Shown one piece after another: positions 1 through 46,436 of a stretch of DNA of 46,436 nucleotides (position 1 is its first letter; each line of letters opens with the position of its first letter). The stretch is from an uncultured Bacteroidales bacterium. GTDB taxonomy: Bacteria; Bacteroidota; Bacteroidia; Bacteroidales; FEN-979. A program made the position numbers and the translations under genes. The notes under the pieces were generated by a model. That model worked only from the letters and a program-made list of their open reading frames with translations, did not search any database and was not told the origin of the DNA. Location of the stretch: contig CAIQUS010000048.1 of NCBI GenBank assembly GCA_903875045.1, positions 1 through 46,436 of the forward strand, in the 5' to 3' direction.

Positions 1-1380
1 AACATTGTTATGATTGTAATCGATCCATACCTTACAATTGATACCGAATGAAATGGATGCTACCGATACCGTTATGTTATAGGTAACCCCCAATGCCAGA
101 TCGGTGGATGTAGCGGTGTAATCATGGTAGTAACTTGGTGTCCCTGTGCATGGGATCGTTTGTGCGATTGTATTGAGCCCGAAATAGGTGATACCCATGT
201 TATTGCTACCACTGCAACCGTAAGAGAAAACAGGGATGCAATATACTGTAGGCAATGTTGTAAAGGTCATGTCATTCCCATATACCGTACCTGCCACATT
301 GGTGCTGATTATCCTGTAATGATAGGTCGAATTCAACGCCAGTCCCGTGATACCTGCTGATCCTGATTGTACTGTATACCCCGTTACACTGGCCGGGCTC
401 CCGACTACCGTGGTACCATACGATGTGGTTAATCCATATTCAAACGATATGGAAGACGATGCGTTGTTGGGGTTCACGGTACCGTTTAAAGTTGCAGAGG
501 TGCCTCCGATCCCGGTTGCACTGGTGGTTGTTGCAACAGGCAGGACCGGGCTTGAGGTAAAAGTCAGATCAGCTCCGTTGGTGGGTCCTCCAGCATTACT
601 TGCCCTTGAACGGTAATGATAAATTGTATTTGGAAGCAATCCGTTGATAACAGCGCTAACACTATTCGGACTACTCCCACTTACAATGTATGGACTTCCG
701 TTTACAGTTGTTCCATAACTCACCGTTGTTCCGTAATCGAAGAAATTTGAGGCAGAAAAGCCATTCGGGTTCACCGTACCGTTCAGGGTAGCCCCTGATC
801 CGGCAATACCGGTGGCTGCCACCGTCGTTACGGTTGCAGCTGTTGCACTGGAAAGGATATTGACGGAAAAATCGGCACAATTGCCATAAGTTTCGGTGGT
901 TGAACATGGATCTCCCGGATAACCATTGTACTTGGCGAATATTCTTAAACCTGTTGTCCCTGTAATAGCTGATGCGCTCACCGTGATGGGGAACGTTGCA
1001 GTTGATGCCGCGCCGCAATACCCGGATCCGGCAGTCTCGGTGGCTGCATCAAAAACATTGTTATGATTGTAATCGATCCATACCTTACAGTTGATACTGA
1101 ATGAAATGGATGCTACCGAAACCGTGATGTTATAGGTAACCCCCAATGCCAGATCGGTGGATGTCGAGGTATAATCATGGTAGTAACTTGGTGTCCCTGT
1201 GCATGGGATCGTTTGTGCGATCGTATTGAGCCCGAAATAAGTTATACCCATATTATTGCCACCACTGCAACCGGTAGAGAAAACAGGCGTACAATACTGA
1301 TGTGGCAATGTGGTAAAGGTTTTATCAACCCCGTAAGAGGTCCCGGCGGCATTCGTACTTACAATCCGGTAATGATACAG
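1..1380 (-). repeat. Two long direct repeats, 1053 bp apart, inside the GEVED gene
   Basis: The first roughly 330 bases of the window recur from 1054 with only scattered differences, by eye about nine bases in ten alike. The offset of 1053 bases is exactly 351 codons, so both copies are in the same frame and code almost the same GEVED segment. Similarity drops after about position 330/1380, where the Fn3-like modules begin. The module order (GEVED, Fn3, Fn3) therefore repeats as a unit with a better conserved GEVED part. Confidence 0.85.
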
Positions 1381-2409
1381 GGTATTCAAATCAAGTCCGG
1401 TAACATCAGCGGTAACAGGATCAGCGGAACTGGTATTCACCGTTGCGGGATTGCCGGCAATGGACCGGCCATAGGCAATGGAAGTTCCATATTCAAAAGA
1501 AACGGATGCAGGGGAACTGCTTGCGTTTACTGTTCCGTTAAATGTTGCAGAAACGCCGGTAATATTGGTGGCGTTGTTTGTCACAACAATTGGCAGCGGC
1601 ATCGTATTGGTGGTAAAAGTTACATCCCCGCCGGAGATATATCCTCCTGCTCCATGCCCGATAACTTCATAATGGTATGTGGTATTTGGCAATAATCCCG
1701 ACACGGAGGCGGCCACAGGAATAGTACTGTTCCCGGTAATCGTTCCCGGAACCCCTGCGATGGTACTTCCATAAGCTGAAGTTAAACCATAATGGAACTC
1801 AACCTGTGTAGCATTGTTTTGTGCATTGATGGAGCCATTTAAAACCGCAGTCACAGAGGTTACCCCCGTGGCCCCCTGTGTAATCACTGTGGCAGGGGTA
1901 ACAGGGGCAATGATGTTCACGTTGAAATCACAACCATTGCCGGCACCCGGATCACTACATGGATTTGAAGGAAACCCTGCCATGGAGGATAAAATCCTCA
2001 GGCGGGTTGATCCGGTGGTTGCTGTATTTGGAATCGTAATGGGGAAATAATAGTAGGTAGTCGCACTGGTACATGTAAATTGCTGCACAAGTTCCTCCGC
2101 ATTGTTGAATGTGGTACTTTGATCATAATCAATCCATACAGAAACTTTCAATCCTGCACTGCTTGACTGGACAGAAAGGAGATAGTAACCATTTTTGGCC
2201 AGATCGGTGCTGAGGCTTGTATAATCATGATAATAGTTCGGGATTCCGCTACAGGGTATTGCCTGAACGAGGGTGTTTATTTTAAATTGTGTCAGCCCGT
2301 CACCCAATTGACAACCAAGTGTATAAACCGGTGTACAATATTGAGCAGTTGCAAAATTAAAAGAGAGTACAAATAGTACTGTTCCGATAAATAGAATAAA
2401 TTTTTTCAT
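1..2409 (-). CDS. GEVED / Fn3-like repeat secreted protein, 3' end outside window
   Basis: An open frame of 803 codons runs from the ATG at 2409 to the left edge without a stop, so the gene is truncated by the window. Residues 1-23 form a signal peptide ending ATAQ. A GEVED-type domain (about residues 23-165, with a WIDYDQS-type motif) is followed by two Fn3-like repeats (about 170-365; LNGSIN/FNGTVN then FEYG motifs), a second GEVED domain (about 366-520), two more Fn3-like repeats, and the start of a third GEVED domain. GEVED and Fn3-like modules are typical of large secreted or surface proteins of Bacteroidota; a C-terminal T9SS domain is expected but lies outside the window. No enzymatic domain is seen, so the role (adhesion or structure) is inference. 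The internal repeat is reported separately. The domain name rests on motif memory. Confidence 0.85.
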   Translation of the reverse strand, partial: MKKFILFIGTVLFVLSFNFATAQYCTPVYTLGCQLGDGLTQFKINTLVQAIPCSGIPNYYHDYTSLSTDLAKNGYYLLSVQSSSAGLKVSVWIDYDQSTTFNNAEELVQQFTCTSATTYYYFPITIPNTATTGSTRLRILSSMAGFPSNPCSDPGAGNGCDFNVNIIAPVTPATVITQGATGVTSVTAVLNGSINAQNNATQVEFHYGLTSAYGSTIAGVPGTITGNSTIPVAASVSGLLPNTTYHYEVIGHGAGGYISGGDVTFTTNTMPLPIVVTNNATNITGVSATFNGTVNASSSPASVSFEYGTSIAYGRSIAGNPATVNTSSADPVTADVTGLDLNTLYHYRIVSTNAAGTSYGVDKTFTTLPHQYCTPVFSTGCSGGNNMGITYFGLNTIAQTIPCTGTPSYYHDYTSTSTDLALGVTYNITVSVASISFSINCKVWIDYNHNNVFDAATETAGSGYCGAASTATFPITVSASAITGTTGLRIFAKYNGYPGDPCSTTETYGNCADFSVNILSSATAATVTTVAATGIAGSGATLNGTVNPNGFSASNFFDYGTTVSYGTTVNGSPYIVSGSSPNSVSAVINGLLPNTIYHYRSRASNAGGPTNGADLTFTSSPVLPVATTTSATGIGGTSATLNGTVNPNNASSSISFEYGLTTSYGTTVVGSPASVTGYTVQSGSAGITGLALNSTYHYRIISTNVAGTVYGNDMTFTTLPTVYCIPVFSYGCSGSNNMGITYFGLNTIAQTIPCTGTPSYYHDYTATSTDLALGVTYNITVSVASISFGINCKVWIDYNHNNV

Positions 2410-2559
2410 GATTGTAGCGTATACGTGATTATTTCCGTGAATGACAAAACAATAATAATATTGCTGGAGAAAGTACGATGGCAGGATTGTCTCGTAAAAT
2501 TATGGTAGAACCTCAATAACCAATTTAGCACCTTGGTTACACGTTAGCAAATGTCATCG

Positions 2560-2567
2560 CAAATATA
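2560..2567 (-). promoter_or_regulatory. Possible -7 box (TATATTTG) for the GEVED gene
   Basis: On the minus strand TATATTTG matches the Bacteroidota -7 consensus TAnnTTTG. It lies about 150 bases upstream of the ATG at 2409, which would give a long leader. No clearer box was found closer in. Weak support. Confidence 0.3.
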
Positions 2568-2604
2568 ACGAATTGTATCAAATTAGCAAAGGCTTAACAG
2601 CAAG

Positions 2605-2620
2605 TAATTTCGTAAATTCG
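2605..2620 (+). promoter_or_regulatory. Possible -7 box for the serine hydrolase gene
   Basis: TAATTTCG followed directly by TAAATTCG resembles the TAnnTTTG -7 element with a C in place of the third T. It sits 22-37 bases upstream of the ATG at 2642, a reasonable leader length. This position also argues against the upstream TTG at 2573 as the start, because that TTG would precede the promoter. Confidence 0.4.
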
Positions 2621-2641
2621 CCAGACTTTCACATATTGAAA

Positions 2642-3997
2642 ATGAAAAAACGACTTTTCAATGCAGCAGGGGTTGCCGGTCTGGCGGGTATTGTTTGGGG
2701 TATAATCTACCTCAACTCTTTGCTTCCGGTCATCACAGGATATTCTGCAAAATATTTGTGTTCGGCTGTTTTTATTTCGAATCGGAATCCCCAGGATGTG
2801 GAAAATGTTGAACTTAATTTTTCTTTTATCAAATATGTCACCAATGTAATTAATTATCAGGAAAAAAGCGTCACCAGCCGGTTTCTGTGGGGTAAATCAA
2901 AAGCAATTTTCCGGGAGGGTTTCGGAAGCACTTTGTTGCGCGAGGCAGATGAAGGCGCCTTGAAAGCAATTAAATTCCCTGGATCTGCCAAAGCCGGTTA
3001 TAACCAGGATACCATCGCCTGGCCACTGGGAAATATCATCCCGGATTCAAATACAGGAGCAGATACCATCGGGCTTAACCGGATCACCGCGCGATTAATG
3101 GCCGGGATTAAATATCATGGCGATGCATTCGGTTTCATGGTTCTTCACCACGGAATTCCTGTTGCCGAAAAATACAAGGCAGGGTTCAGCGCCAAAACAC
3201 GGTTTCTGAGCTGGTCGATGGCCAAGAGTTTTACCAATGCACTCGTCGGGATCATGGTAAAGGATGGAAAATTGAATGTTCATCAGAAAGCAAACATCAC
3301 ATCATGGGAAAATGATGACCGGAGTAAAATCACCCTCAACGACCTGATGCAAATGCAAAGCGGACTTCTCTGGAACGAAGACTATGGAAACCGTTCCGAT
3401 GTGACCCTTATGCTCTACAACACCAGCGATTATGCAGCTTTCGCATGCAATAAACCTTTAGAAACTCCCGCAGGCAGCCATTGGTACTATTCTTCGGGAT
3501 CATCGAATATTGTAAGTGACCTGATACGGAAACAATTCATCAGCGATGACGCATATTACACATACCCCCCTACCCGCCTGTTCAATAAAACCGGGATGCC
3601 TCATGCTGTTTTTGAAACTGACCCGTCAGGAACATTGGTCGGCTCATCATACCTGTATGCCACACTTCGCGATTATGCAAGGTTTGGCCTGCTTTATCTT
3701 CAGGATGGGGTATTTAACGGCGAACGGATTCTGCCTGAAGGCTGGGTAAAATATTCAACCACCCCCGCCGCGCAAAGCCATGGGAATTATGGTGCCCTCT
3801 TTTGGCTGAACAAAGGAAAATATTACCCATCAGCACCCGAAGATATGTTTTGCTGCAACGGCCATAACGGACAACGGATATTCATCATTCCTTCGAGGAA
3901 TCTTGTTGTCGTTATTGTTGGTTATTCGCCGAAAAAAGTCAACGAAATGAATTTTAACGACTTGCTGAAAGATATCCTGAAAACCTTACCGGGATAG
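2642..3997 (+). CDS. Membrane-anchored serine hydrolase, beta-lactamase class C fold
   Basis: The 451-residue product has the three motifs of the PF00144 serine hydrolases (class C beta-lactamase, D,D-peptidase and 6-aminohexanoate-dimer hydrolase group). These are SMAK with nucleophile Ser192 and Lys195, a Tyr283-Ser-Ser turn in place of Tyr-x-Asn, and a late His408-Asn-Gly. The first 30 residues are hydrophobic and look like an uncleaved anchor or signal, so the enzyme should act in the periplasm. Within the family the YSSG...N and HNG arrangement is closer to NylB-like esterases and amidases than to true beta-lactamases; the substrate cannot be told. I chose the ATG at 2642, not the TTG at 2573, because MKKR followed by a hydrophobic stretch is a normal export start. 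Its 3' end overlaps the convergent acyl-CoA synthetase gene by 12 bases. Confidence 0.88.
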   Translation: MKKRLFNAAGVAGLAGIVWGIIYLNSLLPVITGYSAKYLCSAVFISNRNPQDVENVELNFSFIKYVTNVINYQEKSVTSRFLWGKSKAIFREGFGSTLLREADEGALKAIKFPGSAKAGYNQDTIAWPLGNIIPDSNTGADTIGLNRITARLMAGIKYHGDAFGFMVLHHGIPVAEKYKAGFSAKTRFLSWSMAKSFTNALVGIMVKDGKLNVHQKANITSWENDDRSKITLNDLMQMQSGLLWNEDYGNRSDVTLMLYNTSDYAAFACNKPLETPAGSHWYYSSGSSNIVSDLIRKQFISDDAYYTYPPTRLFNKTGMPHAVFETDPSGTLVGSSYLYATLRDYARFGLLYLQDGVFNGERILPEGWVKYSTTPAAQSHGNYGALFWLNKGKYYPSAPEDMFCCNGHNGQRIFIIPSRNLVVVIVGYSPKKVNEMNFNDLLKDILKTLPG

Positions 3998-5896
3998 CAG
4001 GGTTCGCATGGCAGCAACATTGTACTCATTTTCAATGTTTTTACCGGCAGGCGTATAGAGGTAATTGATTTTTTGGGCATAGTTTTCAACAACCCTTCCC
4101 CTGACTGTTTTCAACTGAAAATTTAACAGATGGTTCTCTTCGGTGAACGGCTCCGGCAGTACCCCAATGGCTGCAGGGAGCCATCGCTGCGGAAACATCT
4201 CTCCGTATTTATTGCCCTTTCTGTATTCCTGTATCTCCTGGTCCAGCTTCAGGAGGGCTGCATGTTGTCCTTCCTCCGAAGATGGGCTCATCTCTTTTTC
4301 CCTAAGATATTGGAAAAATGCATCTTTATTCGGCACTATAAGTGCCACAGTATATGCATTTTGATTGTTGTATAGCATGCACTGCTCTATAAACTGCGAT
4401 TGCGATGAATAGGCCTCTTCCATCCCTTCCGGGCTGTATTTTTCGCCATCATCGGCAATGAGCAAACTCTTGAACCGGCCAAGAACATAAAGATAACCGT
4501 CGCGGTCCATGTAACCCATGTCGCCGGTATGCAGCCAGCCGTTTTTGATGGTTGACCGCGTTGCTTCTTCATTTTTCCAGTAACCGGCCATCACATTTTC
4601 ACCTTTCACAACGATCTCACCCTTTTCTCCCTGCAACAACGAATGACCATGTTCATCGCAAATCTTTAGTTCAAGGTTTGCAACCAATAAACCGGAAGAA
4701 CCAAGTTTGTGCATCCTGAGCGAGTTGGATGAGATAAATGGCGAGGCTTCTGTCAGGCCATAGCCCTGCATCATCGGGATCCCGATAGCGTAAAAAAACT
4801 TTTGGAATTCGATATCAAGCAAGGCCCCGCCACCAATAAAGAATTCGAGCCGGCCACCGAACCCATCCCTGATTTTCCGGAATAGCATCCTATCAAAAAC
4901 AGAAATAAGTGGTTTGAGAAGGAATTTCAGACCGCTACCCTTATCCATTCCGTTGCCATTATAGATGAATGCAACTTTCAGTGCAAAAGCAAATATCCAT
5001 TCAGCCGGGCGACCTTTTGCCCTGATTGATTTCTCAATACTTTTCTTGAAATTTTTAGCGATGGCCGGAACGCTGAACAACAGATATGGCCTGGTTTCCT
5101 GTATGTTTTTGGGCAAATTTTTCAGCGCTTCAAGCGCGGTCTTACCTGATTGGACTGAGGCAACAGATGCGCCTTTACCCATGAAACAATAAATTCCGGC
5201 GGTATGGGCAAAAGCGTGGTCCCAGGGAAGGATAAGCAGGGTTGTGTAATTTTCAGAAATATCCATCAGGGAGTATCCCTGTTCAATGTTGGCCACATAA
5301 TTCCGGTGTGTCAGGATAATCCCTTTGGGATCGGCGGTTGTTCCGGAGGTGTAGCTGATGTTGGCATAATCATCCGGCGTTACGGATGCAATTGCTTCAT
5401 CAAATATTTCGCGGTTGTTTGCAAGAAACAGATCGCCTGCTGCATTTATGGTGGGAAGATATAACTCATCTGCTGAAGTACACGGAATGTCATCCAGTAC
5501 AATAATCTTTTCAAGTTGCGGCAAATCCGCCCTGATCTGTCTGATTTTTTGGATCTGGTTGCCGGAGACTACCACCATCCGCGCACCGGAGTGGTTCAAC
5601 CGGAATTTAATCTCTTCCGGTTCATTCATCCTGACAGACAATGGAACATTTACGGCACCTGTGAATAGTATTCCGAATTCACAGATGACCCAATCGTTCC
5701 TTGCTTCAGACAAAAGTGCAACCCGATCGCCCTTTTTAATCCCCAATGACATTAGCCCGGCTGCAAACCGGTAAACCTCAACGCGGGTTTGCCCGTAAGT
5801 GGTTCCCTGGTATCCATGGCCCCGGTTTTCCCACAAATAAATATTGTTGTGAAACCTGTCAACACGCTGGTTGAAAAAATGAAGAAGGGTTTTCAT
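3986..5896 (-). CDS. Long-chain acyl-CoA synthetase (AMP-forming)
   Basis: The 636-residue product is an ANL-superfamily adenylating enzyme that activates a fatty acid to acyl-AMP and then acyl-CoA. The P-loop-like motif YTSGTT...PKG lies at about residues 182-192. The GYGLTEASP motif follows, and the A7/A8 hinge GWLHTGDMGYMDRDGYLYVLGR is near residue 435-455. Length and the long lid insertion match the FadD15/ACSL-type group rather than acetyl-CoA synthetase. The frame could start at a TTG at 5926, but that codon falls within a good -7 box (5924-5931), so the ATG at 5896 (MKTLLHFFNQ) is preferred. It is probably a single-gene transcript. Cytoplasmic, membrane-associated by analogy. Which fatty acids it uses is unknown. 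Confidence 0.92.
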   Translation of the reverse strand: MKTLLHFFNQRVDRFHNNIYLWENRGHGYQGTTYGQTRVEVYRFAAGLMSLGIKKGDRVALLSEARNDWVICEFGILFTGAVNVPLSVRMNEPEEIKFRLNHSGARMVVVSGNQIQKIRQIRADLPQLEKIIVLDDIPCTSADELYLPTINAAGDLFLANNREIFDEAIASVTPDDYANISYTSGTTADPKGIILTHRNYVANIEQGYSLMDISENYTTLLILPWDHAFAHTAGIYCFMGKGASVASVQSGKTALEALKNLPKNIQETRPYLLFSVPAIAKNFKKSIEKSIRAKGRPAEWIFAFALKVAFIYNGNGMDKGSGLKFLLKPLISVFDRMLFRKIRDGFGGRLEFFIGGGALLDIEFQKFFYAIGIPMMQGYGLTEASPFISSNSLRMHKLGSSGLLVANLELKICDEHGHSLLQGEKGEIVVKGENVMAGYWKNEEATRSTIKNGWLHTGDMGYMDRDGYLYVLGRFKSLLIADDGEKYSPEGMEEAYSSQSQFIEQCMLYNNQNAYTVALIVPNKDAFFQYLREKEMSPSSEEGQHAALLKLDQEIQEYRKGNKYGEMFPQRWLPAAIGVLPEPFTEENHLLNFQLKTVRGRVVENYAQKINYLYTPAGKNIENEYNVAAMRTLLSR

Positions 5897-5923
5897 CCGG
5901 CTTTGGAAATTGCTAAGAGTTAA

Positions 5924-5931
5924 CAAAGATA
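5924..5931 (-). promoter_or_regulatory. -7 box TATCTTTG for the acyl-CoA synthetase gene
   Basis: Exact match to TAnnTTTG on the minus strand, 27 bases upstream of the ATG at 5896. It overlaps the TTG that would otherwise be the longest-frame start and so decides the start. Confidence 0.65.
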
Positions 5932-6022
5932 GTAAGTATTTGACGGAATTATGAATATTTTATTTGGTCTAAATTACTATTTGATGTACCTTCGTACTGT
6001 TTTTTTAACGAATATGACTACC

Positions 6023-6439
6023 ATGAAGCTGATCCTGACCGTAATGTTTTTTTTTCCATTGCTTTTCGCCTGTAAACCAACTCATTTCTCCCCGAAAAAT
6101 TACAAAGGGCATCAGATTGTCGTTGGCAGCAGTGGCGGAGTGACCGGCATGATGAAAGAGTATGTATTGCTCGACAACTCCCGGCTTTTCCTGAGTAAAG
6201 GATTAAAAGGGGAATGGAAAGAAATCAGAACTCTGAAAAAATCAACAACAAAAGAGATATTCAACAAAGCCGAAGAATTGAAGTTGAATACCCTGAAATT
6301 CAACCATCCCGGAAACCTCACTTACTATCTGATCATGAAACAACCTCCCCGTTCCAATGAGGTCAAATGGGGAGAATCCGGAATTTCACCTCCCGATGGC
6401 ATCAGTACCTTTTACGAATACCTGATCACACTTTTTTAA
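6023..6439 (+). CDS. Uncharacterised small lipoprotein
   Basis: Starting at the ATG at 6023 the product is 138 residues with a type II signal peptide: MKLILTVMFFFPLLFAC, where the Cys follows an LFA lipobox. The mature part has KNYKGHQIVVGSSGGVTGM near its start and no domain I can name. The ATG three codons earlier (6014) is equally possible; the longer frame from 5951 would put extra residues before the signal peptide and is unlikely. TACCTTCG at about 5989, some 20 bases after a TTTG, is a plausible promoter. Only 16 bases separate its stop from the metalloprotease start, so the two may be co-transcribed. The protein should sit in the membrane facing the periplasm or cell surface; function unknown. 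Confidence 0.75.
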   Translation: MKLILTVMFFFPLLFACKPTHFSPKNYKGHQIVVGSSGGVTGMMKEYVLLDNSRLFLSKGLKGEWKEIRTLKKSTTKEIFNKAEELKLNTLKFNHPGNLTYYLIMKQPPRSNEVKWGESGISPPDGISTFYEYLITLF

Positions 6440-6455
6440 TTTAAAAACAAATTCT

Positions 6456-9400
6456 ATGAAAAATCGTATACTTTTATTTGCAGCAATTTTGCTTTTCCTG
6501 GCAGTGGATTCAACTGTTACCGGACAAACCAATCCTTTTTCAGTTAAGTCCAAATCCCGAACATCTGCAGGGTTTACGCCAAAGCCTGTACAGCCTCTTC
6601 CGGGGTTAAAAGGATCAACATCTCCCCGGATGTCCCAAACAGCATCCTTTCATCCGGTAAGCCATCCCCTGCCCTCCTCATTATCCTCTGAAAACTCTTT
6701 TGGTGAGAGGAAATACAACCAGACTGGTCAGTTGATCTTTTTATCGGGGAGGTTACCCAACCCGGTCAACACAGATTTGAAAACAACTGCCAGTCTGGAA
6801 ACCGCCTGTTTTGAATACCTTGAGGCCATTCAGCATGATCTGCGAATGAAAGATGCCCGAACCGAGTTCAGGGTAAAAAGTGTTCAGACTGATGAACTCG
6901 GCATGAGCCATGTAAAAATGCAGCAGGTTTACAAAGGCATCCCGGTGTACGGCGGGGAGGTTTACCTGCATGCCTCCAACAATCAGATCGGATTGTTCAA
7001 CGGAAATGCTTATCCTACGTTTACAAATACTGACATAAATCCGTCAGTGAACGCCTGGCAGGCACAACTGACAACCATCATGGATGTGTCAAAGCGAACG
7101 AGATATTACGAGCTTGATGCCAACCAAAAAACAATGCTCAACTATTCCGAGCCTCAAAGTGAACTGGTAATTTATCCAAAAAACCGTGATCCGAGGCAGC
7201 AGTTTCTTGCATGGCACATTACCATCAGGCCTAACTTCATCGAAAGGTGGGAATATTTTGTTGATGCCGGAAACGGTTCTGTCATCCATTCTTACAACAA
7301 CACCCAGACTGACGGGGATGTAACCGCATCCGGGGCCGACCTGAATGGTGTCAACCGCACCATCCATGCTTATCTGCAGAGTGGGAACTACCTGATGGTT
7401 GATGTATCAAAACCGATGTATAATCCGCAGAACCAGGAAGGTACCATGCGAACCTACGATGCGAATTACACCAGTCCGTCGGCCCAGGGTTTCAATCCTG
7501 CCATAGCCTCCTCAACCAACAATACCTGGGGACCCAAAGTTATCTCCTCTCAATACAACGCCGGCATCACTTATGAGTATTTCCGTGCCACACACAACAA
7601 AAACTCCTGGAACGACAAGGGAGGTTCGATTCTGAGCGTGATCAATGCCACTGAAACCAATGGCAGCGGGATGGACAATGCCTACTGGAACGGTGTATGT
7701 ATCGTTTATGGCAACGGCGACACACAATTCAAACCGCTGGCCGGCGCTCTTGATGTGAGTGCACATGAACTTGGCCACGCTTTCGATGAAGCCTCTGCCA
7801 ACCTTGAATACCAAAATCAGTCGGGTGCGTTGAATGAAGCATTTTCCGATATTGCAGGCTCCGTGGTGGAACGGCTCAACTGGAAAATCGGCGAAGATGT
7901 GGTTAAACCCGGCTCATTCCCCACCGGATGTTTGCGCGACATGTCAAACCCCCACAATGGCGGGTCAGGGTTTAGCGATCCCGGCTATCAACCTGCCAAT
8001 GTAAGCGAGATGTACACCGGAACGCAGGACAATGGCGGTGTCCACATCAACAGCGGAATTATCAATTTTGCTTTCTACAAGTTTTGTTCAGCAACGGATA
8101 TGGGAAAAGGTGAGAAAATATTTTTCCGGGCGCTCTTTCAATATTTGACCCGCTCCTCTCAATTCATCGACTGCCGTTTGGCTGTCGTTCAGTCGGCCAA
8201 AGATCTTTATGGAGATGGCTCTGCCGAGGTGAATGCTGCAAAAACTGCATTTGACCAGGTTGGCATCACCGACGGAGGTGGCGGAAATTATCAGAACCAG
8301 TTACCGGTTAACCCCGGACAGGATTATATACTCTCTGTAAACACTGCAACAAGCGACCCTAACACCTTGTATCTTTCGTCAACAACTGCGTCAAATTTCT
8401 CCCCCATTTCTCAAACAACACCGATAAGCAAACCAAGTATTGTGGATGATGGAAGCGTGGCTGTATTTATCGGAACAGACAAAATGATTCACCGGATCAT
8501 CCTTGGAAGCCAGCCCCAGGAGAGCATCATTCAGAATGAGGCCATCTGGTCGAATGTAGCTGTTTCCAAAGATGGTTCGATGATTGCAGCCGTAACGGAA
8601 TTTCAGGATTCAGCCATCTGGGTATATAGCTACCAGAAGCAGGCATGGGCCAAGGCTCATTTGTACAATCCCACCACCCAGCAAGGGGTCATTACAAACA
8701 ATGTTTTGTATGCCGATGCCCTTGAATGGGATTACAGCGGAGAATTCATCATGTACGATGCCTACAACCAGATGAACAGTTCTTCCTCCGGACAGAATGT
8801 CGACTACTGGGACATCAGTTTTATGAAGGTTTGGGACAAGGCTTCCTCCAACTGGGGCAACGGGGATGTTTTCAAACTGGTTTCAGGCATTCCTGAAGGA
8901 GTCAGCATCGGAAACCCTTCATTATCCAAAAATTCACCATCCGTTTGTGCTTTTGATTATGTTGATGCCAATACCAATTCCGTGAGTGTTCTGGCCTCAA
9001 ATCTCGAAACCGGCGACTTTGTTGAGGTTTATAACCCTGGCTCCACCCTGAGTTATCCCAATTATTCAAAGCTCGATGATCAGATCATTTTTTCGGCCAT
9101 AAACGATGGCATTCAGGTGATTGGAACCATCGCCATGTCACCCGATAAAATTCATCCGGCCACGACACAGGCCTTTCTCCTTATTTCCGATGCCAAATGG
9201 GCCGTATGGTTTACCCAGGGCACCCGTTCACTTGGAGAAGAAGAATTAATCGATCACACGGCCATGAAGGTTTATCCGAACCCAACGCACGGGAATGTTA
9301 CCATCTCATTCGAAAAACCTGTGAACAGCCCCGTTACTGTTGAAGTATACAACAGCCGTGGTGTCCGAGTTTATTCTTCGGAATATGTACCGGCTGATAA

Positions 9401-9497
9401 GGTATCTATTGATCTCAGTGGGTTGAATTCAGGGTTATATCTGTTAAAAGCCCATGGGAGCGGTTTTTCGGTTACACGAAAGATTGTGATCCAATAG
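6456..9497 (+). CDS. Secreted M4 (thermolysin-like) metalloprotease with C-terminal beta-propeller and T9SS domain
   Basis: The 1013-residue preproprotein begins with a signal peptide (MKNRILLFAAILLFLAVDST). An FTP/PepSY-type propeptide (about 90-240) precedes a peptidase M4 domain (about 290-610). The zinc motif HELGH starts near residue 437 and the third ligand Glu, in NEAFSD, is near 460. Residues about 620-920 carry repeated short motifs such as PSIVDDGSVAVF and VAVSKDGSMIAAV that look like a TolB/WD40-type propeller. The last 75 residues are a type A T9SS sorting domain (KVYPNPTHGNVTISF to RKIVIQ). The enzyme should be processed and released or anchored at the surface, cleaving proteins outside the cell. 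Most M4 enzymes lack the propeller, which may bind substrate; that is inference. It follows a lipoprotein gene by 16 bases. Confidence 0.95.
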   Translation: MKNRILLFAAILLFLAVDSTVTGQTNPFSVKSKSRTSAGFTPKPVQPLPGLKGSTSPRMSQTASFHPVSHPLPSSLSSENSFGERKYNQTGQLIFLSGRLPNPVNTDLKTTASLETACFEYLEAIQHDLRMKDARTEFRVKSVQTDELGMSHVKMQQVYKGIPVYGGEVYLHASNNQIGLFNGNAYPTFTNTDINPSVNAWQAQLTTIMDVSKRTRYYELDANQKTMLNYSEPQSELVIYPKNRDPRQQFLAWHITIRPNFIERWEYFVDAGNGSVIHSYNNTQTDGDVTASGADLNGVNRTIHAYLQSGNYLMVDVSKPMYNPQNQEGTMRTYDANYTSPSAQGFNPAIASSTNNTWGPKVISSQYNAGITYEYFRATHNKNSWNDKGGSILSVINATETNGSGMDNAYWNGVCIVYGNGDTQFKPLAGALDVSAHELGHAFDEASANLEYQNQSGALNEAFSDIAGSVVERLNWKIGEDVVKPGSFPTGCLRDMSNPHNGGSGFSDPGYQPANVSEMYTGTQDNGGVHINSGIINFAFYKFCSATDMGKGEKIFFRALFQYLTRSSQFIDCRLAVVQSAKDLYGDGSAEVNAAKTAFDQVGITDGGGGNYQNQLPVNPGQDYILSVNTATSDPNTLYLSSTTASNFSPISQTTPISKPSIVDDGSVAVFIGTDKMIHRIILGSQPQESIIQNEAIWSNVAVSKDGSMIAAVTEFQDSAIWVYSYQKQAWAKAHLYNPTTQQGVITNNVLYADALEWDYSGEFIMYDAYNQMNSSSSGQNVDYWDISFMKVWDKASSNWGNGDVFKLVSGIPEGVSIGNPSLSKNSPSVCAFDYVDANTNSVSVLASNLETGDFVEVYNPGSTLSYPNYSKLDDQIIFSAINDGIQVIGTIAMSPDKIHPATTQAFLLISDAKWAVWFTQGTRSLGEEELIDHTAMKVYPNPTHGNVTISFEKPVNSPVTVEVYNSRGVRVYSSEYVPADKVSIDLSGLNSGLYLLKAHGSGFSVTRKIVIQ

Positions 9498-9514
9498 ATC
9501 CCTTAAAATGTATA

Positions 9515-9630
9515 TCTATTCCAGTCAGCTTTAGCTGACGGTTACCCATTCGATGTATCTATTGCCGTCAGCTTTAGCTGACTGTTACCCATTCGATGTA
9601 TCTATTGCCGTCAGCTTTAGCTGACGGTTA
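9515..9630. repeat. Three tandem 43-bp repeats, each with a GTCAGCT-TT-AGCTGAC palindrome
   Basis: The palindrome GTCAGCTTTAGCTGAC occurs at 9524-9539, 9567-9582 and 9610-9625, spaced exactly 43 bases. The connecting segment (GGTTACCCATTCGATGTA) is repeated as well. The array fills the space between the convergent protease and aminotransferase genes and ends on the stop codon of the latter. The hairpins could serve as a bidirectional terminator, though there is no T-run. Confidence 0.9.
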
Positions 9631-10851
9631 AATAGTGAAGGTAATGTCACCCGGGGCTTTAGCCCCATTTCCAACCAGGGCTAATGCTAAATACCTGTAT
9701 TGATCCATGGAGTTGTAAAGCTGAACAGCAATTCTGATCAGCCGTGATGGCGGATGGGACCAATTCCAAACAGGGATTTCTATGTTGTAATCCCTGTAAA
9801 GTTGTTCCTGGAGCGGGTCAAAACTTTTATAGCCAATTGGCGCAGAACCGGTTAGCAGCGGCAGCGGAAAGGTGGCCATGCTGGCGATCATGTCATCCGG
9901 GCAGGGTTTATCAATTTCCAGTACATTGCAGATCAATACCCTTGCTTCAAGGCAGAGTTGGTGATTTCTATTCATGATGGCCGGCCATCCACCCGTAACC
10001 AGTGACTCCATGTAGTGAATTGAATCTGCCACACAGAGCGCAGCTGTAGGGTCAAATGTTCCCGGCCAGAAAAACCTTTCGGCAAATGGTTCTGCAGCAT
10101 AACCGGCGTGGCTGACGACAACAGGGACAATGCCCTTTTGTTTATCACGCCGGACATGCAAAATGGCAACGCTTTTGGGCGTACACAGCCATTTGTGACA
10201 GTTGGCAGTATAATAAGCCGCACCAATTTTCTCCAGATCAAGGGGAATGCTGCCCAGCGAATGGGCACCATCAATCATGGTGTCGATTCCCCTGGTTTCC
10301 AACGCTCTCACAATGGTTTCCACCGGATGGATCAACGCTGTGGCAGATGTGATATGATCGATCAGGGCAATTCGCGTCCGTGAAGTTACTTTACACAGAA
10401 TGGCCTGCACAATGACATCCGGCGATGATATCGGAAAATCATAGCATGCCTCAACCAGCTTTGCACCGGTTTGGTCGGCAATAAATTCCAGGAGTCGTTT
10501 ACAAGCTCCATAAATGTGACTGGTATAAAGAATTTCATCTCCTGGATTGAATTGAAGCGATCTGAATACCGTATTAACACCGCTTGTTGCATTCTGCACA
10601 AAAACCAGATCTTCGGAAGCTGCATTTACAAACCGGGCCACTTCATTCCGGGAGCGGTCAAACATCTCCTCCATTTCACGCATTAAAAAGCGTACCGGCT
10701 GACTTTCTAGTCGTTGACGGTAAGCATGCTGCTTTTCCAGAACCTCCTTCGGACATGCACCAAAGGAACCATGGTTAAGAAAAACCGAATCCGGATCAAG
10801 TGACCAGAATTTTGCAAATTCAGATGGCGCAGGAAAATTATCTTTCATCAT
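9628..10851 (-). CDS. Class V aminotransferase family PLP enzyme (isopenicillin-N-epimerase-like)
   Basis: The 407-residue product matches the class V PLP fold. The N-terminus has FLNHGSFGACP, a hallmark of isopenicillin N epimerase and cysteine desulfurase-like relatives. IDGAHSLGSIPLDL places the PLP-binding Asp, and HKWLCTPK holds the PLP lysine that forms the internal aldimine. It has no cysteine-rich loop typical of NifS/SufS, so desulfurase activity is doubtful; epimerase, lyase or desulfurase functions occur in relatives and the substrate is unknown. The start at 10851 (ATG, with a second ATG next) lies close to a good -7 box. The last residues (GAKAPGD and following) are coded by a GGGGCTTTAGCCCC palindrome at 9653-9666, which suggests that a repeat sequence now forms the 3' end of the gene. 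Confidence 0.88.
   Translation of the reverse strand: MMKDNFPAPSEFAKFWSLDPDSVFLNHGSFGACPKEVLEKQHAYRQRLESQPVRFLMREMEEMFDRSRNEVARFVNAASEDLVFVQNATSGVNTVFRSLQFNPGDEILYTSHIYGACKRLLEFIADQTGAKLVEACYDFPISSPDVIVQAILCKVTSRTRIALIDHITSATALIHPVETIVRALETRGIDTMIDGAHSLGSIPLDLEKIGAAYYTANCHKWLCTPKSVAILHVRRDKQKGIVPVVVSHAGYAAEPFAERFFWPGTFDPTAALCVADSIHYMESLVTGGWPAIMNRNHQLCLEARVLICNVLEIDKPCPDDMIASMATFPLPLLTGSAPIGYKSFDPLQEQLYRDYNIEIPVWNWSHPPSRLIRIAVQLYNSMDQYRYLALALVGNGAKAPGDITFTI
9653..9666. repeat. GGGGCTTTAGCCCC palindrome inside the 3' end of the aminotransferase gene
   Basis: A perfect 6-bp stem with a TT loop. It shares the GCTTTAGC core with the three palindromes just downstream but has different outer bases. 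It is translated as part of the C-terminal tail of the enzyme. Confidence 0.8.
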
Positions 10852-10864
10852 GTATTTTTTTTTA

Positions 10865-10872
10865 CAAAGATA
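10865..10872 (-). promoter_or_regulatory. -7 box TATCTTTG for the class V aminotransferase gene
   Basis: Exact TAnnTTTG match on the minus strand, 13 bases before the ATG at 10851, predicting a leader of only about 10 bases. Confidence 0.6.
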
Positions 10873-10889
10873 GGCTTATTATAAAATTG

Positions 10890-10897
10890 TATATTTG
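10890..10897 (+). promoter_or_regulatory. -7 box TATATTTG for the lipoprotein gene at 10921
   Basis: Exact TAnnTTTG match 23 bases before the ATG at 10921. With the opposite box at 10865-10872 it forms a compact divergent promoter region of about 70 bases. Confidence 0.6.
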
Positions 10898-10920
10898 TGT
10901 AAATCAAAATCCAGCTCCCC

Positions 10921-11595
10921 ATGAAAAAACTAACCTTACTGTTGCTCACTTGTCTGGCTCTTGCAGTCGGCTGTAAAAAAGAAAAATCAGAAGTTGTTGA
11001 TCCCGATCACATCCAACAGGAAATCTGGTCTATTTATGATTCCGACAACAACGATTCCTATTTCGGAATCCGGTTTTATGACAACTCGTGGTACAGGCGG
11101 GTGATCCTCGAAAACCCGAGTTTTGTAACCCTGAACAACCTCCCGATGGTTTTAAATCCTCTGAACTCCTTTTATGAGGTTAAATACAACAACCAAAAAA
11201 CCCCATCAGGAACATTTGTCTTCTCAGATGCCTGGAAACGGGTTTTCATCAATATTATTGACCTTCCCACATCAATTGAATTGCCTCCCATTGATACCCT
11301 GTACAGAAACAAAGACAATGTAGTTACATGGATTGGCGATCCCTGCCTGGGTTCGCAGGAGGTCATCACCTTTTACGAGGGATTCATCATTTACAAAACC
11401 ATTGCCACCACTTCTCAGGCCGGAGCAACCTCGATCACACTCAAGGCAGGTTCCTTTGGGGCAACAGCATTGCCAGGGAATACTTATATCATACTTTATC
11501 GTGAATCCACCTCCTCTTTGCAGCAGGGAGAGATTGCGGGTGGTAAAATCATCAGGAGGTATGAATCGATGATTAAAAAAGTTTATCTGAAATAG
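10921..11595 (+). CDS. Uncharacterised lipoprotein
   Basis: The 224-residue product starts MKKLTLLLLTCLALAVGCKKEK, a type II signal peptide with lipobox AVGC and a Lys-rich segment after the Cys. The mature part is mainly polar and beta-rich by appearance, with aromatic clusters such as YFGIRFYDNSWYRR. It resembles no family I can name. The gene lies downstream of its own promoter box and is followed by a heptad-repeat element (11601-11742), so it is likely a single-gene unit unless transcription reads through into the YCF48 gene. Confidence 0.75.
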   Translation: MKKLTLLLLTCLALAVGCKKEKSEVVDPDHIQQEIWSIYDSDNNDSYFGIRFYDNSWYRRVILENPSFVTLNNLPMVLNPLNSFYEVKYNNQKTPSGTFVFSDAWKRVFINIIDLPTSIELPPIDTLYRNKDNVVTWIGDPCLGSQEVITFYEGFIIYKTIATTSQAGATSITLKAGSFGATALPGNTYIILYRESTSSLQQGEIAGGKIIRRYESMIKKVYLK

Positions 11596-11600
11596 GTATA

Positions 11601-11742
11601 CCAAATTCCAAATTCCAAGTCTCAAATTCCAAGTTTCAAGCCGCAAATTCCAAGAAAAAAAACTCATGAAAGTTGGTGTTTTAATAAACTGTGAAAGCCA
11701 GGATTTGGGATTTAGGGCTTGGAATTTGAGACTTGGAATTTG
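11601..11742. repeat. Paired inverted heptad arrays around a 44-bp spacer
   Basis: From 11601 to 11656 eight consecutive 7-base units follow the pattern CCAAATT/TCAAATT/CCAAGTC in perfect phase. After 44 bases the same units appear in reverse (GGATTTG, GAATTTG, AGACTTG) from 11701 to 11742, again in phase. A perfect 25-base inverted repeat joins 11609-11633 to 11718-11742, so the whole could fold into a long hairpin. The right arm lies inside the predicted reading frame of the next gene. Confidence 0.9.
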
Positions 11743-13837
11743 CGATCAGAATGTCATAATTTACACCGTTTGCAGTATAATACTGTTTTTGCTGTCGTTC
11801 AACACTTCAGCCCAATGGAGTTGGATTAACCCGTTGCCCCAGGGGAACACCCTCCATGATGTGCAGTTTATCAGTGCGCTAACCGGGTTTGCCGTTGGTG
11901 ACGGGGGGACAATCCTCAAAACCATTGATGGCGGGTATACCTGGAACAGGATGGGAAACGGCTCCATGGTAAGCCTGAATTCCGTTTTTTTCCTCGATAC
12001 CTCCATCGGATGGGCTATTTCGAAAGAGTTCGAGGTCTTGTTAAAGACCACGGATGGTGGGATCACCTGGACAAAAGCCTATAATTTCGACACCTTCGAC
12101 ATGAACGATGTGTGGTTTACCGATCCCATGCACGGTGTGGCTGTTGGCTATGAATCGGTATTTATCACCAGTGATGGCGGGATAACCTGGTTGTGGAAAG
12201 GCCCGTACAGCTGGAACTATTCGATATGGTTTACAGATCCTGGTACAGCCATCATGTCAAGCGATTGGTACTTGTATAAAAGTGTTGATGGTGGAAATAC
12301 CTGGACTATTAAACAATCAAACGTTTATGGCTGGCGGGGCTCGCTTTTCTTCATGGATGCCGACATCGGGCTTCATGTGGGCGGTGCCGGTCAGATATAC
12401 AAAACCATTGACGGGGGCGAAACATGGGACAGCATTTACTCCGGCACCTCCAATGTTTTGTCAGCCTCCTATATTTTTCCAAACGGAACCGGATACGCTG
12501 TGGGCTATTCCGGAACGATGCTGAAAACCACCGATGCAGGTGCTTCCTGGGTCACGTTGCCCTCACTCACAGATTACGACCTTGAAACCATCACATTTTC
12601 CGATGCCAGCCATGGGATCATAACCGGAGAACTGGGTTTGATCCTGATCACCGAAAATGCCGGTGTTACCTGGACCTCCACTTATTCAACCGTTACAAAG
12701 AAAAACCTGAATGCTGTTTGCTTTCCCGATCAAAATACAGGATATGCCGCCGGAGGTGGTGGAACCGTCCTGAAATCGGTGAATGGGGGAAATTCATGGC
12801 AGCAACTGTCAATTCCCGTCTGGGATAATTTCTATTCGATGTTTTTCAATGACCCCCAAACCGGCTATGTTGCCGGAGCCGGTGGAACGATGTTAAAAAC
12901 CACCGACGGAGGCGGATCGTGGACCAGTCTTAGCACCGGATTTACGCATAACCTTATATGTCTTGATTTCCCGGATGACCAAATAGGTTATGCCATCGGT
13001 CTCGATCCTGGCTTCTCCGACTCAACCTACCTCTTAAAAACAACAAATGCCGGTTTATCCTGGACAGTGAAAACCCTCGGCTACGGTTCTAACAATGCCA
13101 TGGAATTCACCAGCGTTGATACCGGTTGTATGGCAGGGTACAATGGCGACATCATAAAAACGACCGATGGCGGCAACACCTGGATGCCGCAGGGAGACTT
13201 TCCCGGAGTCTACTTTTATGACATTTGTTTCCCCACCAAAAACAAAGGGTTTGCCTGTGGCTGGAGTGCAATCTATCAAACTACAGATGCAGGACTGCAC
13301 TGGGATATCCTCTATTCAGGATCACTGGGTTTCAGCCGCATCGTTTTTACAGATCCACAAAATGGTTATGCCCTGGCAAAATATGGATATAATGATTCCT
13401 GGGGGGTATTGTTTAAAACAGAAGATGGTGGTACAACCTGGAGTGATAAGCAAATCAATCTGACCGGATATTCGTTGAATGATCTTTGTTTCAAAGATGC
13501 CGACACCGGATTTGTGGTTGGCCAGAATGGCGTGATCCTGAAAACCAGCAACGGCGGGGGGATCATCACCGCCATTCAACCCGAACTCCTACCTGTCGCT
13601 TCGGCCATCGTCATCTCCCCGAATCCTTGCAGCAACCGGTTTCAAATTCAGCTTTCAGGCATAGAAAATTCAGTTTCTCTACAGATATATTCGATCCTTG
13701 GAAAGGAAGTATTTTCGAGCAAATACAATTCCGTACAGAAATTAAATGTTACGTTGCCCCTCCTGCCTTCAGCATCGTATGTGGTCAGGATCAGAACTGA
13801 TTCTGAGGTGATTGTTAAGAAACTGGTGATCCACTGA
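11666..13837 (+). CDS. YCF48-repeat protein with T9SS sorting domain (copy 1)
   Basis: The 723-residue product has 14 copies of the motif G-T-x-L-K-T-T-D-G-G-x-T-W (for example GTILKTIDGGYTW and GTMLKTTDGGGSW), about 45 residues apart, from roughly residue 70 to 640. YCF48/HCF136-type repeats build seven-bladed propellers, so 14 repeats may make two propellers (inference). The last 75 residues are a T9SS type A domain (ISPNPCSNRFQIQL to KKLVIH), so the protein is exported to the surface. Residues about 33-50 are the hydrophobic core of a signal peptide ending SAQ. The N-terminal 28 residues before it are coded partly by a heptad repeat array, so the start is uncertain; ATG 11666 is the only in-frame ATG, and a TTG within the array is an alternative. 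Function unknown; relatives are often called photosystem assembly-like only because of the repeat. Confidence 0.88.
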   Translation: MKVGVLINCESQDLGFRAWNLRLGICDQNVIIYTVCSIILFLLSFNTSAQWSWINPLPQGNTLHDVQFISALTGFAVGDGGTILKTIDGGYTWNRMGNGSMVSLNSVFFLDTSIGWAISKEFEVLLKTTDGGITWTKAYNFDTFDMNDVWFTDPMHGVAVGYESVFITSDGGITWLWKGPYSWNYSIWFTDPGTAIMSSDWYLYKSVDGGNTWTIKQSNVYGWRGSLFFMDADIGLHVGGAGQIYKTIDGGETWDSIYSGTSNVLSASYIFPNGTGYAVGYSGTMLKTTDAGASWVTLPSLTDYDLETITFSDASHGIITGELGLILITENAGVTWTSTYSTVTKKNLNAVCFPDQNTGYAAGGGGTVLKSVNGGNSWQQLSIPVWDNFYSMFFNDPQTGYVAGAGGTMLKTTDGGGSWTSLSTGFTHNLICLDFPDDQIGYAIGLDPGFSDSTYLLKTTNAGLSWTVKTLGYGSNNAMEFTSVDTGCMAGYNGDIIKTTDGGNTWMPQGDFPGVYFYDICFPTKNKGFACGWSAIYQTTDAGLHWDILYSGSLGFSRIVFTDPQNGYALAKYGYNDSWGVLFKTEDGGTTWSDKQINLTGYSLNDLCFKDADTGFVVGQNGVILKTSNGGGIITAIQPELLPVASAIVISPNPCSNRFQIQLSGIENSVSLQIYSILGKEVFSSKYNSVQKLNVTLPLLPSASYVVRIRTDSEVIVKKLVIH

Positions 13838-13844
13838 TTAATTT

Positions 13845-15938
13845 TCAATTTCTGACAACGACCAGTTTCCGGGTTTCAGCAGCATTCTCGCTCTGGAGAC
13901 GGCAAGTGAAAAGCCCTGGCTGAAAGTCTGAAGTTTGCAATATAAACTTGTGAACTCCTGAAGATTGATTTGTAAACTCCATTTTCCGGACCTGGATGCC
14001 ACGCGAATCATAAACCATAAAAGACATTGAACCCGGATTTTCCAGCATGTACGAAACTGTTACTGCTGTCGAAGCCGGGTTTGGGAAAATGGTTAACCTC
14101 CCCCGTTTCATTGCGCTGCCGGATTCTACAACTCCAACGGGCCAGCCGCCATCACTGGTGTGAAGGATGGCGCCACCATCGCCCACCACCCAGCCATGAT
14201 TTTCATCGGTAAACATGATTGCATTCAAGTATTCCTCCCTGGATATTGGTTGCGGCAGCCAGGTGGTTCCTCCGTCTTCGGTCGCCAGCATGGGCGTTTC
14301 CCAGCCTGCGACCCAGCCATGCGTTTGATTTGTAAACCAAACATCTAAAAGATTATCGGTAGTACCGCTTTCCAGTGGATACCATCCTTCTTCCGGTGCA
14401 TTCGTTTTCAGGATGGCACCACCCCATCCTACCGCCCAACCCGTATCGGCATTGATAAAATGAAAACTCTCCGGAATTCCGAACCAGCCCATAAAAATGG
14501 GCGACCAGATGGATCCACCATCCAGGGTACGGTACATTGAACCCCAGCCCAAGGCAAAGCAGATATTTTCATTGATTGCCTGGATCTTACTAATTGCATC
14601 GGTTGTTCCGCTGTTTTGACGGCTCCAGTGGAGGCCGCCATCGGTTGTTTTAAGTACGGTGCCATTTGCTCCTGATGTCCAGCCTGTTAACGCATCAGTA
14701 AAACTAACACTGGCAAGATTTCCCGAAATTCCTGTTTGCTGTCTAGTCCAGGTTGCCCCACCATCACTTGTTTTCAGAATGGTTCCTGAATCCCCGGCCG
14801 CCCAGGCTGCGCTTTCAGCAACCGTTGCCACACTGTTCAGTGTTTGGTTGGTAATATGGGTTATGTTTGTCCAAAGATCGCCCCCATTGGTCGTTTGCAC
14901 GATCGTTCCATGGTCGCCGACAGCCAAACCCTGCTCCTGGTTCCAGAAGCTGACATCATGCAACGGTTGATTCGTAACACCCTCAATCCATTCCCATGAC
15001 CCGCCGCCATTAGTGGTACGCAGCATGCAGCCTGTTACTCCTCCGGCAATTCCTGCTGAGGAATCAGCAAAACTGACACTTAACATGAATGAAAAACCAC
15101 CGGACCAGGATGTCCATGTTGTGCCTCCATCTGTCGTGTTAAAGAGCATCCCGTTCCCCCATGAGCCATATCCGCCACAAGTCCAGCCGGTGGTTGAATT
15201 GATAAAACAAATCCCATGTAAGCCAATTCCTGTTCCGATGATGGTTTGTGACCAGGAAATTCCCCCATCAGTGGTTTTCAGGACGGATCCCTCGTTGGTT
15301 GCCAGCCATCCGGTACTATCATTGATAAAGGAAAGATCATTTGCATAGTCAAAAAAATTAAGCGGAACAGACAGCCAGGTGTTTCCGCCATCCATGGTTT
15401 TAAATACCGAATCAGTTAAGGTTGTGATATAGCCGGTTACCTCATTCACCATCTGGACCTTTCCCAAATACCAGGGGGCCATTCCTGGTATATAGGTCCA
15501 ATGCGCCCCTCCATCAGAGGTTTTTAGTATTGTTCCTCCCACGCCAACAGCAACACCATGCATTGAATCGGAAAAGGATACCCCATTGAGATAAAAATTG
15601 GTGGTGTGCTGCTGCACATTCCAGGTTTCGCCCCCATCGTCGGTATGCAGAATGGTACCCAGGTCTCCAACCACCCAGCCAGTATATATATCCGTGAAAC
15701 AAACGTCCGAAAGCGTAACCAGCGTCCCGATTTGCTGTTTTTCCCAGGTACTTCCACCGTTTGTCGTTTTCACAATTAACCCTTTTTCTCCAACAGCCCA
15801 GCCGATGGCCGGGGTGACCAGCGTTACATCGTTGAATGTAAAGCCATCCATGTAAGGATTTTGCCAATACCATTGCGCCGATAACCACAACGGTAAAAGG
15901 ATCAAAAGGCAAATTGAACCTGATATTTTAAATTTCAT
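13845..15938 (-). CDS. YCF48-repeat protein with T9SS sorting domain (copy 2, inverted)
   Basis: The 697-residue product starts with a clear signal peptide (MKFKISGSICLLILLPLWLSAQ). It then has 14 YCF48-type repeats, such as GLIVKTTNGGSTW, GTILHTDDGGETW and GTVLKTTDGGLHW; one (GAILKTNAPEEGW) is degenerate. It ends in a T9SS type A domain (IFPNPASTAVTVSY to RKLVVVRN). It is convergent with copy 1, with only 7 bases between the stops, and divergent from copy 3. Its C-terminal domain differs more from the other two, so it is likely the older or separately derived copy. Predicted to be exported and surface bound. Binding partner unknown. Confidence 0.92.
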   Translation of the reverse strand: MKFKISGSICLLILLPLWLSAQWYWQNPYMDGFTFNDVTLVTPAIGWAVGEKGLIVKTTNGGSTWEKQQIGTLVTLSDVCFTDIYTGWVVGDLGTILHTDDGGETWNVQQHTTNFYLNGVSFSDSMHGVAVGVGGTILKTSDGGAHWTYIPGMAPWYLGKVQMVNEVTGYITTLTDSVFKTMDGGNTWLSVPLNFFDYANDLSFINDSTGWLATNEGSVLKTTDGGISWSQTIIGTGIGLHGICFINSTTGWTCGGYGSWGNGMLFNTTDGGTTWTSWSGGFSFMLSVSFADSSAGIAGGVTGCMLRTTNGGGSWEWIEGVTNQPLHDVSFWNQEQGLAVGDHGTIVQTTNGGDLWTNITHITNQTLNSVATVAESAAWAAGDSGTILKTSDGGATWTRQQTGISGNLASVSFTDALTGWTSGANGTVLKTTDGGLHWSRQNSGTTDAISKIQAINENICFALGWGSMYRTLDGGSIWSPIFMGWFGIPESFHFINADTGWAVGWGGAILKTNAPEEGWYPLESGTTDNLLDVWFTNQTHGWVAGWETPMLATEDGGTTWLPQPISREEYLNAIMFTDENHGWVVGDGGAILHTSDGGWPVGVVESGSAMKRGRLTIFPNPASTAVTVSYMLENPGSMSFMVYDSRGIQVRKMEFTNQSSGVHKFILQTSDFQPGLFTCRLQSENAAETRKLVVVRN

Positions 15939-16252
15939 TGATTCGATGGCAGATATGTTGTAAATTTACTAGATATTTGGTTAATAATGCGAATCATGGG
16001 TTGGAATTATTAATAATCAAATGCCGAAGGCATGATATTTTTATAGCAAATTAATGTCAAAAACCACAACGAATGCCGAAGGCATGGCATTATAATGTCA
16101 CCACTTCGTGGTTTACGATGCTTTGCATGGCCTGATTCTATAAAAATGTCAACCCTTCGGGTTTGAAAATTCAATCCTTGATTCACATTAATGACAGGTA
16201 ATGAGGTTTGTTTTTTGTTTTTTGTTTTTTAGTCAAAGAGTCACGGCGTAAG
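15939..16252. other. Intergenic region with five short perfect hairpins
   Basis: This 314-base divergent region holds no gene. It contains ATGCCGAAGGCAT at 16021-16033 and again at 16073-16085, ACCACTTCGTGGT at 16100-16112, ATGCTTTGCAT at 16118-16128 and AACCCTTCGGGTT at 16151-16163. Four have a 5-bp stem and a GAA or TTC triloop; the TTT-loop one has a 4-bp stem. A T-rich run with GTTTTTT repeats lies at 16208-16231 just before the next gene. No clean TAnnTTTG box was found for either flanking gene. Confidence 0.85.
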
Positions 16253-18328
16253 ATGAAAAATTTTCTGGTCAGACTATGGATCATCATCCTGGTCAATTTC
16301 ATTCCTGTTCATTCGATCTATTGCCAGTGGAAATGGGTAAATCCAACGCCTCAGGGACATACGCTGCATGACCTGCAATTCGTGAATGACAGCACCGGAT
16401 TCGCTGCCGGCGATGGGGGAACGATCATTAAAACCATTGATGGCGGAGCCAACTGGAACCGTCTGGAATCGGGTACTTATAAATCTCTGAGCGCACTTTC
16501 ATTTATTTCAGAATCTGTCGGATACGTTGTGAGCAGTGAGAAACTGACCCTCAAAACAACCAATGGCGGCGTAACATGGACCAACATTGGAAACGCCCCG
16601 GTGACTGGTTATTCCGACATCTGTTTCCCAGATGAACAAACAGGTTATGTAATTGGAGATCATCAGCTGTATAAAAGCGCCAACGGAGGTTTGAACTGGG
16701 CATCCATTGGCCCGTATGGCAGTTTCAGTGTTTGGTTTACAGATGCGACGCATGGCTGCATGGCGACTGCAGATGCCATTTACCAGACCAATGATGGTGG
16801 CGCGATCTGGGCAAACACCCAGCAGAACATCCATGGCAATTTTGGCGGGTTTTCTTTTCCAAATCCAATCACAGGATACCATGCCGGCGGATCCGGAACG
16901 ATTTGCAAAACCACCAATTCGGGGACGACATGGAGCATATTGTCAACAGGAACAACGCAGAACCTGCATTCAATTCATTTCCTCAACAATGACCTTGGAT
17001 TTGCTTGCGGGGATTCCGGAACCATTCTGAAAACCTCAAACGGAGGGAACAATTGGTTTGTTCAAACCTCCGGCACGCTCCGTCCCTTATATGCCATCTA
17101 TTCATTGAATGAGAACACTTGGATTGCAGTTGGGGAATATGGTTTGACACTTAAAACAACCAATGGAGGATCTACCTGGATTTCACTGTCTGTCAATGTC
17201 ACGACCGAAGATCTCAGGACGGTGTACTTCCCTTCCTCTTCCCTTGGTTTTACTTCAGGAAATTACGGGAAGGTCTTTAAAACATTGGATGCCGGGAATA
17301 CATGGGCACCATTTCCGGTTCCCACCAATGCCTGGATCAGCGCTATTTGTTTTACCGATACCAGCACGGGATATTTTGGAGGCCAGTATGGCACCATCAT
17401 GAAAACAACCAATGGCGGGAGCAACTGGAGCTGCCTGATTACCGGCACAAGCAACAATATCGTCTCCATTCAGTTTCCTGATGCTAGCCATGGCTATGTT
17501 TTATTAGATAATTGGTATACACAGAATCGTATCCTGAAAACCACCGATGCAGGGCAATCCTGGTCCATTTTGGCCACACTGCCTCTGATTTTCTTTCATT
17601 CCATGTATTTTACCAATGCAGAAACCGGGTATTTATGTGCCGATCATGGTGTGATCATGAAAACCACGGATGGTGGTCTTTCCTGGGTCCCGCTGGTTTC
17701 AGGAACCTCGAGAAATTTATGGGCGCTCTTTTTTACCAGTCCTGAAACAGGTTATGTGGCCGGAGCCAATGAGATTTTTAAAACCACCGATGCCGGTTCC
17801 ACCTGGAATTTAATTTACTGGCTGGATGATGTCATCAATTCACTCTTCTTCACGGATCCGCTTACAGGCTATGCCTTTTCCAGCTACGACAGGGTCATGC
17901 TGAAAACAACCGATGGCGGCACAACATGGGCCGATGTATACCCGAAAATAACCGGTAACAGACTTTCTGCCATGTATTTCACCCATGCTGACACCGGGTT
18001 TGTTGTTGGAAACAGCGGCACGATTCTGAAAACGACAAAAGGGGGTATCATTACAGGAATGGAGAAAGGGATGCAACCAGAGGCATTTGCGATCGAAATT
18101 TTTCCGAACCCATGCCACGGTTCTGTTCAAATTCAATTTCCATGCTCAGAAAATTTAGTCAGCATACAAATTTATTCGATCCTTGGAAAAAAAGTCTTCT
18201 CCTCTGACTATAACCACCAGAAATCCATTCACATCGCCCTGCCTTCTTTGCCTCCCGGCACTTACCTGGTAAAAATCAAAACCGATTCATCCATCCTGGT
18301 TAAAAAATTGATAGTACAAAAATCGTAA
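16253..18328 (+). CDS. YCF48-repeat protein with T9SS sorting domain (copy 3)
   Basis: The 691-residue product starts at ATG 16253 (MKNFLVRLWIIILVNFIPVHSIYCQ, signal peptide); the longer frame from a TTG at 16208 would add 15 residues coded by a T-rich tract and is unlikely. It has 14 YCF48-type repeats such as GTIIKTIDGGANW, GTIMKTTNGGSNW and GTILKTTKGG. It ends in a T9SS domain (IFPNPCHGSVQIQF to KKLIVQKS). The first 60 mature residues (W-x-NPTPQGHTLHDLQF) and the last 60 (IYSILGKKVFSS) closely match copy 1 in wording, so copies 1 and 3 are the closest pair although copy 2 lies between them. The stop codon lies within the first unit of a heptamer array. Confidence 0.92.
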   Translation: MKNFLVRLWIIILVNFIPVHSIYCQWKWVNPTPQGHTLHDLQFVNDSTGFAAGDGGTIIKTIDGGANWNRLESGTYKSLSALSFISESVGYVVSSEKLTLKTTNGGVTWTNIGNAPVTGYSDICFPDEQTGYVIGDHQLYKSANGGLNWASIGPYGSFSVWFTDATHGCMATADAIYQTNDGGAIWANTQQNIHGNFGGFSFPNPITGYHAGGSGTICKTTNSGTTWSILSTGTTQNLHSIHFLNNDLGFACGDSGTILKTSNGGNNWFVQTSGTLRPLYAIYSLNENTWIAVGEYGLTLKTTNGGSTWISLSVNVTTEDLRTVYFPSSSLGFTSGNYGKVFKTLDAGNTWAPFPVPTNAWISAICFTDTSTGYFGGQYGTIMKTTNGGSNWSCLITGTSNNIVSIQFPDASHGYVLLDNWYTQNRILKTTDAGQSWSILATLPLIFFHSMYFTNAETGYLCADHGVIMKTTDGGLSWVPLVSGTSRNLWALFFTSPETGYVAGANEIFKTTDAGSTWNLIYWLDDVINSLFFTDPLTGYAFSSYDRVMLKTTDGGTTWADVYPKITGNRLSAMYFTHADTGFVVGNSGTILKTTKGGIITGMEKGMQPEAFAIEIFPNPCHGSVQIQFPCSENLVSIQIYSILGKKVFSSDYNHQKSIHIALPSLPPGTYLVKIKTDSSILVKKLIVQKS

Positions 18329-18393
18329 TTCGTAATTCGTAATTCGTAATTCGTAATTCGTAATTCGTAATTCGTAATTCGTAATTCGTAATT
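18324..18393. repeat. Perfect heptamer array, ten copies of CGTAATT
   Basis: Ten uninterrupted copies of the 7-base unit occupy 70 bases. The TAA stop of the upstream YCF48 gene (18326-18328) is part of the first unit. The array ends 5 bases before the stop of the convergent methyltransferase gene, so it fills the entire gap. Confidence 0.97.
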
Positions 18394-18397
18394 TCTT

Positions 18398-19690
18398 CTA
18401 TTCCACAGCCAGTATCAATCCTTTCAGGTATTCTCCTTCCGGATGACAAATGTCGACCGGATGATCCGGGCCTTGTGAAAGCTGATGCAAAAGCCTCACC
18501 TGTCGCCCGGTTTCAATGGCCGCTGATTGAATGGCCGAACGGAACATCTCCCGCGAAATCGGTTGTGAACACGAAAACGTAAATAAAACACCCCCCGGCT
18601 TCAACCGTTTCATCGCTTCTGCGTTGATGTGAACATACGCATGTAGTGCATTGTTCGTTACATGGTGCGTTTTGGCAAAGGCCGGCGGATCGAGGATGAT
18701 CATATCGTATTTCTCGCGCGTTTCAACCAGAAACCGCTTGACGTCCGCCACTTCCGACCGATGTTTGGACTCATCGCATCCATTCAGCCTGATATTCTCA
18801 TCTGTCCATTCGATGGCCTGTCTGGAACTATCGATGGAATGAACCCTGGTTGCCCCTCCTTTCAGTGCATACACAGAAAATGCACCTGAATAGCAAAATG
18901 CATTCAGCACCGATTTTCCTTTGGCATAAAATTGTGCGAACATCCGGTTGCCGCGTTGGTCAAGAAAAAAACCGGTCTTTTGTCCGTGCATGAAATCGAC
19001 CAGAAAACGATGTCCCGTTTCCTCGATTTCGACCGGACCGGAGGTGCCGATGAGAAAGTGATCGGGAGATGTGGTGGACGGGTGGGCAAGTGGGCGGGTG
19101 GACGAAGGGGCAGCTGAACTGACCGATGCCTGGCGATCCGGATTGTCGGTTTTCAGGAAAAGTTTGGAATTACGGGTGATAAGTTTTGACTTTTCCATCG
19201 TCTCTGAACTCTTATCGTATACCGCAATGAGATTTTCACCATAAACTTCCCGCAAAACTTCTGTGAAAACAGGCAGCAGCCGGTGCATACCAATAGAATG
19301 GGCCTGGATAACTGCAACGCCGTTGTAATAGTCGATGATGAGGCCGGGCAACAGATCACCTTCGGAAAACACCAGACGGTATGCATTGGCGATGGAGCCT
19401 TTTGTAAGTCCAAGTCTTACCCTGAACTGGTAAGCTGTTTTTATCTTCGATTTCCAGAAATCGTCATTGACTTCAACAGCTTCAAATGAAAATATTTTCA
19501 CCGCGATGGATCCAGGCAGATAGTGCCCCAATGCCAGAAATTCCTTTCGCGCACTCAATACTTCAACAATATCGCCTTCGCGTGGAGCACCTTCAGTTTG
19601 ATCAATTGCACCGGAAAAAATCCAGGGATGAAAACGTGCAACCGCCGACTCTTTCCCCGGTTTCAGAATAATTTTGACTGAATTGGTCAT
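18398..19690 (-). CDS. RlmI-like 23S rRNA (cytosine-C5) methyltransferase with insert
   Basis: The 430-residue product has an N-terminal PUA domain (HPWIFSGAI, about residues 20-75). A class I SAM-dependent methyltransferase domain follows, with GQKTGFFLDQRGNR (about 236-249), a SAM loop NAFCYSGAFS, and the catalytic-region DPPAFAK. This is the RlmI/COG1092 family, which methylates a cytosine of 23S rRNA; Cys in the TFSCSQPI motif is the likely nucleophile partner. Residues about 166-214 are an extra, Ser/Thr/Pro-rich segment not expected in this family, coded by heptad and octad repeats (19073-19112 and near 19150-19190). The frame stays open. ATG 19690 is chosen because the upstream TTG at 19708 lies inside a -7 box. 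Its activity is likely kept, since the insert falls between the domains (inference). Confidence 0.9.
   Translation of the reverse strand: MTNSVKIILKPGKESAVARFHPWIFSGAIDQTEGAPREGDIVEVLSARKEFLALGHYLPGSIAVKIFSFEAVEVNDDFWKSKIKTAYQFRVRLGLTKGSIANAYRLVFSEGDLLPGLIIDYYNGVAVIQAHSIGMHRLLPVFTEVLREVYGENLIAVYDKSSETMEKSKLITRNSKLFLKTDNPDRQASVSSAAPSSTRPLAHPSTTSPDHFLIGTSGPVEIEETGHRFLVDFMHGQKTGFFLDQRGNRMFAQFYAKGKSVLNAFCYSGAFSVYALKGGATRVHSIDSSRQAIEWTDENIRLNGCDESKHRSEVADVKRFLVETREKYDMIILDPPAFAKTHHVTNNALHAYVHINAEAMKRLKPGGVLFTFSCSQPISREMFRSAIQSAAIETGRQVRLLHQLSQGPDHPVDICHPEGEYLKGLILAVE
19073..19112. repeat. Octad repeats inside the RlmI-like gene
   Basis: Five consecutive 8-base units of the type GGTGGACG, GGTGGGCA, AGTGGGCG in phase, read on the minus strand as part of the Ser/Thr/Pro-rich insert. 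Just beyond, near 19150-19190, are 7-base-spaced words (CCCGTAA, TTCCAAA on the minus strand) like those of the intergenic arrays. Confidence 0.75.
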
Positions 19691-19705
19691 GTGTTTAATT
19701 TTCAG

Positions 19706-19713
19706 CAAAGTTA
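19706..19713 (-). promoter_or_regulatory. -7 box TAACTTTG for the RlmI-like gene
   Basis: Exact TAnnTTTG match on the minus strand, 15 bases before the ATG at 19690. It covers the TTG at 19708, arguing that TTG is not the start. Confidence 0.6.
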
Positions 19714-19765
19714 AGGTTAGTTAACAGAATCCGCTCATATTCTTTTTCAACGGCCGACTCAAGAT

Positions 19766-19885
19766 AAATTCCAAATTCCAAATTCCAAGACTCAAATTCC
19801 AAATTCCGCATTTAAAGTTGTTAAACCAAAGCTCTTTATTTCTTCCCCTGGGATTTGGAGTTTGGGATTTGCAACTTGGATTTTT
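19766..19885. repeat. Second paired inverted heptad element, 43-bp spacer
   Basis: Six in-phase units (AAATTCC, with one AAGACTC) occupy 19766-19807. After 43 bases, reversed units (GGATTTG, GAGTTTG, CAACTTG) occupy 19851-19885. The layout and spacer length nearly equal those of the 11601-11742 element, while the exact units differ. The element lies in the 332-base gap between the divergent RlmI-like and lipoprotein genes; the rest of that gap holds only the two promoter boxes. Confidence 0.88.
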
Positions 19886-19990
19886 TGAATAATGTACTAT
19901 TTTATCCCGCTTTGAGAATAACAGTTTGGAGAATAAATGACTGCATCTTTGTGGTGAAATTTGTTTGTGATATATTTCTGATTTTATTCG

Positions 19991-19998
19991 TAATTTTG
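19991..19998 (+). promoter_or_regulatory. -7 box TAATTTTG for the coiled-coil lipoprotein gene
   Basis: Exact TAnnTTTG match 25 bases before the ATG at 20023, with a TTTG (19964-19967) about 23 bases upstream as a possible -33 element. Confidence 0.65.
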
Positions 19999-20022
19999 CA
20001 CCAAATTATAAAACCAAATCAA

Positions 20023-20874
20023 ATGAGAAAGTATTTTTTGCTGTTATTGATCCCGGTGTTTTTTGCCTGTGGCCGTGAGGCTGAGAAAAAAGCCCTGGAA
20101 TTACAATCCAAGACTGACAGTCTGATGAGCCAAACCATGCAAAAAGATGAAGCGATCAACGAATTCATCCGCTCCATCAACGACATCCAGGGAACACTGG
20201 ATACCATTAAACAGAAAGAAAACATCATCAACCTTACTACTGACCGTGGCGGCGAATTGAAACTTTCGGCCAAGGATCAGATCAAGAATGACATTCAGAC
20301 CATCTATGGTTTGATGCAAAAAAACAAAGAGACGATCAGTGCCCTTTCGAAAAAACTGAAAAACTCAAGCCTGAAGGTCGACGAACTCAATAAAATGGTT
20401 GAGCGGCTAAACAAGGATCTCGCTGATAAAGCTTCACAGATTGAAGATCTGCGCAATAAACTTTCAAAGCTGAACACTTCCTTTGAAATGGCGAATCTGA
20501 AAATCGACACCTTATCACGCACGGTAAAAGATCAGGGCTCGCAGATCAACAACCAGTCACAAACGATTGCATCACAGGATGAAGCGCTGAATACTGCCTA
20601 CTACGTGATTGGCACGAACAAAGAGCTGAAGAAAAACGGGGTGATCAAGAGTGGTGAGATTCTCTCTGATTTCAACAAGGAACTCTTTACAAAAATCGAC
20701 ATCCGCAAGGTTACCGAGATTTCAATCCTCAGCAAAAAAGCCAAGATTATTTCGAGCCACCCAACCAGTGCATACAAGTTCACCGGCGACAAAAAAGTGA
20801 TCCAGGCCCTGCAAATTCTCGATTACAAAGCCTTCTGGTCAAATTCAAAATATCTGGTTATCGTAGTTGATTAA
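20023..20874 (+). CDS. Coiled-coil lipoprotein (Cbp1-adhesin-like)
   Basis: The 283-residue product starts MRKYFLLLLIPVFFACGRE, a type II signal peptide with lipobox FFAC. Residues about 25-190 are a long, heptad-like coiled coil rich in Lys, Asp, Leu and Gln. A compact C-terminal part begins LNTAYYVIGTNKELKKNGVI and is well conserved in my memory of Bacteroidota lipoproteins labelled Cbp1 family collagen-binding adhesins; I cannot confirm that label, and collagen binding should not be assumed here. The longer frame from 19855 runs through a repeat element and upstream of the promoter, so ATG 20023 is the start. A strong terminator follows directly, so it is a single-gene unit. Confidence 0.8.
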   Translation: MRKYFLLLLIPVFFACGREAEKKALELQSKTDSLMSQTMQKDEAINEFIRSINDIQGTLDTIKQKENIINLTTDRGGELKLSAKDQIKNDIQTIYGLMQKNKETISALSKKLKNSSLKVDELNKMVERLNKDLADKASQIEDLRNKLSKLNTSFEMANLKIDTLSRTVKDQGSQINNQSQTIASQDEALNTAYYVIGTNKELKKNGVIKSGEILSDFNKELFTKIDIRKVTEISILSKKAKIISSHPTSAYKFTGDKKVIQALQILDYKAFWSNSKYLVIVVD

Positions 20875-20891
20875 CCAAAACCCAACGAATT

Positions 20892-20927
20892 AAAAGGGGT
20901 TCTCGTCAGAGATACCCCTTTTTTTTT
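20892..20927 (+). terminator. Rho-independent terminator after the coiled-coil lipoprotein gene
   Basis: AAAAGGGGT pairs with ACCCC followed by a run of nine T. The loop contains a further TCTC-GTCA-GAGA stem. It begins 17 bases after the stop codon at 20874. Confidence 0.88.
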
Positions 20928-20963
20928 GATCTTTGTAAAAAAAATCACTCAAATTCAGCTATT

Positions 20964-21007
20964 CACTCCTCCCCCTCTCCTTGAGGAGAGGGGGTCGGGG
21001 GGTGAGG
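20964..21007. repeat. Short copy of a CACCTC...GAGGTG MITE-like hairpin element
   Basis: A CCCCCTCTCC stem, TTGA loop and GGAGAGGGGG stem flanked by CACTCCT and GGGTGAGGT. It resembles one half of the longer elements at 22613 and 46338. It lies just upstream of the EEP hydrolase ATG. Confidence 0.75.
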
Positions 21008-21025
21008 TATTTAAAACACCAAAAT

Positions 21026-22042
21026 ATGCGCTCTATCTATCTGTTTATCATCATAATGCTCCTGATTCTATCGGGGATTCATGCTCAGAAAAGCAAAGAG
21101 AACCAATTTAAAATTGTCTTTTATAATACAGAAAACTTGTTCGACACCATCGATGATCCGAATAAAAGCGATGAAAGTTTTTTACCCAATTCAAAGGTTG
21201 CTTGGACCAGTGAGCGTTTTAACAGCAAGCTTAAAAGCATTGCGCGGGCAATTGTTGCGATGGACAGTACCAATCTGCCGGCTGTTGTCGGGCTGGCAGA
21301 GGTAGAGAACATCACGGTCTTAAAGGATCTTATCACAAAAACACGGTTAAAAAATGGGAACTACCAGGCCATTCTTGAAGAAGGCAGCGATCCGAGGGGG
21401 ATTGATGTTGCGTTGATCTTCAGAAAGGGTATCATGAAATATATCGGCCACAAAGCCATTCCCTCGGCTCAATCCTTTCAAACCCGTTGTGTGCTCTATG
21501 TCAGGCTTGCTGATGCAAAAAAGGACACTTTTCATATCTTCGTAAACCATTGGAAGTCACGTACAGGGGGCGCAAGCGAAACCGAATCACAACGCATCGA
21601 AAATGCCACCAATTTAAAACATCTTGCTGATTCACTGCTTGCCGCTAATCCGAAAGCCAATATCGTGATGATGGGTGATTTCAACGATGAACCGGGCAAT
21701 AAAAGTCTTTCGGAAACACTCGGTGCCATGAAGCCAGAGGGTGCCATTAAACCCACCGGACTTTACAACCTGATGTATGACCGATACACCCAGGGAGAAG
21801 GGACCCTTTACTATAAAGACTGGGATTTGTTCGATCAGTTTGTTGTTGCAGGAAATCTTCTGGTGAAAAAACCCGGGAAAGGGGCCGTGATCCTGCCGCC
21901 TTATGCTTATATCTTCAAACCAGACTGGCTTCTGTATAAAAACAAAGCCGGGGTGATGGTGCCCAACCGCACTGCAGGTTCAACAGAGTATTACGGGGGG
22001 TATAGTGATCATCTGCCGGTGTATATTGTGGTGAATTTTTAG
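21026..22042 (+). CDS. Exported endonuclease/exonuclease/phosphatase-family hydrolase
   Basis: The 338-residue product has a signal peptide (MRSIYLFIIIMLLILSGIHAQ). It then shows the EEP-fold motifs in order: YNTENLFD (about residue 35), GLAEVEN with the metal-binding Glu (about 90), VNHWKSR with the His-Trp (about 175), MGDFNDEP (about 215) and a final SDHLPV with the catalytic His. This fold contains DNases, RNases and phosphodiesterases; exported Bacteroidota members are usually annotated as endonucleases. Target unknown. The frame from TTG 20981 would be coded by the hairpin repeat and is rejected. The promoter is not clear; GATCTTTG near 20930 is a near match. Confidence 0.92.
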   Translation: MRSIYLFIIIMLLILSGIHAQKSKENQFKIVFYNTENLFDTIDDPNKSDESFLPNSKVAWTSERFNSKLKSIARAIVAMDSTNLPAVVGLAEVENITVLKDLITKTRLKNGNYQAILEEGSDPRGIDVALIFRKGIMKYIGHKAIPSAQSFQTRCVLYVRLADAKKDTFHIFVNHWKSRTGGASETESQRIENATNLKHLADSLLAANPKANIVMMGDFNDEPGNKSLSETLGAMKPEGAIKPTGLYNLMYDRYTQGEGTLYYKDWDLFDQFVVAGNLLVKKPGKGAVILPPYAYIFKPDWLLYKNKAGVMVPNRTAGSTEYYGGYSDHLPVYIVVNF

Positions 22043-22054
22043 TGTTGGGCGGAT

Positions 22055-22103
22055 GTGACAAGTGACAAGTTACAAATGAAAAATGACGGGTGACAGGTAA
22101 GTG
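22055..22103. repeat. Degenerate heptad run GTGACAA / GTGACAG
   Basis: Six or seven successive 7-base units (GTGACAA twice, then GTTACAA, ATGAAAA, ATGACGG, GTGACAG) stay in phase in the gap between the convergent EEP and MORN genes. Confidence 0.7.
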
Positions 22104-22104
22104 A

Positions 22105-22551
22105 TTAGTGTTTTGTTTCGTTTGTCGGGGCAGAGTAGTCCAATTCTTTCAGCAAACGTCCGCTTTCGTCAAAGAACCGCCATTTGCCAACCCGCATGTC
22201 TTCTTTGTAAAACCCATCGTACCGCACTTTGCCGTTCTCAAAATAGGTCGTTCTTTTGCCATCTGATTTACCTTTTACAAACATCCCCTCACTCCATAGT
22301 TTCCCATTTTCGTACCAGTAAGTCCATTTGCCATCCCGTTTATTATCTTTATAGGTTCCCTCCATTTGAGGCTGTTTATTGGGATAGTAAGTCGTTTCTT
22401 TGAGCAGTTCACGACCTTGTCCCTTGCCCAGGTAAACACACAAGCGCTTGGTAGAACCATCTGGATAGGTTTCTTCAATTACTTTGTTTTCAAACCGGCA
22501 TGAGGCCAGACTGAGAATGAGACATGCAAGAATGAGTAATTTTGTTTTCAT
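22105..22551 (-). CDS. MORN-repeat lipoprotein, YwqK type
   Basis: The 148-residue product has a lipoprotein signal peptide (MKTKLLILACLILSLASC). It carries three to four MORN_2-type repeats of the pattern EGTYKDNKRDGKWTYWYENGKL, spaced about 22-24 residues. Databases often label such proteins toxin-antitoxin YwqK family antitoxins, but there is no toxin gene beside it and the lipobox indicates a surface or periplasmic location, so that label is doubtful. It is the last gene of a minus-strand run with dihydroorotase 142 bases upstream, separated by a MITE-like element. Function unknown. Confidence 0.85.
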   Translation of the reverse strand: MKTKLLILACLILSLASCRFENKVIEETYPDGSTKRLCVYLGKGQGRELLKETTYYPNKQPQMEGTYKDNKRDGKWTYWYENGKLWSEGMFVKGKSDGKRTTYFENGKVRYDGFYKEDMRVGKWRFFDESGRLLKELDYSAPTNETKH

Positions 22552-22612
22552 GTTCTAAACTTTTTACCCTTCCCTTAAAGTAAGGGTTAATAAATATCTG
22601 ACCATTGTTCAA

Positions 22613-22689
22613 CTCACCTCACCCAACCCGCTCCTCAGGGAGAGGGCTCTCCCCTTCTCCTTGAGGAGAAGGGGTTGGGGGTAGAGGTG
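22613..22689. repeat. MITE-like double-hairpin element (copy 1)
   Basis: The element runs from CTCACCTCACCC to GAGGTG and contains two hairpins: CTCCTCAGGGAG, and CCCCTTCTCC with TTGA loop and GGAGAAGGGG. It shares order and most bases with the element at 46338-46412. It sits between the MORN and dihydroorotase genes. Confidence 0.85.
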
Positions 22690-22693
22690 CTAT

Positions 22694-24064
22694 TCATCCC
22701 GGGGGTTGAGGTACCTCAAAACCCAACCTCTCCCCTTTCTGTGTGACATCAAATTTTCCCTGGTCGTATACCAGGTTCCCATTCACCCAGGTATGCGTAA
22801 CACGCGATTTAAAAGTCACGCCTTCAAACGGTGACCACCCGCATTTATATAAGATATTTTCTGTGGCAACCGTCCAGGGATCATCAGGATCAACCAGCAC
22901 CAAATCAGCAGCATAGCCTTTGCGGATAAAGCCCCGGTTGTTGATGTGGTAAAGGATTGCCGGTGCATGGCACATTTTTTCAACAATCGTTTCCACAGAA
23001 ATCTTTCCAAGCTGGAAAAACCCAAACATGGCAACCAGTGAATGCTGAATGAGCGGCCCCCCGGAAGGACAACTGGTGTATGAATTGTTCTTCTCCCCTT
23101 TAAGGTGCGGAGCATGATCGGTAGCGATGATGTCAATTTTATTGTTCAGAAGGCCTGCAAACAGCCCTTCCCGATCCATTGAAGCTTTGATGGCCGGATT
23201 CCATTTGATGCTGGCACCAAGATCCTGATAATCGCGGTCATCGAACCAAAGATGGTGTATACAAACTTCACCCGTGATTCTTTTCTCTGACAGGGGTCGG
23301 TCATTCTGCAACAGTTCAAGTTCCCTGGCCGTTGATAAATGGGCGAGATGAAGTCGTGAATTATTCTTTATTGCCAGAGCCACTGCTTTTTCAGAAGAGC
23401 GGATACAGGCCTCTTCTGTGCGGATCATCGGATGAGATGAAGCCGGGATATCCTCCCCATATATTGCCGTAAACTCCCTAAGGTTATGCTGAATGATCGA
23501 TTCCTCCTCTGCATGCACAGCAATTAGCAATGGAGATTTCGCAAAGATATCCTGCAATGCCTCGGGGTCATCCACCAGCATGTTACCGGTAGAAGCGCCC
23601 ATAAAAAGCTTTACCCCGCAAATTTTAGCCGGATCTGCCTGTTCAATTTCAGAAATATTGGTATTTGTTGCTCCCAGAAAGAATGAGTAATTGGCCAGTG
23701 ATTTCTGCGAAGCCAGAAAAAATTTCTCTTCAAGAATTTCAAGAGTTGTTGCATTGGGTCTGGTATTGGGCATCTCCATGTAAGAAGTAACACCTCCTGC
23801 CACGGCAGCCCTGCTCTCGGTGAAGATATCACCTTTTTCGGTTAAACCCGGTTCACGAAAATGGACATGATCATCGATGACACCGGGAAGCAGATATTTT
23901 TGCTTCGCGTCAATGATGCTTGTTCCGGCCGGCATTGAAAAACTGGCAGGTGCATTTCCTTTAAATATTTCGGAAATCAAACCATTGCTCAGAAATATGC
24001 CCCCGGAAAACCGTTCGCCTTCATTAACGATCAGTGCATTATGGATATAAAATGAATTATTCAT
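22694..24064 (-). CDS. pyrC: Dihydroorotase
   Basis: The 456-residue amidohydrolase interconverts carbamoyl-aspartate and dihydroorotate in pyrimidine synthesis. Metal motif DHVHFREPG is at residues 65-73, followed by GGVTSYMEMPNT, KLFMGASTGN with the bridging-lysine region, the VHAEE and HLAHLS histidines, and ATDHAPH with the catalytic Asp. Sequence type and length fit the allantoinase-like group used by Bacteroidota. A glycosyltransferase gene (24192-24932) lies 127 bases upstream on the same strand; as I recall, this pair is often found together in this phylum, which supports both calls. Cytoplasmic. Confidence 0.93.
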   Translation of the reverse strand: MNNSFYIHNALIVNEGERFSGGIFLSNGLISEIFKGNAPASFSMPAGTSIIDAKQKYLLPGVIDDHVHFREPGLTEKGDIFTESRAAVAGGVTSYMEMPNTRPNATTLEILEEKFFLASQKSLANYSFFLGATNTNISEIEQADPAKICGVKLFMGASTGNMLVDDPEALQDIFAKSPLLIAVHAEEESIIQHNLREFTAIYGEDIPASSHPMIRTEEACIRSSEKAVALAIKNNSRLHLAHLSTARELELLQNDRPLSEKRITGEVCIHHLWFDDRDYQDLGASIKWNPAIKASMDREGLFAGLLNNKIDIIATDHAPHLKGEKNNSYTSCPSGGPLIQHSLVAMFGFFQLGKISVETIVEKMCHAPAILYHINNRGFIRKGYAADLVLVDPDDPWTVATENILYKCGWSPFEGVTFKSRVTHTWVNGNLVYDQGKFDVTQKGERLGFEVPQPPG

Positions 24065-24191
24065 TTCTTAAAAACCTTACTCCCTGCAGGTTTATGGTTA
24101 ATATTCACCGTTAAGATGTTAATAAATTCTGATTAAGCCGATGGTTGCTGAATCGCAGGGTGGCACCTGAGGTATCCGTAGTGGTGCGGGG

Positions 24192-24932
24192 TCAGGCCCG
24201 GCGGGGCTTGTGCTTTTTAATCAAACTTCTCCAGCGAAGACTGATCACGCCCAGCACGGCTTCTTTAAAGATACCCTTACTCATTTTTGATTCACCCATG
24301 GTGCGATCGGTAAAGATAATAGGAACCTCAACGATGTTGAATCCCAGTTTCCATGCTGTATATTTCATTTCAATCTGAAAGGCATAGCCTGTAAACCGAA
24401 CCTTATCCAGATCAATGGTTTCAAGTACTTTACGGGCATAACACTTAAAGCCGGCCGTGGTGTCCATTACCTTCATGCGGGTAACAAAACGCACATAAAT
24501 TGATGCCACATACGACATCAGCACTCTGCCCATGGGCCAGTTCACCACATTCACCCCGGTGATGTAACGCGAACCAATGACAAGGTCTCCGTTGTGGTTT
24601 TTTGCCGAATCATATAGTTTAAGCAGATCTTCAGGATTATGTGAAAAATCGGCATCCATTTCAAATATGAAATCGTATTGGTGTTTCAACGCCCATTTAA
24701 AACCATGGATATAAGCGGTACCCAAGCCTAATTTTCCTTTTCGCTCTTCGATAAAAAGCCGGTTTGGGAAGACGGTCATGAGTGATTTAACGATGGCTGC
24801 TGTACCATCGGGTGAATTGTCTTCCACAATGAGCAGATCAAATTCTTTCGGCAGTGAAAACACCTTTCGTACGATACGTTCGATGTTATCCTTCTCATTG
24901 TAGGTAGGTATGATTACCAGGCAATCTGACAC
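24192..24932 (-). CDS. Polyprenol-phosphate mannosyl/glucosyl synthase, GT2
   Basis: The 246-residue product is a DPM1-like family 2 glycosyltransferase that moves a sugar from a nucleotide donor to polyprenol phosphate. It has LVIIPTYNEKDNI at the start, EDNSPDGTA, and the DXD-type EMDADFSHNPEDL. GSRYITG and the late GYAFQIEM segment are typical of the family. No C-terminal membrane helices are present, as in bacterial and human soluble DPM1. I prefer the GTG at 24932 (VSDCLVII), because relatives start right before LVIIPTYNE; the longer frame from a TTG at 25001 has no similarity there. It is probably co-transcribed with dihydroorotase. Confidence 0.88.
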   Translation of the reverse strand: MSDCLVIIPTYNEKDNIERIVRKVFSLPKEFDLLIVEDNSPDGTAAIVKSLMTVFPNRLFIEERKGKLGLGTAYIHGFKWALKHQYDFIFEMDADFSHNPEDLLKLYDSAKNHNGDLVIGSRYITGVNVVNWPMGRVLMSYVASIYVRFVTRMKVMDTTAGFKCYARKVLETIDLDKVRFTGYAFQIEMKYTAWKLGFNIVEVPIIFTDRTMGESKMSKGIFKEAVLGVISLRWRSLIKKHKPRRA

Positions 24933-25015
24933 AACCAAAATGTTAAAGTGTGAATAATTATAATCTGAATTAACGAAAAATGGGGCCTGGTATTGTACCA
25001 AGCCCCTGTGTGCAC

Positions 25016-27460
25016 TTATTTCACGATCAATTTTCTCCCCAGGTCTCCTTCAGGGGTTTTCATCCGGACCATGTACAGCCCGGAAGGAACCTTTATATCA
25101 TTGACCTGTACCGAATTTTTCCCGGGCAGCGTTGTTGATTGCGATTGCCAAACCACTCTTCCGTCAAAGGTCATCAACTCAAATGAAACCGGCACCATTC
25201 CTTTTGCTGTAAAACCGATCGTGAAATTGCCGGTGGTTGGATTCGGATATACATTAAACCTCGAAACCAATGAATTCTGCTCTTCAATCCCGATCCCGTA
25301 TTTAAAGGTTATTCTAATTGTATCGGACTGGTTCCCATATTGGTTTGCAACCCGGCAATATATTTTCTTCACGCCATGTCCTGTACCGGACGAATCTACT
25401 TTGATAATCTGCGTCAGGTCACCTGTTGACCACACGTAGGAGTCGAATTGTCTGGCATCGAGGGTAACAGTATCCCCGGCGAAAACAGCTGTATCAGGGC
25501 CCAGGTCTAAAACAGGATGATCACTGACAGGTATGGCTAAATCAAATCGTTTCTTGAATTCCTGATAAAACAAATTTGCTACCTGGCCATCATGGATCAC
25601 GATCGAGTTTTCATCATTGTTCACATTGGCAGCATCGCTCCAGTTATGGGAGCCAGTCCATACAAACGGATCGGAAGCCAGGTTCGACTGGTCGATGATC
25701 ATGGCTTTACTATGCAGCATTCCCTGTTCGTGATACTCTCTGAAATAATTGCCCAATGCAGTTCCGAGATCAGCCACAACGTTCACATCAGAGGTTGCCC
25801 GGTTTGAAATGATCACCTTTGAGGTGACACCTGCATTTTTACGTGCGATGATCGCATCGCTGATTACCTTCCGGGTGATCAACATTGTTCCGATTTCTAT
25901 ATCACTGTTTGCTGTACCGATATGATTGATGATTTGTTGATTAACTCCATCGCTCGGACTGAAAAAAACTTCAACCCTCTTGCCACCAATAATCAATTCA
26001 TGGGGTGTATTATCTGATTTTGCCCCTCCGAATTTGGCATTGGCCATATTTGGTGTGGCAGTGGTTGATCCGAACATTTCGTTGAACTCAATGTTATAAA
26101 CTTTCGCCAAACTGGCATCCTGGATAAAAAGCACATTGTTGGCATCTGTATTGATATTCTGGTCTGTCCAGTTGCACGAGCCTGTCCATACGATCGGATC
26201 GTTCGGATTGGTGGATTTCCCATCGATGACCATAAATTTGTTATGCATAATACCAGCCGTTACTGGTCGTGACATAATCTTAATGCCAGGATTCAAGTCA
26301 TTCATGGCAGAATTAGTCGTACTGGCACAAGTCACAACCCGTACAACAACACCTCTGGTAAAAGCTGAATTAAGTGCGCCTGCAATATTACTGATCCCTT
26401 CCACATTGAAGTTGTAAATTGCAAGGTCGATTGTTTGCTTAGCCCGGTTTATATAGGCAATACAGGTATCATCCACCGCACGGTAAATCTGAATGGCTTT
26501 GGGGCCTGTGGCAACAGTTGTATCAACCGGTCGGGTAAAATATGTTTTGATAGTTCCTGAGGAAGTTGACTGTGTGATAAATGTTTTAAGGCCGGAGAAC
26601 CCGGTATCAGATCCTGCCACTGAAAAGGCTTGTACATAAACCAAATCCGAAGGGCTCAGTCCGGAAATGTTGATCGAATGGGCTGTTCCTGTGCCTGCTG
26701 TACTAAGATGACCAAGCTCTAACGATGGGGTGAGTCCATAATGAAGTTCGGTGGTTCCGGCAATGTTGGTATTCCATCCCAGGGAAAATGAATTGGTGGC
26801 AATATTTGAAACGGCCAGAGGCGTTGTGAATAAAATCGAACTTTCACTGAGGATGTCATTTTTATCCCTGAGCAAAAGCTGATATCCTGCATTTGGATCG
26901 GTATAATGAAACTGCGAGCATAGACCGGTAATGGTCACTTTGTCGGCAGGGATAATCTGGCCCACAAGATTCGAAAGGGTGTTTACCCGAACCTGGCAGG
27001 TTTGACCGTTGGCTGTAACATTATAATTGGTGTTGCCTGAAAAAACACCACCGGCATTGGCAAAGGTGACATCAACCATTCTAAGCAGCATGGCTTCGTA
27101 TTGCTCCTTCATTTGCCCTGGGGTGATAACGATCGGGGCAGGCAGTGGTTTAAGCGCGATGGCATTGACTGAACTGACCGGGTCTAATTCGAGCAGAAAA
27201 TTATAATTCTTGGTAACCCCGACAACAACCACAGAATCACCGCGTTCAACCCCGCTCATTGCGCCACCGTAGGCAGCAATTCCCGCAGTTCCATCCTGGA
27301 TATAACGGATGATACCCAGCTCAGGACCATTGGTTGCGATACCTCGGATGGTTACAGTTGAACCCAATGGCATAGCTCTCGCCGCTGCAATATTGGCTTG
27401 GGAAAAGCCTTGAACTCCCAGTATGGTCAAACATAAAATTGATAATAGTATTTTTTTCAT
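25016..27460 (-). CDS. Secreted OB-fold / phospholipase D-like protein with T9SS domain
   Basis: The 814-residue product starts with a signal peptide (MKKILLSILCLTILGVQGFSQ). It has an OB-like domain (about residues 25-195; GSTVTIRGIATN and RYIQDGTAGIAAY), of the type seen in secreted nucleases. A short Fn3-like module (about 215-300) follows, then two PLD (HKD) motifs: HNKFMVIDG (His406, Lys408) and HSKAMIIDQ (His583, Lys585), each followed by WTGS.NW. An Ig-like segment (LDLGPDT) and a T9SS type A domain (VYPNPTTGNFTIGF to RKLIVK) end the protein. PLD folds include nucleases and phospholipases; the OB domain favours nucleic acid, but that is inference. Upstream is the TonB receptor gene, 91 bases away. 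Confidence 0.92.
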   Translation of the reverse strand: MKKILLSILCLTILGVQGFSQANIAAARAMPLGSTVTIRGIATNGPELGIIRYIQDGTAGIAAYGGAMSGVERGDSVVVVGVTKNYNFLLELDPVSSVNAIALKPLPAPIVITPGQMKEQYEAMLLRMVDVTFANAGGVFSGNTNYNVTANGQTCQVRVNTLSNLVGQIIPADKVTITGLCSQFHYTDPNAGYQLLLRDKNDILSESSILFTTPLAVSNIATNSFSLGWNTNIAGTTELHYGLTPSLELGHLSTAGTGTAHSINISGLSPSDLVYVQAFSVAGSDTGFSGLKTFITQSTSSGTIKTYFTRPVDTTVATGPKAIQIYRAVDDTCIAYINRAKQTIDLAIYNFNVEGISNIAGALNSAFTRGVVVRVVTCASTTNSAMNDLNPGIKIMSRPVTAGIMHNKFMVIDGKSTNPNDPIVWTGSCNWTDQNINTDANNVLFIQDASLAKVYNIEFNEMFGSTTATPNMANAKFGGAKSDNTPHELIIGGKRVEVFFSPSDGVNQQIINHIGTANSDIEIGTMLITRKVISDAIIARKNAGVTSKVIISNRATSDVNVVADLGTALGNYFREYHEQGMLHSKAMIIDQSNLASDPFVWTGSHNWSDAANVNNDENSIVIHDGQVANLFYQEFKKRFDLAIPVSDHPVLDLGPDTAVFAGDTVTLDARQFDSYVWSTGDLTQIIKVDSSGTGHGVKKIYCRVANQYGNQSDTIRITFKYGIGIEEQNSLVSRFNVYPNPTTGNFTIGFTAKGMVPVSFELMTFDGRVVWQSQSTTLPGKNSVQVNDIKVPSGLYMVRMKTPEGDLGRKLIVK

Positions 27461-27495
27461 TTTTTAAGGTGTTTCATGATGGATTAATGGTGAAC

Positions 27496-27530
27496 GGGTG
27501 ATGGGTGACACATGACACGTGACTGGTGAA
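27496..27530. repeat. Degenerate heptad run GGGTGAT / ACGTGAC
   Basis: Five 7-base units (GGGTGAT, GGGTGAC, ACATGAC, ACGTGAC, TGGTGAA) in phase in the gap between the TonB receptor and PLD-like genes. A TGA core recurs every 7 bases. Confidence 0.65.
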
Positions 27531-27551
27531 AGGGTTTTTGTGGTTCATTGG

Positions 27552-30452
27552 TTAAAAACTTAATGCGATTGATGCGTTGAATGTTCTTCCAATACCAAAG
27601 TAAACCCCCGCGGATGCTGCATCAAAATCCATGGTCTTGGTAGAGTAGGAATCGTTGTTTTGGGCATCCGAAATATAAACCCGGTCAAGTAAATTTAAAA
27701 CAGAGGCACGTAAGTCCAGCTTAAACCGGCTAAAAGTAAACCGGTAGCCGGCATTTACATCCACCAGATAGTACACCGGAAGCTGCCAGGAATCCCTTGG
27801 GTTTCCATTTTCATCCAGATAATTCGGATTAATTTTTGCACTTAAGGATGCCGGATCCATTTGAGCATAGTTTTTTGCAAAAAGGGTAAAACTCCCGGAA
27901 ATATAAAGATATTTGATAATTTCCCAACGCAAACTTTCCATAAACTGGAATTGTGCTGCATCACCTACGTGAACTCCCGTCGCATTGAAGTCGATGCTGT
28001 CGACCAATTCACCTGATGGGGAGAATATATATGAATGTCCCCCTGATGTCCATCGCCAGTCACCCCACGAAAGCACCTGGTCCCATTGCAGGGATGGGAT
28101 CGGCTTCCATCCGAATTCAATTTCAATCCCTTTGTGAAAGGCATTGATACCATTGATATTATATGGGTAAGAAATATCCGTTTGCTTGTCTGTATAGGTT
28201 GGTGTCGCATCAAGGGGCCGGTTGTTCCATTTGGTAAGATAACCATTGACATTGAGTGAAACATGTTTGGAATTATAACTGTAACCAAGTTCGAGCGCCA
28301 TGACAATTTCATTTTTCGCGTCGAGGACCTCCTGATTGCTGTTGTTGAAAACATTGCTGAATCTAGGCGCTTTTGACAGATAACCCAGGTTAAGGTAAAC
28401 ATTGTTTCTGGTATTGAGGTTATAATTTGCACCTCCCTTTATGGTAAATCCCGGGAACAACTTCCATTTGGTACGAGTATAAAATGCCTCGGAAGAATTA
28501 TACGTGTACTGTGCAGGGCCCACGATATAAAGGACACTGTCATTCTGCTTAATGACGAAAGCAGTATCATTCGACACATAAGTCCCCTTGTCGTCAAGTG
28601 TATACGTTAAATGGCTGGTACCGTTGTAATAGAAAATATCGCCATACCCGACTGCTTCGGCAAATTTCTGGCCATCGAGGATCAGATCTTTTTTTCTAAA
28701 GTAATCCACCCGCTGGTAAGCGCTGAGTGAGGTGGTAAGATTCAGGAATGCAGACCACTTATCCTTTTTCCACTCAACCTGGGCGAATATTCCGCCCCAG
28801 CGGACTTTTGCATCATTGTTATAGTAAATCTTATCGCCCTCGTACAAATGGGTTGAAAATAATCTGTTCTTATTGGAATTGTTGAGAAAAAAATCACCTC
28901 CGAGAAGATCATAAACCTCACCATAATGTTCGCCACGATAGGTCCGGGCATCAATTCCTCCTGAAAAGGTCCACTCTGAATTGATCTCCCAGGTGAATGT
29001 TGATAAAAGTCCGTACCAGTAATGGTTGTTCACGCTGCTGCGAAGGATGCCGGTTGAAAGTCCTTTTGGTTTCATCAGGGAATCTAACCTGTTGGCATCA
29101 TAATAGGTCTGGAAGTTCACCTGACCGTTGAGTGTATCAAGCGGCGGGGTTGAACCACCCGGAGTCCCGTTTTTATCGCAGGTAAATGTTCCGGTTCCTC
29201 CCCCGCTGCCAAACGAGGTATACAGAATGGTCGACAAATAGAACTTCTCGTTGATCCGCCAGAAATCACGCAGGCTGATCTGGGGTTTGAAATAAAAATT
29301 CTTGGATTGTGAAAGTTTCTCTGTACTACCTGTATAAACAGGATTGCCCTCGGTATCAGTTTCTGTCCACCGGTTCAGATAGCCCCAATTCGAGTTATAC
29401 CGCAAACCCCAGGTTTTTGTAGGACTTTTACTGGTTTTTGAAGTATCAACACCCAATTTTCCCGCATAATTTCTGTCAAAGGTTGCAATCGATTTCATAT
29501 AGGTACGCTGGGCATGTTGCTGGGGTGCTCCCATTGCCGAAAAAGTCAGTGTGTGTTTACCAAGTTTTTTATCAATGCGAACATATCCGAACCAGCCTTT
29601 TGTCCAGGTGTTGTCAACCCAGCCATTGCCTTGTTTGTAGGATCCGGCAATGGTAATGCCCCAACCGTATTTCATCTGTCCTGTAGTAAGTCCGAGGGAT
29701 GTGCGCAGATAGCCATCGCTGCCAACTTCCTGCTTGAGGCTGGCACCCGGATTTGCATCGATGCCTTTGGTCACAATGTTCATCGTTCCACCTACAGAAG
29801 GTAAGGCCAGCTTGGAGGCGCCAAGGCCGCGCTGCACCTGAATGTTACGGGTCACGGCATCCAATCCGAACCAGTTGGACCAGTATACCCATCCATTTTC
29901 CATATCATTCACGGGAATTCCATCGATCATAACGGCAAGATTTCGCTGACTGAATCCGCGAACGTTTATACGGGCATCGCCGTCACCGCCGCCTACCCTG
30001 GTGGCATAAACCCCCGGAGTTTTATTGAGGATCATCGGAATATCACGACTCGCCAATTCCTCCTGTAGTTGAATTGGTCTGACAGTTGAAAATGCCACAG
30101 GTGTTTCACGGGCTTTTGCAATATCACCTACAACTTCAACCTCTGTCAAAGTTGGCGTTTTAAGTGCGAAGTTCTGGGTAATCTCGCCTTTGGCAACAAC
30201 CACATCGATTTCCTGAGGCAAATATCCAACATAAGAAACTTTAAGGTGGTAGGTTCCGGGTTCAACTTTCAGGTAATAACGTCCATCCATATCGCTTACG
30301 ACTCCCTTTCCTTCGCTGTAGAGGATTGTGGCACCAATCAGGGATTCGCCAGAATTGGCATCGGTAACAACACCCCTGATCATGTTTTTCTGTGCAAAAA
30401 GAGTGAAAGGCAAGGAGAAAAGAAGGAATAAAAGTGTAAAATATTTCGTCAT
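27552..30452 (-). CDS. TonB-dependent outer-membrane receptor
   Basis: The 966-residue product starts with a signal peptide (MTKYFTLLFLLFSLPFTLFAQ). A carboxypeptidase-regulatory-like domain (about 24-105; IRGVVTDANSGESLIGAT and SYVGYLPQ) precedes a plug domain (about 115-230; INVRGFSQRNLAVMIDGIPVND) and a beta-barrel that ends in Phe (NASIALSF), as expected for barrel insertion. It imports an unknown ligand across the outer membrane using TonB energy. No SusD partner gene is nearby, so it is not a typical polysaccharide-utilisation pair. Its neighbours are a lamin-tail T9SS protein and the PLD-like protein, on the same strand. Confidence 0.95.
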   Translation of the reverse strand: MTKYFTLLFLLFSLPFTLFAQKNMIRGVVTDANSGESLIGATILYSEGKGVVSDMDGRYYLKVEPGTYHLKVSYVGYLPQEIDVVVAKGEITQNFALKTPTLTEVEVVGDIAKARETPVAFSTVRPIQLQEELASRDIPMILNKTPGVYATRVGGGDGDARINVRGFSQRNLAVMIDGIPVNDMENGWVYWSNWFGLDAVTRNIQVQRGLGASKLALPSVGGTMNIVTKGIDANPGASLKQEVGSDGYLRTSLGLTTGQMKYGWGITIAGSYKQGNGWVDNTWTKGWFGYVRIDKKLGKHTLTFSAMGAPQQHAQRTYMKSIATFDRNYAGKLGVDTSKTSKSPTKTWGLRYNSNWGYLNRWTETDTEGNPVYTGSTEKLSQSKNFYFKPQISLRDFWRINEKFYLSTILYTSFGSGGGTGTFTCDKNGTPGGSTPPLDTLNGQVNFQTYYDANRLDSLMKPKGLSTGILRSSVNNHYWYGLLSTFTWEINSEWTFSGGIDARTYRGEHYGEVYDLLGGDFFLNNSNKNRLFSTHLYEGDKIYYNNDAKVRWGGIFAQVEWKKDKWSAFLNLTTSLSAYQRVDYFRKKDLILDGQKFAEAVGYGDIFYYNGTSHLTYTLDDKGTYVSNDTAFVIKQNDSVLYIVGPAQYTYNSSEAFYTRTKWKLFPGFTIKGGANYNLNTRNNVYLNLGYLSKAPRFSNVFNNSNQEVLDAKNEIVMALELGYSYNSKHVSLNVNGYLTKWNNRPLDATPTYTDKQTDISYPYNINGINAFHKGIEIEFGWKPIPSLQWDQVLSWGDWRWTSGGHSYIFSPSGELVDSIDFNATGVHVGDAAQFQFMESLRWEIIKYLYISGSFTLFAKNYAQMDPASLSAKINPNYLDENGNPRDSWQLPVYYLVDVNAGYRFTFSRFKLDLRASVLNLLDRVYISDAQNNDSYSTKTMDFDAASAGVYFGIGRTFNASIALSF

Positions 30453-30495
30453 AATTCCAGGGATTAGATAATTCGGATGTTTGAAGCGTGGTATC

Positions 30496-30540
30496 TTGTA
30501 CGGAAGAGACGTGGCATGCCACGTCTCTGTTATCGTACAA
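30496..30540. repeat. 24-bp perfect palindrome with outer inverted repeats
   Basis: AGAGACGTGGCA at 30505 is followed by its exact complement, giving a 24-base perfect palindrome to 30528. TTGTACG (30496-30502) and CGTACAA (30534-30540) form a second outer stem. It lies in the 138-base gap between the lamin-tail and TonB receptor genes and resembles a family of GAGACGT-type palindromes I recall from many bacteria. Confidence 0.88.
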
Positions 30541-30590
30541 ACGGGATGGATCCCTATCTGAAACAGACAGGATCTCTTATGTCTTTACAA

Positions 30591-31607
30591 TTATTGAATG
30601 ATGATTTTTTTAATCACCGATTGATTGTCATTAAATGTTACCTTAACAAAGTAAACCCCATCCGGAAGTGTATTCAGCAATACCCGGATATCCCGCTGCG
30701 GGGAACCATACTCGCGGAAATAAACTGATTGTCCAACAATGGAAAGGACCTCAACCACTGATACCGGCAATACAGTTTTCACCACAAACTGGTTATTTGT
30801 TACCGGATTAGGCAAAATATCTACATTTTGATTATTCGTCAGTTTCACAATTCCGGAAGAAGTTTTGCAATCACAATGATGTTGTCCTAAACTGTCAAAG
30901 TAGTTGACAGGCATTGAATCATATTCTGCAAAAGCGTTAAAACTGTTGGCATAAATACCAGTAAGGGAATCTCCGTAATGGCTCATGGCTACCCTGTCGA
31001 TACCATGTTTAACATTATGTTTGCGAATCAGGGTCTGATCTTTGGTAAGGTAAGTACCGGTTCCACGCCAATAGGGTTTTGTATTCGTCCAGGCTCCGGT
31101 GGTTCCAAGTTGCCAATCCAAAGGCCTGACACCAATTTCGCCAAAAATGTCGATGTCTTTCCAACTGCCATTGGGTTGTTTTTTCTGAAGTGAAACAGCA
31201 TCATCTCCGTTCCAGAAAACCACATTACCTCCCGGGGTTGTGCCACCATAATCATAAGGGGCACACCAGGTGGCTTTTTTACGAAGGGCGGGCGCTACCA
31301 TCGTGTCCTGGCCGGGTTTGGTGGTATCCTGAACCATTACCAGTACCTGATAAGGGGCAATGGTACCAACCAATGGCAAAACATAGAGCGGATCGGAATT
31401 GGATGTTGAACTACCATTCGACCAACGGATGAGCTGATAGGCATTATCTAAGGTGATGGGTGCATTCGTTGGATTGTAAAGCTCAAGGGCTTTGTTATTA
31501 TACCAGCCTTCCACATACTCCGACATGAAGATGTCGGAACAATCGGTTTGGGCGAAAATTGCACCTGCAGATAACAGGGCGGTTACAAAGAGTACAAGTT
31601 TTTTCAT
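30591..31607 (-). CDS. Lamin-tail-domain protein with T9SS sorting domain
   Basis: The 338-residue product has a signal peptide (MKKLVLFVTALLSAGAIFAQ). A lamin tail domain (about residues 24-170) shows FMSEYVEGWYNNKALELYNPTNAPITLDNAYQLIR. The last 75 residues are a T9SS domain with the variant motif ILPNPVTNNQ. Bacterial LTD modules often accompany secreted nucleases and calcium-binding proteins. No catalytic motif is seen, so it may be a binding partner. It is the first gene of the likely operon with the TonB receptor and PLD-like genes; a promoter box lies 39 bases upstream. Confidence 0.9.
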   Translation of the reverse strand: MKKLVLFVTALLSAGAIFAQTDCSDIFMSEYVEGWYNNKALELYNPTNAPITLDNAYQLIRWSNGSSTSNSDPLYVLPLVGTIAPYQVLVMVQDTTKPGQDTMVAPALRKKATWCAPYDYGGTTPGGNVVFWNGDDAVSLQKKQPNGSWKDIDIFGEIGVRPLDWQLGTTGAWTNTKPYWRGTGTYLTKDQTLIRKHNVKHGIDRVAMSHYGDSLTGIYANSFNAFAEYDSMPVNYFDSLGQHHCDCKTSSGIVKLTNNQNVDILPNPVTNNQFVVKTVLPVSVVEVLSIVGQSVYFREYGSPQRDIRVLLNTLPDGVYFVKVTFNDNQSVIKKIIIQ

Positions 31608-31645
31608 ATTTTTGGTTTAAGGGGTTATTATCCTAAATTGAGGAA

Positions 31646-31653
31646 CAAAATTA
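31646..31653 (-). promoter_or_regulatory. -7 box TAATTTTG for the lamin-tail / TonB / PLD run
   Basis: Exact TAnnTTTG match on the minus strand, about 39 bases upstream of the ATG at 31607. It probably drives the genes down to at least 25016. Confidence 0.6.
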
Positions 31654-31686
31654 AGAAAAGTAAGGGCAGGCGGGGGTGAGGAATCG

Positions 31687-34600
31687 TTAAATGTTAGTAA
31701 CTTTTAATATTTGGAATGGTTCCAATCTTACAAGGGCTTCGCTAATCCCCGGCACATCAGGGAATGTCATAAATAATTTGTTTCTTTCCTCCGTCATTTT
31801 GCACTTCGACGGATTATGCTTCAGGTATTCCAGGATGGCGGTAAACTGGTCGGACTGAAAATAGCCCGACTCAGGATTGTTAATGAAATAGGCTGTCATC
31901 CTCTGATTCCGCAACACAAGTTTTTCAAAACCTATGGAGCGTGCAAGCCAGCGAAGCCTGATGGTGTGAAGCAACAAAACAGTCTGTTTTGGGATCGGTC
32001 CGAAACGGTCGATCATCCGTTCCATGAATTTCATCAGATTTTCTTCTGTTTCAATGGAATCCAGTTCTTTGTAGAGGTTAAGCCTTTCGGTAATGTTTGA
32101 AATGTAATAATCCGGAATAAGGATTTCCATATCGGTTTCTATCACACAGTCCCTGACATAGGTTTTCGGCCCCTCGCTCGGATATAAATCTTTGAAGTCG
32201 GTCTCTTTCAATTCAACCAGCGCCTCATCCAGGATTTTCTGATACATTTCATACCCGATTTCCGAGATAAAGCCACTTTGTTCAGCTCCCAGGATATTCC
32301 CTGCACCGCGGATGTCGAGGTCGCGCATGGCAATGTTAAATCCACTGCCCAGGTCGGCAAACTCTTCAATGGCACGCAACCGTTTACGGGCTTCATCGGT
32401 AAGCGTCGACATGGGTGGCGCCAGCAGGTAACAAAATGCTTTTTTATTGGAGCGTCCAACCCTGCCGCGTAACTGATGCAGGTCGCTTAAACCATAATGA
32501 TGGGCATCGTTGATGATGATGGTATTCACATTCGAGATATCGAGGCCCGATTCAATAATGGTCGTGGCAATCAGAACATCATACTCGCCTTCAATGAAAT
32601 CGAGCATCACTTTTTCGAGTTTGTGCCCATCCATCTGGCCATGGGCCACGGCAACTTTTACACCGGGAACCATGCGTTGAACCATCACCGAAATATCCAT
32701 GATATTCAGCACCCTGGTAGTGACGAAAAACACCTGTCCGCCCCGCTGAACTTCATACGTGATGGCCTCTTTGATAACATCTTCACCAAAAGGATGTATC
32801 TCAGTTTGAACCGGGTATCGGTTTGGCGGTGGTGTATTGATGATGGAAAGGTCGCGGGCACCCATGAGCGAAAATTGCAGAGTCCGCGGAATCGGCGTGG
32901 CAGTTAAGGTGAGTGTATCCACATTCACCCGCATCATTTTCATCTTCTCTTTGGCCCCGACACCGAATTTTTGTTCTTCATCAACGATGAGCAATCCAAG
33001 GTCTTTAAACACAATATCTTTGCTAAGAAGGCGATGTGTGCCAATCAGAATATCGATTTTACCATCTTCCAGGTCTATCAGCAATTGCTTTTGCTCCTTG
33101 GCTGATTTAAACCGGTTGATGTAATCAACACGACAGGGAAATGCCTTCAGGCGGTCGGCAAAAGTTTTGTAGTGCTGTAAAGCAAGGATGGTAGTAGGAA
33201 CTAAAACACCAACCTGTTTGCTCTCCGTGACCACTTTGAAGGCTGCCCGGATGGCAATTTCCGTTTTTCCGAAACCGACATCACCGCAAATCAGGCGGTC
33301 CATCGGATAAGCTTCTTCGAGATCCTTCTTCACATCAACGGTTGCTTTGATCTGATCTGGTGTATCTTCATAGATAAATGAAGCTTCCAATTCCGTTTGC
33401 AGATAGGTATCCGGCGCACAGGCAAGCCCTTGCGCAGCACGCCGCTCGGCATACAACTTGATCAGTTCCCTTGCAATATCCTTGACCCGGCTCTTGGTTT
33501 TATTTTTCAGCTTGTTCCAAACATCCGACCCAAGCCGGTTCATCACCGGTGCGGTTCCCTCCTTGCCAATGTATTTTGAGATCCTGTGAAGTGAATGAAT
33601 GCTGACATACAGCAAATCTTCATTCTTGTAAATCAGCCGGATAGCCTCCTGCTCCTTGCCATTATTGATAATCTTTTCCAACCCGTCGAATCGCCCCACA
33701 CCATGATCGATATGGGTCACATAGTCGCCGGGGCGGAGATCATACAGATCTTTCAATGTCAGGGCCTCTTTGGCGGTATACCCGTCGCGGAGATGGAATT
33801 TATGGTAACGCTCAAAAATCTGATGGTCGGTGTAACAGGCGATTTTCAGGTCTTTGTCGAGGAAACCTTCGTGGAGGGAGAAGTTGACAGTGGCACTTAA
33901 GGAAGTACGATTGACGATTGACGATTGACGATTGATCGTGAGATCAGAGGTTCGTTTTGACTCTAAATCCTCAAAAATACTCTGAAGACGCTCGGCTTGT
34001 TTGGGATTATCGGCGAGAAGGAAATTCTGGTACCCATTTTCAGAATTTTTGTGAATATCCTGAAGTAACAGGTCGAAGTTCTTATTAAAGGAAGGTTGTG
34101 GCGACGTGTCGAAAACCACCGGCTGGCCGGTTTTAAAATAAAATTGCTGCCCGAATTCAAGGGATGTGTGATTTAGAAGCGATTTCAGAAATTCGCTGCC
34201 ATGTACCAGCAGGTCGGAATCGGGCTGCTGTTCCAGCAGGTGGGCCATCGCTCCGGCATCTTCAATCCATATCACCGCTTTTTCAGGTAAAAATGCGAAA
34301 ATAGATTCGTAGGCAATTTTTTTATCGGCATTTACCCTGATATCTGGCACGATGCTAATCTCCTGAAACATCTGGATTGAAAGCTGGCTGGAAGGATCAA
34401 AAGACCGGATGGAAGCCACTTTGTCCCCGGCAAAATCAATCCTGAAAGGATGATCGTTGCTGAATGAATAAACATCGATCAATCCGCCACGGAGTGAGAA
34501 CTGACCAGGCTCTGCCACAAAATCGGCCCGTTCAAACTCATACTCCAGCAGCAGGTCAAGTATGAAATCCATGTTGACCTGCTCCCCCACCGACAATTGA

Positions 34601-35025
34601 AGTGTGTTTTTTTCGAGATATTTTTTATTGACGACCTTCTCCGCAATAGCTTCAGGATAGCTGACAATGATGGATTTCCGTGTCCGGCTGTTGAGCAGGT
34701 TCAGCACCTCCGTCCGTGAAAGCAAACCCTGGTTGTCCTTGACCCCGGTTTGAAATCCGCGTTTGAACGAAGATGGGAAATAGTATACCCGGTCGCCAAG
34801 AATTTGCTGAAGGTCATTAAAAAAGTAGGCTGCAGTTTCCTTGTCGGGCAGCAATACCAGGTGGGTCTGGGTGGTTCCTTCAAAAACAGCTGCGGTGACA
34901 AGTGACCGTGAAGAGCCAACAAGGCCTTTTAAGTGGAGACGGAAACGAGTTTCCCGGAAATGCTTTACAATCTCCTGTACCAGGGGATGTTCTTTGAACA
35001 GCGATAAGAGATCGGCAGGCTTCAA
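31687..35025 (-). CDS. mfd: Transcription-repair coupling factor
   Basis: The 1112-residue Mfd releases stalled RNA polymerase and recruits UvrA. It has a UvrB-like N-terminal part, a CarD/RID domain near residue 440 (HIDHGVGRFDGLEKI), a RecG-like helicase with Walker A GDVGFGKTE near 580, DEEQKFGV near 683, RGRVGR near 853, and a C-terminal TRCF domain. A start codon TTG at 35025 is the only one in the frame; the gene begins 7 bases after the stop of fbp, so translation is likely coupled. Around residue 366-380 the frame contains a segment (RQSSIVNRTS) coded by four heptamers, between conserved blocks; I believe it is an insertion. Length is otherwise normal. Confidence 0.96.
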   Translation of the reverse strand: MKPADLLSLFKEHPLVQEIVKHFRETRFRLHLKGLVGSSRSLVTAAVFEGTTQTHLVLLPDKETAAYFFNDLQQILGDRVYYFPSSFKRGFQTGVKDNQGLLSRTEVLNLLNSRTRKSIIVSYPEAIAEKVVNKKYLEKNTLQLSVGEQVNMDFILDLLLEYEFERADFVAEPGQFSLRGGLIDVYSFSNDHPFRIDFAGDKVASIRSFDPSSQLSIQMFQEISIVPDIRVNADKKIAYESIFAFLPEKAVIWIEDAGAMAHLLEQQPDSDLLVHGSEFLKSLLNHTSLEFGQQFYFKTGQPVVFDTSPQPSFNKNFDLLLQDIHKNSENGYQNFLLADNPKQAERLQSIFEDLESKRTSDLTINRQSSIVNRTSLSATVNFSLHEGFLDKDLKIACYTDHQIFERYHKFHLRDGYTAKEALTLKDLYDLRPGDYVTHIDHGVGRFDGLEKIINNGKEQEAIRLIYKNEDLLYVSIHSLHRISKYIGKEGTAPVMNRLGSDVWNKLKNKTKSRVKDIARELIKLYAERRAAQGLACAPDTYLQTELEASFIYEDTPDQIKATVDVKKDLEEAYPMDRLICGDVGFGKTEIAIRAAFKVVTESKQVGVLVPTTILALQHYKTFADRLKAFPCRVDYINRFKSAKEQKQLLIDLEDGKIDILIGTHRLLSKDIVFKDLGLLIVDEEQKFGVGAKEKMKMMRVNVDTLTLTATPIPRTLQFSLMGARDLSIINTPPPNRYPVQTEIHPFGEDVIKEAITYEVQRGGQVFFVTTRVLNIMDISVMVQRMVPGVKVAVAHGQMDGHKLEKVMLDFIEGEYDVLIATTIIESGLDISNVNTIIINDAHHYGLSDLHQLRGRVGRSNKKAFCYLLAPPMSTLTDEARKRLRAIEEFADLGSGFNIAMRDLDIRGAGNILGAEQSGFISEIGYEMYQKILDEALVELKETDFKDLYPSEGPKTYVRDCVIETDMEILIPDYYISNITERLNLYKELDSIETEENLMKFMERMIDRFGPIPKQTVLLLHTIRLRWLARSIGFEKLVLRNQRMTAYFINNPESGYFQSDQFTAILEYLKHNPSKCKMTEERNKLFMTFPDVPGISEALVRLEPFQILKVTNI
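33907..33934. repeat. Four heptamers ACGATTG inside mfd
   Basis: Four perfect copies of ACGATTG in an otherwise conserved coding sequence. On the coding strand the unit reads CAATCGT, in successive frames, giving the residues NRQSSIVNR. The total of 28 bases is not a multiple of three; flanking bases keep the frame. Confidence 0.95.
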
Positions 35026-35032
35026 TCGACGT

Positions 35033-36052
35033 TTAACCGATTTTAAAATCGGGTGAATGTTCTCTCATCAGTTGTTCGGCCTTTTCAACCATATAAGTTG
35101 GTCCGACAAACAACGGCGACCGTTCATGCAATTGGGTTGGCTGGATGTCGAGTATGCGTCGGAATCCATCGGATGCCTTGCCACCGGCCTGTTCAGCCAA
35201 AAAGGCCACCGGGTTGCATTCATACAGCAATCTCAGTTTACCTCTGCGGTTTTTGACCGTGCCAGGATAGAGAAATACCCCTCCACGGATCATGTTCCGG
35301 TGAATATCTGCCACCATCGAACCAATATATCTTGTTGAATACGGGCGGTGAGTTGTCTTATCCTCTTCCTGGCAATAATGGATGTACTGACGTACGCCTT
35401 CGGGGAAAGAGAAATAATTGGCCTCATTGATGGAGTAAATGGCACCCACCTCGGGATATTTCATATCTGGGTGACTCAGAATAAACAACCCGACGGAGGG
35501 ATCGAGTGTAAAACCATTTACACCGTATCCGGTGGTGTACACCAGCATCGTAGAGGATCCATATATAATGTACCCGGCTGCGACGAGATTACGTCCTGGT
35601 TGCATAAAGTCCTCGAGTGTGGCCGATCCGCGGACGGTACGCCTGCGGTAAATAGAAAACAACGTTCCGATGGAGACATTCGACTCGATGTTTGAAGAGC
35701 CATCAAGTGGATCCATGGCCACTACATATTTCCCGTGTTTGGAAATATCACTGTCAAGGATGATAATATCTTCGTTTTCCTCTGAACCAATGGCACAACA
35801 TTGCCCGCCCGATTTCAGGGCAGCAATGAACTGGTCATTGGCGTAAACATCCAGTTTCTTCTGATCTTCGCCCTGCACGTTTACTTCACCGGCATAGCCC
35901 ATCACCTCTCCCAATCCGGCGCGGTTTACTTCACGGTTTACAAATTTGGCGGCAATTCCGATGTCATTGAGCAAACGGGATAATTCACCAGAGGCTTGAG
36001 GATATTCACTCTGTTGTTCAATAATAAACTCAGTAAGGGTCTTGAATTTCAT
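35033..36052 (-). CDS. fbp: Fructose-1,6-bisphosphatase, class I
   Basis: The 339-residue product removes the C1 phosphate of fructose-1,6-bisphosphate in gluconeogenesis. The metal-binding block [11 protein letters not shown] is at about residues 112-122, preceded by GSEENED, with the substrate region [17 protein letters not shown] later. Length matches the family (about 330). It starts at ATG 36052 just downstream of a -7 box and forms a two-gene unit with mfd, whose start is 8 bases past its stop. A PPi-type phosphofructokinase gene, its metabolic opposite, is 1.4 kb away. Confidence 0.95.
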
Positions 36053-36071
36053 AACGAATGGTTTTAGAATA

Positions 36072-36079
36072 CAAAATTA
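36072..36079 (-). promoter_or_regulatory. -7 box TAATTTTG for fbp-mfd
   Basis: Exact TAnnTTTG match on the minus strand, 20 bases before the fbp ATG. It is divergent from the aspartate kinase promoter 35 bases away. Confidence 0.65.
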
Positions 36080-36113
36080 GGAATTTTCGGCGAATTGAGT
36101 CTCTCTTTTTCTT

Positions 36114-36121
36114 TACTTTTG
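36114..36121 (+). promoter_or_regulatory. -7 box TACTTTTG directly before the aspartate kinase ATG
   Basis: The box ends 4 bases before the ATG at 36126. A -7 element implies transcription starting about at the ATG, so the message may be leaderless. The 12 bases TACTTTTGCGCC recur at 39756. Confidence 0.6.
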
Positions 36122-36125
36122 CGCC

Positions 36126-37445
36126 ATGCACATCAATGTATTCAAATTTGGCGGCGCCGCCGTAAACAGTTCGGCCGGTATAAAAAATGTAGCCGGAATT
36201 GTTATGAAGTTCAACACCGGGCCTTTGGTGATAGTGGTTTCCGCTATGGGAAAAACAACCAACGCCCTTGAACAATTACTGAATGATTACATGAAAAAAG
36301 ATCCGATAGCGATAGTCGGTTCGTATCAAAAGATTTGGGATTTTCATTTTTCAATCCTGGACGATCTTTTTTCTGACAAGAACCATGAGGTTTTTGGCGA
36401 AGTTGAATCGCTGTTCAATATGTTGCGGGGGTATATCCGCAAAGGGCACCTTTATACCACCACACCACTTGATTATGATTTTGAATACGATCAGATTGTA
36501 AGCTACGGAGAGTTGATTTCTGCATCAATTCTCCATCATTACCTTGTTTTCCGGGGATGTTCATGCACGCAATTTGATGTGCGCGACTTGATCAGGACCG
36601 ATTCAACCTATCGTGATGCCCGTGTTGACTGGAAAACGACTGAATCGTTGATTCAAAAAAACATCAGGGGTTATTTCCGGGATCATCGCAAACCAGCCGC
36701 CATCGCACTTACGCAGGGTTTTATCGGGTGCGACCCGCTGCACAACACCACCACACTTGGCCGTGAAGGTTCCGATTTTTCAGCCGCCATTTTTGCATGG
36801 TGCCTTCAGGCAAAAGAACTGACCATCTGGAAAGATGTACCTGGTGTGATGAATGCCGACCCAAAATGGATAACCGATGCGGTTTGCCTCGAAACCCTTT
36901 CCTACCGCGAAGCCATTGAACTGGCATATTACGGGGCCAGCGTGATCCATCCGAAAACAATTAAACCACTTGAAAATGCCAACATTGTACTTCGGGTAAA
37001 ATCATTCGTGGATCCGAATCTCCCCGGAACCTCTGTCATAAACCTCCGTGAGTGGGAAATTACAACACCTATCTTTATCAGGAAGCAGAATCAAATGCTG
37101 ATATCTGTTTCTCCACGTGATTTTTCGTTTATCCTTGAAGAAAATCTGAGTGAGATTTTCAGGATCCTGGCCAACTTCAGGGTTAAAGTGAATGTCATGC
37201 AAAACTCCGCCATCAGTTTCTCCATTTGTGTTGATGCAGATCCGCTGAAAGTCAATCCTTTAATTGCATATCTGAAAAAGGATTATGAAACCAGGTACAA
37301 TGAAGGGGTTGAACTGTTTACCATTCGTCATTATAACGACGAAGCGGTGAACCGCATGGTCAACGGCAGGAAAATCCTGATGGAATTAAAAAGCAGACAT
37401 ACCTTGCAGGTAGTCCTGGCAAAAAATCGTGACGCAGAACTTTAA
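36126..37445 (+). CDS. Aspartate kinase
   Basis: The 439-residue monofunctional enzyme phosphorylates aspartate, the first step to lysine, threonine and methionine. The amino-acid kinase domain starts FKFGGAAV (the family has Gly-Gly-Thr/Ala-Ser-Val, so the Ser is Ala here). It goes on with SYGELISA, TLGREGSDFSAA, WKDVPGVMNADP and SYREAIELAYYGASVIHP. Residues about 305-435 are two ACT-like domains that may bind a feedback inhibitor. Its stop overlaps the convergent phosphofructokinase stop by 4 bases. Which end product regulates it cannot be told. Confidence 0.93.
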   Translation: MHINVFKFGGAAVNSSAGIKNVAGIVMKFNTGPLVIVVSAMGKTTNALEQLLNDYMKKDPIAIVGSYQKIWDFHFSILDDLFSDKNHEVFGEVESLFNMLRGYIRKGHLYTTTPLDYDFEYDQIVSYGELISASILHHYLVFRGCSCTQFDVRDLIRTDSTYRDARVDWKTTESLIQKNIRGYFRDHRKPAAIALTQGFIGCDPLHNTTTLGREGSDFSAAIFAWCLQAKELTIWKDVPGVMNADPKWITDAVCLETLSYREAIELAYYGASVIHPKTIKPLENANIVLRVKSFVDPNLPGTSVINLREWEITTPIFIRKQNQMLISVSPRDFSFILEENLSEIFRILANFRVKVNVMQNSAISFSICVDADPLKVNPLIAYLKKDYETRYNEGVELFTIRHYNDEAVNRMVNGRKILMELKSRHTLQVVLAKNRDAEL

Positions 37446-38674
37446 GGGATCACCACCGGGAAGTCATACCGGAAATCTTCGCAGTCAGGTTTGCCTAAAA
37501 TATTTCCAAGAAAATCCCGGTAAGCATCTGTAAAGGCAAATTTATTGATATCGTAATAATCATCTGACAATGGTTTATTTCCCACCGCACCCATGTCAAT
37601 GGAGGTCGTGTTAAACTCTTCCAGTTCCATATTTGTCACGATCTTCTTCATCACAGGCATCTGACCATACTCCTCACGAAGCAGCAGGTCAACCACTTTA
37701 TCCGCCAGGGTGGAGGTTAACCGGCGATCATAATGACGGCAATGCCCTGAGCGGGGATAATAACCTGATATCTGGGCACGTGCCTCAACTCCCAGGTGGC
37801 TGCTGATTTCTGAAGCAATTACGCCACTGACCCCTCCGAACCTCGGATGGCCGTATTCATCCAACTCTGAACTGGCATACACCACATCAACTTTGCCTGT
37901 TTTCTCATCAAACCAGCGGGTTCCTTCGGATACCGGAATGACCAGATAACGCTTTTTAGACTGCATGTATGCTTCTTTCACTGTCTCAAAAAAGACCTCT
38001 TTGCGTTCTTTTGTGATCTCAAACTCAGGAATGAGGCCAAGTGAAGCCCCGCCAAAAATGGCAGTCCCTGTAAGCCAGCCTGCATCGCGTCCCATCACTT
38101 CCATCACTAAAATGCGTGAATGTGATTCGGCGGTAGTTTTAAGATTATTGGTAAATTCCATCATCGACTGGGCTGCCGATGGAAATCCCGGACACATAAC
38201 AGCTTCAATATCTTTTCCATTGTAGCGGTGAATGGTACGTGTACGAAGGTCATTGTCAATGGTTTTCGGAAAACCGATCACCGGAATGCCTTCCGTTTCA
38301 AACAATCGTTTGGCGGCTCCATTGGTGTCATCGCCCCCGATGGTGACCAGCACATCAATCTTATAGCGTTCCAAATTGCGGAGAACCTGTGGAACACGGC
38401 TCACCGGATTCTTTTTTGATGCGAATGGGTTTGTACGGCTCGAACGAAGTGCTGTGCCTCCATAATATCCGTCATACGGCTGATGGGTCAGGTCAACAAC
38501 ATCTCCATCTCCCAAAAGGCCTTTCCATCCCTGCAGGATACCAAAAACCTTATAGCCCAACAATGATGCGCGGTTCCTGATAGCTTCAATGCTTGCGTTG
38601 ATTGCTGGCGTATCGCCCCCACCTGATAGAATTGCCAGTGTTTTTCCCTGGAATAATTTATGCTCGTATTTCAT
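37442..38674 (-). CDS. 6-phosphofructokinase, PPi-type
   Basis: The 410-residue product phosphorylates fructose 6-phosphate. The residues that set donor choice are GGDDT (Asp at the position where ATP enzymes have Gly) and PKTIDND (Lys in place of Gly). In established work Asp-Lys marks pyrophosphate-dependent enzymes, so PPi is the likely donor and the reaction would be reversible. Other family blocks are present: GGGDTPAIN near the start, EVMGRDAGWL and PVSEGTRW. Its length is greater than the ATP enzyme (about 320). It starts at ATG 38674, 26 bases after the upstream dehydrogenase stop, and has its own box at 38696-38703. Confidence 0.92.
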   Translation of the reverse strand: MKYEHKLFQGKTLAILSGGGDTPAINASIEAIRNRASLLGYKVFGILQGWKGLLGDGDVVDLTHQPYDGYYGGTALRSSRTNPFASKKNPVSRVPQVLRNLERYKIDVLVTIGGDDTNGAAKRLFETEGIPVIGFPKTIDNDLRTRTIHRYNGKDIEAVMCPGFPSAAQSMMEFTNNLKTTAESHSRILVMEVMGRDAGWLTGTAIFGGASLGLIPEFEITKERKEVFFETVKEAYMQSKKRYLVIPVSEGTRWFDEKTGKVDVVYASSELDEYGHPRFGGVSGVIASEISSHLGVEARAQISGYYPRSGHCRHYDRRLTSTLADKVVDLLLREEYGQMPVMKKIVTNMELEEFNTTSIDMGAVGNKPLSDDYYDINKFAFTDAYRDFLGNILGKPDCEDFRYDFPVVIP

Positions 38675-38695
38675 ATCTTTTTCGATTTAAGCCCG

Positions 38696-38703
38696 CAAAA
38701 TTA
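38696..38703 (-). promoter_or_regulatory. -7 box TAATTTTG for phosphofructokinase, overlapping the upstream stop codon
   Basis: Exact TAnnTTTG match on the minus strand. It contains the stop codon of the upstream dehydrogenase gene (38701-38703) and lies 22 bases before the ATG at 38674. Confidence 0.55.
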
Positions 38704-39636
38704 CTGAATTTTTCTTATCTTTTCTACCAGAACCCTTGCCAGTTTTATATTCGATTCATGTGTCCAGCCAGCAATGTGGGGTGTAAGAATCACATTTTCA
38801 GCTTTCAAAAGGTAGTCAAGTTCCTGCGGTATTTTGCCCGAAAGCAGTTCAAAGGATTTGTCTTCAAATTCCAGAACGTCAAGTGCCGCACCTGTTACTT
38901 TGCCTGAAACCAAATTCTTAACCAGATCACTGGTTTTTACAACTTGTCCCCGTGCAGTATTGATCAACCATATTTTTTTTTCAAACCGTTGAAGAAAAGC
39001 ATCATCCACCAGATGGGTGGTCTCATCTGTAAGGGGAACATGCAGGCTCAGAATATCGGTCTCTTTAAAAATTTCACCCAAAGAAACTTCATGGGTGTTT
39101 CCATCAGCGTAATTCCATTTATACTTGTCGTAGGATATCACCCTGGCCTCAAACCCCTTCAGTCTCTGGGCAAACGCACTCCCCATATTGCCATACCCGA
39201 TGATCCCAATTGTTTTCCCCTTGATCTCGGTGCCACGATTGCCTTCTCTGATCCATATTCCCTGCCTGACCTGCTTATCGGCACGGTTAACATGATTCAA
39301 CAGTGAGAGAATCAGTCCCAGTGCGTGTTCTCCCACAGCATCCCGGTTGCCTTCTGGTGAATTGAGACACCGGATTCCCTTGCTTTCAGCATACCCGACA
39401 TCAATATTTTCCATCCCGGCCCCTACCCTGCCGATGAATTTCAACTGGCTGGCCCTGTCAAGAAATTCTTTGTCAATGGTAATTTTACTCCGGATGATGA
39501 TACCGGTATACCCGGCTACCACTGATAAAAACTCCTTTCGCCCGTATTCCGGGAAAAAGTCGCAATCAAAGCCCATGCCGGTCAACTCTTCACGGATCAA
39601 CGGATGTACGGAATCGATGAATAGGATCTTTGACAT
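38701..39636 (-). CDS. D-isomer-specific 2-hydroxyacid dehydrogenase (SerA-like)
   Basis: The 311-residue NAD-dependent enzyme has the Rossmann motif GIIGYGNMGS and the catalytic Arg in LINTARG. Glu is in the LEFEDKS region and His in LTPHIAGWT. No C-terminal ACT domain is present, which fits short D-3-phosphoglycerate dehydrogenases or other hydroxyacid dehydrogenases; the exact substrate is uncertain. The longer frame from 39744 is coded by the octad array and beyond, so ATG 39636 (MSKILFID) is chosen. The array starts 2 bases upstream of this ATG, so the ribosome-binding region is formed by repeat units. Confidence 0.9.
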   Translation of the reverse strand: MSKILFIDSVHPLIREELTGMGFDCDFFPEYGRKEFLSVVAGYTGIIIRSKITIDKEFLDRASQLKFIGRVGAGMENIDVGYAESKGIRCLNSPEGNRDAVGEHALGLILSLLNHVNRADKQVRQGIWIREGNRGTEIKGKTIGIIGYGNMGSAFAQRLKGFEARVISYDKYKWNYADGNTHEVSLGEIFKETDILSLHVPLTDETTHLVDDAFLQRFEKKIWLINTARGQVVKTSDLVKNLVSGKVTGAALDVLEFEDKSFELLSGKIPQELDYLLKAENVILTPHIAGWTHESNIKLARVLVEKIRKIQ

Positions 39637-39637
39637 G

Positions 39638-39685
39638 TGGTGAAATGGTGAAATGGTGAAAAGGCGAAATGGTGAAATGGTGAAC
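39638..39685. repeat. Six octads TGGTGAAA between dehydrogenase and RND exporter genes
   Basis: Six in-phase 8-base units: four exact TGGTGAAA, with one AGGCGAAA and one TGGTGAAC. The array abuts the start codon of the minus-strand dehydrogenase at 39636. Confidence 0.92.
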
Positions 39686-39755
39686 AAATCTACCATCCCT
39701 GCAATATTCGACACACAAAGGTATGAGAGATTCACAATTTTCAATAAGGTTTTTG

Positions 39756-39763
39756 TACTTTTG
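39756..39763 (+). promoter_or_regulatory. -7 box TACTTTTG for the RND exporter gene
   Basis: Exact TAnnTTTG match, 18 bases before the GTG at 39782, followed by GCGCC as at the aspartate kinase promoter. Confidence 0.6.
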
Positions 39764-39781
39764 CGCCCTAATTCAAAAATT

Positions 39782-42172
39782 GTGTGGAATTATCTGGTTA
39801 AGTTGATTTTAAGGAACCGAATCACTATTCTGATCGTGATTGCGGTGATGACAAGCTTCATGGCCTATGAGGCATTTCATGTGAAGATACAATATGAAAA
39901 TGCCAGTATATTACCTGCCAAAGATTCCACAAGCATTGTTTACCATCAGTTTATCAAACAATTTGGCCAGGACGGAACAGTCATGTTCATTGGCATCGTC
40001 GATCAAAACTTTTTCCGGCTGTCAAATTTCAATGCGGTTTACGACCTGACTGATTCCTTAAAAAAGATTCGGGGGGTGGCAGAAATTGTTTCAGTGACAA
40101 GGCTTTATAACCTGGTGAAAAACGATTCGCTGAAAAAATTCGAATTCATCCCCATCTCACCGCGCAAGCCTGCCAGTCAGCAGAAACTTGACTCGATAAA
40201 ATCACTGATATACAGTTTGCCATTTTACAATGAACTGATTTACAACAAATCCACATCAGCATTCCTGATGGCATTGACGCTTGACAAAAAAATCATCGAC
40301 TCCAAAGAACGCGACCGGCTGATCGATGATGTGAGAAATACCATGGAGCGGTTTTCTGAAAAATCGAAAGTGGAGGTTCACTTTTCCGGGCTTCCTTACA
40401 TCCGCACACTGGTTGCCCGAAAATTACAGAACGAGTTGAAACTCTTCATTTTCCTGGCCCTGCTGGTGAGTGCCTTATTTCTCTTCATTTTTTTCCGGTC
40501 GGCCAAAGCAGTAATTTTTCCTGTGGTCATCATGCTCATCAGCGTTTTCTGGGCATTAGGCCTCATGGCCCTCTTCGGGTATAAAATCACCATGCTCACC
40601 TCGATCATCCCTCCGCTGGTTATTGTAATTGCTGTCGAAAACTGTATCTTCATCCTGAATAAATATCATTACGAATACAGTCTTCACCGCAACCAGGCCA
40701 AAGCATTGTCGCGCGTGATCCAACGCATCGGAGCAGCCAATCTCCTTACCAATGCCGCTACCGCCGCTGGTTTCGCTGCCTTTACCATCACCAACAACAA
40801 ACTGCTTGTCGAATTCGGGTTAATTGCAGCCATCAGCATCATGGTTATTTATGCACTTTCGCTCACCCTTGTTCCGATCTTCTTCAGTTTTCTGCCGCCC
40901 CCTGAAAGCAAGTACACAAAACACATCGAGGAAAGTGTTGCAAAATCATTGATTGAGAAGGCTGTGTTCCTGGTAACCTATCATCGCAACCCAATCTATA
41001 TAACCATGGCTGTTTGCATTGTGATTGGCGTGGCAGGCGCATTCAGGTTGAAAACTAGCGGAACCATTGTTGACGATATCTCAAAACGTGATCCAATCTA
41101 TACTGATATGATGTTCTTTGAAAAGAATTTCAAAGGAATCATGCCCCTTGAAATAGTTGTTGACACAAAGAAGAAAAAGGGAGTTCTTAACCTTGCCACC
41201 CTGAAAAAAATTGATCGTTTGCAAGATACCCTTCGCACCTATAAGGAATTGTCCAAGCCTTTGTCGATTGTAGAAGTCATCAAAACTGCCAAACAGGCTT
41301 TTTATGCCGGCGATCCTCAGTTTTACGAACTGCCGAACTCCAATGAATTGGCTTTCATGGCAGGCTATATTCCATCCTTCAAGTCAAAAAAACGTTCGCT
41401 TCTTGATAATTTTATCGACTCAACATACCAGGTCACCCGAATCAGTGTTCAAATGGCCAATGTCGGCACCGTAAAGATCGACAGCATCCAGCAAAGCCTT
41501 AAACCAACAATCGATTCCATTTTCAGTCCGGCAAAATACAATGTCACCATCACAGGAACAAGTGTGGTTTTTTTAAAGGGAACTAACTTCCTGATCAGAA
41601 ACTTGTGGGAGAGCATTGCACTGGCAGTTGTGATCATTGCATTATTGCTGGCTTTTCTGTTTACTTCATGGCGTATGATCCTGATCTCCCTGATCCCGAA
41701 TTTGATCCCACAACTCATGACTGCAGCCCTGATGGGTTTCACCGGCATTCCGATCAAACCCTCCACGATCCTTATCTTCAGCATTGCCCTTGGGATTTCC
41801 GTGGATAATTCCATTCAGTTCCTTTCACGATACCGGCTTCAGTTAAAACACACAGGCCATCATATCCCCTCTTCTGTGATTTCTGCCCTGCGTGAAACAG
41901 GTTACAGCATGATCTATTCATCCACGGTACTGTTTTTCGGCTTTGGGATCTTCGTACTTTCTACCTTTGGCGGCACACAGGCGCTCGGGTTTCTGATCTC
42001 TTTCACGCTGCTGGTGGCGGGTTTACTCAATATGTTCGTGCTTCCGGCAATGTTACTGACCCTGGATAAATGGAGTACCACCAAAGCCTTTGAAGAACCC
42101 CTGGTAGACATCTTCGAGGATAATGCCGATCTGGATACACAGGATTTTGACTTTGAAAAAAAAGAAAAATAA
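39782..42172 (+). CDS. RND / MMPL family exporter
   Basis: The 796-residue product has about 12 membrane segments in two halves. Each half has a large outer loop and a sterol-sensing-like cluster (helices near residues 210-370 and 620-765). Motifs such as VENCIFILNKYHYEY and GISVDNSIQFLSRYR contain the Asp/Glu-Asn pair typical of MMPL/HpnN-type transporters. Substrates of relatives are lipids or hopanoids; here unknown. The start at GTG 39782 (VWNYLVKLILRNR) is chosen, since the longer frame from 39653 is coded by the octad array and precedes the promoter box. Inner membrane. The downstream gene rfbA begins 77 bases after its stop. Confidence 0.88.
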   Translation: MWNYLVKLILRNRITILIVIAVMTSFMAYEAFHVKIQYENASILPAKDSTSIVYHQFIKQFGQDGTVMFIGIVDQNFFRLSNFNAVYDLTDSLKKIRGVAEIVSVTRLYNLVKNDSLKKFEFIPISPRKPASQQKLDSIKSLIYSLPFYNELIYNKSTSAFLMALTLDKKIIDSKERDRLIDDVRNTMERFSEKSKVEVHFSGLPYIRTLVARKLQNELKLFIFLALLVSALFLFIFFRSAKAVIFPVVIMLISVFWALGLMALFGYKITMLTSIIPPLVIVIAVENCIFILNKYHYEYSLHRNQAKALSRVIQRIGAANLLTNAATAAGFAAFTITNNKLLVEFGLIAAISIMVIYALSLTLVPIFFSFLPPPESKYTKHIEESVAKSLIEKAVFLVTYHRNPIYITMAVCIVIGVAGAFRLKTSGTIVDDISKRDPIYTDMMFFEKNFKGIMPLEIVVDTKKKKGVLNLATLKKIDRLQDTLRTYKELSKPLSIVEVIKTAKQAFYAGDPQFYELPNSNELAFMAGYIPSFKSKKRSLLDNFIDSTYQVTRISVQMANVGTVKIDSIQQSLKPTIDSIFSPAKYNVTITGTSVVFLKGTNFLIRNLWESIALAVVIIALLLAFLFTSWRMILISLIPNLIPQLMTAALMGFTGIPIKPSTILIFSIALGISVDNSIQFLSRYRLQLKHTGHHIPSSVISALRETGYSMIYSSTVLFFGFGIFVLSTFGGTQALGFLISFTLLVAGLLNMFVLPAMLLTLDKWSTTKAFEEPLVDIFEDNADLDTQDFDFEKKEK

Positions 42173-42248
42173 ATAAATCCATCATCTAATTTCACCAATT
42201 GTTTCAATTGTTTATTAACTTTACCTGATTGTTTCTAATATCTGTCAC

Positions 42249-43109
42249 ATGAAAGGAATTATTTTAGCCGGAGGCGCCGGCACACGTCTGCACCCGCTGA
42301 CCCTTGCCGTGAGCAAACAGCTCATGCCTATTTACGACAAACCGATGATCTATTATCCGCTGTCGGTGCTTATGATGGCCGGGATCAATGAGATCCTGAT
42401 CATTTCAACCCCACACGACCTGCCCCATTTCAAATTACTTCTTGGGGATGGAAAATCATTGGGGTGTTCATTTTCTTATGCAGAACAAGCTATTCCTAAC
42501 GGACTTGCACAGGCATTTGTGATCGGGGAGTCATTCATTGGCAAGGATAAAGTCGCGCTGGTTCTCGGCGATAACATCTTCTTTGGCAATGGTCTTTCGC
42601 AATTGGTGCATGACAACAACGATCCTTCCGGCGGCGTGGTTTTCGCATACCATGTGAATGACCCGGAACGATATGGGGTTGTGGAGTTTGACAATGATTT
42701 CAATGCCTTGTCCATCGAAGAAAAACCCGTGAAACCAAAATCGAATTTTGCTGTTCCAGGCTTATACTTTTATGACAATACCGTTATTGAAGTTGCCAAA
42801 AACATGAAACCCAGTGCACGCGGAGAATACGAAATTACCGATGTGAACCGCTGGTATCTTGAAAAGGGCAAACTGAAGGTTGGCGTATTGAGCCGTGGCA
42901 TTGCCTGGTTGGATACGGGAACATTTGAATCGCTGCTGCAGGCATCACAGTTTGTAGAGGTTGTTCAAAACCGCCAGGGACTCAAAATCGGATGTATCGA
43001 GGAAATTGCCTACCGGATGAAATTTATCACACGTGATCAGCTCATCCAGATAGCTCAACCACTGTTGAAAAGCGGGTATGGGCAATACCTTATCAACCTG
43101 ACGGATTAG
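42249..43109 (+). CDS. rfbA: Glucose-1-phosphate thymidylyltransferase
   Basis: The 286-residue product makes dTDP-glucose for rhamnose and other deoxysugars. The N-terminus has the nucleotidyl motif [16 protein letters not shown], followed by [25 protein letters not shown], the [10 protein letters not shown] block and [14 protein letters not shown]. Length matches RmlA. No rfbB, rfbC or rfbD gene is in the window, so the pathway must be completed elsewhere. It is followed by an 8-base repeat array that separates it from the polyprenyl synthase gene. Confidence 0.95.
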
Positions 43110-43147
43110 AAAGTGTTAAGTGTTAAGTTTTAAATATTCAGTTTATC

Positions 43148-43304
43148 TGGTCACCTGGTCACCAGTTTACCACTTTACCAGTTTACCACTTTACCACTTT
43201 ACCAGTTTACCACTTTACCACTTTACCACTTTACCACTTTACCACTTTACCAGTTTACCACTTTACCACTTTACCACTTTACCAGTTTACCAGTTTACCA
43301 GTTT
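43148..43304. repeat. Octad array: 17 copies of CASTTTAC, preceded by two TGGTCACC
   Basis: From 43163 to 43298 seventeen perfectly phased 8-base units differ only at the third base, which is G (CAGTTTAC) or C (CACTTTAC). A partial unit follows. Two units of TGGTCACC lie immediately before. The array ends three bases before the ATG at 43307, so it replaces the usual leader of that gene. Confidence 0.97.
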
Positions 43305-43306
43305 TT

Positions 43307-44281
43307 ATGCAATCCCAACAATCTCTCCAAACCCGGATCAGTGAAGCATTTTCCGGGACGAAATTCAATCAGGAACCGCTTCAGCTTTATCAACCCATTG
43401 AGTACACCCTCGATATGGGTGGCAAACGTTTGCGCCCATTGCTGGTGCTGATGTCGTGTGATATCTTTGGTGGTGATATTGAAAAAGCTGTTTATCCGGC
43501 CATGGGAGTTGAAATCTTCCACAATTTCACCTTGCTTCACGATGACATCATGGACAACGCCCCTTTACGCCGGGGAAATACCACGGTACATCAAAAATGG
43601 GATGCCAATACAGCAATTCTTTCGGGTGATACCATGTTTGTAATTGCTTATGAGTATGTTGCAAAAACAGATCCGGCCTTGTTGCCTGAAGTGCTCGACC
43701 TTTTCAACGATACGGCCCGAAAAGTATGCGAAGGACAGCAATACGACATGAATTTTGAAACCCAGGGAGATGTTTCAATCCCCGATTACATGCTGATGAT
43801 CAGGCTGAAAACAGCAGTTTTGATAGCTTGCAGCCTGAAACTTGGCGCCATTCTGGCAAACGCCAGCCAGGCTGATGCAGACAAAATTTACGAATTTGGG
43901 ATTGAACTCGGTTTAGCCTTCCAGTTACAGGATGATTTTCTCGATGCATTCGGCGAGACAAGCAAGTTTGGGAAAGCCATCGGAGGCGATATTGCCACAA
44001 ATAAAAAGACCTATCTTTTCCTGAAAGCCTTTGAGCTGGCAAAGGGGGATACCCTGATCCAACTCACAAATTTTTATTCTGACAAGGAAATTGGTATCCC
44101 ACAAAAAACGGAAGGGATTTTACACATTTACCGAAAATTAAAAATTGATGAAATAACCCGCGTTGAAATTGAATATCATCACGAAAAAGCCATGGGAATT
44201 CTAAAATCATTTCAATTTAACCCTGAGATAACAAATAAACTCATTGCCCTCATGCAGGAAATGCTTGGCCGGGAACGATAA
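43307..44281 (+). CDS. Polyprenyl diphosphate synthase
   Basis: The 324-residue trans-prenyltransferase extends isoprenyl diphosphates. It has GGKRLRPLLVL, the first aspartate-rich motif LLHDDIMDN (about residue 77-85) followed by RRG, and the second aspartate-rich motif QLQDDFLD (near residue 208). Product length (farnesyl, geranylgeranyl or octaprenyl) cannot be set from motifs alone; the residues before the first motif are bulky, hinting at shorter products (weak inference). The ATG at 43307 is taken; an overlapping frame from 43120 is only translated repeat. The leader is an octad array, so expression may depend on transcripts from rfbA. Confidence 0.93.
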   Translation: MQSQQSLQTRISEAFSGTKFNQEPLQLYQPIEYTLDMGGKRLRPLLVLMSCDIFGGDIEKAVYPAMGVEIFHNFTLLHDDIMDNAPLRRGNTTVHQKWDANTAILSGDTMFVIAYEYVAKTDPALLPEVLDLFNDTARKVCEGQQYDMNFETQGDVSIPDYMLMIRLKTAVLIACSLKLGAILANASQADADKIYEFGIELGLAFQLQDDFLDAFGETSKFGKAIGGDIATNKKTYLFLKAFELAKGDTLIQLTNFYSDKEIGIPQKTEGILHIYRKLKIDEITRVEIEYHHEKAMGILKSFQFNPEITNKLIALMQEMLGRER

Positions 44282-44284
44282 CCT

Positions 44285-44326
44285 AAATCGTAAATCGTAA
44301 ATCGTAAATCCCAAATCGTAAATCCC
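44285..44326. repeat. Six heptads AAATCGT / AAATCCC
   Basis: Six consecutive 7-base units, ending either in CGT or CCC (order CGT, CGT, CGT, CCC, CGT, CCC), fill the gap between the convergent polyprenyl synthase and ABC-F genes. Confidence 0.95.
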
Positions 44327-44327
44327 A

Positions 44328-46271
44328 TTACCCCTCCATAATCTCCAACTCATAACTAAGTTCCTCCCATCGTTTCATTTCCCGTTCGAGTGAAAGTTTG
44401 ACTGACTCGTATTCCTTGTACAAACTTCCATCCTGGATCTGCTTTTGAAATTTTTCAGGTGAACCAAGCATCCCTTCTTTTATCTTCAATTCATTCTCAA
44501 GTCGTTCAATTTCCGACTCACACTTACCAATCTGTGTTTTAACCTTTCTGATCTCCTTGTCATTCTCCTTTTTCTTTTCCCAATTGATTTTATTTTGTGA
44601 AACCTGGTCGGTTTCAGTTGAAATTCCAACACTTTTTTGTGTTGACTCCAGCTCTTTCAATGTCTGTATGCGGCGTTGTTCCAGAAAATCATATATATCT
44701 CCGATATACTCTTTTACGACTCCATGCCGGAACTCAAAAACACGATTGGTCAGGCCCTGCAAAAAATCGCGGTCATGCGAAACGATCAGCAGCGTGCCAT
44801 TGTACTGGAGCAACGCACTCTTCAACACATCTTTCGATCGCATGTCCAGATGGTTGGTAGGCTCATCGAGAATAAGCAGGTTGGCCGGGGTTAAAAGCAG
44901 TTTTGCCAAAGAAAGACGTGACTTTTCGCCTCCTGATAGCACCTTAACCTTCTTTTCAATGTCATCGCCACTGAATAAAAAACCACCCAGGATTCCCTTG
45001 ATCCGGGTTCGGATGTCGCCGACGGCAATATCGTCGATGGTCTTGAATACCGTTTTTTCAGGATCCAGGTAATCGCTCTGGTTCTGGGCATAGTAACCGA
45101 TTACTACGTTATGCCCGTATTTCAACTCACCGGTATGATCGACCAATCCGGTAATAACTTTCGACAAGGTTGTTTTTCCTTCGCCATTCTTACCAACAAA
45201 TGCGATGCGGTCTTGTTTAATAACTGAAAAATTCAGGTCATTCAGCACCCGTTTTTGCGGGTAATCTTTGCAGAGCTTTATGCCTTCCAGGATAATTTTT
45301 CCTGAATGTGGCGCAGGCGGAAACCGGAACCGGATACCAGATTCATCAACCATGTCAACCTCTACCAGATCAATTTTATCAAGAAGTTTTATTCGCGATT
45401 GCACCTGTTTCGCTTTGGTAGCCTTGGATCGGAACCTTTCCACAAACCGTTCGATCTGACGGATCTGTCGCTGTTGGTTGTTGTGGGTTGCAAGCTGGCT
45501 CTCCATGCGCTCCTCCCGCATCAGCACATATTCTGAATAATTGGCTTTGTAATCATAAATTTTCCCCAGGGAAATTTCAATTGATCGCTTTGTCACATTA
45601 TCCAGGAAAGCACGGTCGTGCGACACCAGGACAACTGCGCCTTTATAATTCTCCAGAAATTCTTCCAGCCACTGGATGGAATCAATGTCCAGATGGTTGG
45701 TAGGCTCATCCAGCAAAATAACATCATGTTGCTGAAGTAAAATTTTCGCAATTTCCACCCTCATCTGCCAGCCGCTGCTGAAGGTAGCCATTGCCCGGCC
45801 AAATTCCTCCCGCTCAAAGCCCAAACCAAGCAAAACTTTTTCAATGTTAACATGAATTGCCTGACCTCCGATCAAATGATAGCGCTCAAGCGCCTCTGAA
45901 TGTTTCCTGATGAGTTTGTGATAGCTTTCCGACTCATAATCTTCACGTTCACCAATCTGCTTTTCAAACCCGTTAATTAAACGCTCCAATTGAACCACTT
46001 CACCGAAAGCATTCATGGTCTCCTCCATCACAGTCCGGTCGCTTTGCGTTTCCATCTCCTGTGGCAAATATCCCACAGAATAACCATCAGGCAGGATCAC
46101 ATCACCTTCATCTGATTTTTGCAGCCCCTTGATGATTTTAAGCAGCGTTGATTTTCCTGCACCATTTTTCCCTACAAGACCAATCCGGTCCTTATCATTG
46201 ATAATGAATGAAATATGGTCGAATAACGATTCGCCACCAAACTGAACAGAAAGATTGTTAATTGAGATCAT
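44328..46271 (-). CDS. ABC-F family ATPase
   Basis: The 647-residue product has two ABC domains and no membrane segments. The first has Walker A GLVGKNGAGKSTLLK near residue 35, signature FSSGWQMRVEIAKIL and Walker B LLDEPTNHLD. The second has Walker A FVGKNGEGKTTLSK, signature LSGGEKSRLSLAKLL and Walker B LILDEPTNHLD. The interdomain linker is charged, and the last 90 residues are a coiled coil. ABC-F proteins act on the ribosome, in translation quality control or antibiotic protection; length and C-terminal coiled coil fit Uup/YheS-like housekeeping types rather than a resistance protein. The ATG at 46271 is chosen over a TTG at 46280 that lies in a -7 box. Confidence 0.92.
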   Translation of the reverse strand: MISINNLSVQFGGESLFDHISFIINDKDRIGLVGKNGAGKSTLLKIIKGLQKSDEGDVILPDGYSVGYLPQEMETQSDRTVMEETMNAFGEVVQLERLINGFEKQIGEREDYESESYHKLIRKHSEALERYHLIGGQAIHVNIEKVLLGLGFEREEFGRAMATFSSGWQMRVEIAKILLQQHDVILLDEPTNHLDIDSIQWLEEFLENYKGAVVLVSHDRAFLDNVTKRSIEISLGKIYDYKANYSEYVLMREERMESQLATHNNQQRQIRQIERFVERFRSKATKAKQVQSRIKLLDKIDLVEVDMVDESGIRFRFPPAPHSGKIILEGIKLCKDYPQKRVLNDLNFSVIKQDRIAFVGKNGEGKTTLSKVITGLVDHTGELKYGHNVVIGYYAQNQSDYLDPEKTVFKTIDDIAVGDIRTRIKGILGGFLFSGDDIEKKVKVLSGGEKSRLSLAKLLLTPANLLILDEPTNHLDMRSKDVLKSALLQYNGTLLIVSHDRDFLQGLTNRVFEFRHGVVKEYIGDIYDFLEQRRIQTLKELESTQKSVGISTETDQVSQNKINWEKKKENDKEIRKVKTQIGKCESEIERLENELKIKEGMLGSPEKFQKQIQDGSLYKEYESVKLSLEREMKRWEELSYELEIMEG

Positions 46272-46277
46272 AAGTTG

Positions 46278-46285
46278 CAAAGATA
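46278..46285 (-). promoter_or_regulatory. -7 box TATCTTTG for the ABC-F gene
   Basis: Exact TAnnTTTG match on the minus strand, ending 6 bases before the ATG at 46271, so the leader would be almost absent. Confidence 0.6.
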
Positions 46286-46337
46286 AGAATTATACACACC
46301 CGCTGAATGAGCCCAGCCAAAACCCCTGCTTTCAATC

Positions 46338-46412
46338 CACCTCACCCAACCCTCTCCTCAGGGAGAGGGCTCTCCCCTTCTCCTTCAGGAGAAGGGGCCG
46401 GGTGTTGAGGTG
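46338..46412. repeat. MITE-like double-hairpin element (copy 2)
   Basis: CACCTCACCC at the left and GGGTGTTGAGGTG at the right act as imperfect terminal inverted repeats around two hairpins: CTCTCCTCAGGGAGAG, and CCCCTTCTCC, TTCA loop, GGAGAAGGGG. Order and bases closely match 22613-22689. Positions 46413-46436 hold only its flank. Confidence 0.88.
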
Positions 46413-46436
46413 CTTTTCCTTGGAAGGGGCCGGGGG

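Follow-up and report, generated by a model that had tools for sequence, protein, structure and literature searches.

Arrays of period 7 and 8 in the window and in the genome

The DNA analysed here (the window; 46,436 nucleotides from an uncultured Bacteroidales bacterium) carries tandem arrays of very short units at scattered places, which raises the question of whether these arrays form a special class and, if they do, what keeps the unit length at 7 or 8 bases when the unit itself differs from site to site. A sequence-only reading had listed ten such intervals. When lags of 5–12 were scanned, all ten indeed gave their best self-match at lag 7 or 8 (lag 7 in seven; lag 8 in those beginning at 19073, 39638 and 43148), and at most 1 in 1000 Markov windows of equal length did as well. 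Tandem Repeats Finder reported nine of the ten, missing 27496–27530; its rows of period 9–12 in the window were mainly low-scoring and of about two copies, and it also returned one 43-bp repeat of 2.7 copies. A lag scan of the whole window revealed arrays only at 7, 8 and multiples of these. Thus the periods proposed for the listed sites held throughout, but 11601–11742 and 19766–19885 each resolved into two arrays of opposite orientation, and an AAGTGTT array at 43111–43133 had been overlooked.

The first inverted pair consists of a 7-bp CAAATTC array with 14/21-bp higher order (11598..11654, + strand), in a gap between genes on the same strand, and a right arm (11701..11746, − strand; TTGGAATTTGAGAC on the + strand) at the start of the next reading frame. 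The second pair comprises a 7-bp AAATTCC array (19766..19807, +) and a right arm that reads TGGGATT on the + strand (19849..19883, −). Three 7-bp arrays lie between convergent genes: a perfect CGTAATT array of 10.1 copies (18323..18393, +), a degenerate GTGACAA array (22055..22103, +; 73% matches) and a CGTAAAT array (44282..44327, +). The divergent gap at 39638..39687 (+) holds an 8-bp array of TGGTGAAA. Immediately 3′ of a stop codon is the 7-bp AAGTGTT array (43111..43133, +), followed at 43147..43304 (+) by 8-bp arrays, of CTGGTCAC and then ACCASTTT (18 copies), that reach the next start codon. Within genes lie a degenerate 8-bp array (19073..19112, −; 76% matches), in the stretch separating the two domains of a PUA-SAM methyltransferase gene, and a 7-bp CAATCGT array (33907..33935, −) in frame in mfd, in the linker between the UvrB-interaction and RID domains. 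The interval missed by Tandem Repeats Finder (27496..27530, +) is a degenerate stretch rich in GGTGA/GTGAC with best lag 7 (0.71). No Rfam family matched in the window at gathering scores.

Periods were then counted in 40 stretches of the source genome, G000 (about 9%; 529,208 bases, including 17,662 N). There were 24 arrays of period 7 and 27 of period 8, together with 6 of period 14, 4 each of periods 9 and 16, 2 each of periods 3, 15 and 18, and single arrays at periods 4, 6, 12 and 19; splitting the 8-bp arrays differently in a recount gave 29. Two Markov-5 copies of the same stretches contained 8 arrays altogether, none at period 7 or 8. The sequence-only reading had conceded that no special class would exist if other periods were equally common, and these counts (24 + 27 against at most 6 elsewhere) show that they are not. 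Most of the sampled stretches begin at a contig start, where arrays are over-represented (9/53 within 3% of the bases), so the array density is somewhat inflated; with the first 500 bases of each stretch removed, 21 arrays of period 7 and 23 of period 8 remained in the recount. That enrichment, and the fact that G000 and many of its relatives are drafts of many contigs, could be taken to suggest an assembly artefact or contamination, and some array lengths may be wrong. Since the same sites and periods are found in separate genomes of other species and the Markov controls lack 7/8-bp arrays, we consider the chance of such an origin negligible. The special class of dispersed 7/8-bp arrays in this genome is real and is confirmed, and it is a trait at the family level. 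The arrays share two properties with heptanucleotide long simple sequence repeats, namely units of 5–11 nt in runs longer than chance, and a mainly non-coding location.

Arrays lie at gene ends and in protein linkers

The earlier proposal that arrays sit at gene edges or in frame within genes was supported: 57 of 72 placed arrays were in gaps, and 14 of the remaining 15 were within two genes. Arrays occurred in 21/42 convergent gaps, 8/37 divergent gaps and 13/126 tandem gaps, paralogous G004 matches g07–g09 being left out of the count; convergent gene ends are therefore preferred. In Mfd, 8 of the 12 species have a 7-bp array in the same linker, with seven spellings, and the frame of this linker is open in all 12 species compared; the methyltransferase frame was likewise open in 7/7. 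A conserved repair protein can thus host a fast-changing repeat in a linker.

Sites and periods are shared between species

Individual gaps were occupied by arrays in as many as seven of the 12 congeneric species, with differing units. With 12 block-edge arrays and all periods besides 7 and 8 set aside, period agreed at shared sites in 76% of 134 species pairs, compared to 51% after shuffling (0/2000), and for intergenic sites alone in 70% of 105 pairs compared to 49%. The gap at 39638 had period 8 in all seven species bearing an array there, the 44282 site had period 7 and differing units in 7/12 species, and the AAGTGTT site at 43111 also carried an array in G002, G004 and G018; some sites (g12|g13, g21|g22) were of mixed period. 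Between species, units from the same site were closer than units from different sites (4/1000 and 0/1000). Several congeners had array-free versions of occupied gaps, and at the sites compared array length varied between species, each represented by one genome.

Two unit families and their spelling within species

The claim that units share words also stood, as the aligned information was above that of shuffled units. The 7-bp units fit the consensus NTCGTMA (6.41 bits for 70 arrays; shuffled 3.81–4.05) and the 8-bp units NNKGGYRA (6.66 bits for 59 arrays; shuffled 4.60–4.70), arrays under 85% lag identity being excluded. The heptamer consensus lacks a G-tract; GGG is present within some 8-bp units, so a minority could hold G-tracts. 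These shared cores, the convergent-gap preference and the inverted pairs, which are capable of forming hairpins, would be expected if a protein (a transcript-end, nucleoid or regulatory factor) bound the unit core and arrays were kept for that function. Such selection is unlikely: the unit at one site differs between species, the same gap lacks an array in several congeners, arrays occur within Mfd and a methyltransferase, and sparing of core positions within 8-bp arrays was not clearly seen.

Of 395 Bacteroidota genomes, 47 contained the TCGTMA heptamer pattern and 26 its reversed control, and outside G000 the two gave similar totals (289 and 234 matches), so a single universal unit throughout the phylum was rejected. 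Heptamer arrays are widespread and the unit is lineage-specific. AAATCGT was the unit of 7/24 sampled 7-bp arrays in G000, and TAACTGA of 0/24. One 8-mer had 538 matches in G029 and 0, 1 and 0 in three congeners; AAATGGTG is a repeat unit in the genus of G029. The 8-bp units were closer within species than between (2.65 compared to 3.30, 1/2000; without G029, 2.87 compared to 3.49, 5/2000). For 7-bp units the species effect was weak (30/2000; without G029, 308/2000; in synteny blocks, 127/1000) and was rejected as not robust. In the tests giving 1/2000 and 30/2000, each 500-bp place contributed a single array, and a species was included if it had three or more. Base composition is a doubtful cause of species-specific units, as block G+C spans only 0.443–0.499.

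The result for 8-bp units is what a trans-acting homogeniser would produce, in which ectopic gene conversion or template switching rewrites dispersed arrays to a genome-specific unit and inherited sites respell together; G029, G025, G035 and G455, each with its own units at the same gaps, and G008, with ACAGGGTR-like units at four sites, point the same way. We nevertheless regard such a homogeniser as rather doubtful, given the weak effect for 7-bp units, the many different 8-bp units that coexist in G000, and the fact that the same picture would arise if permissive sites were each reseeded independently by a currently common unit. Concerted evolution, whereby a trans-acting process rewrites or reseeds inherited sites with the genome's dominant unit and the period of the site is kept, such that sister species differ in spelling and not in places, is put forward only tentatively.

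Adjacent units are alike

One-unit slippage predicts that adjacent units should resemble each other, and this was observed: with terminal units excluded, neighbours differed at 0.63 positions compared to 0.80 after shuffling (36 arrays, 0/2000), or 0.66 compared to 0.86 without G029 (25 arrays). The effect was significant singly (p ≤ 0.05) in only 12 of 47 arrays. Spelling gradients ran along single arrays in G009, G003 and L035. Alternation of units as a rule was rejected, there being no lag-2 effect; individual arrays do alternate, for example at 14 bp in G018. Neighbouring arrays were inverted in 7 and direct in 8 of 16 cases, with one tie.

A dedicated RNA-templated, telomerase-like enzyme might also write arrays, since DRT10 makes short tandem-repeat DNA in bacteria (PMC12632851) and a core is common to the units. 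According to that source, DRT10 repeats are of 9 nt and the product is enriched, and recovered, as non-chromosomal DNA; here, a reverse transcriptase is not required. No reverse-transcriptase domain (RVT_1) was found in the drafts G011, G012 and G013 (95–97% complete), although 106 heptamer-pattern matches occur in G012 and 8-bp arrays are present in G013. The one examined of three G000 reverse transcriptases best matches defence and retron-type models, each genome has many different units, and adjacent units are the most alike, all of which makes such an enzyme highly improbable. Of the template or polymerase behaviour suggested in the sequence-only reading, slippage in 7–8-base steps is thus the best interpretation, whereas a common RNA template is disfavoured.

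Discussion

The features observed directly (the period restriction, shared sites and periods, convergent preference, related units and neighbour likeness) can be explained without any function. We think it probable that this is a lineage-specific 7/8-bp array class upheld by one-unit replication slippage at insertion-tolerant places, with site and period inherited and spelling turning over. Slippage would be the motor that maintains the arrays, tolerant places would be convergent gene gaps and flexible protein linkers, and arrays would be passed on there along with their period. A point change in one unit could be duplicated locally into neighbouring units and take over the array; spelling would therefore turn over and place and period persist. 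Slippage alone does not carry one unit to many unrelated sites, as with AAATCGT in G000 or the 8-mer of G029, and by itself leaves the rarity of periods 5, 6 and 10 unexplained. The sites of mixed period, the near-equal numbers of inverted and direct neighbours, and the small share of arrays (12 of 47) with a neighbour effect of their own also speak against this explanation. The one-unit bursts within a genome may arise when short array pieces are copied into other permissive sites, presumably by template switching during replication or repair.

Heptamer arrays as a kind are already known, and not only outside this phylum, as the sequence-only reading had supposed: TAACTGA arrays are reported from Beggiatoaceae, Cyanobacteria and five Bacteroidetes (MacGregor, 2015; PMC4679880). 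Those arrays are likewise intergenic, with relatives that have or lack an array at a site, but they are built from a single unit and, in the type genome, lie mostly upstream of starts, whereas here there are many units, mostly at convergent ends. According to the same source, heptamers are the most abundant of the long simple sequence repeats of 5–11 nt (Mrazek, 2007), to whom the slippage idea is credited. The present arrays share with these the heptamer units, dispersal and proposed slippage; they differ from that account in that 8-bp arrays are as frequent as 7-bp arrays, in two related unit families, and in that place and period were traced across species. The heptamers GGGNATC of Xanthomonas and GGGGA(C/T)T of Nostoc (Rehm, 2015; PMC4692102) are also genome-wide and include inverted pairs, and 83% of them recur at matching places in a second species, with differing lengths; as described there, the unit is conserved and G4-forming and aligned genes are preferred, whereas here the unit changes and mostly lacks G-tracts. 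The 6–8-nt repeat families of Burkholderia and (GATAGRA)n of Chloroflexus (PMC6749651) are similar in that a single genome harbours a number of related families of short units at dispersed places; in the consulted text of that source, neither orthologous sites nor periods at given sites are compared. The paired 8-bp class, the memory of site and period, and genome-specific unit turnover are apparently new.

In the literature cited, heptamer dominance and the occurrence of identical short units at unrelated places are unsettled. The family described here offers two periods, many cross-species sites and sharp contrasts between congeners (G029 compared to G025 and G032), so that the predictions of slippage, reseeding and homogenisation diverge. 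In practical terms, 7/8-bp arrays are often at the contig ends of draft assemblies. Across related species, these arrays offer a natural experiment on the spread and turnover of short bacterial repeats.

Arrays in the window and in the genome

Arrays of a 7- or 8-bp unit had been proposed by the sequence-only reading at ten intervals of the window, and the self-match of each over lags 5 to 12 was compared with that of 1000 Markov windows of equal length. As proposed, the best lag was 7 in 7/10 intervals and 8 in 3/10, and for every interval at most 1/1000 of the Markov windows equalled its self-match. Tandem Repeats Finder recovered 9/10, together with an additional AAGTGTT array (43111-43133), and a scan of lags 3 to 30 across the window gave no arrays at lags other than 7, 8 and multiples thereof. 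At other periods the program reported further two-copy rows of low score and one 43-bp repeat (9513-9630; 2.7 copies, 94% matches), which lies directly before a gene end and has the palindrome CCGTCAGCTTTAGCTGACGG within its unit. Two of the ten intervals were each a pair of arrays in inverted orientation (11598-11746 and 19766-19883); such pairs, which could fold as long hairpins, were also seen in gap g12|g13 of the congener G018 and gap o32|o34 of G025, from another genus of the family.

The genome was sampled in 40 stretches (529,208 bases including 17,662 N), 20 placed at every twelfth contig and 20 picked ahead of any array count. Period 7 was represented by 24 arrays and period 8 by 27, followed by 14 (six), 9 and 16 (four each), 3, 15 and 18 (two each) and 4, 6, 12 and 19 (one each), whereas two Markov-5 copies of the sample held eight arrays in total and none at period 7 or 8. 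Thus, in these 529,208 bases other periods are not equally frequent, and the suggested special 7/8-bp class stood. Most of the stretches begin at a contig end, and 9/53 of the 7/8-bp arrays lay within 500 bases of a contig start (3% of the sample); with these bases excluded the picture was unchanged (21 and 23 arrays at periods 7 and 8). Since arrays lie at contig ends in this way, as also in the stretch L045 (1-171) and in contigs C89 and C94 of the relative G007 (from base 3), they probably break the assembly. A sister class of 9-bp unit, less common and built on a GCATTG core, was noted in the sampled sequences L014 (10035-10071), L042 (16796-16855), L045 (6028-6050) and L086 (90-154) and in gap g21|g22 of the relative G014, and L047 (16661-16749) carries a 19-bp tandem array, unit AAAGACGCTGACAGGTCTG, without kinship to the 7/8-bp units.

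When units were aligned across rotation and strand, seventy seven-base arrays gave the consensus NTCGTMA with 6.41 bits (shuffled 3.81-4.05) and fifty-nine eight-base arrays NNKGGYRA with 6.66 bits (shuffled 4.60-4.70), several of these arrays coming from the same site or species and so not being independent. The aligned information exceeded the shuffled values for both lengths, in keeping with the earlier view that the units are not random or unrelated.

Period and unit at corresponding sites

The array class is real, and its regularity is greater than the sequence-only reading could see. The window and the corresponding blocks of 11 congeneric species (12 species, 414,763 bases), anchored on 27 window proteins, yielded 99 arrays under relaxed detection (48 of period 7, 32 of 8, eight of 6, five of 9, four of 11 and two of 10). 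The gap after the polyprenyl synthetase gene (g26|g27) held an array in 7/12 species, of period 7 every time, with the unit TCGTAAA in the window, G018 and G009 (the last with a TCGTATA variant), TCGTCAT in G004, ATTGGTC in G008, CGCGTCA in G013 and ACTGCCG in G003. The divergent gap g23|g24 likewise held one in 7/12 species, of period 8 every time, that of G013 being scored under g22|g24; at some sites (g12|g13, g21|g22) periods were mixed. Overall, the period was common to 76% of 134 different-species pairs at one site compared with 51% after shuffling (0/2000), and for intergenic sites alone to 70% of 105 pairs compared with 49% (0/2000).

Arrays occupied 21/42 convergent, 8/37 divergent and 13/126 tandem gaps of this set (convergent versus tandem, p = 2.4e-7; divergent versus tandem, p = 0.09), counts that are not independent because identical gaps recur across several species. 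Anchor coding sequence held 15/72 placed arrays, 14 of them in two genes. One, at 31687-35025, encodes Mfd (transcription-repair coupling factor) by its Pfam domains; in 8/12 species the linker between its UvrB-interaction and RID domains holds a short array of period 7 at about equal offset, in seven spellings (window and G018 identical), and the reading frame is open in 12/12. The other encodes a PUA-SAM methyltransferase, which we take to be RlmI-like, with 8-bp arrays in the linker in the window (degenerate), G009 and G013.

Change within arrays

In 36 variable arrays from which terminal units had been taken out, adjacent units differed at 0.63 positions compared with 0.80 after shuffling (0/2000), and at lag 2 the effect was absent (0.82 versus 0.80). 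Excluding G029, a genome of another genus of the family, gave 0.66 versus 0.86 (25 arrays; 0/2000); singly, 12/47 arrays of at least six units reached p<=0.05, and spelling gradients ran along some arrays (G009, G003, L035). Arrays would change by one-unit slippage followed by local take-over by the changed unit, and the likeness of adjacent units matches what this predicts. The 16 adjacent same-period array pairs were direct in eight cases, inverted in seven and tied in one, so that their orientation looks random.

Distribution and genome-specific spelling

Close relatives, sampled at nine loci (133 kb), had 17 arrays of period 7 and seven of period 8 (next, period 9 with five), and 71 loci of other Bacteroidota (1.18 Mb) held 17 and five versus nine of period 15, eight of 9 and seven of 14, both sets lying around the polyprenyl synthetase gene, itself an array site in the genus. 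Fifteen stretches from the family beyond the genus (270 kb) gave 15 arrays of period 7, 12 of 8, four of 14 and two each of 12 and 15, G029 supplying 9/27 of the 7/8-bp arrays; five from elsewhere in the order (100 kb) gave none at period 7 or 8. The heptamer pattern TCGTMA occurred in 17/19 genus genomes, 17/18 other family genomes and 3/24 order genomes outside the family, with 0 to 370 matches per genome. The class is therefore a family-level one, of very uneven abundance. The pattern's reversed control gave 26 to 38 matches in Bacteroidota of family f49 (e.g. G187, G287, G346, G357), which points to a further lineage with its own heptamer spelling.

A template read by a reverse transcriptase was considered as a requirement. 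Of the 19 genus genomes, 16 have RVT_1 domains, and none was found in the other three, G011, G012 and G013 (drafts 95-97% complete). Yet G012 gives 106 matches to the heptamer pattern and G013 carries 8-bp arrays, so that, within draft completeness, such a template is unnecessary.

Exact GGTGAAAT x3 was present in 11/61 relatives, with 538 matches in G029, 104 in G014 and at most 14 in each of the other nine; the window's genome, one of these nine, had two, and nine for the reversed control, which is not neutral there because the pattern backwards is that genome's own CCACTTTA unit. These whole-genome counts are free of a bias in the G029 sample (160 kb; 25 seven-base and 19 eight-base arrays, 13/19 of the latter AAATGGTG), 7/8 stretches of which came from a contig already known to be rich in that unit. 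The eighth G029 stretch, taken beforehand (20 kb), held nine 7/8-bp arrays, with AAATGGTG in 2/3 eight-base ones. Of the congeners of G029, G025 had four seven-base and five eight-base arrays in 160 kb and G032 one and none in 140 kb, and at the same gaps G029, G025, G035 and G455 each had their own units. When species contributing three or more arrays were compared, units of 8 bp differed less within species (2.65) than between them (3.30) (1/2000; without G029, 2.87 and 3.49, 5/2000); for 7-bp units the species effect was weak (30/2000 with G029, 308/2000 without, 127/1000 in the synteny blocks).

Relation to known repeats

In the portions of the literature available to us, heptamer arrays are recorded for Xanthomonas, with inverted pairs as here and 83% of sites common to two species, and Nostoc (PMC4692102), and for Beggiatoaceae, Cyanobacteria and five Bacteroidetes (PMC4679880, where the idea of slippage is attributed to Mrazek 2007); 6-8-nt repeat families are described in Burkholderia and Chloroflexus (PMC6749651). 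The same portions described no class that pairs 7- and 8-bp arrays, has a period specific to the site and varies in its units. Slippage with inheritance explains the place, period and local structure of the arrays, and the spread of one unit to many places lies outside that account. Heptamer arrays are already known, and the paired class, its period tied to the site and its units changing, is apparently new.
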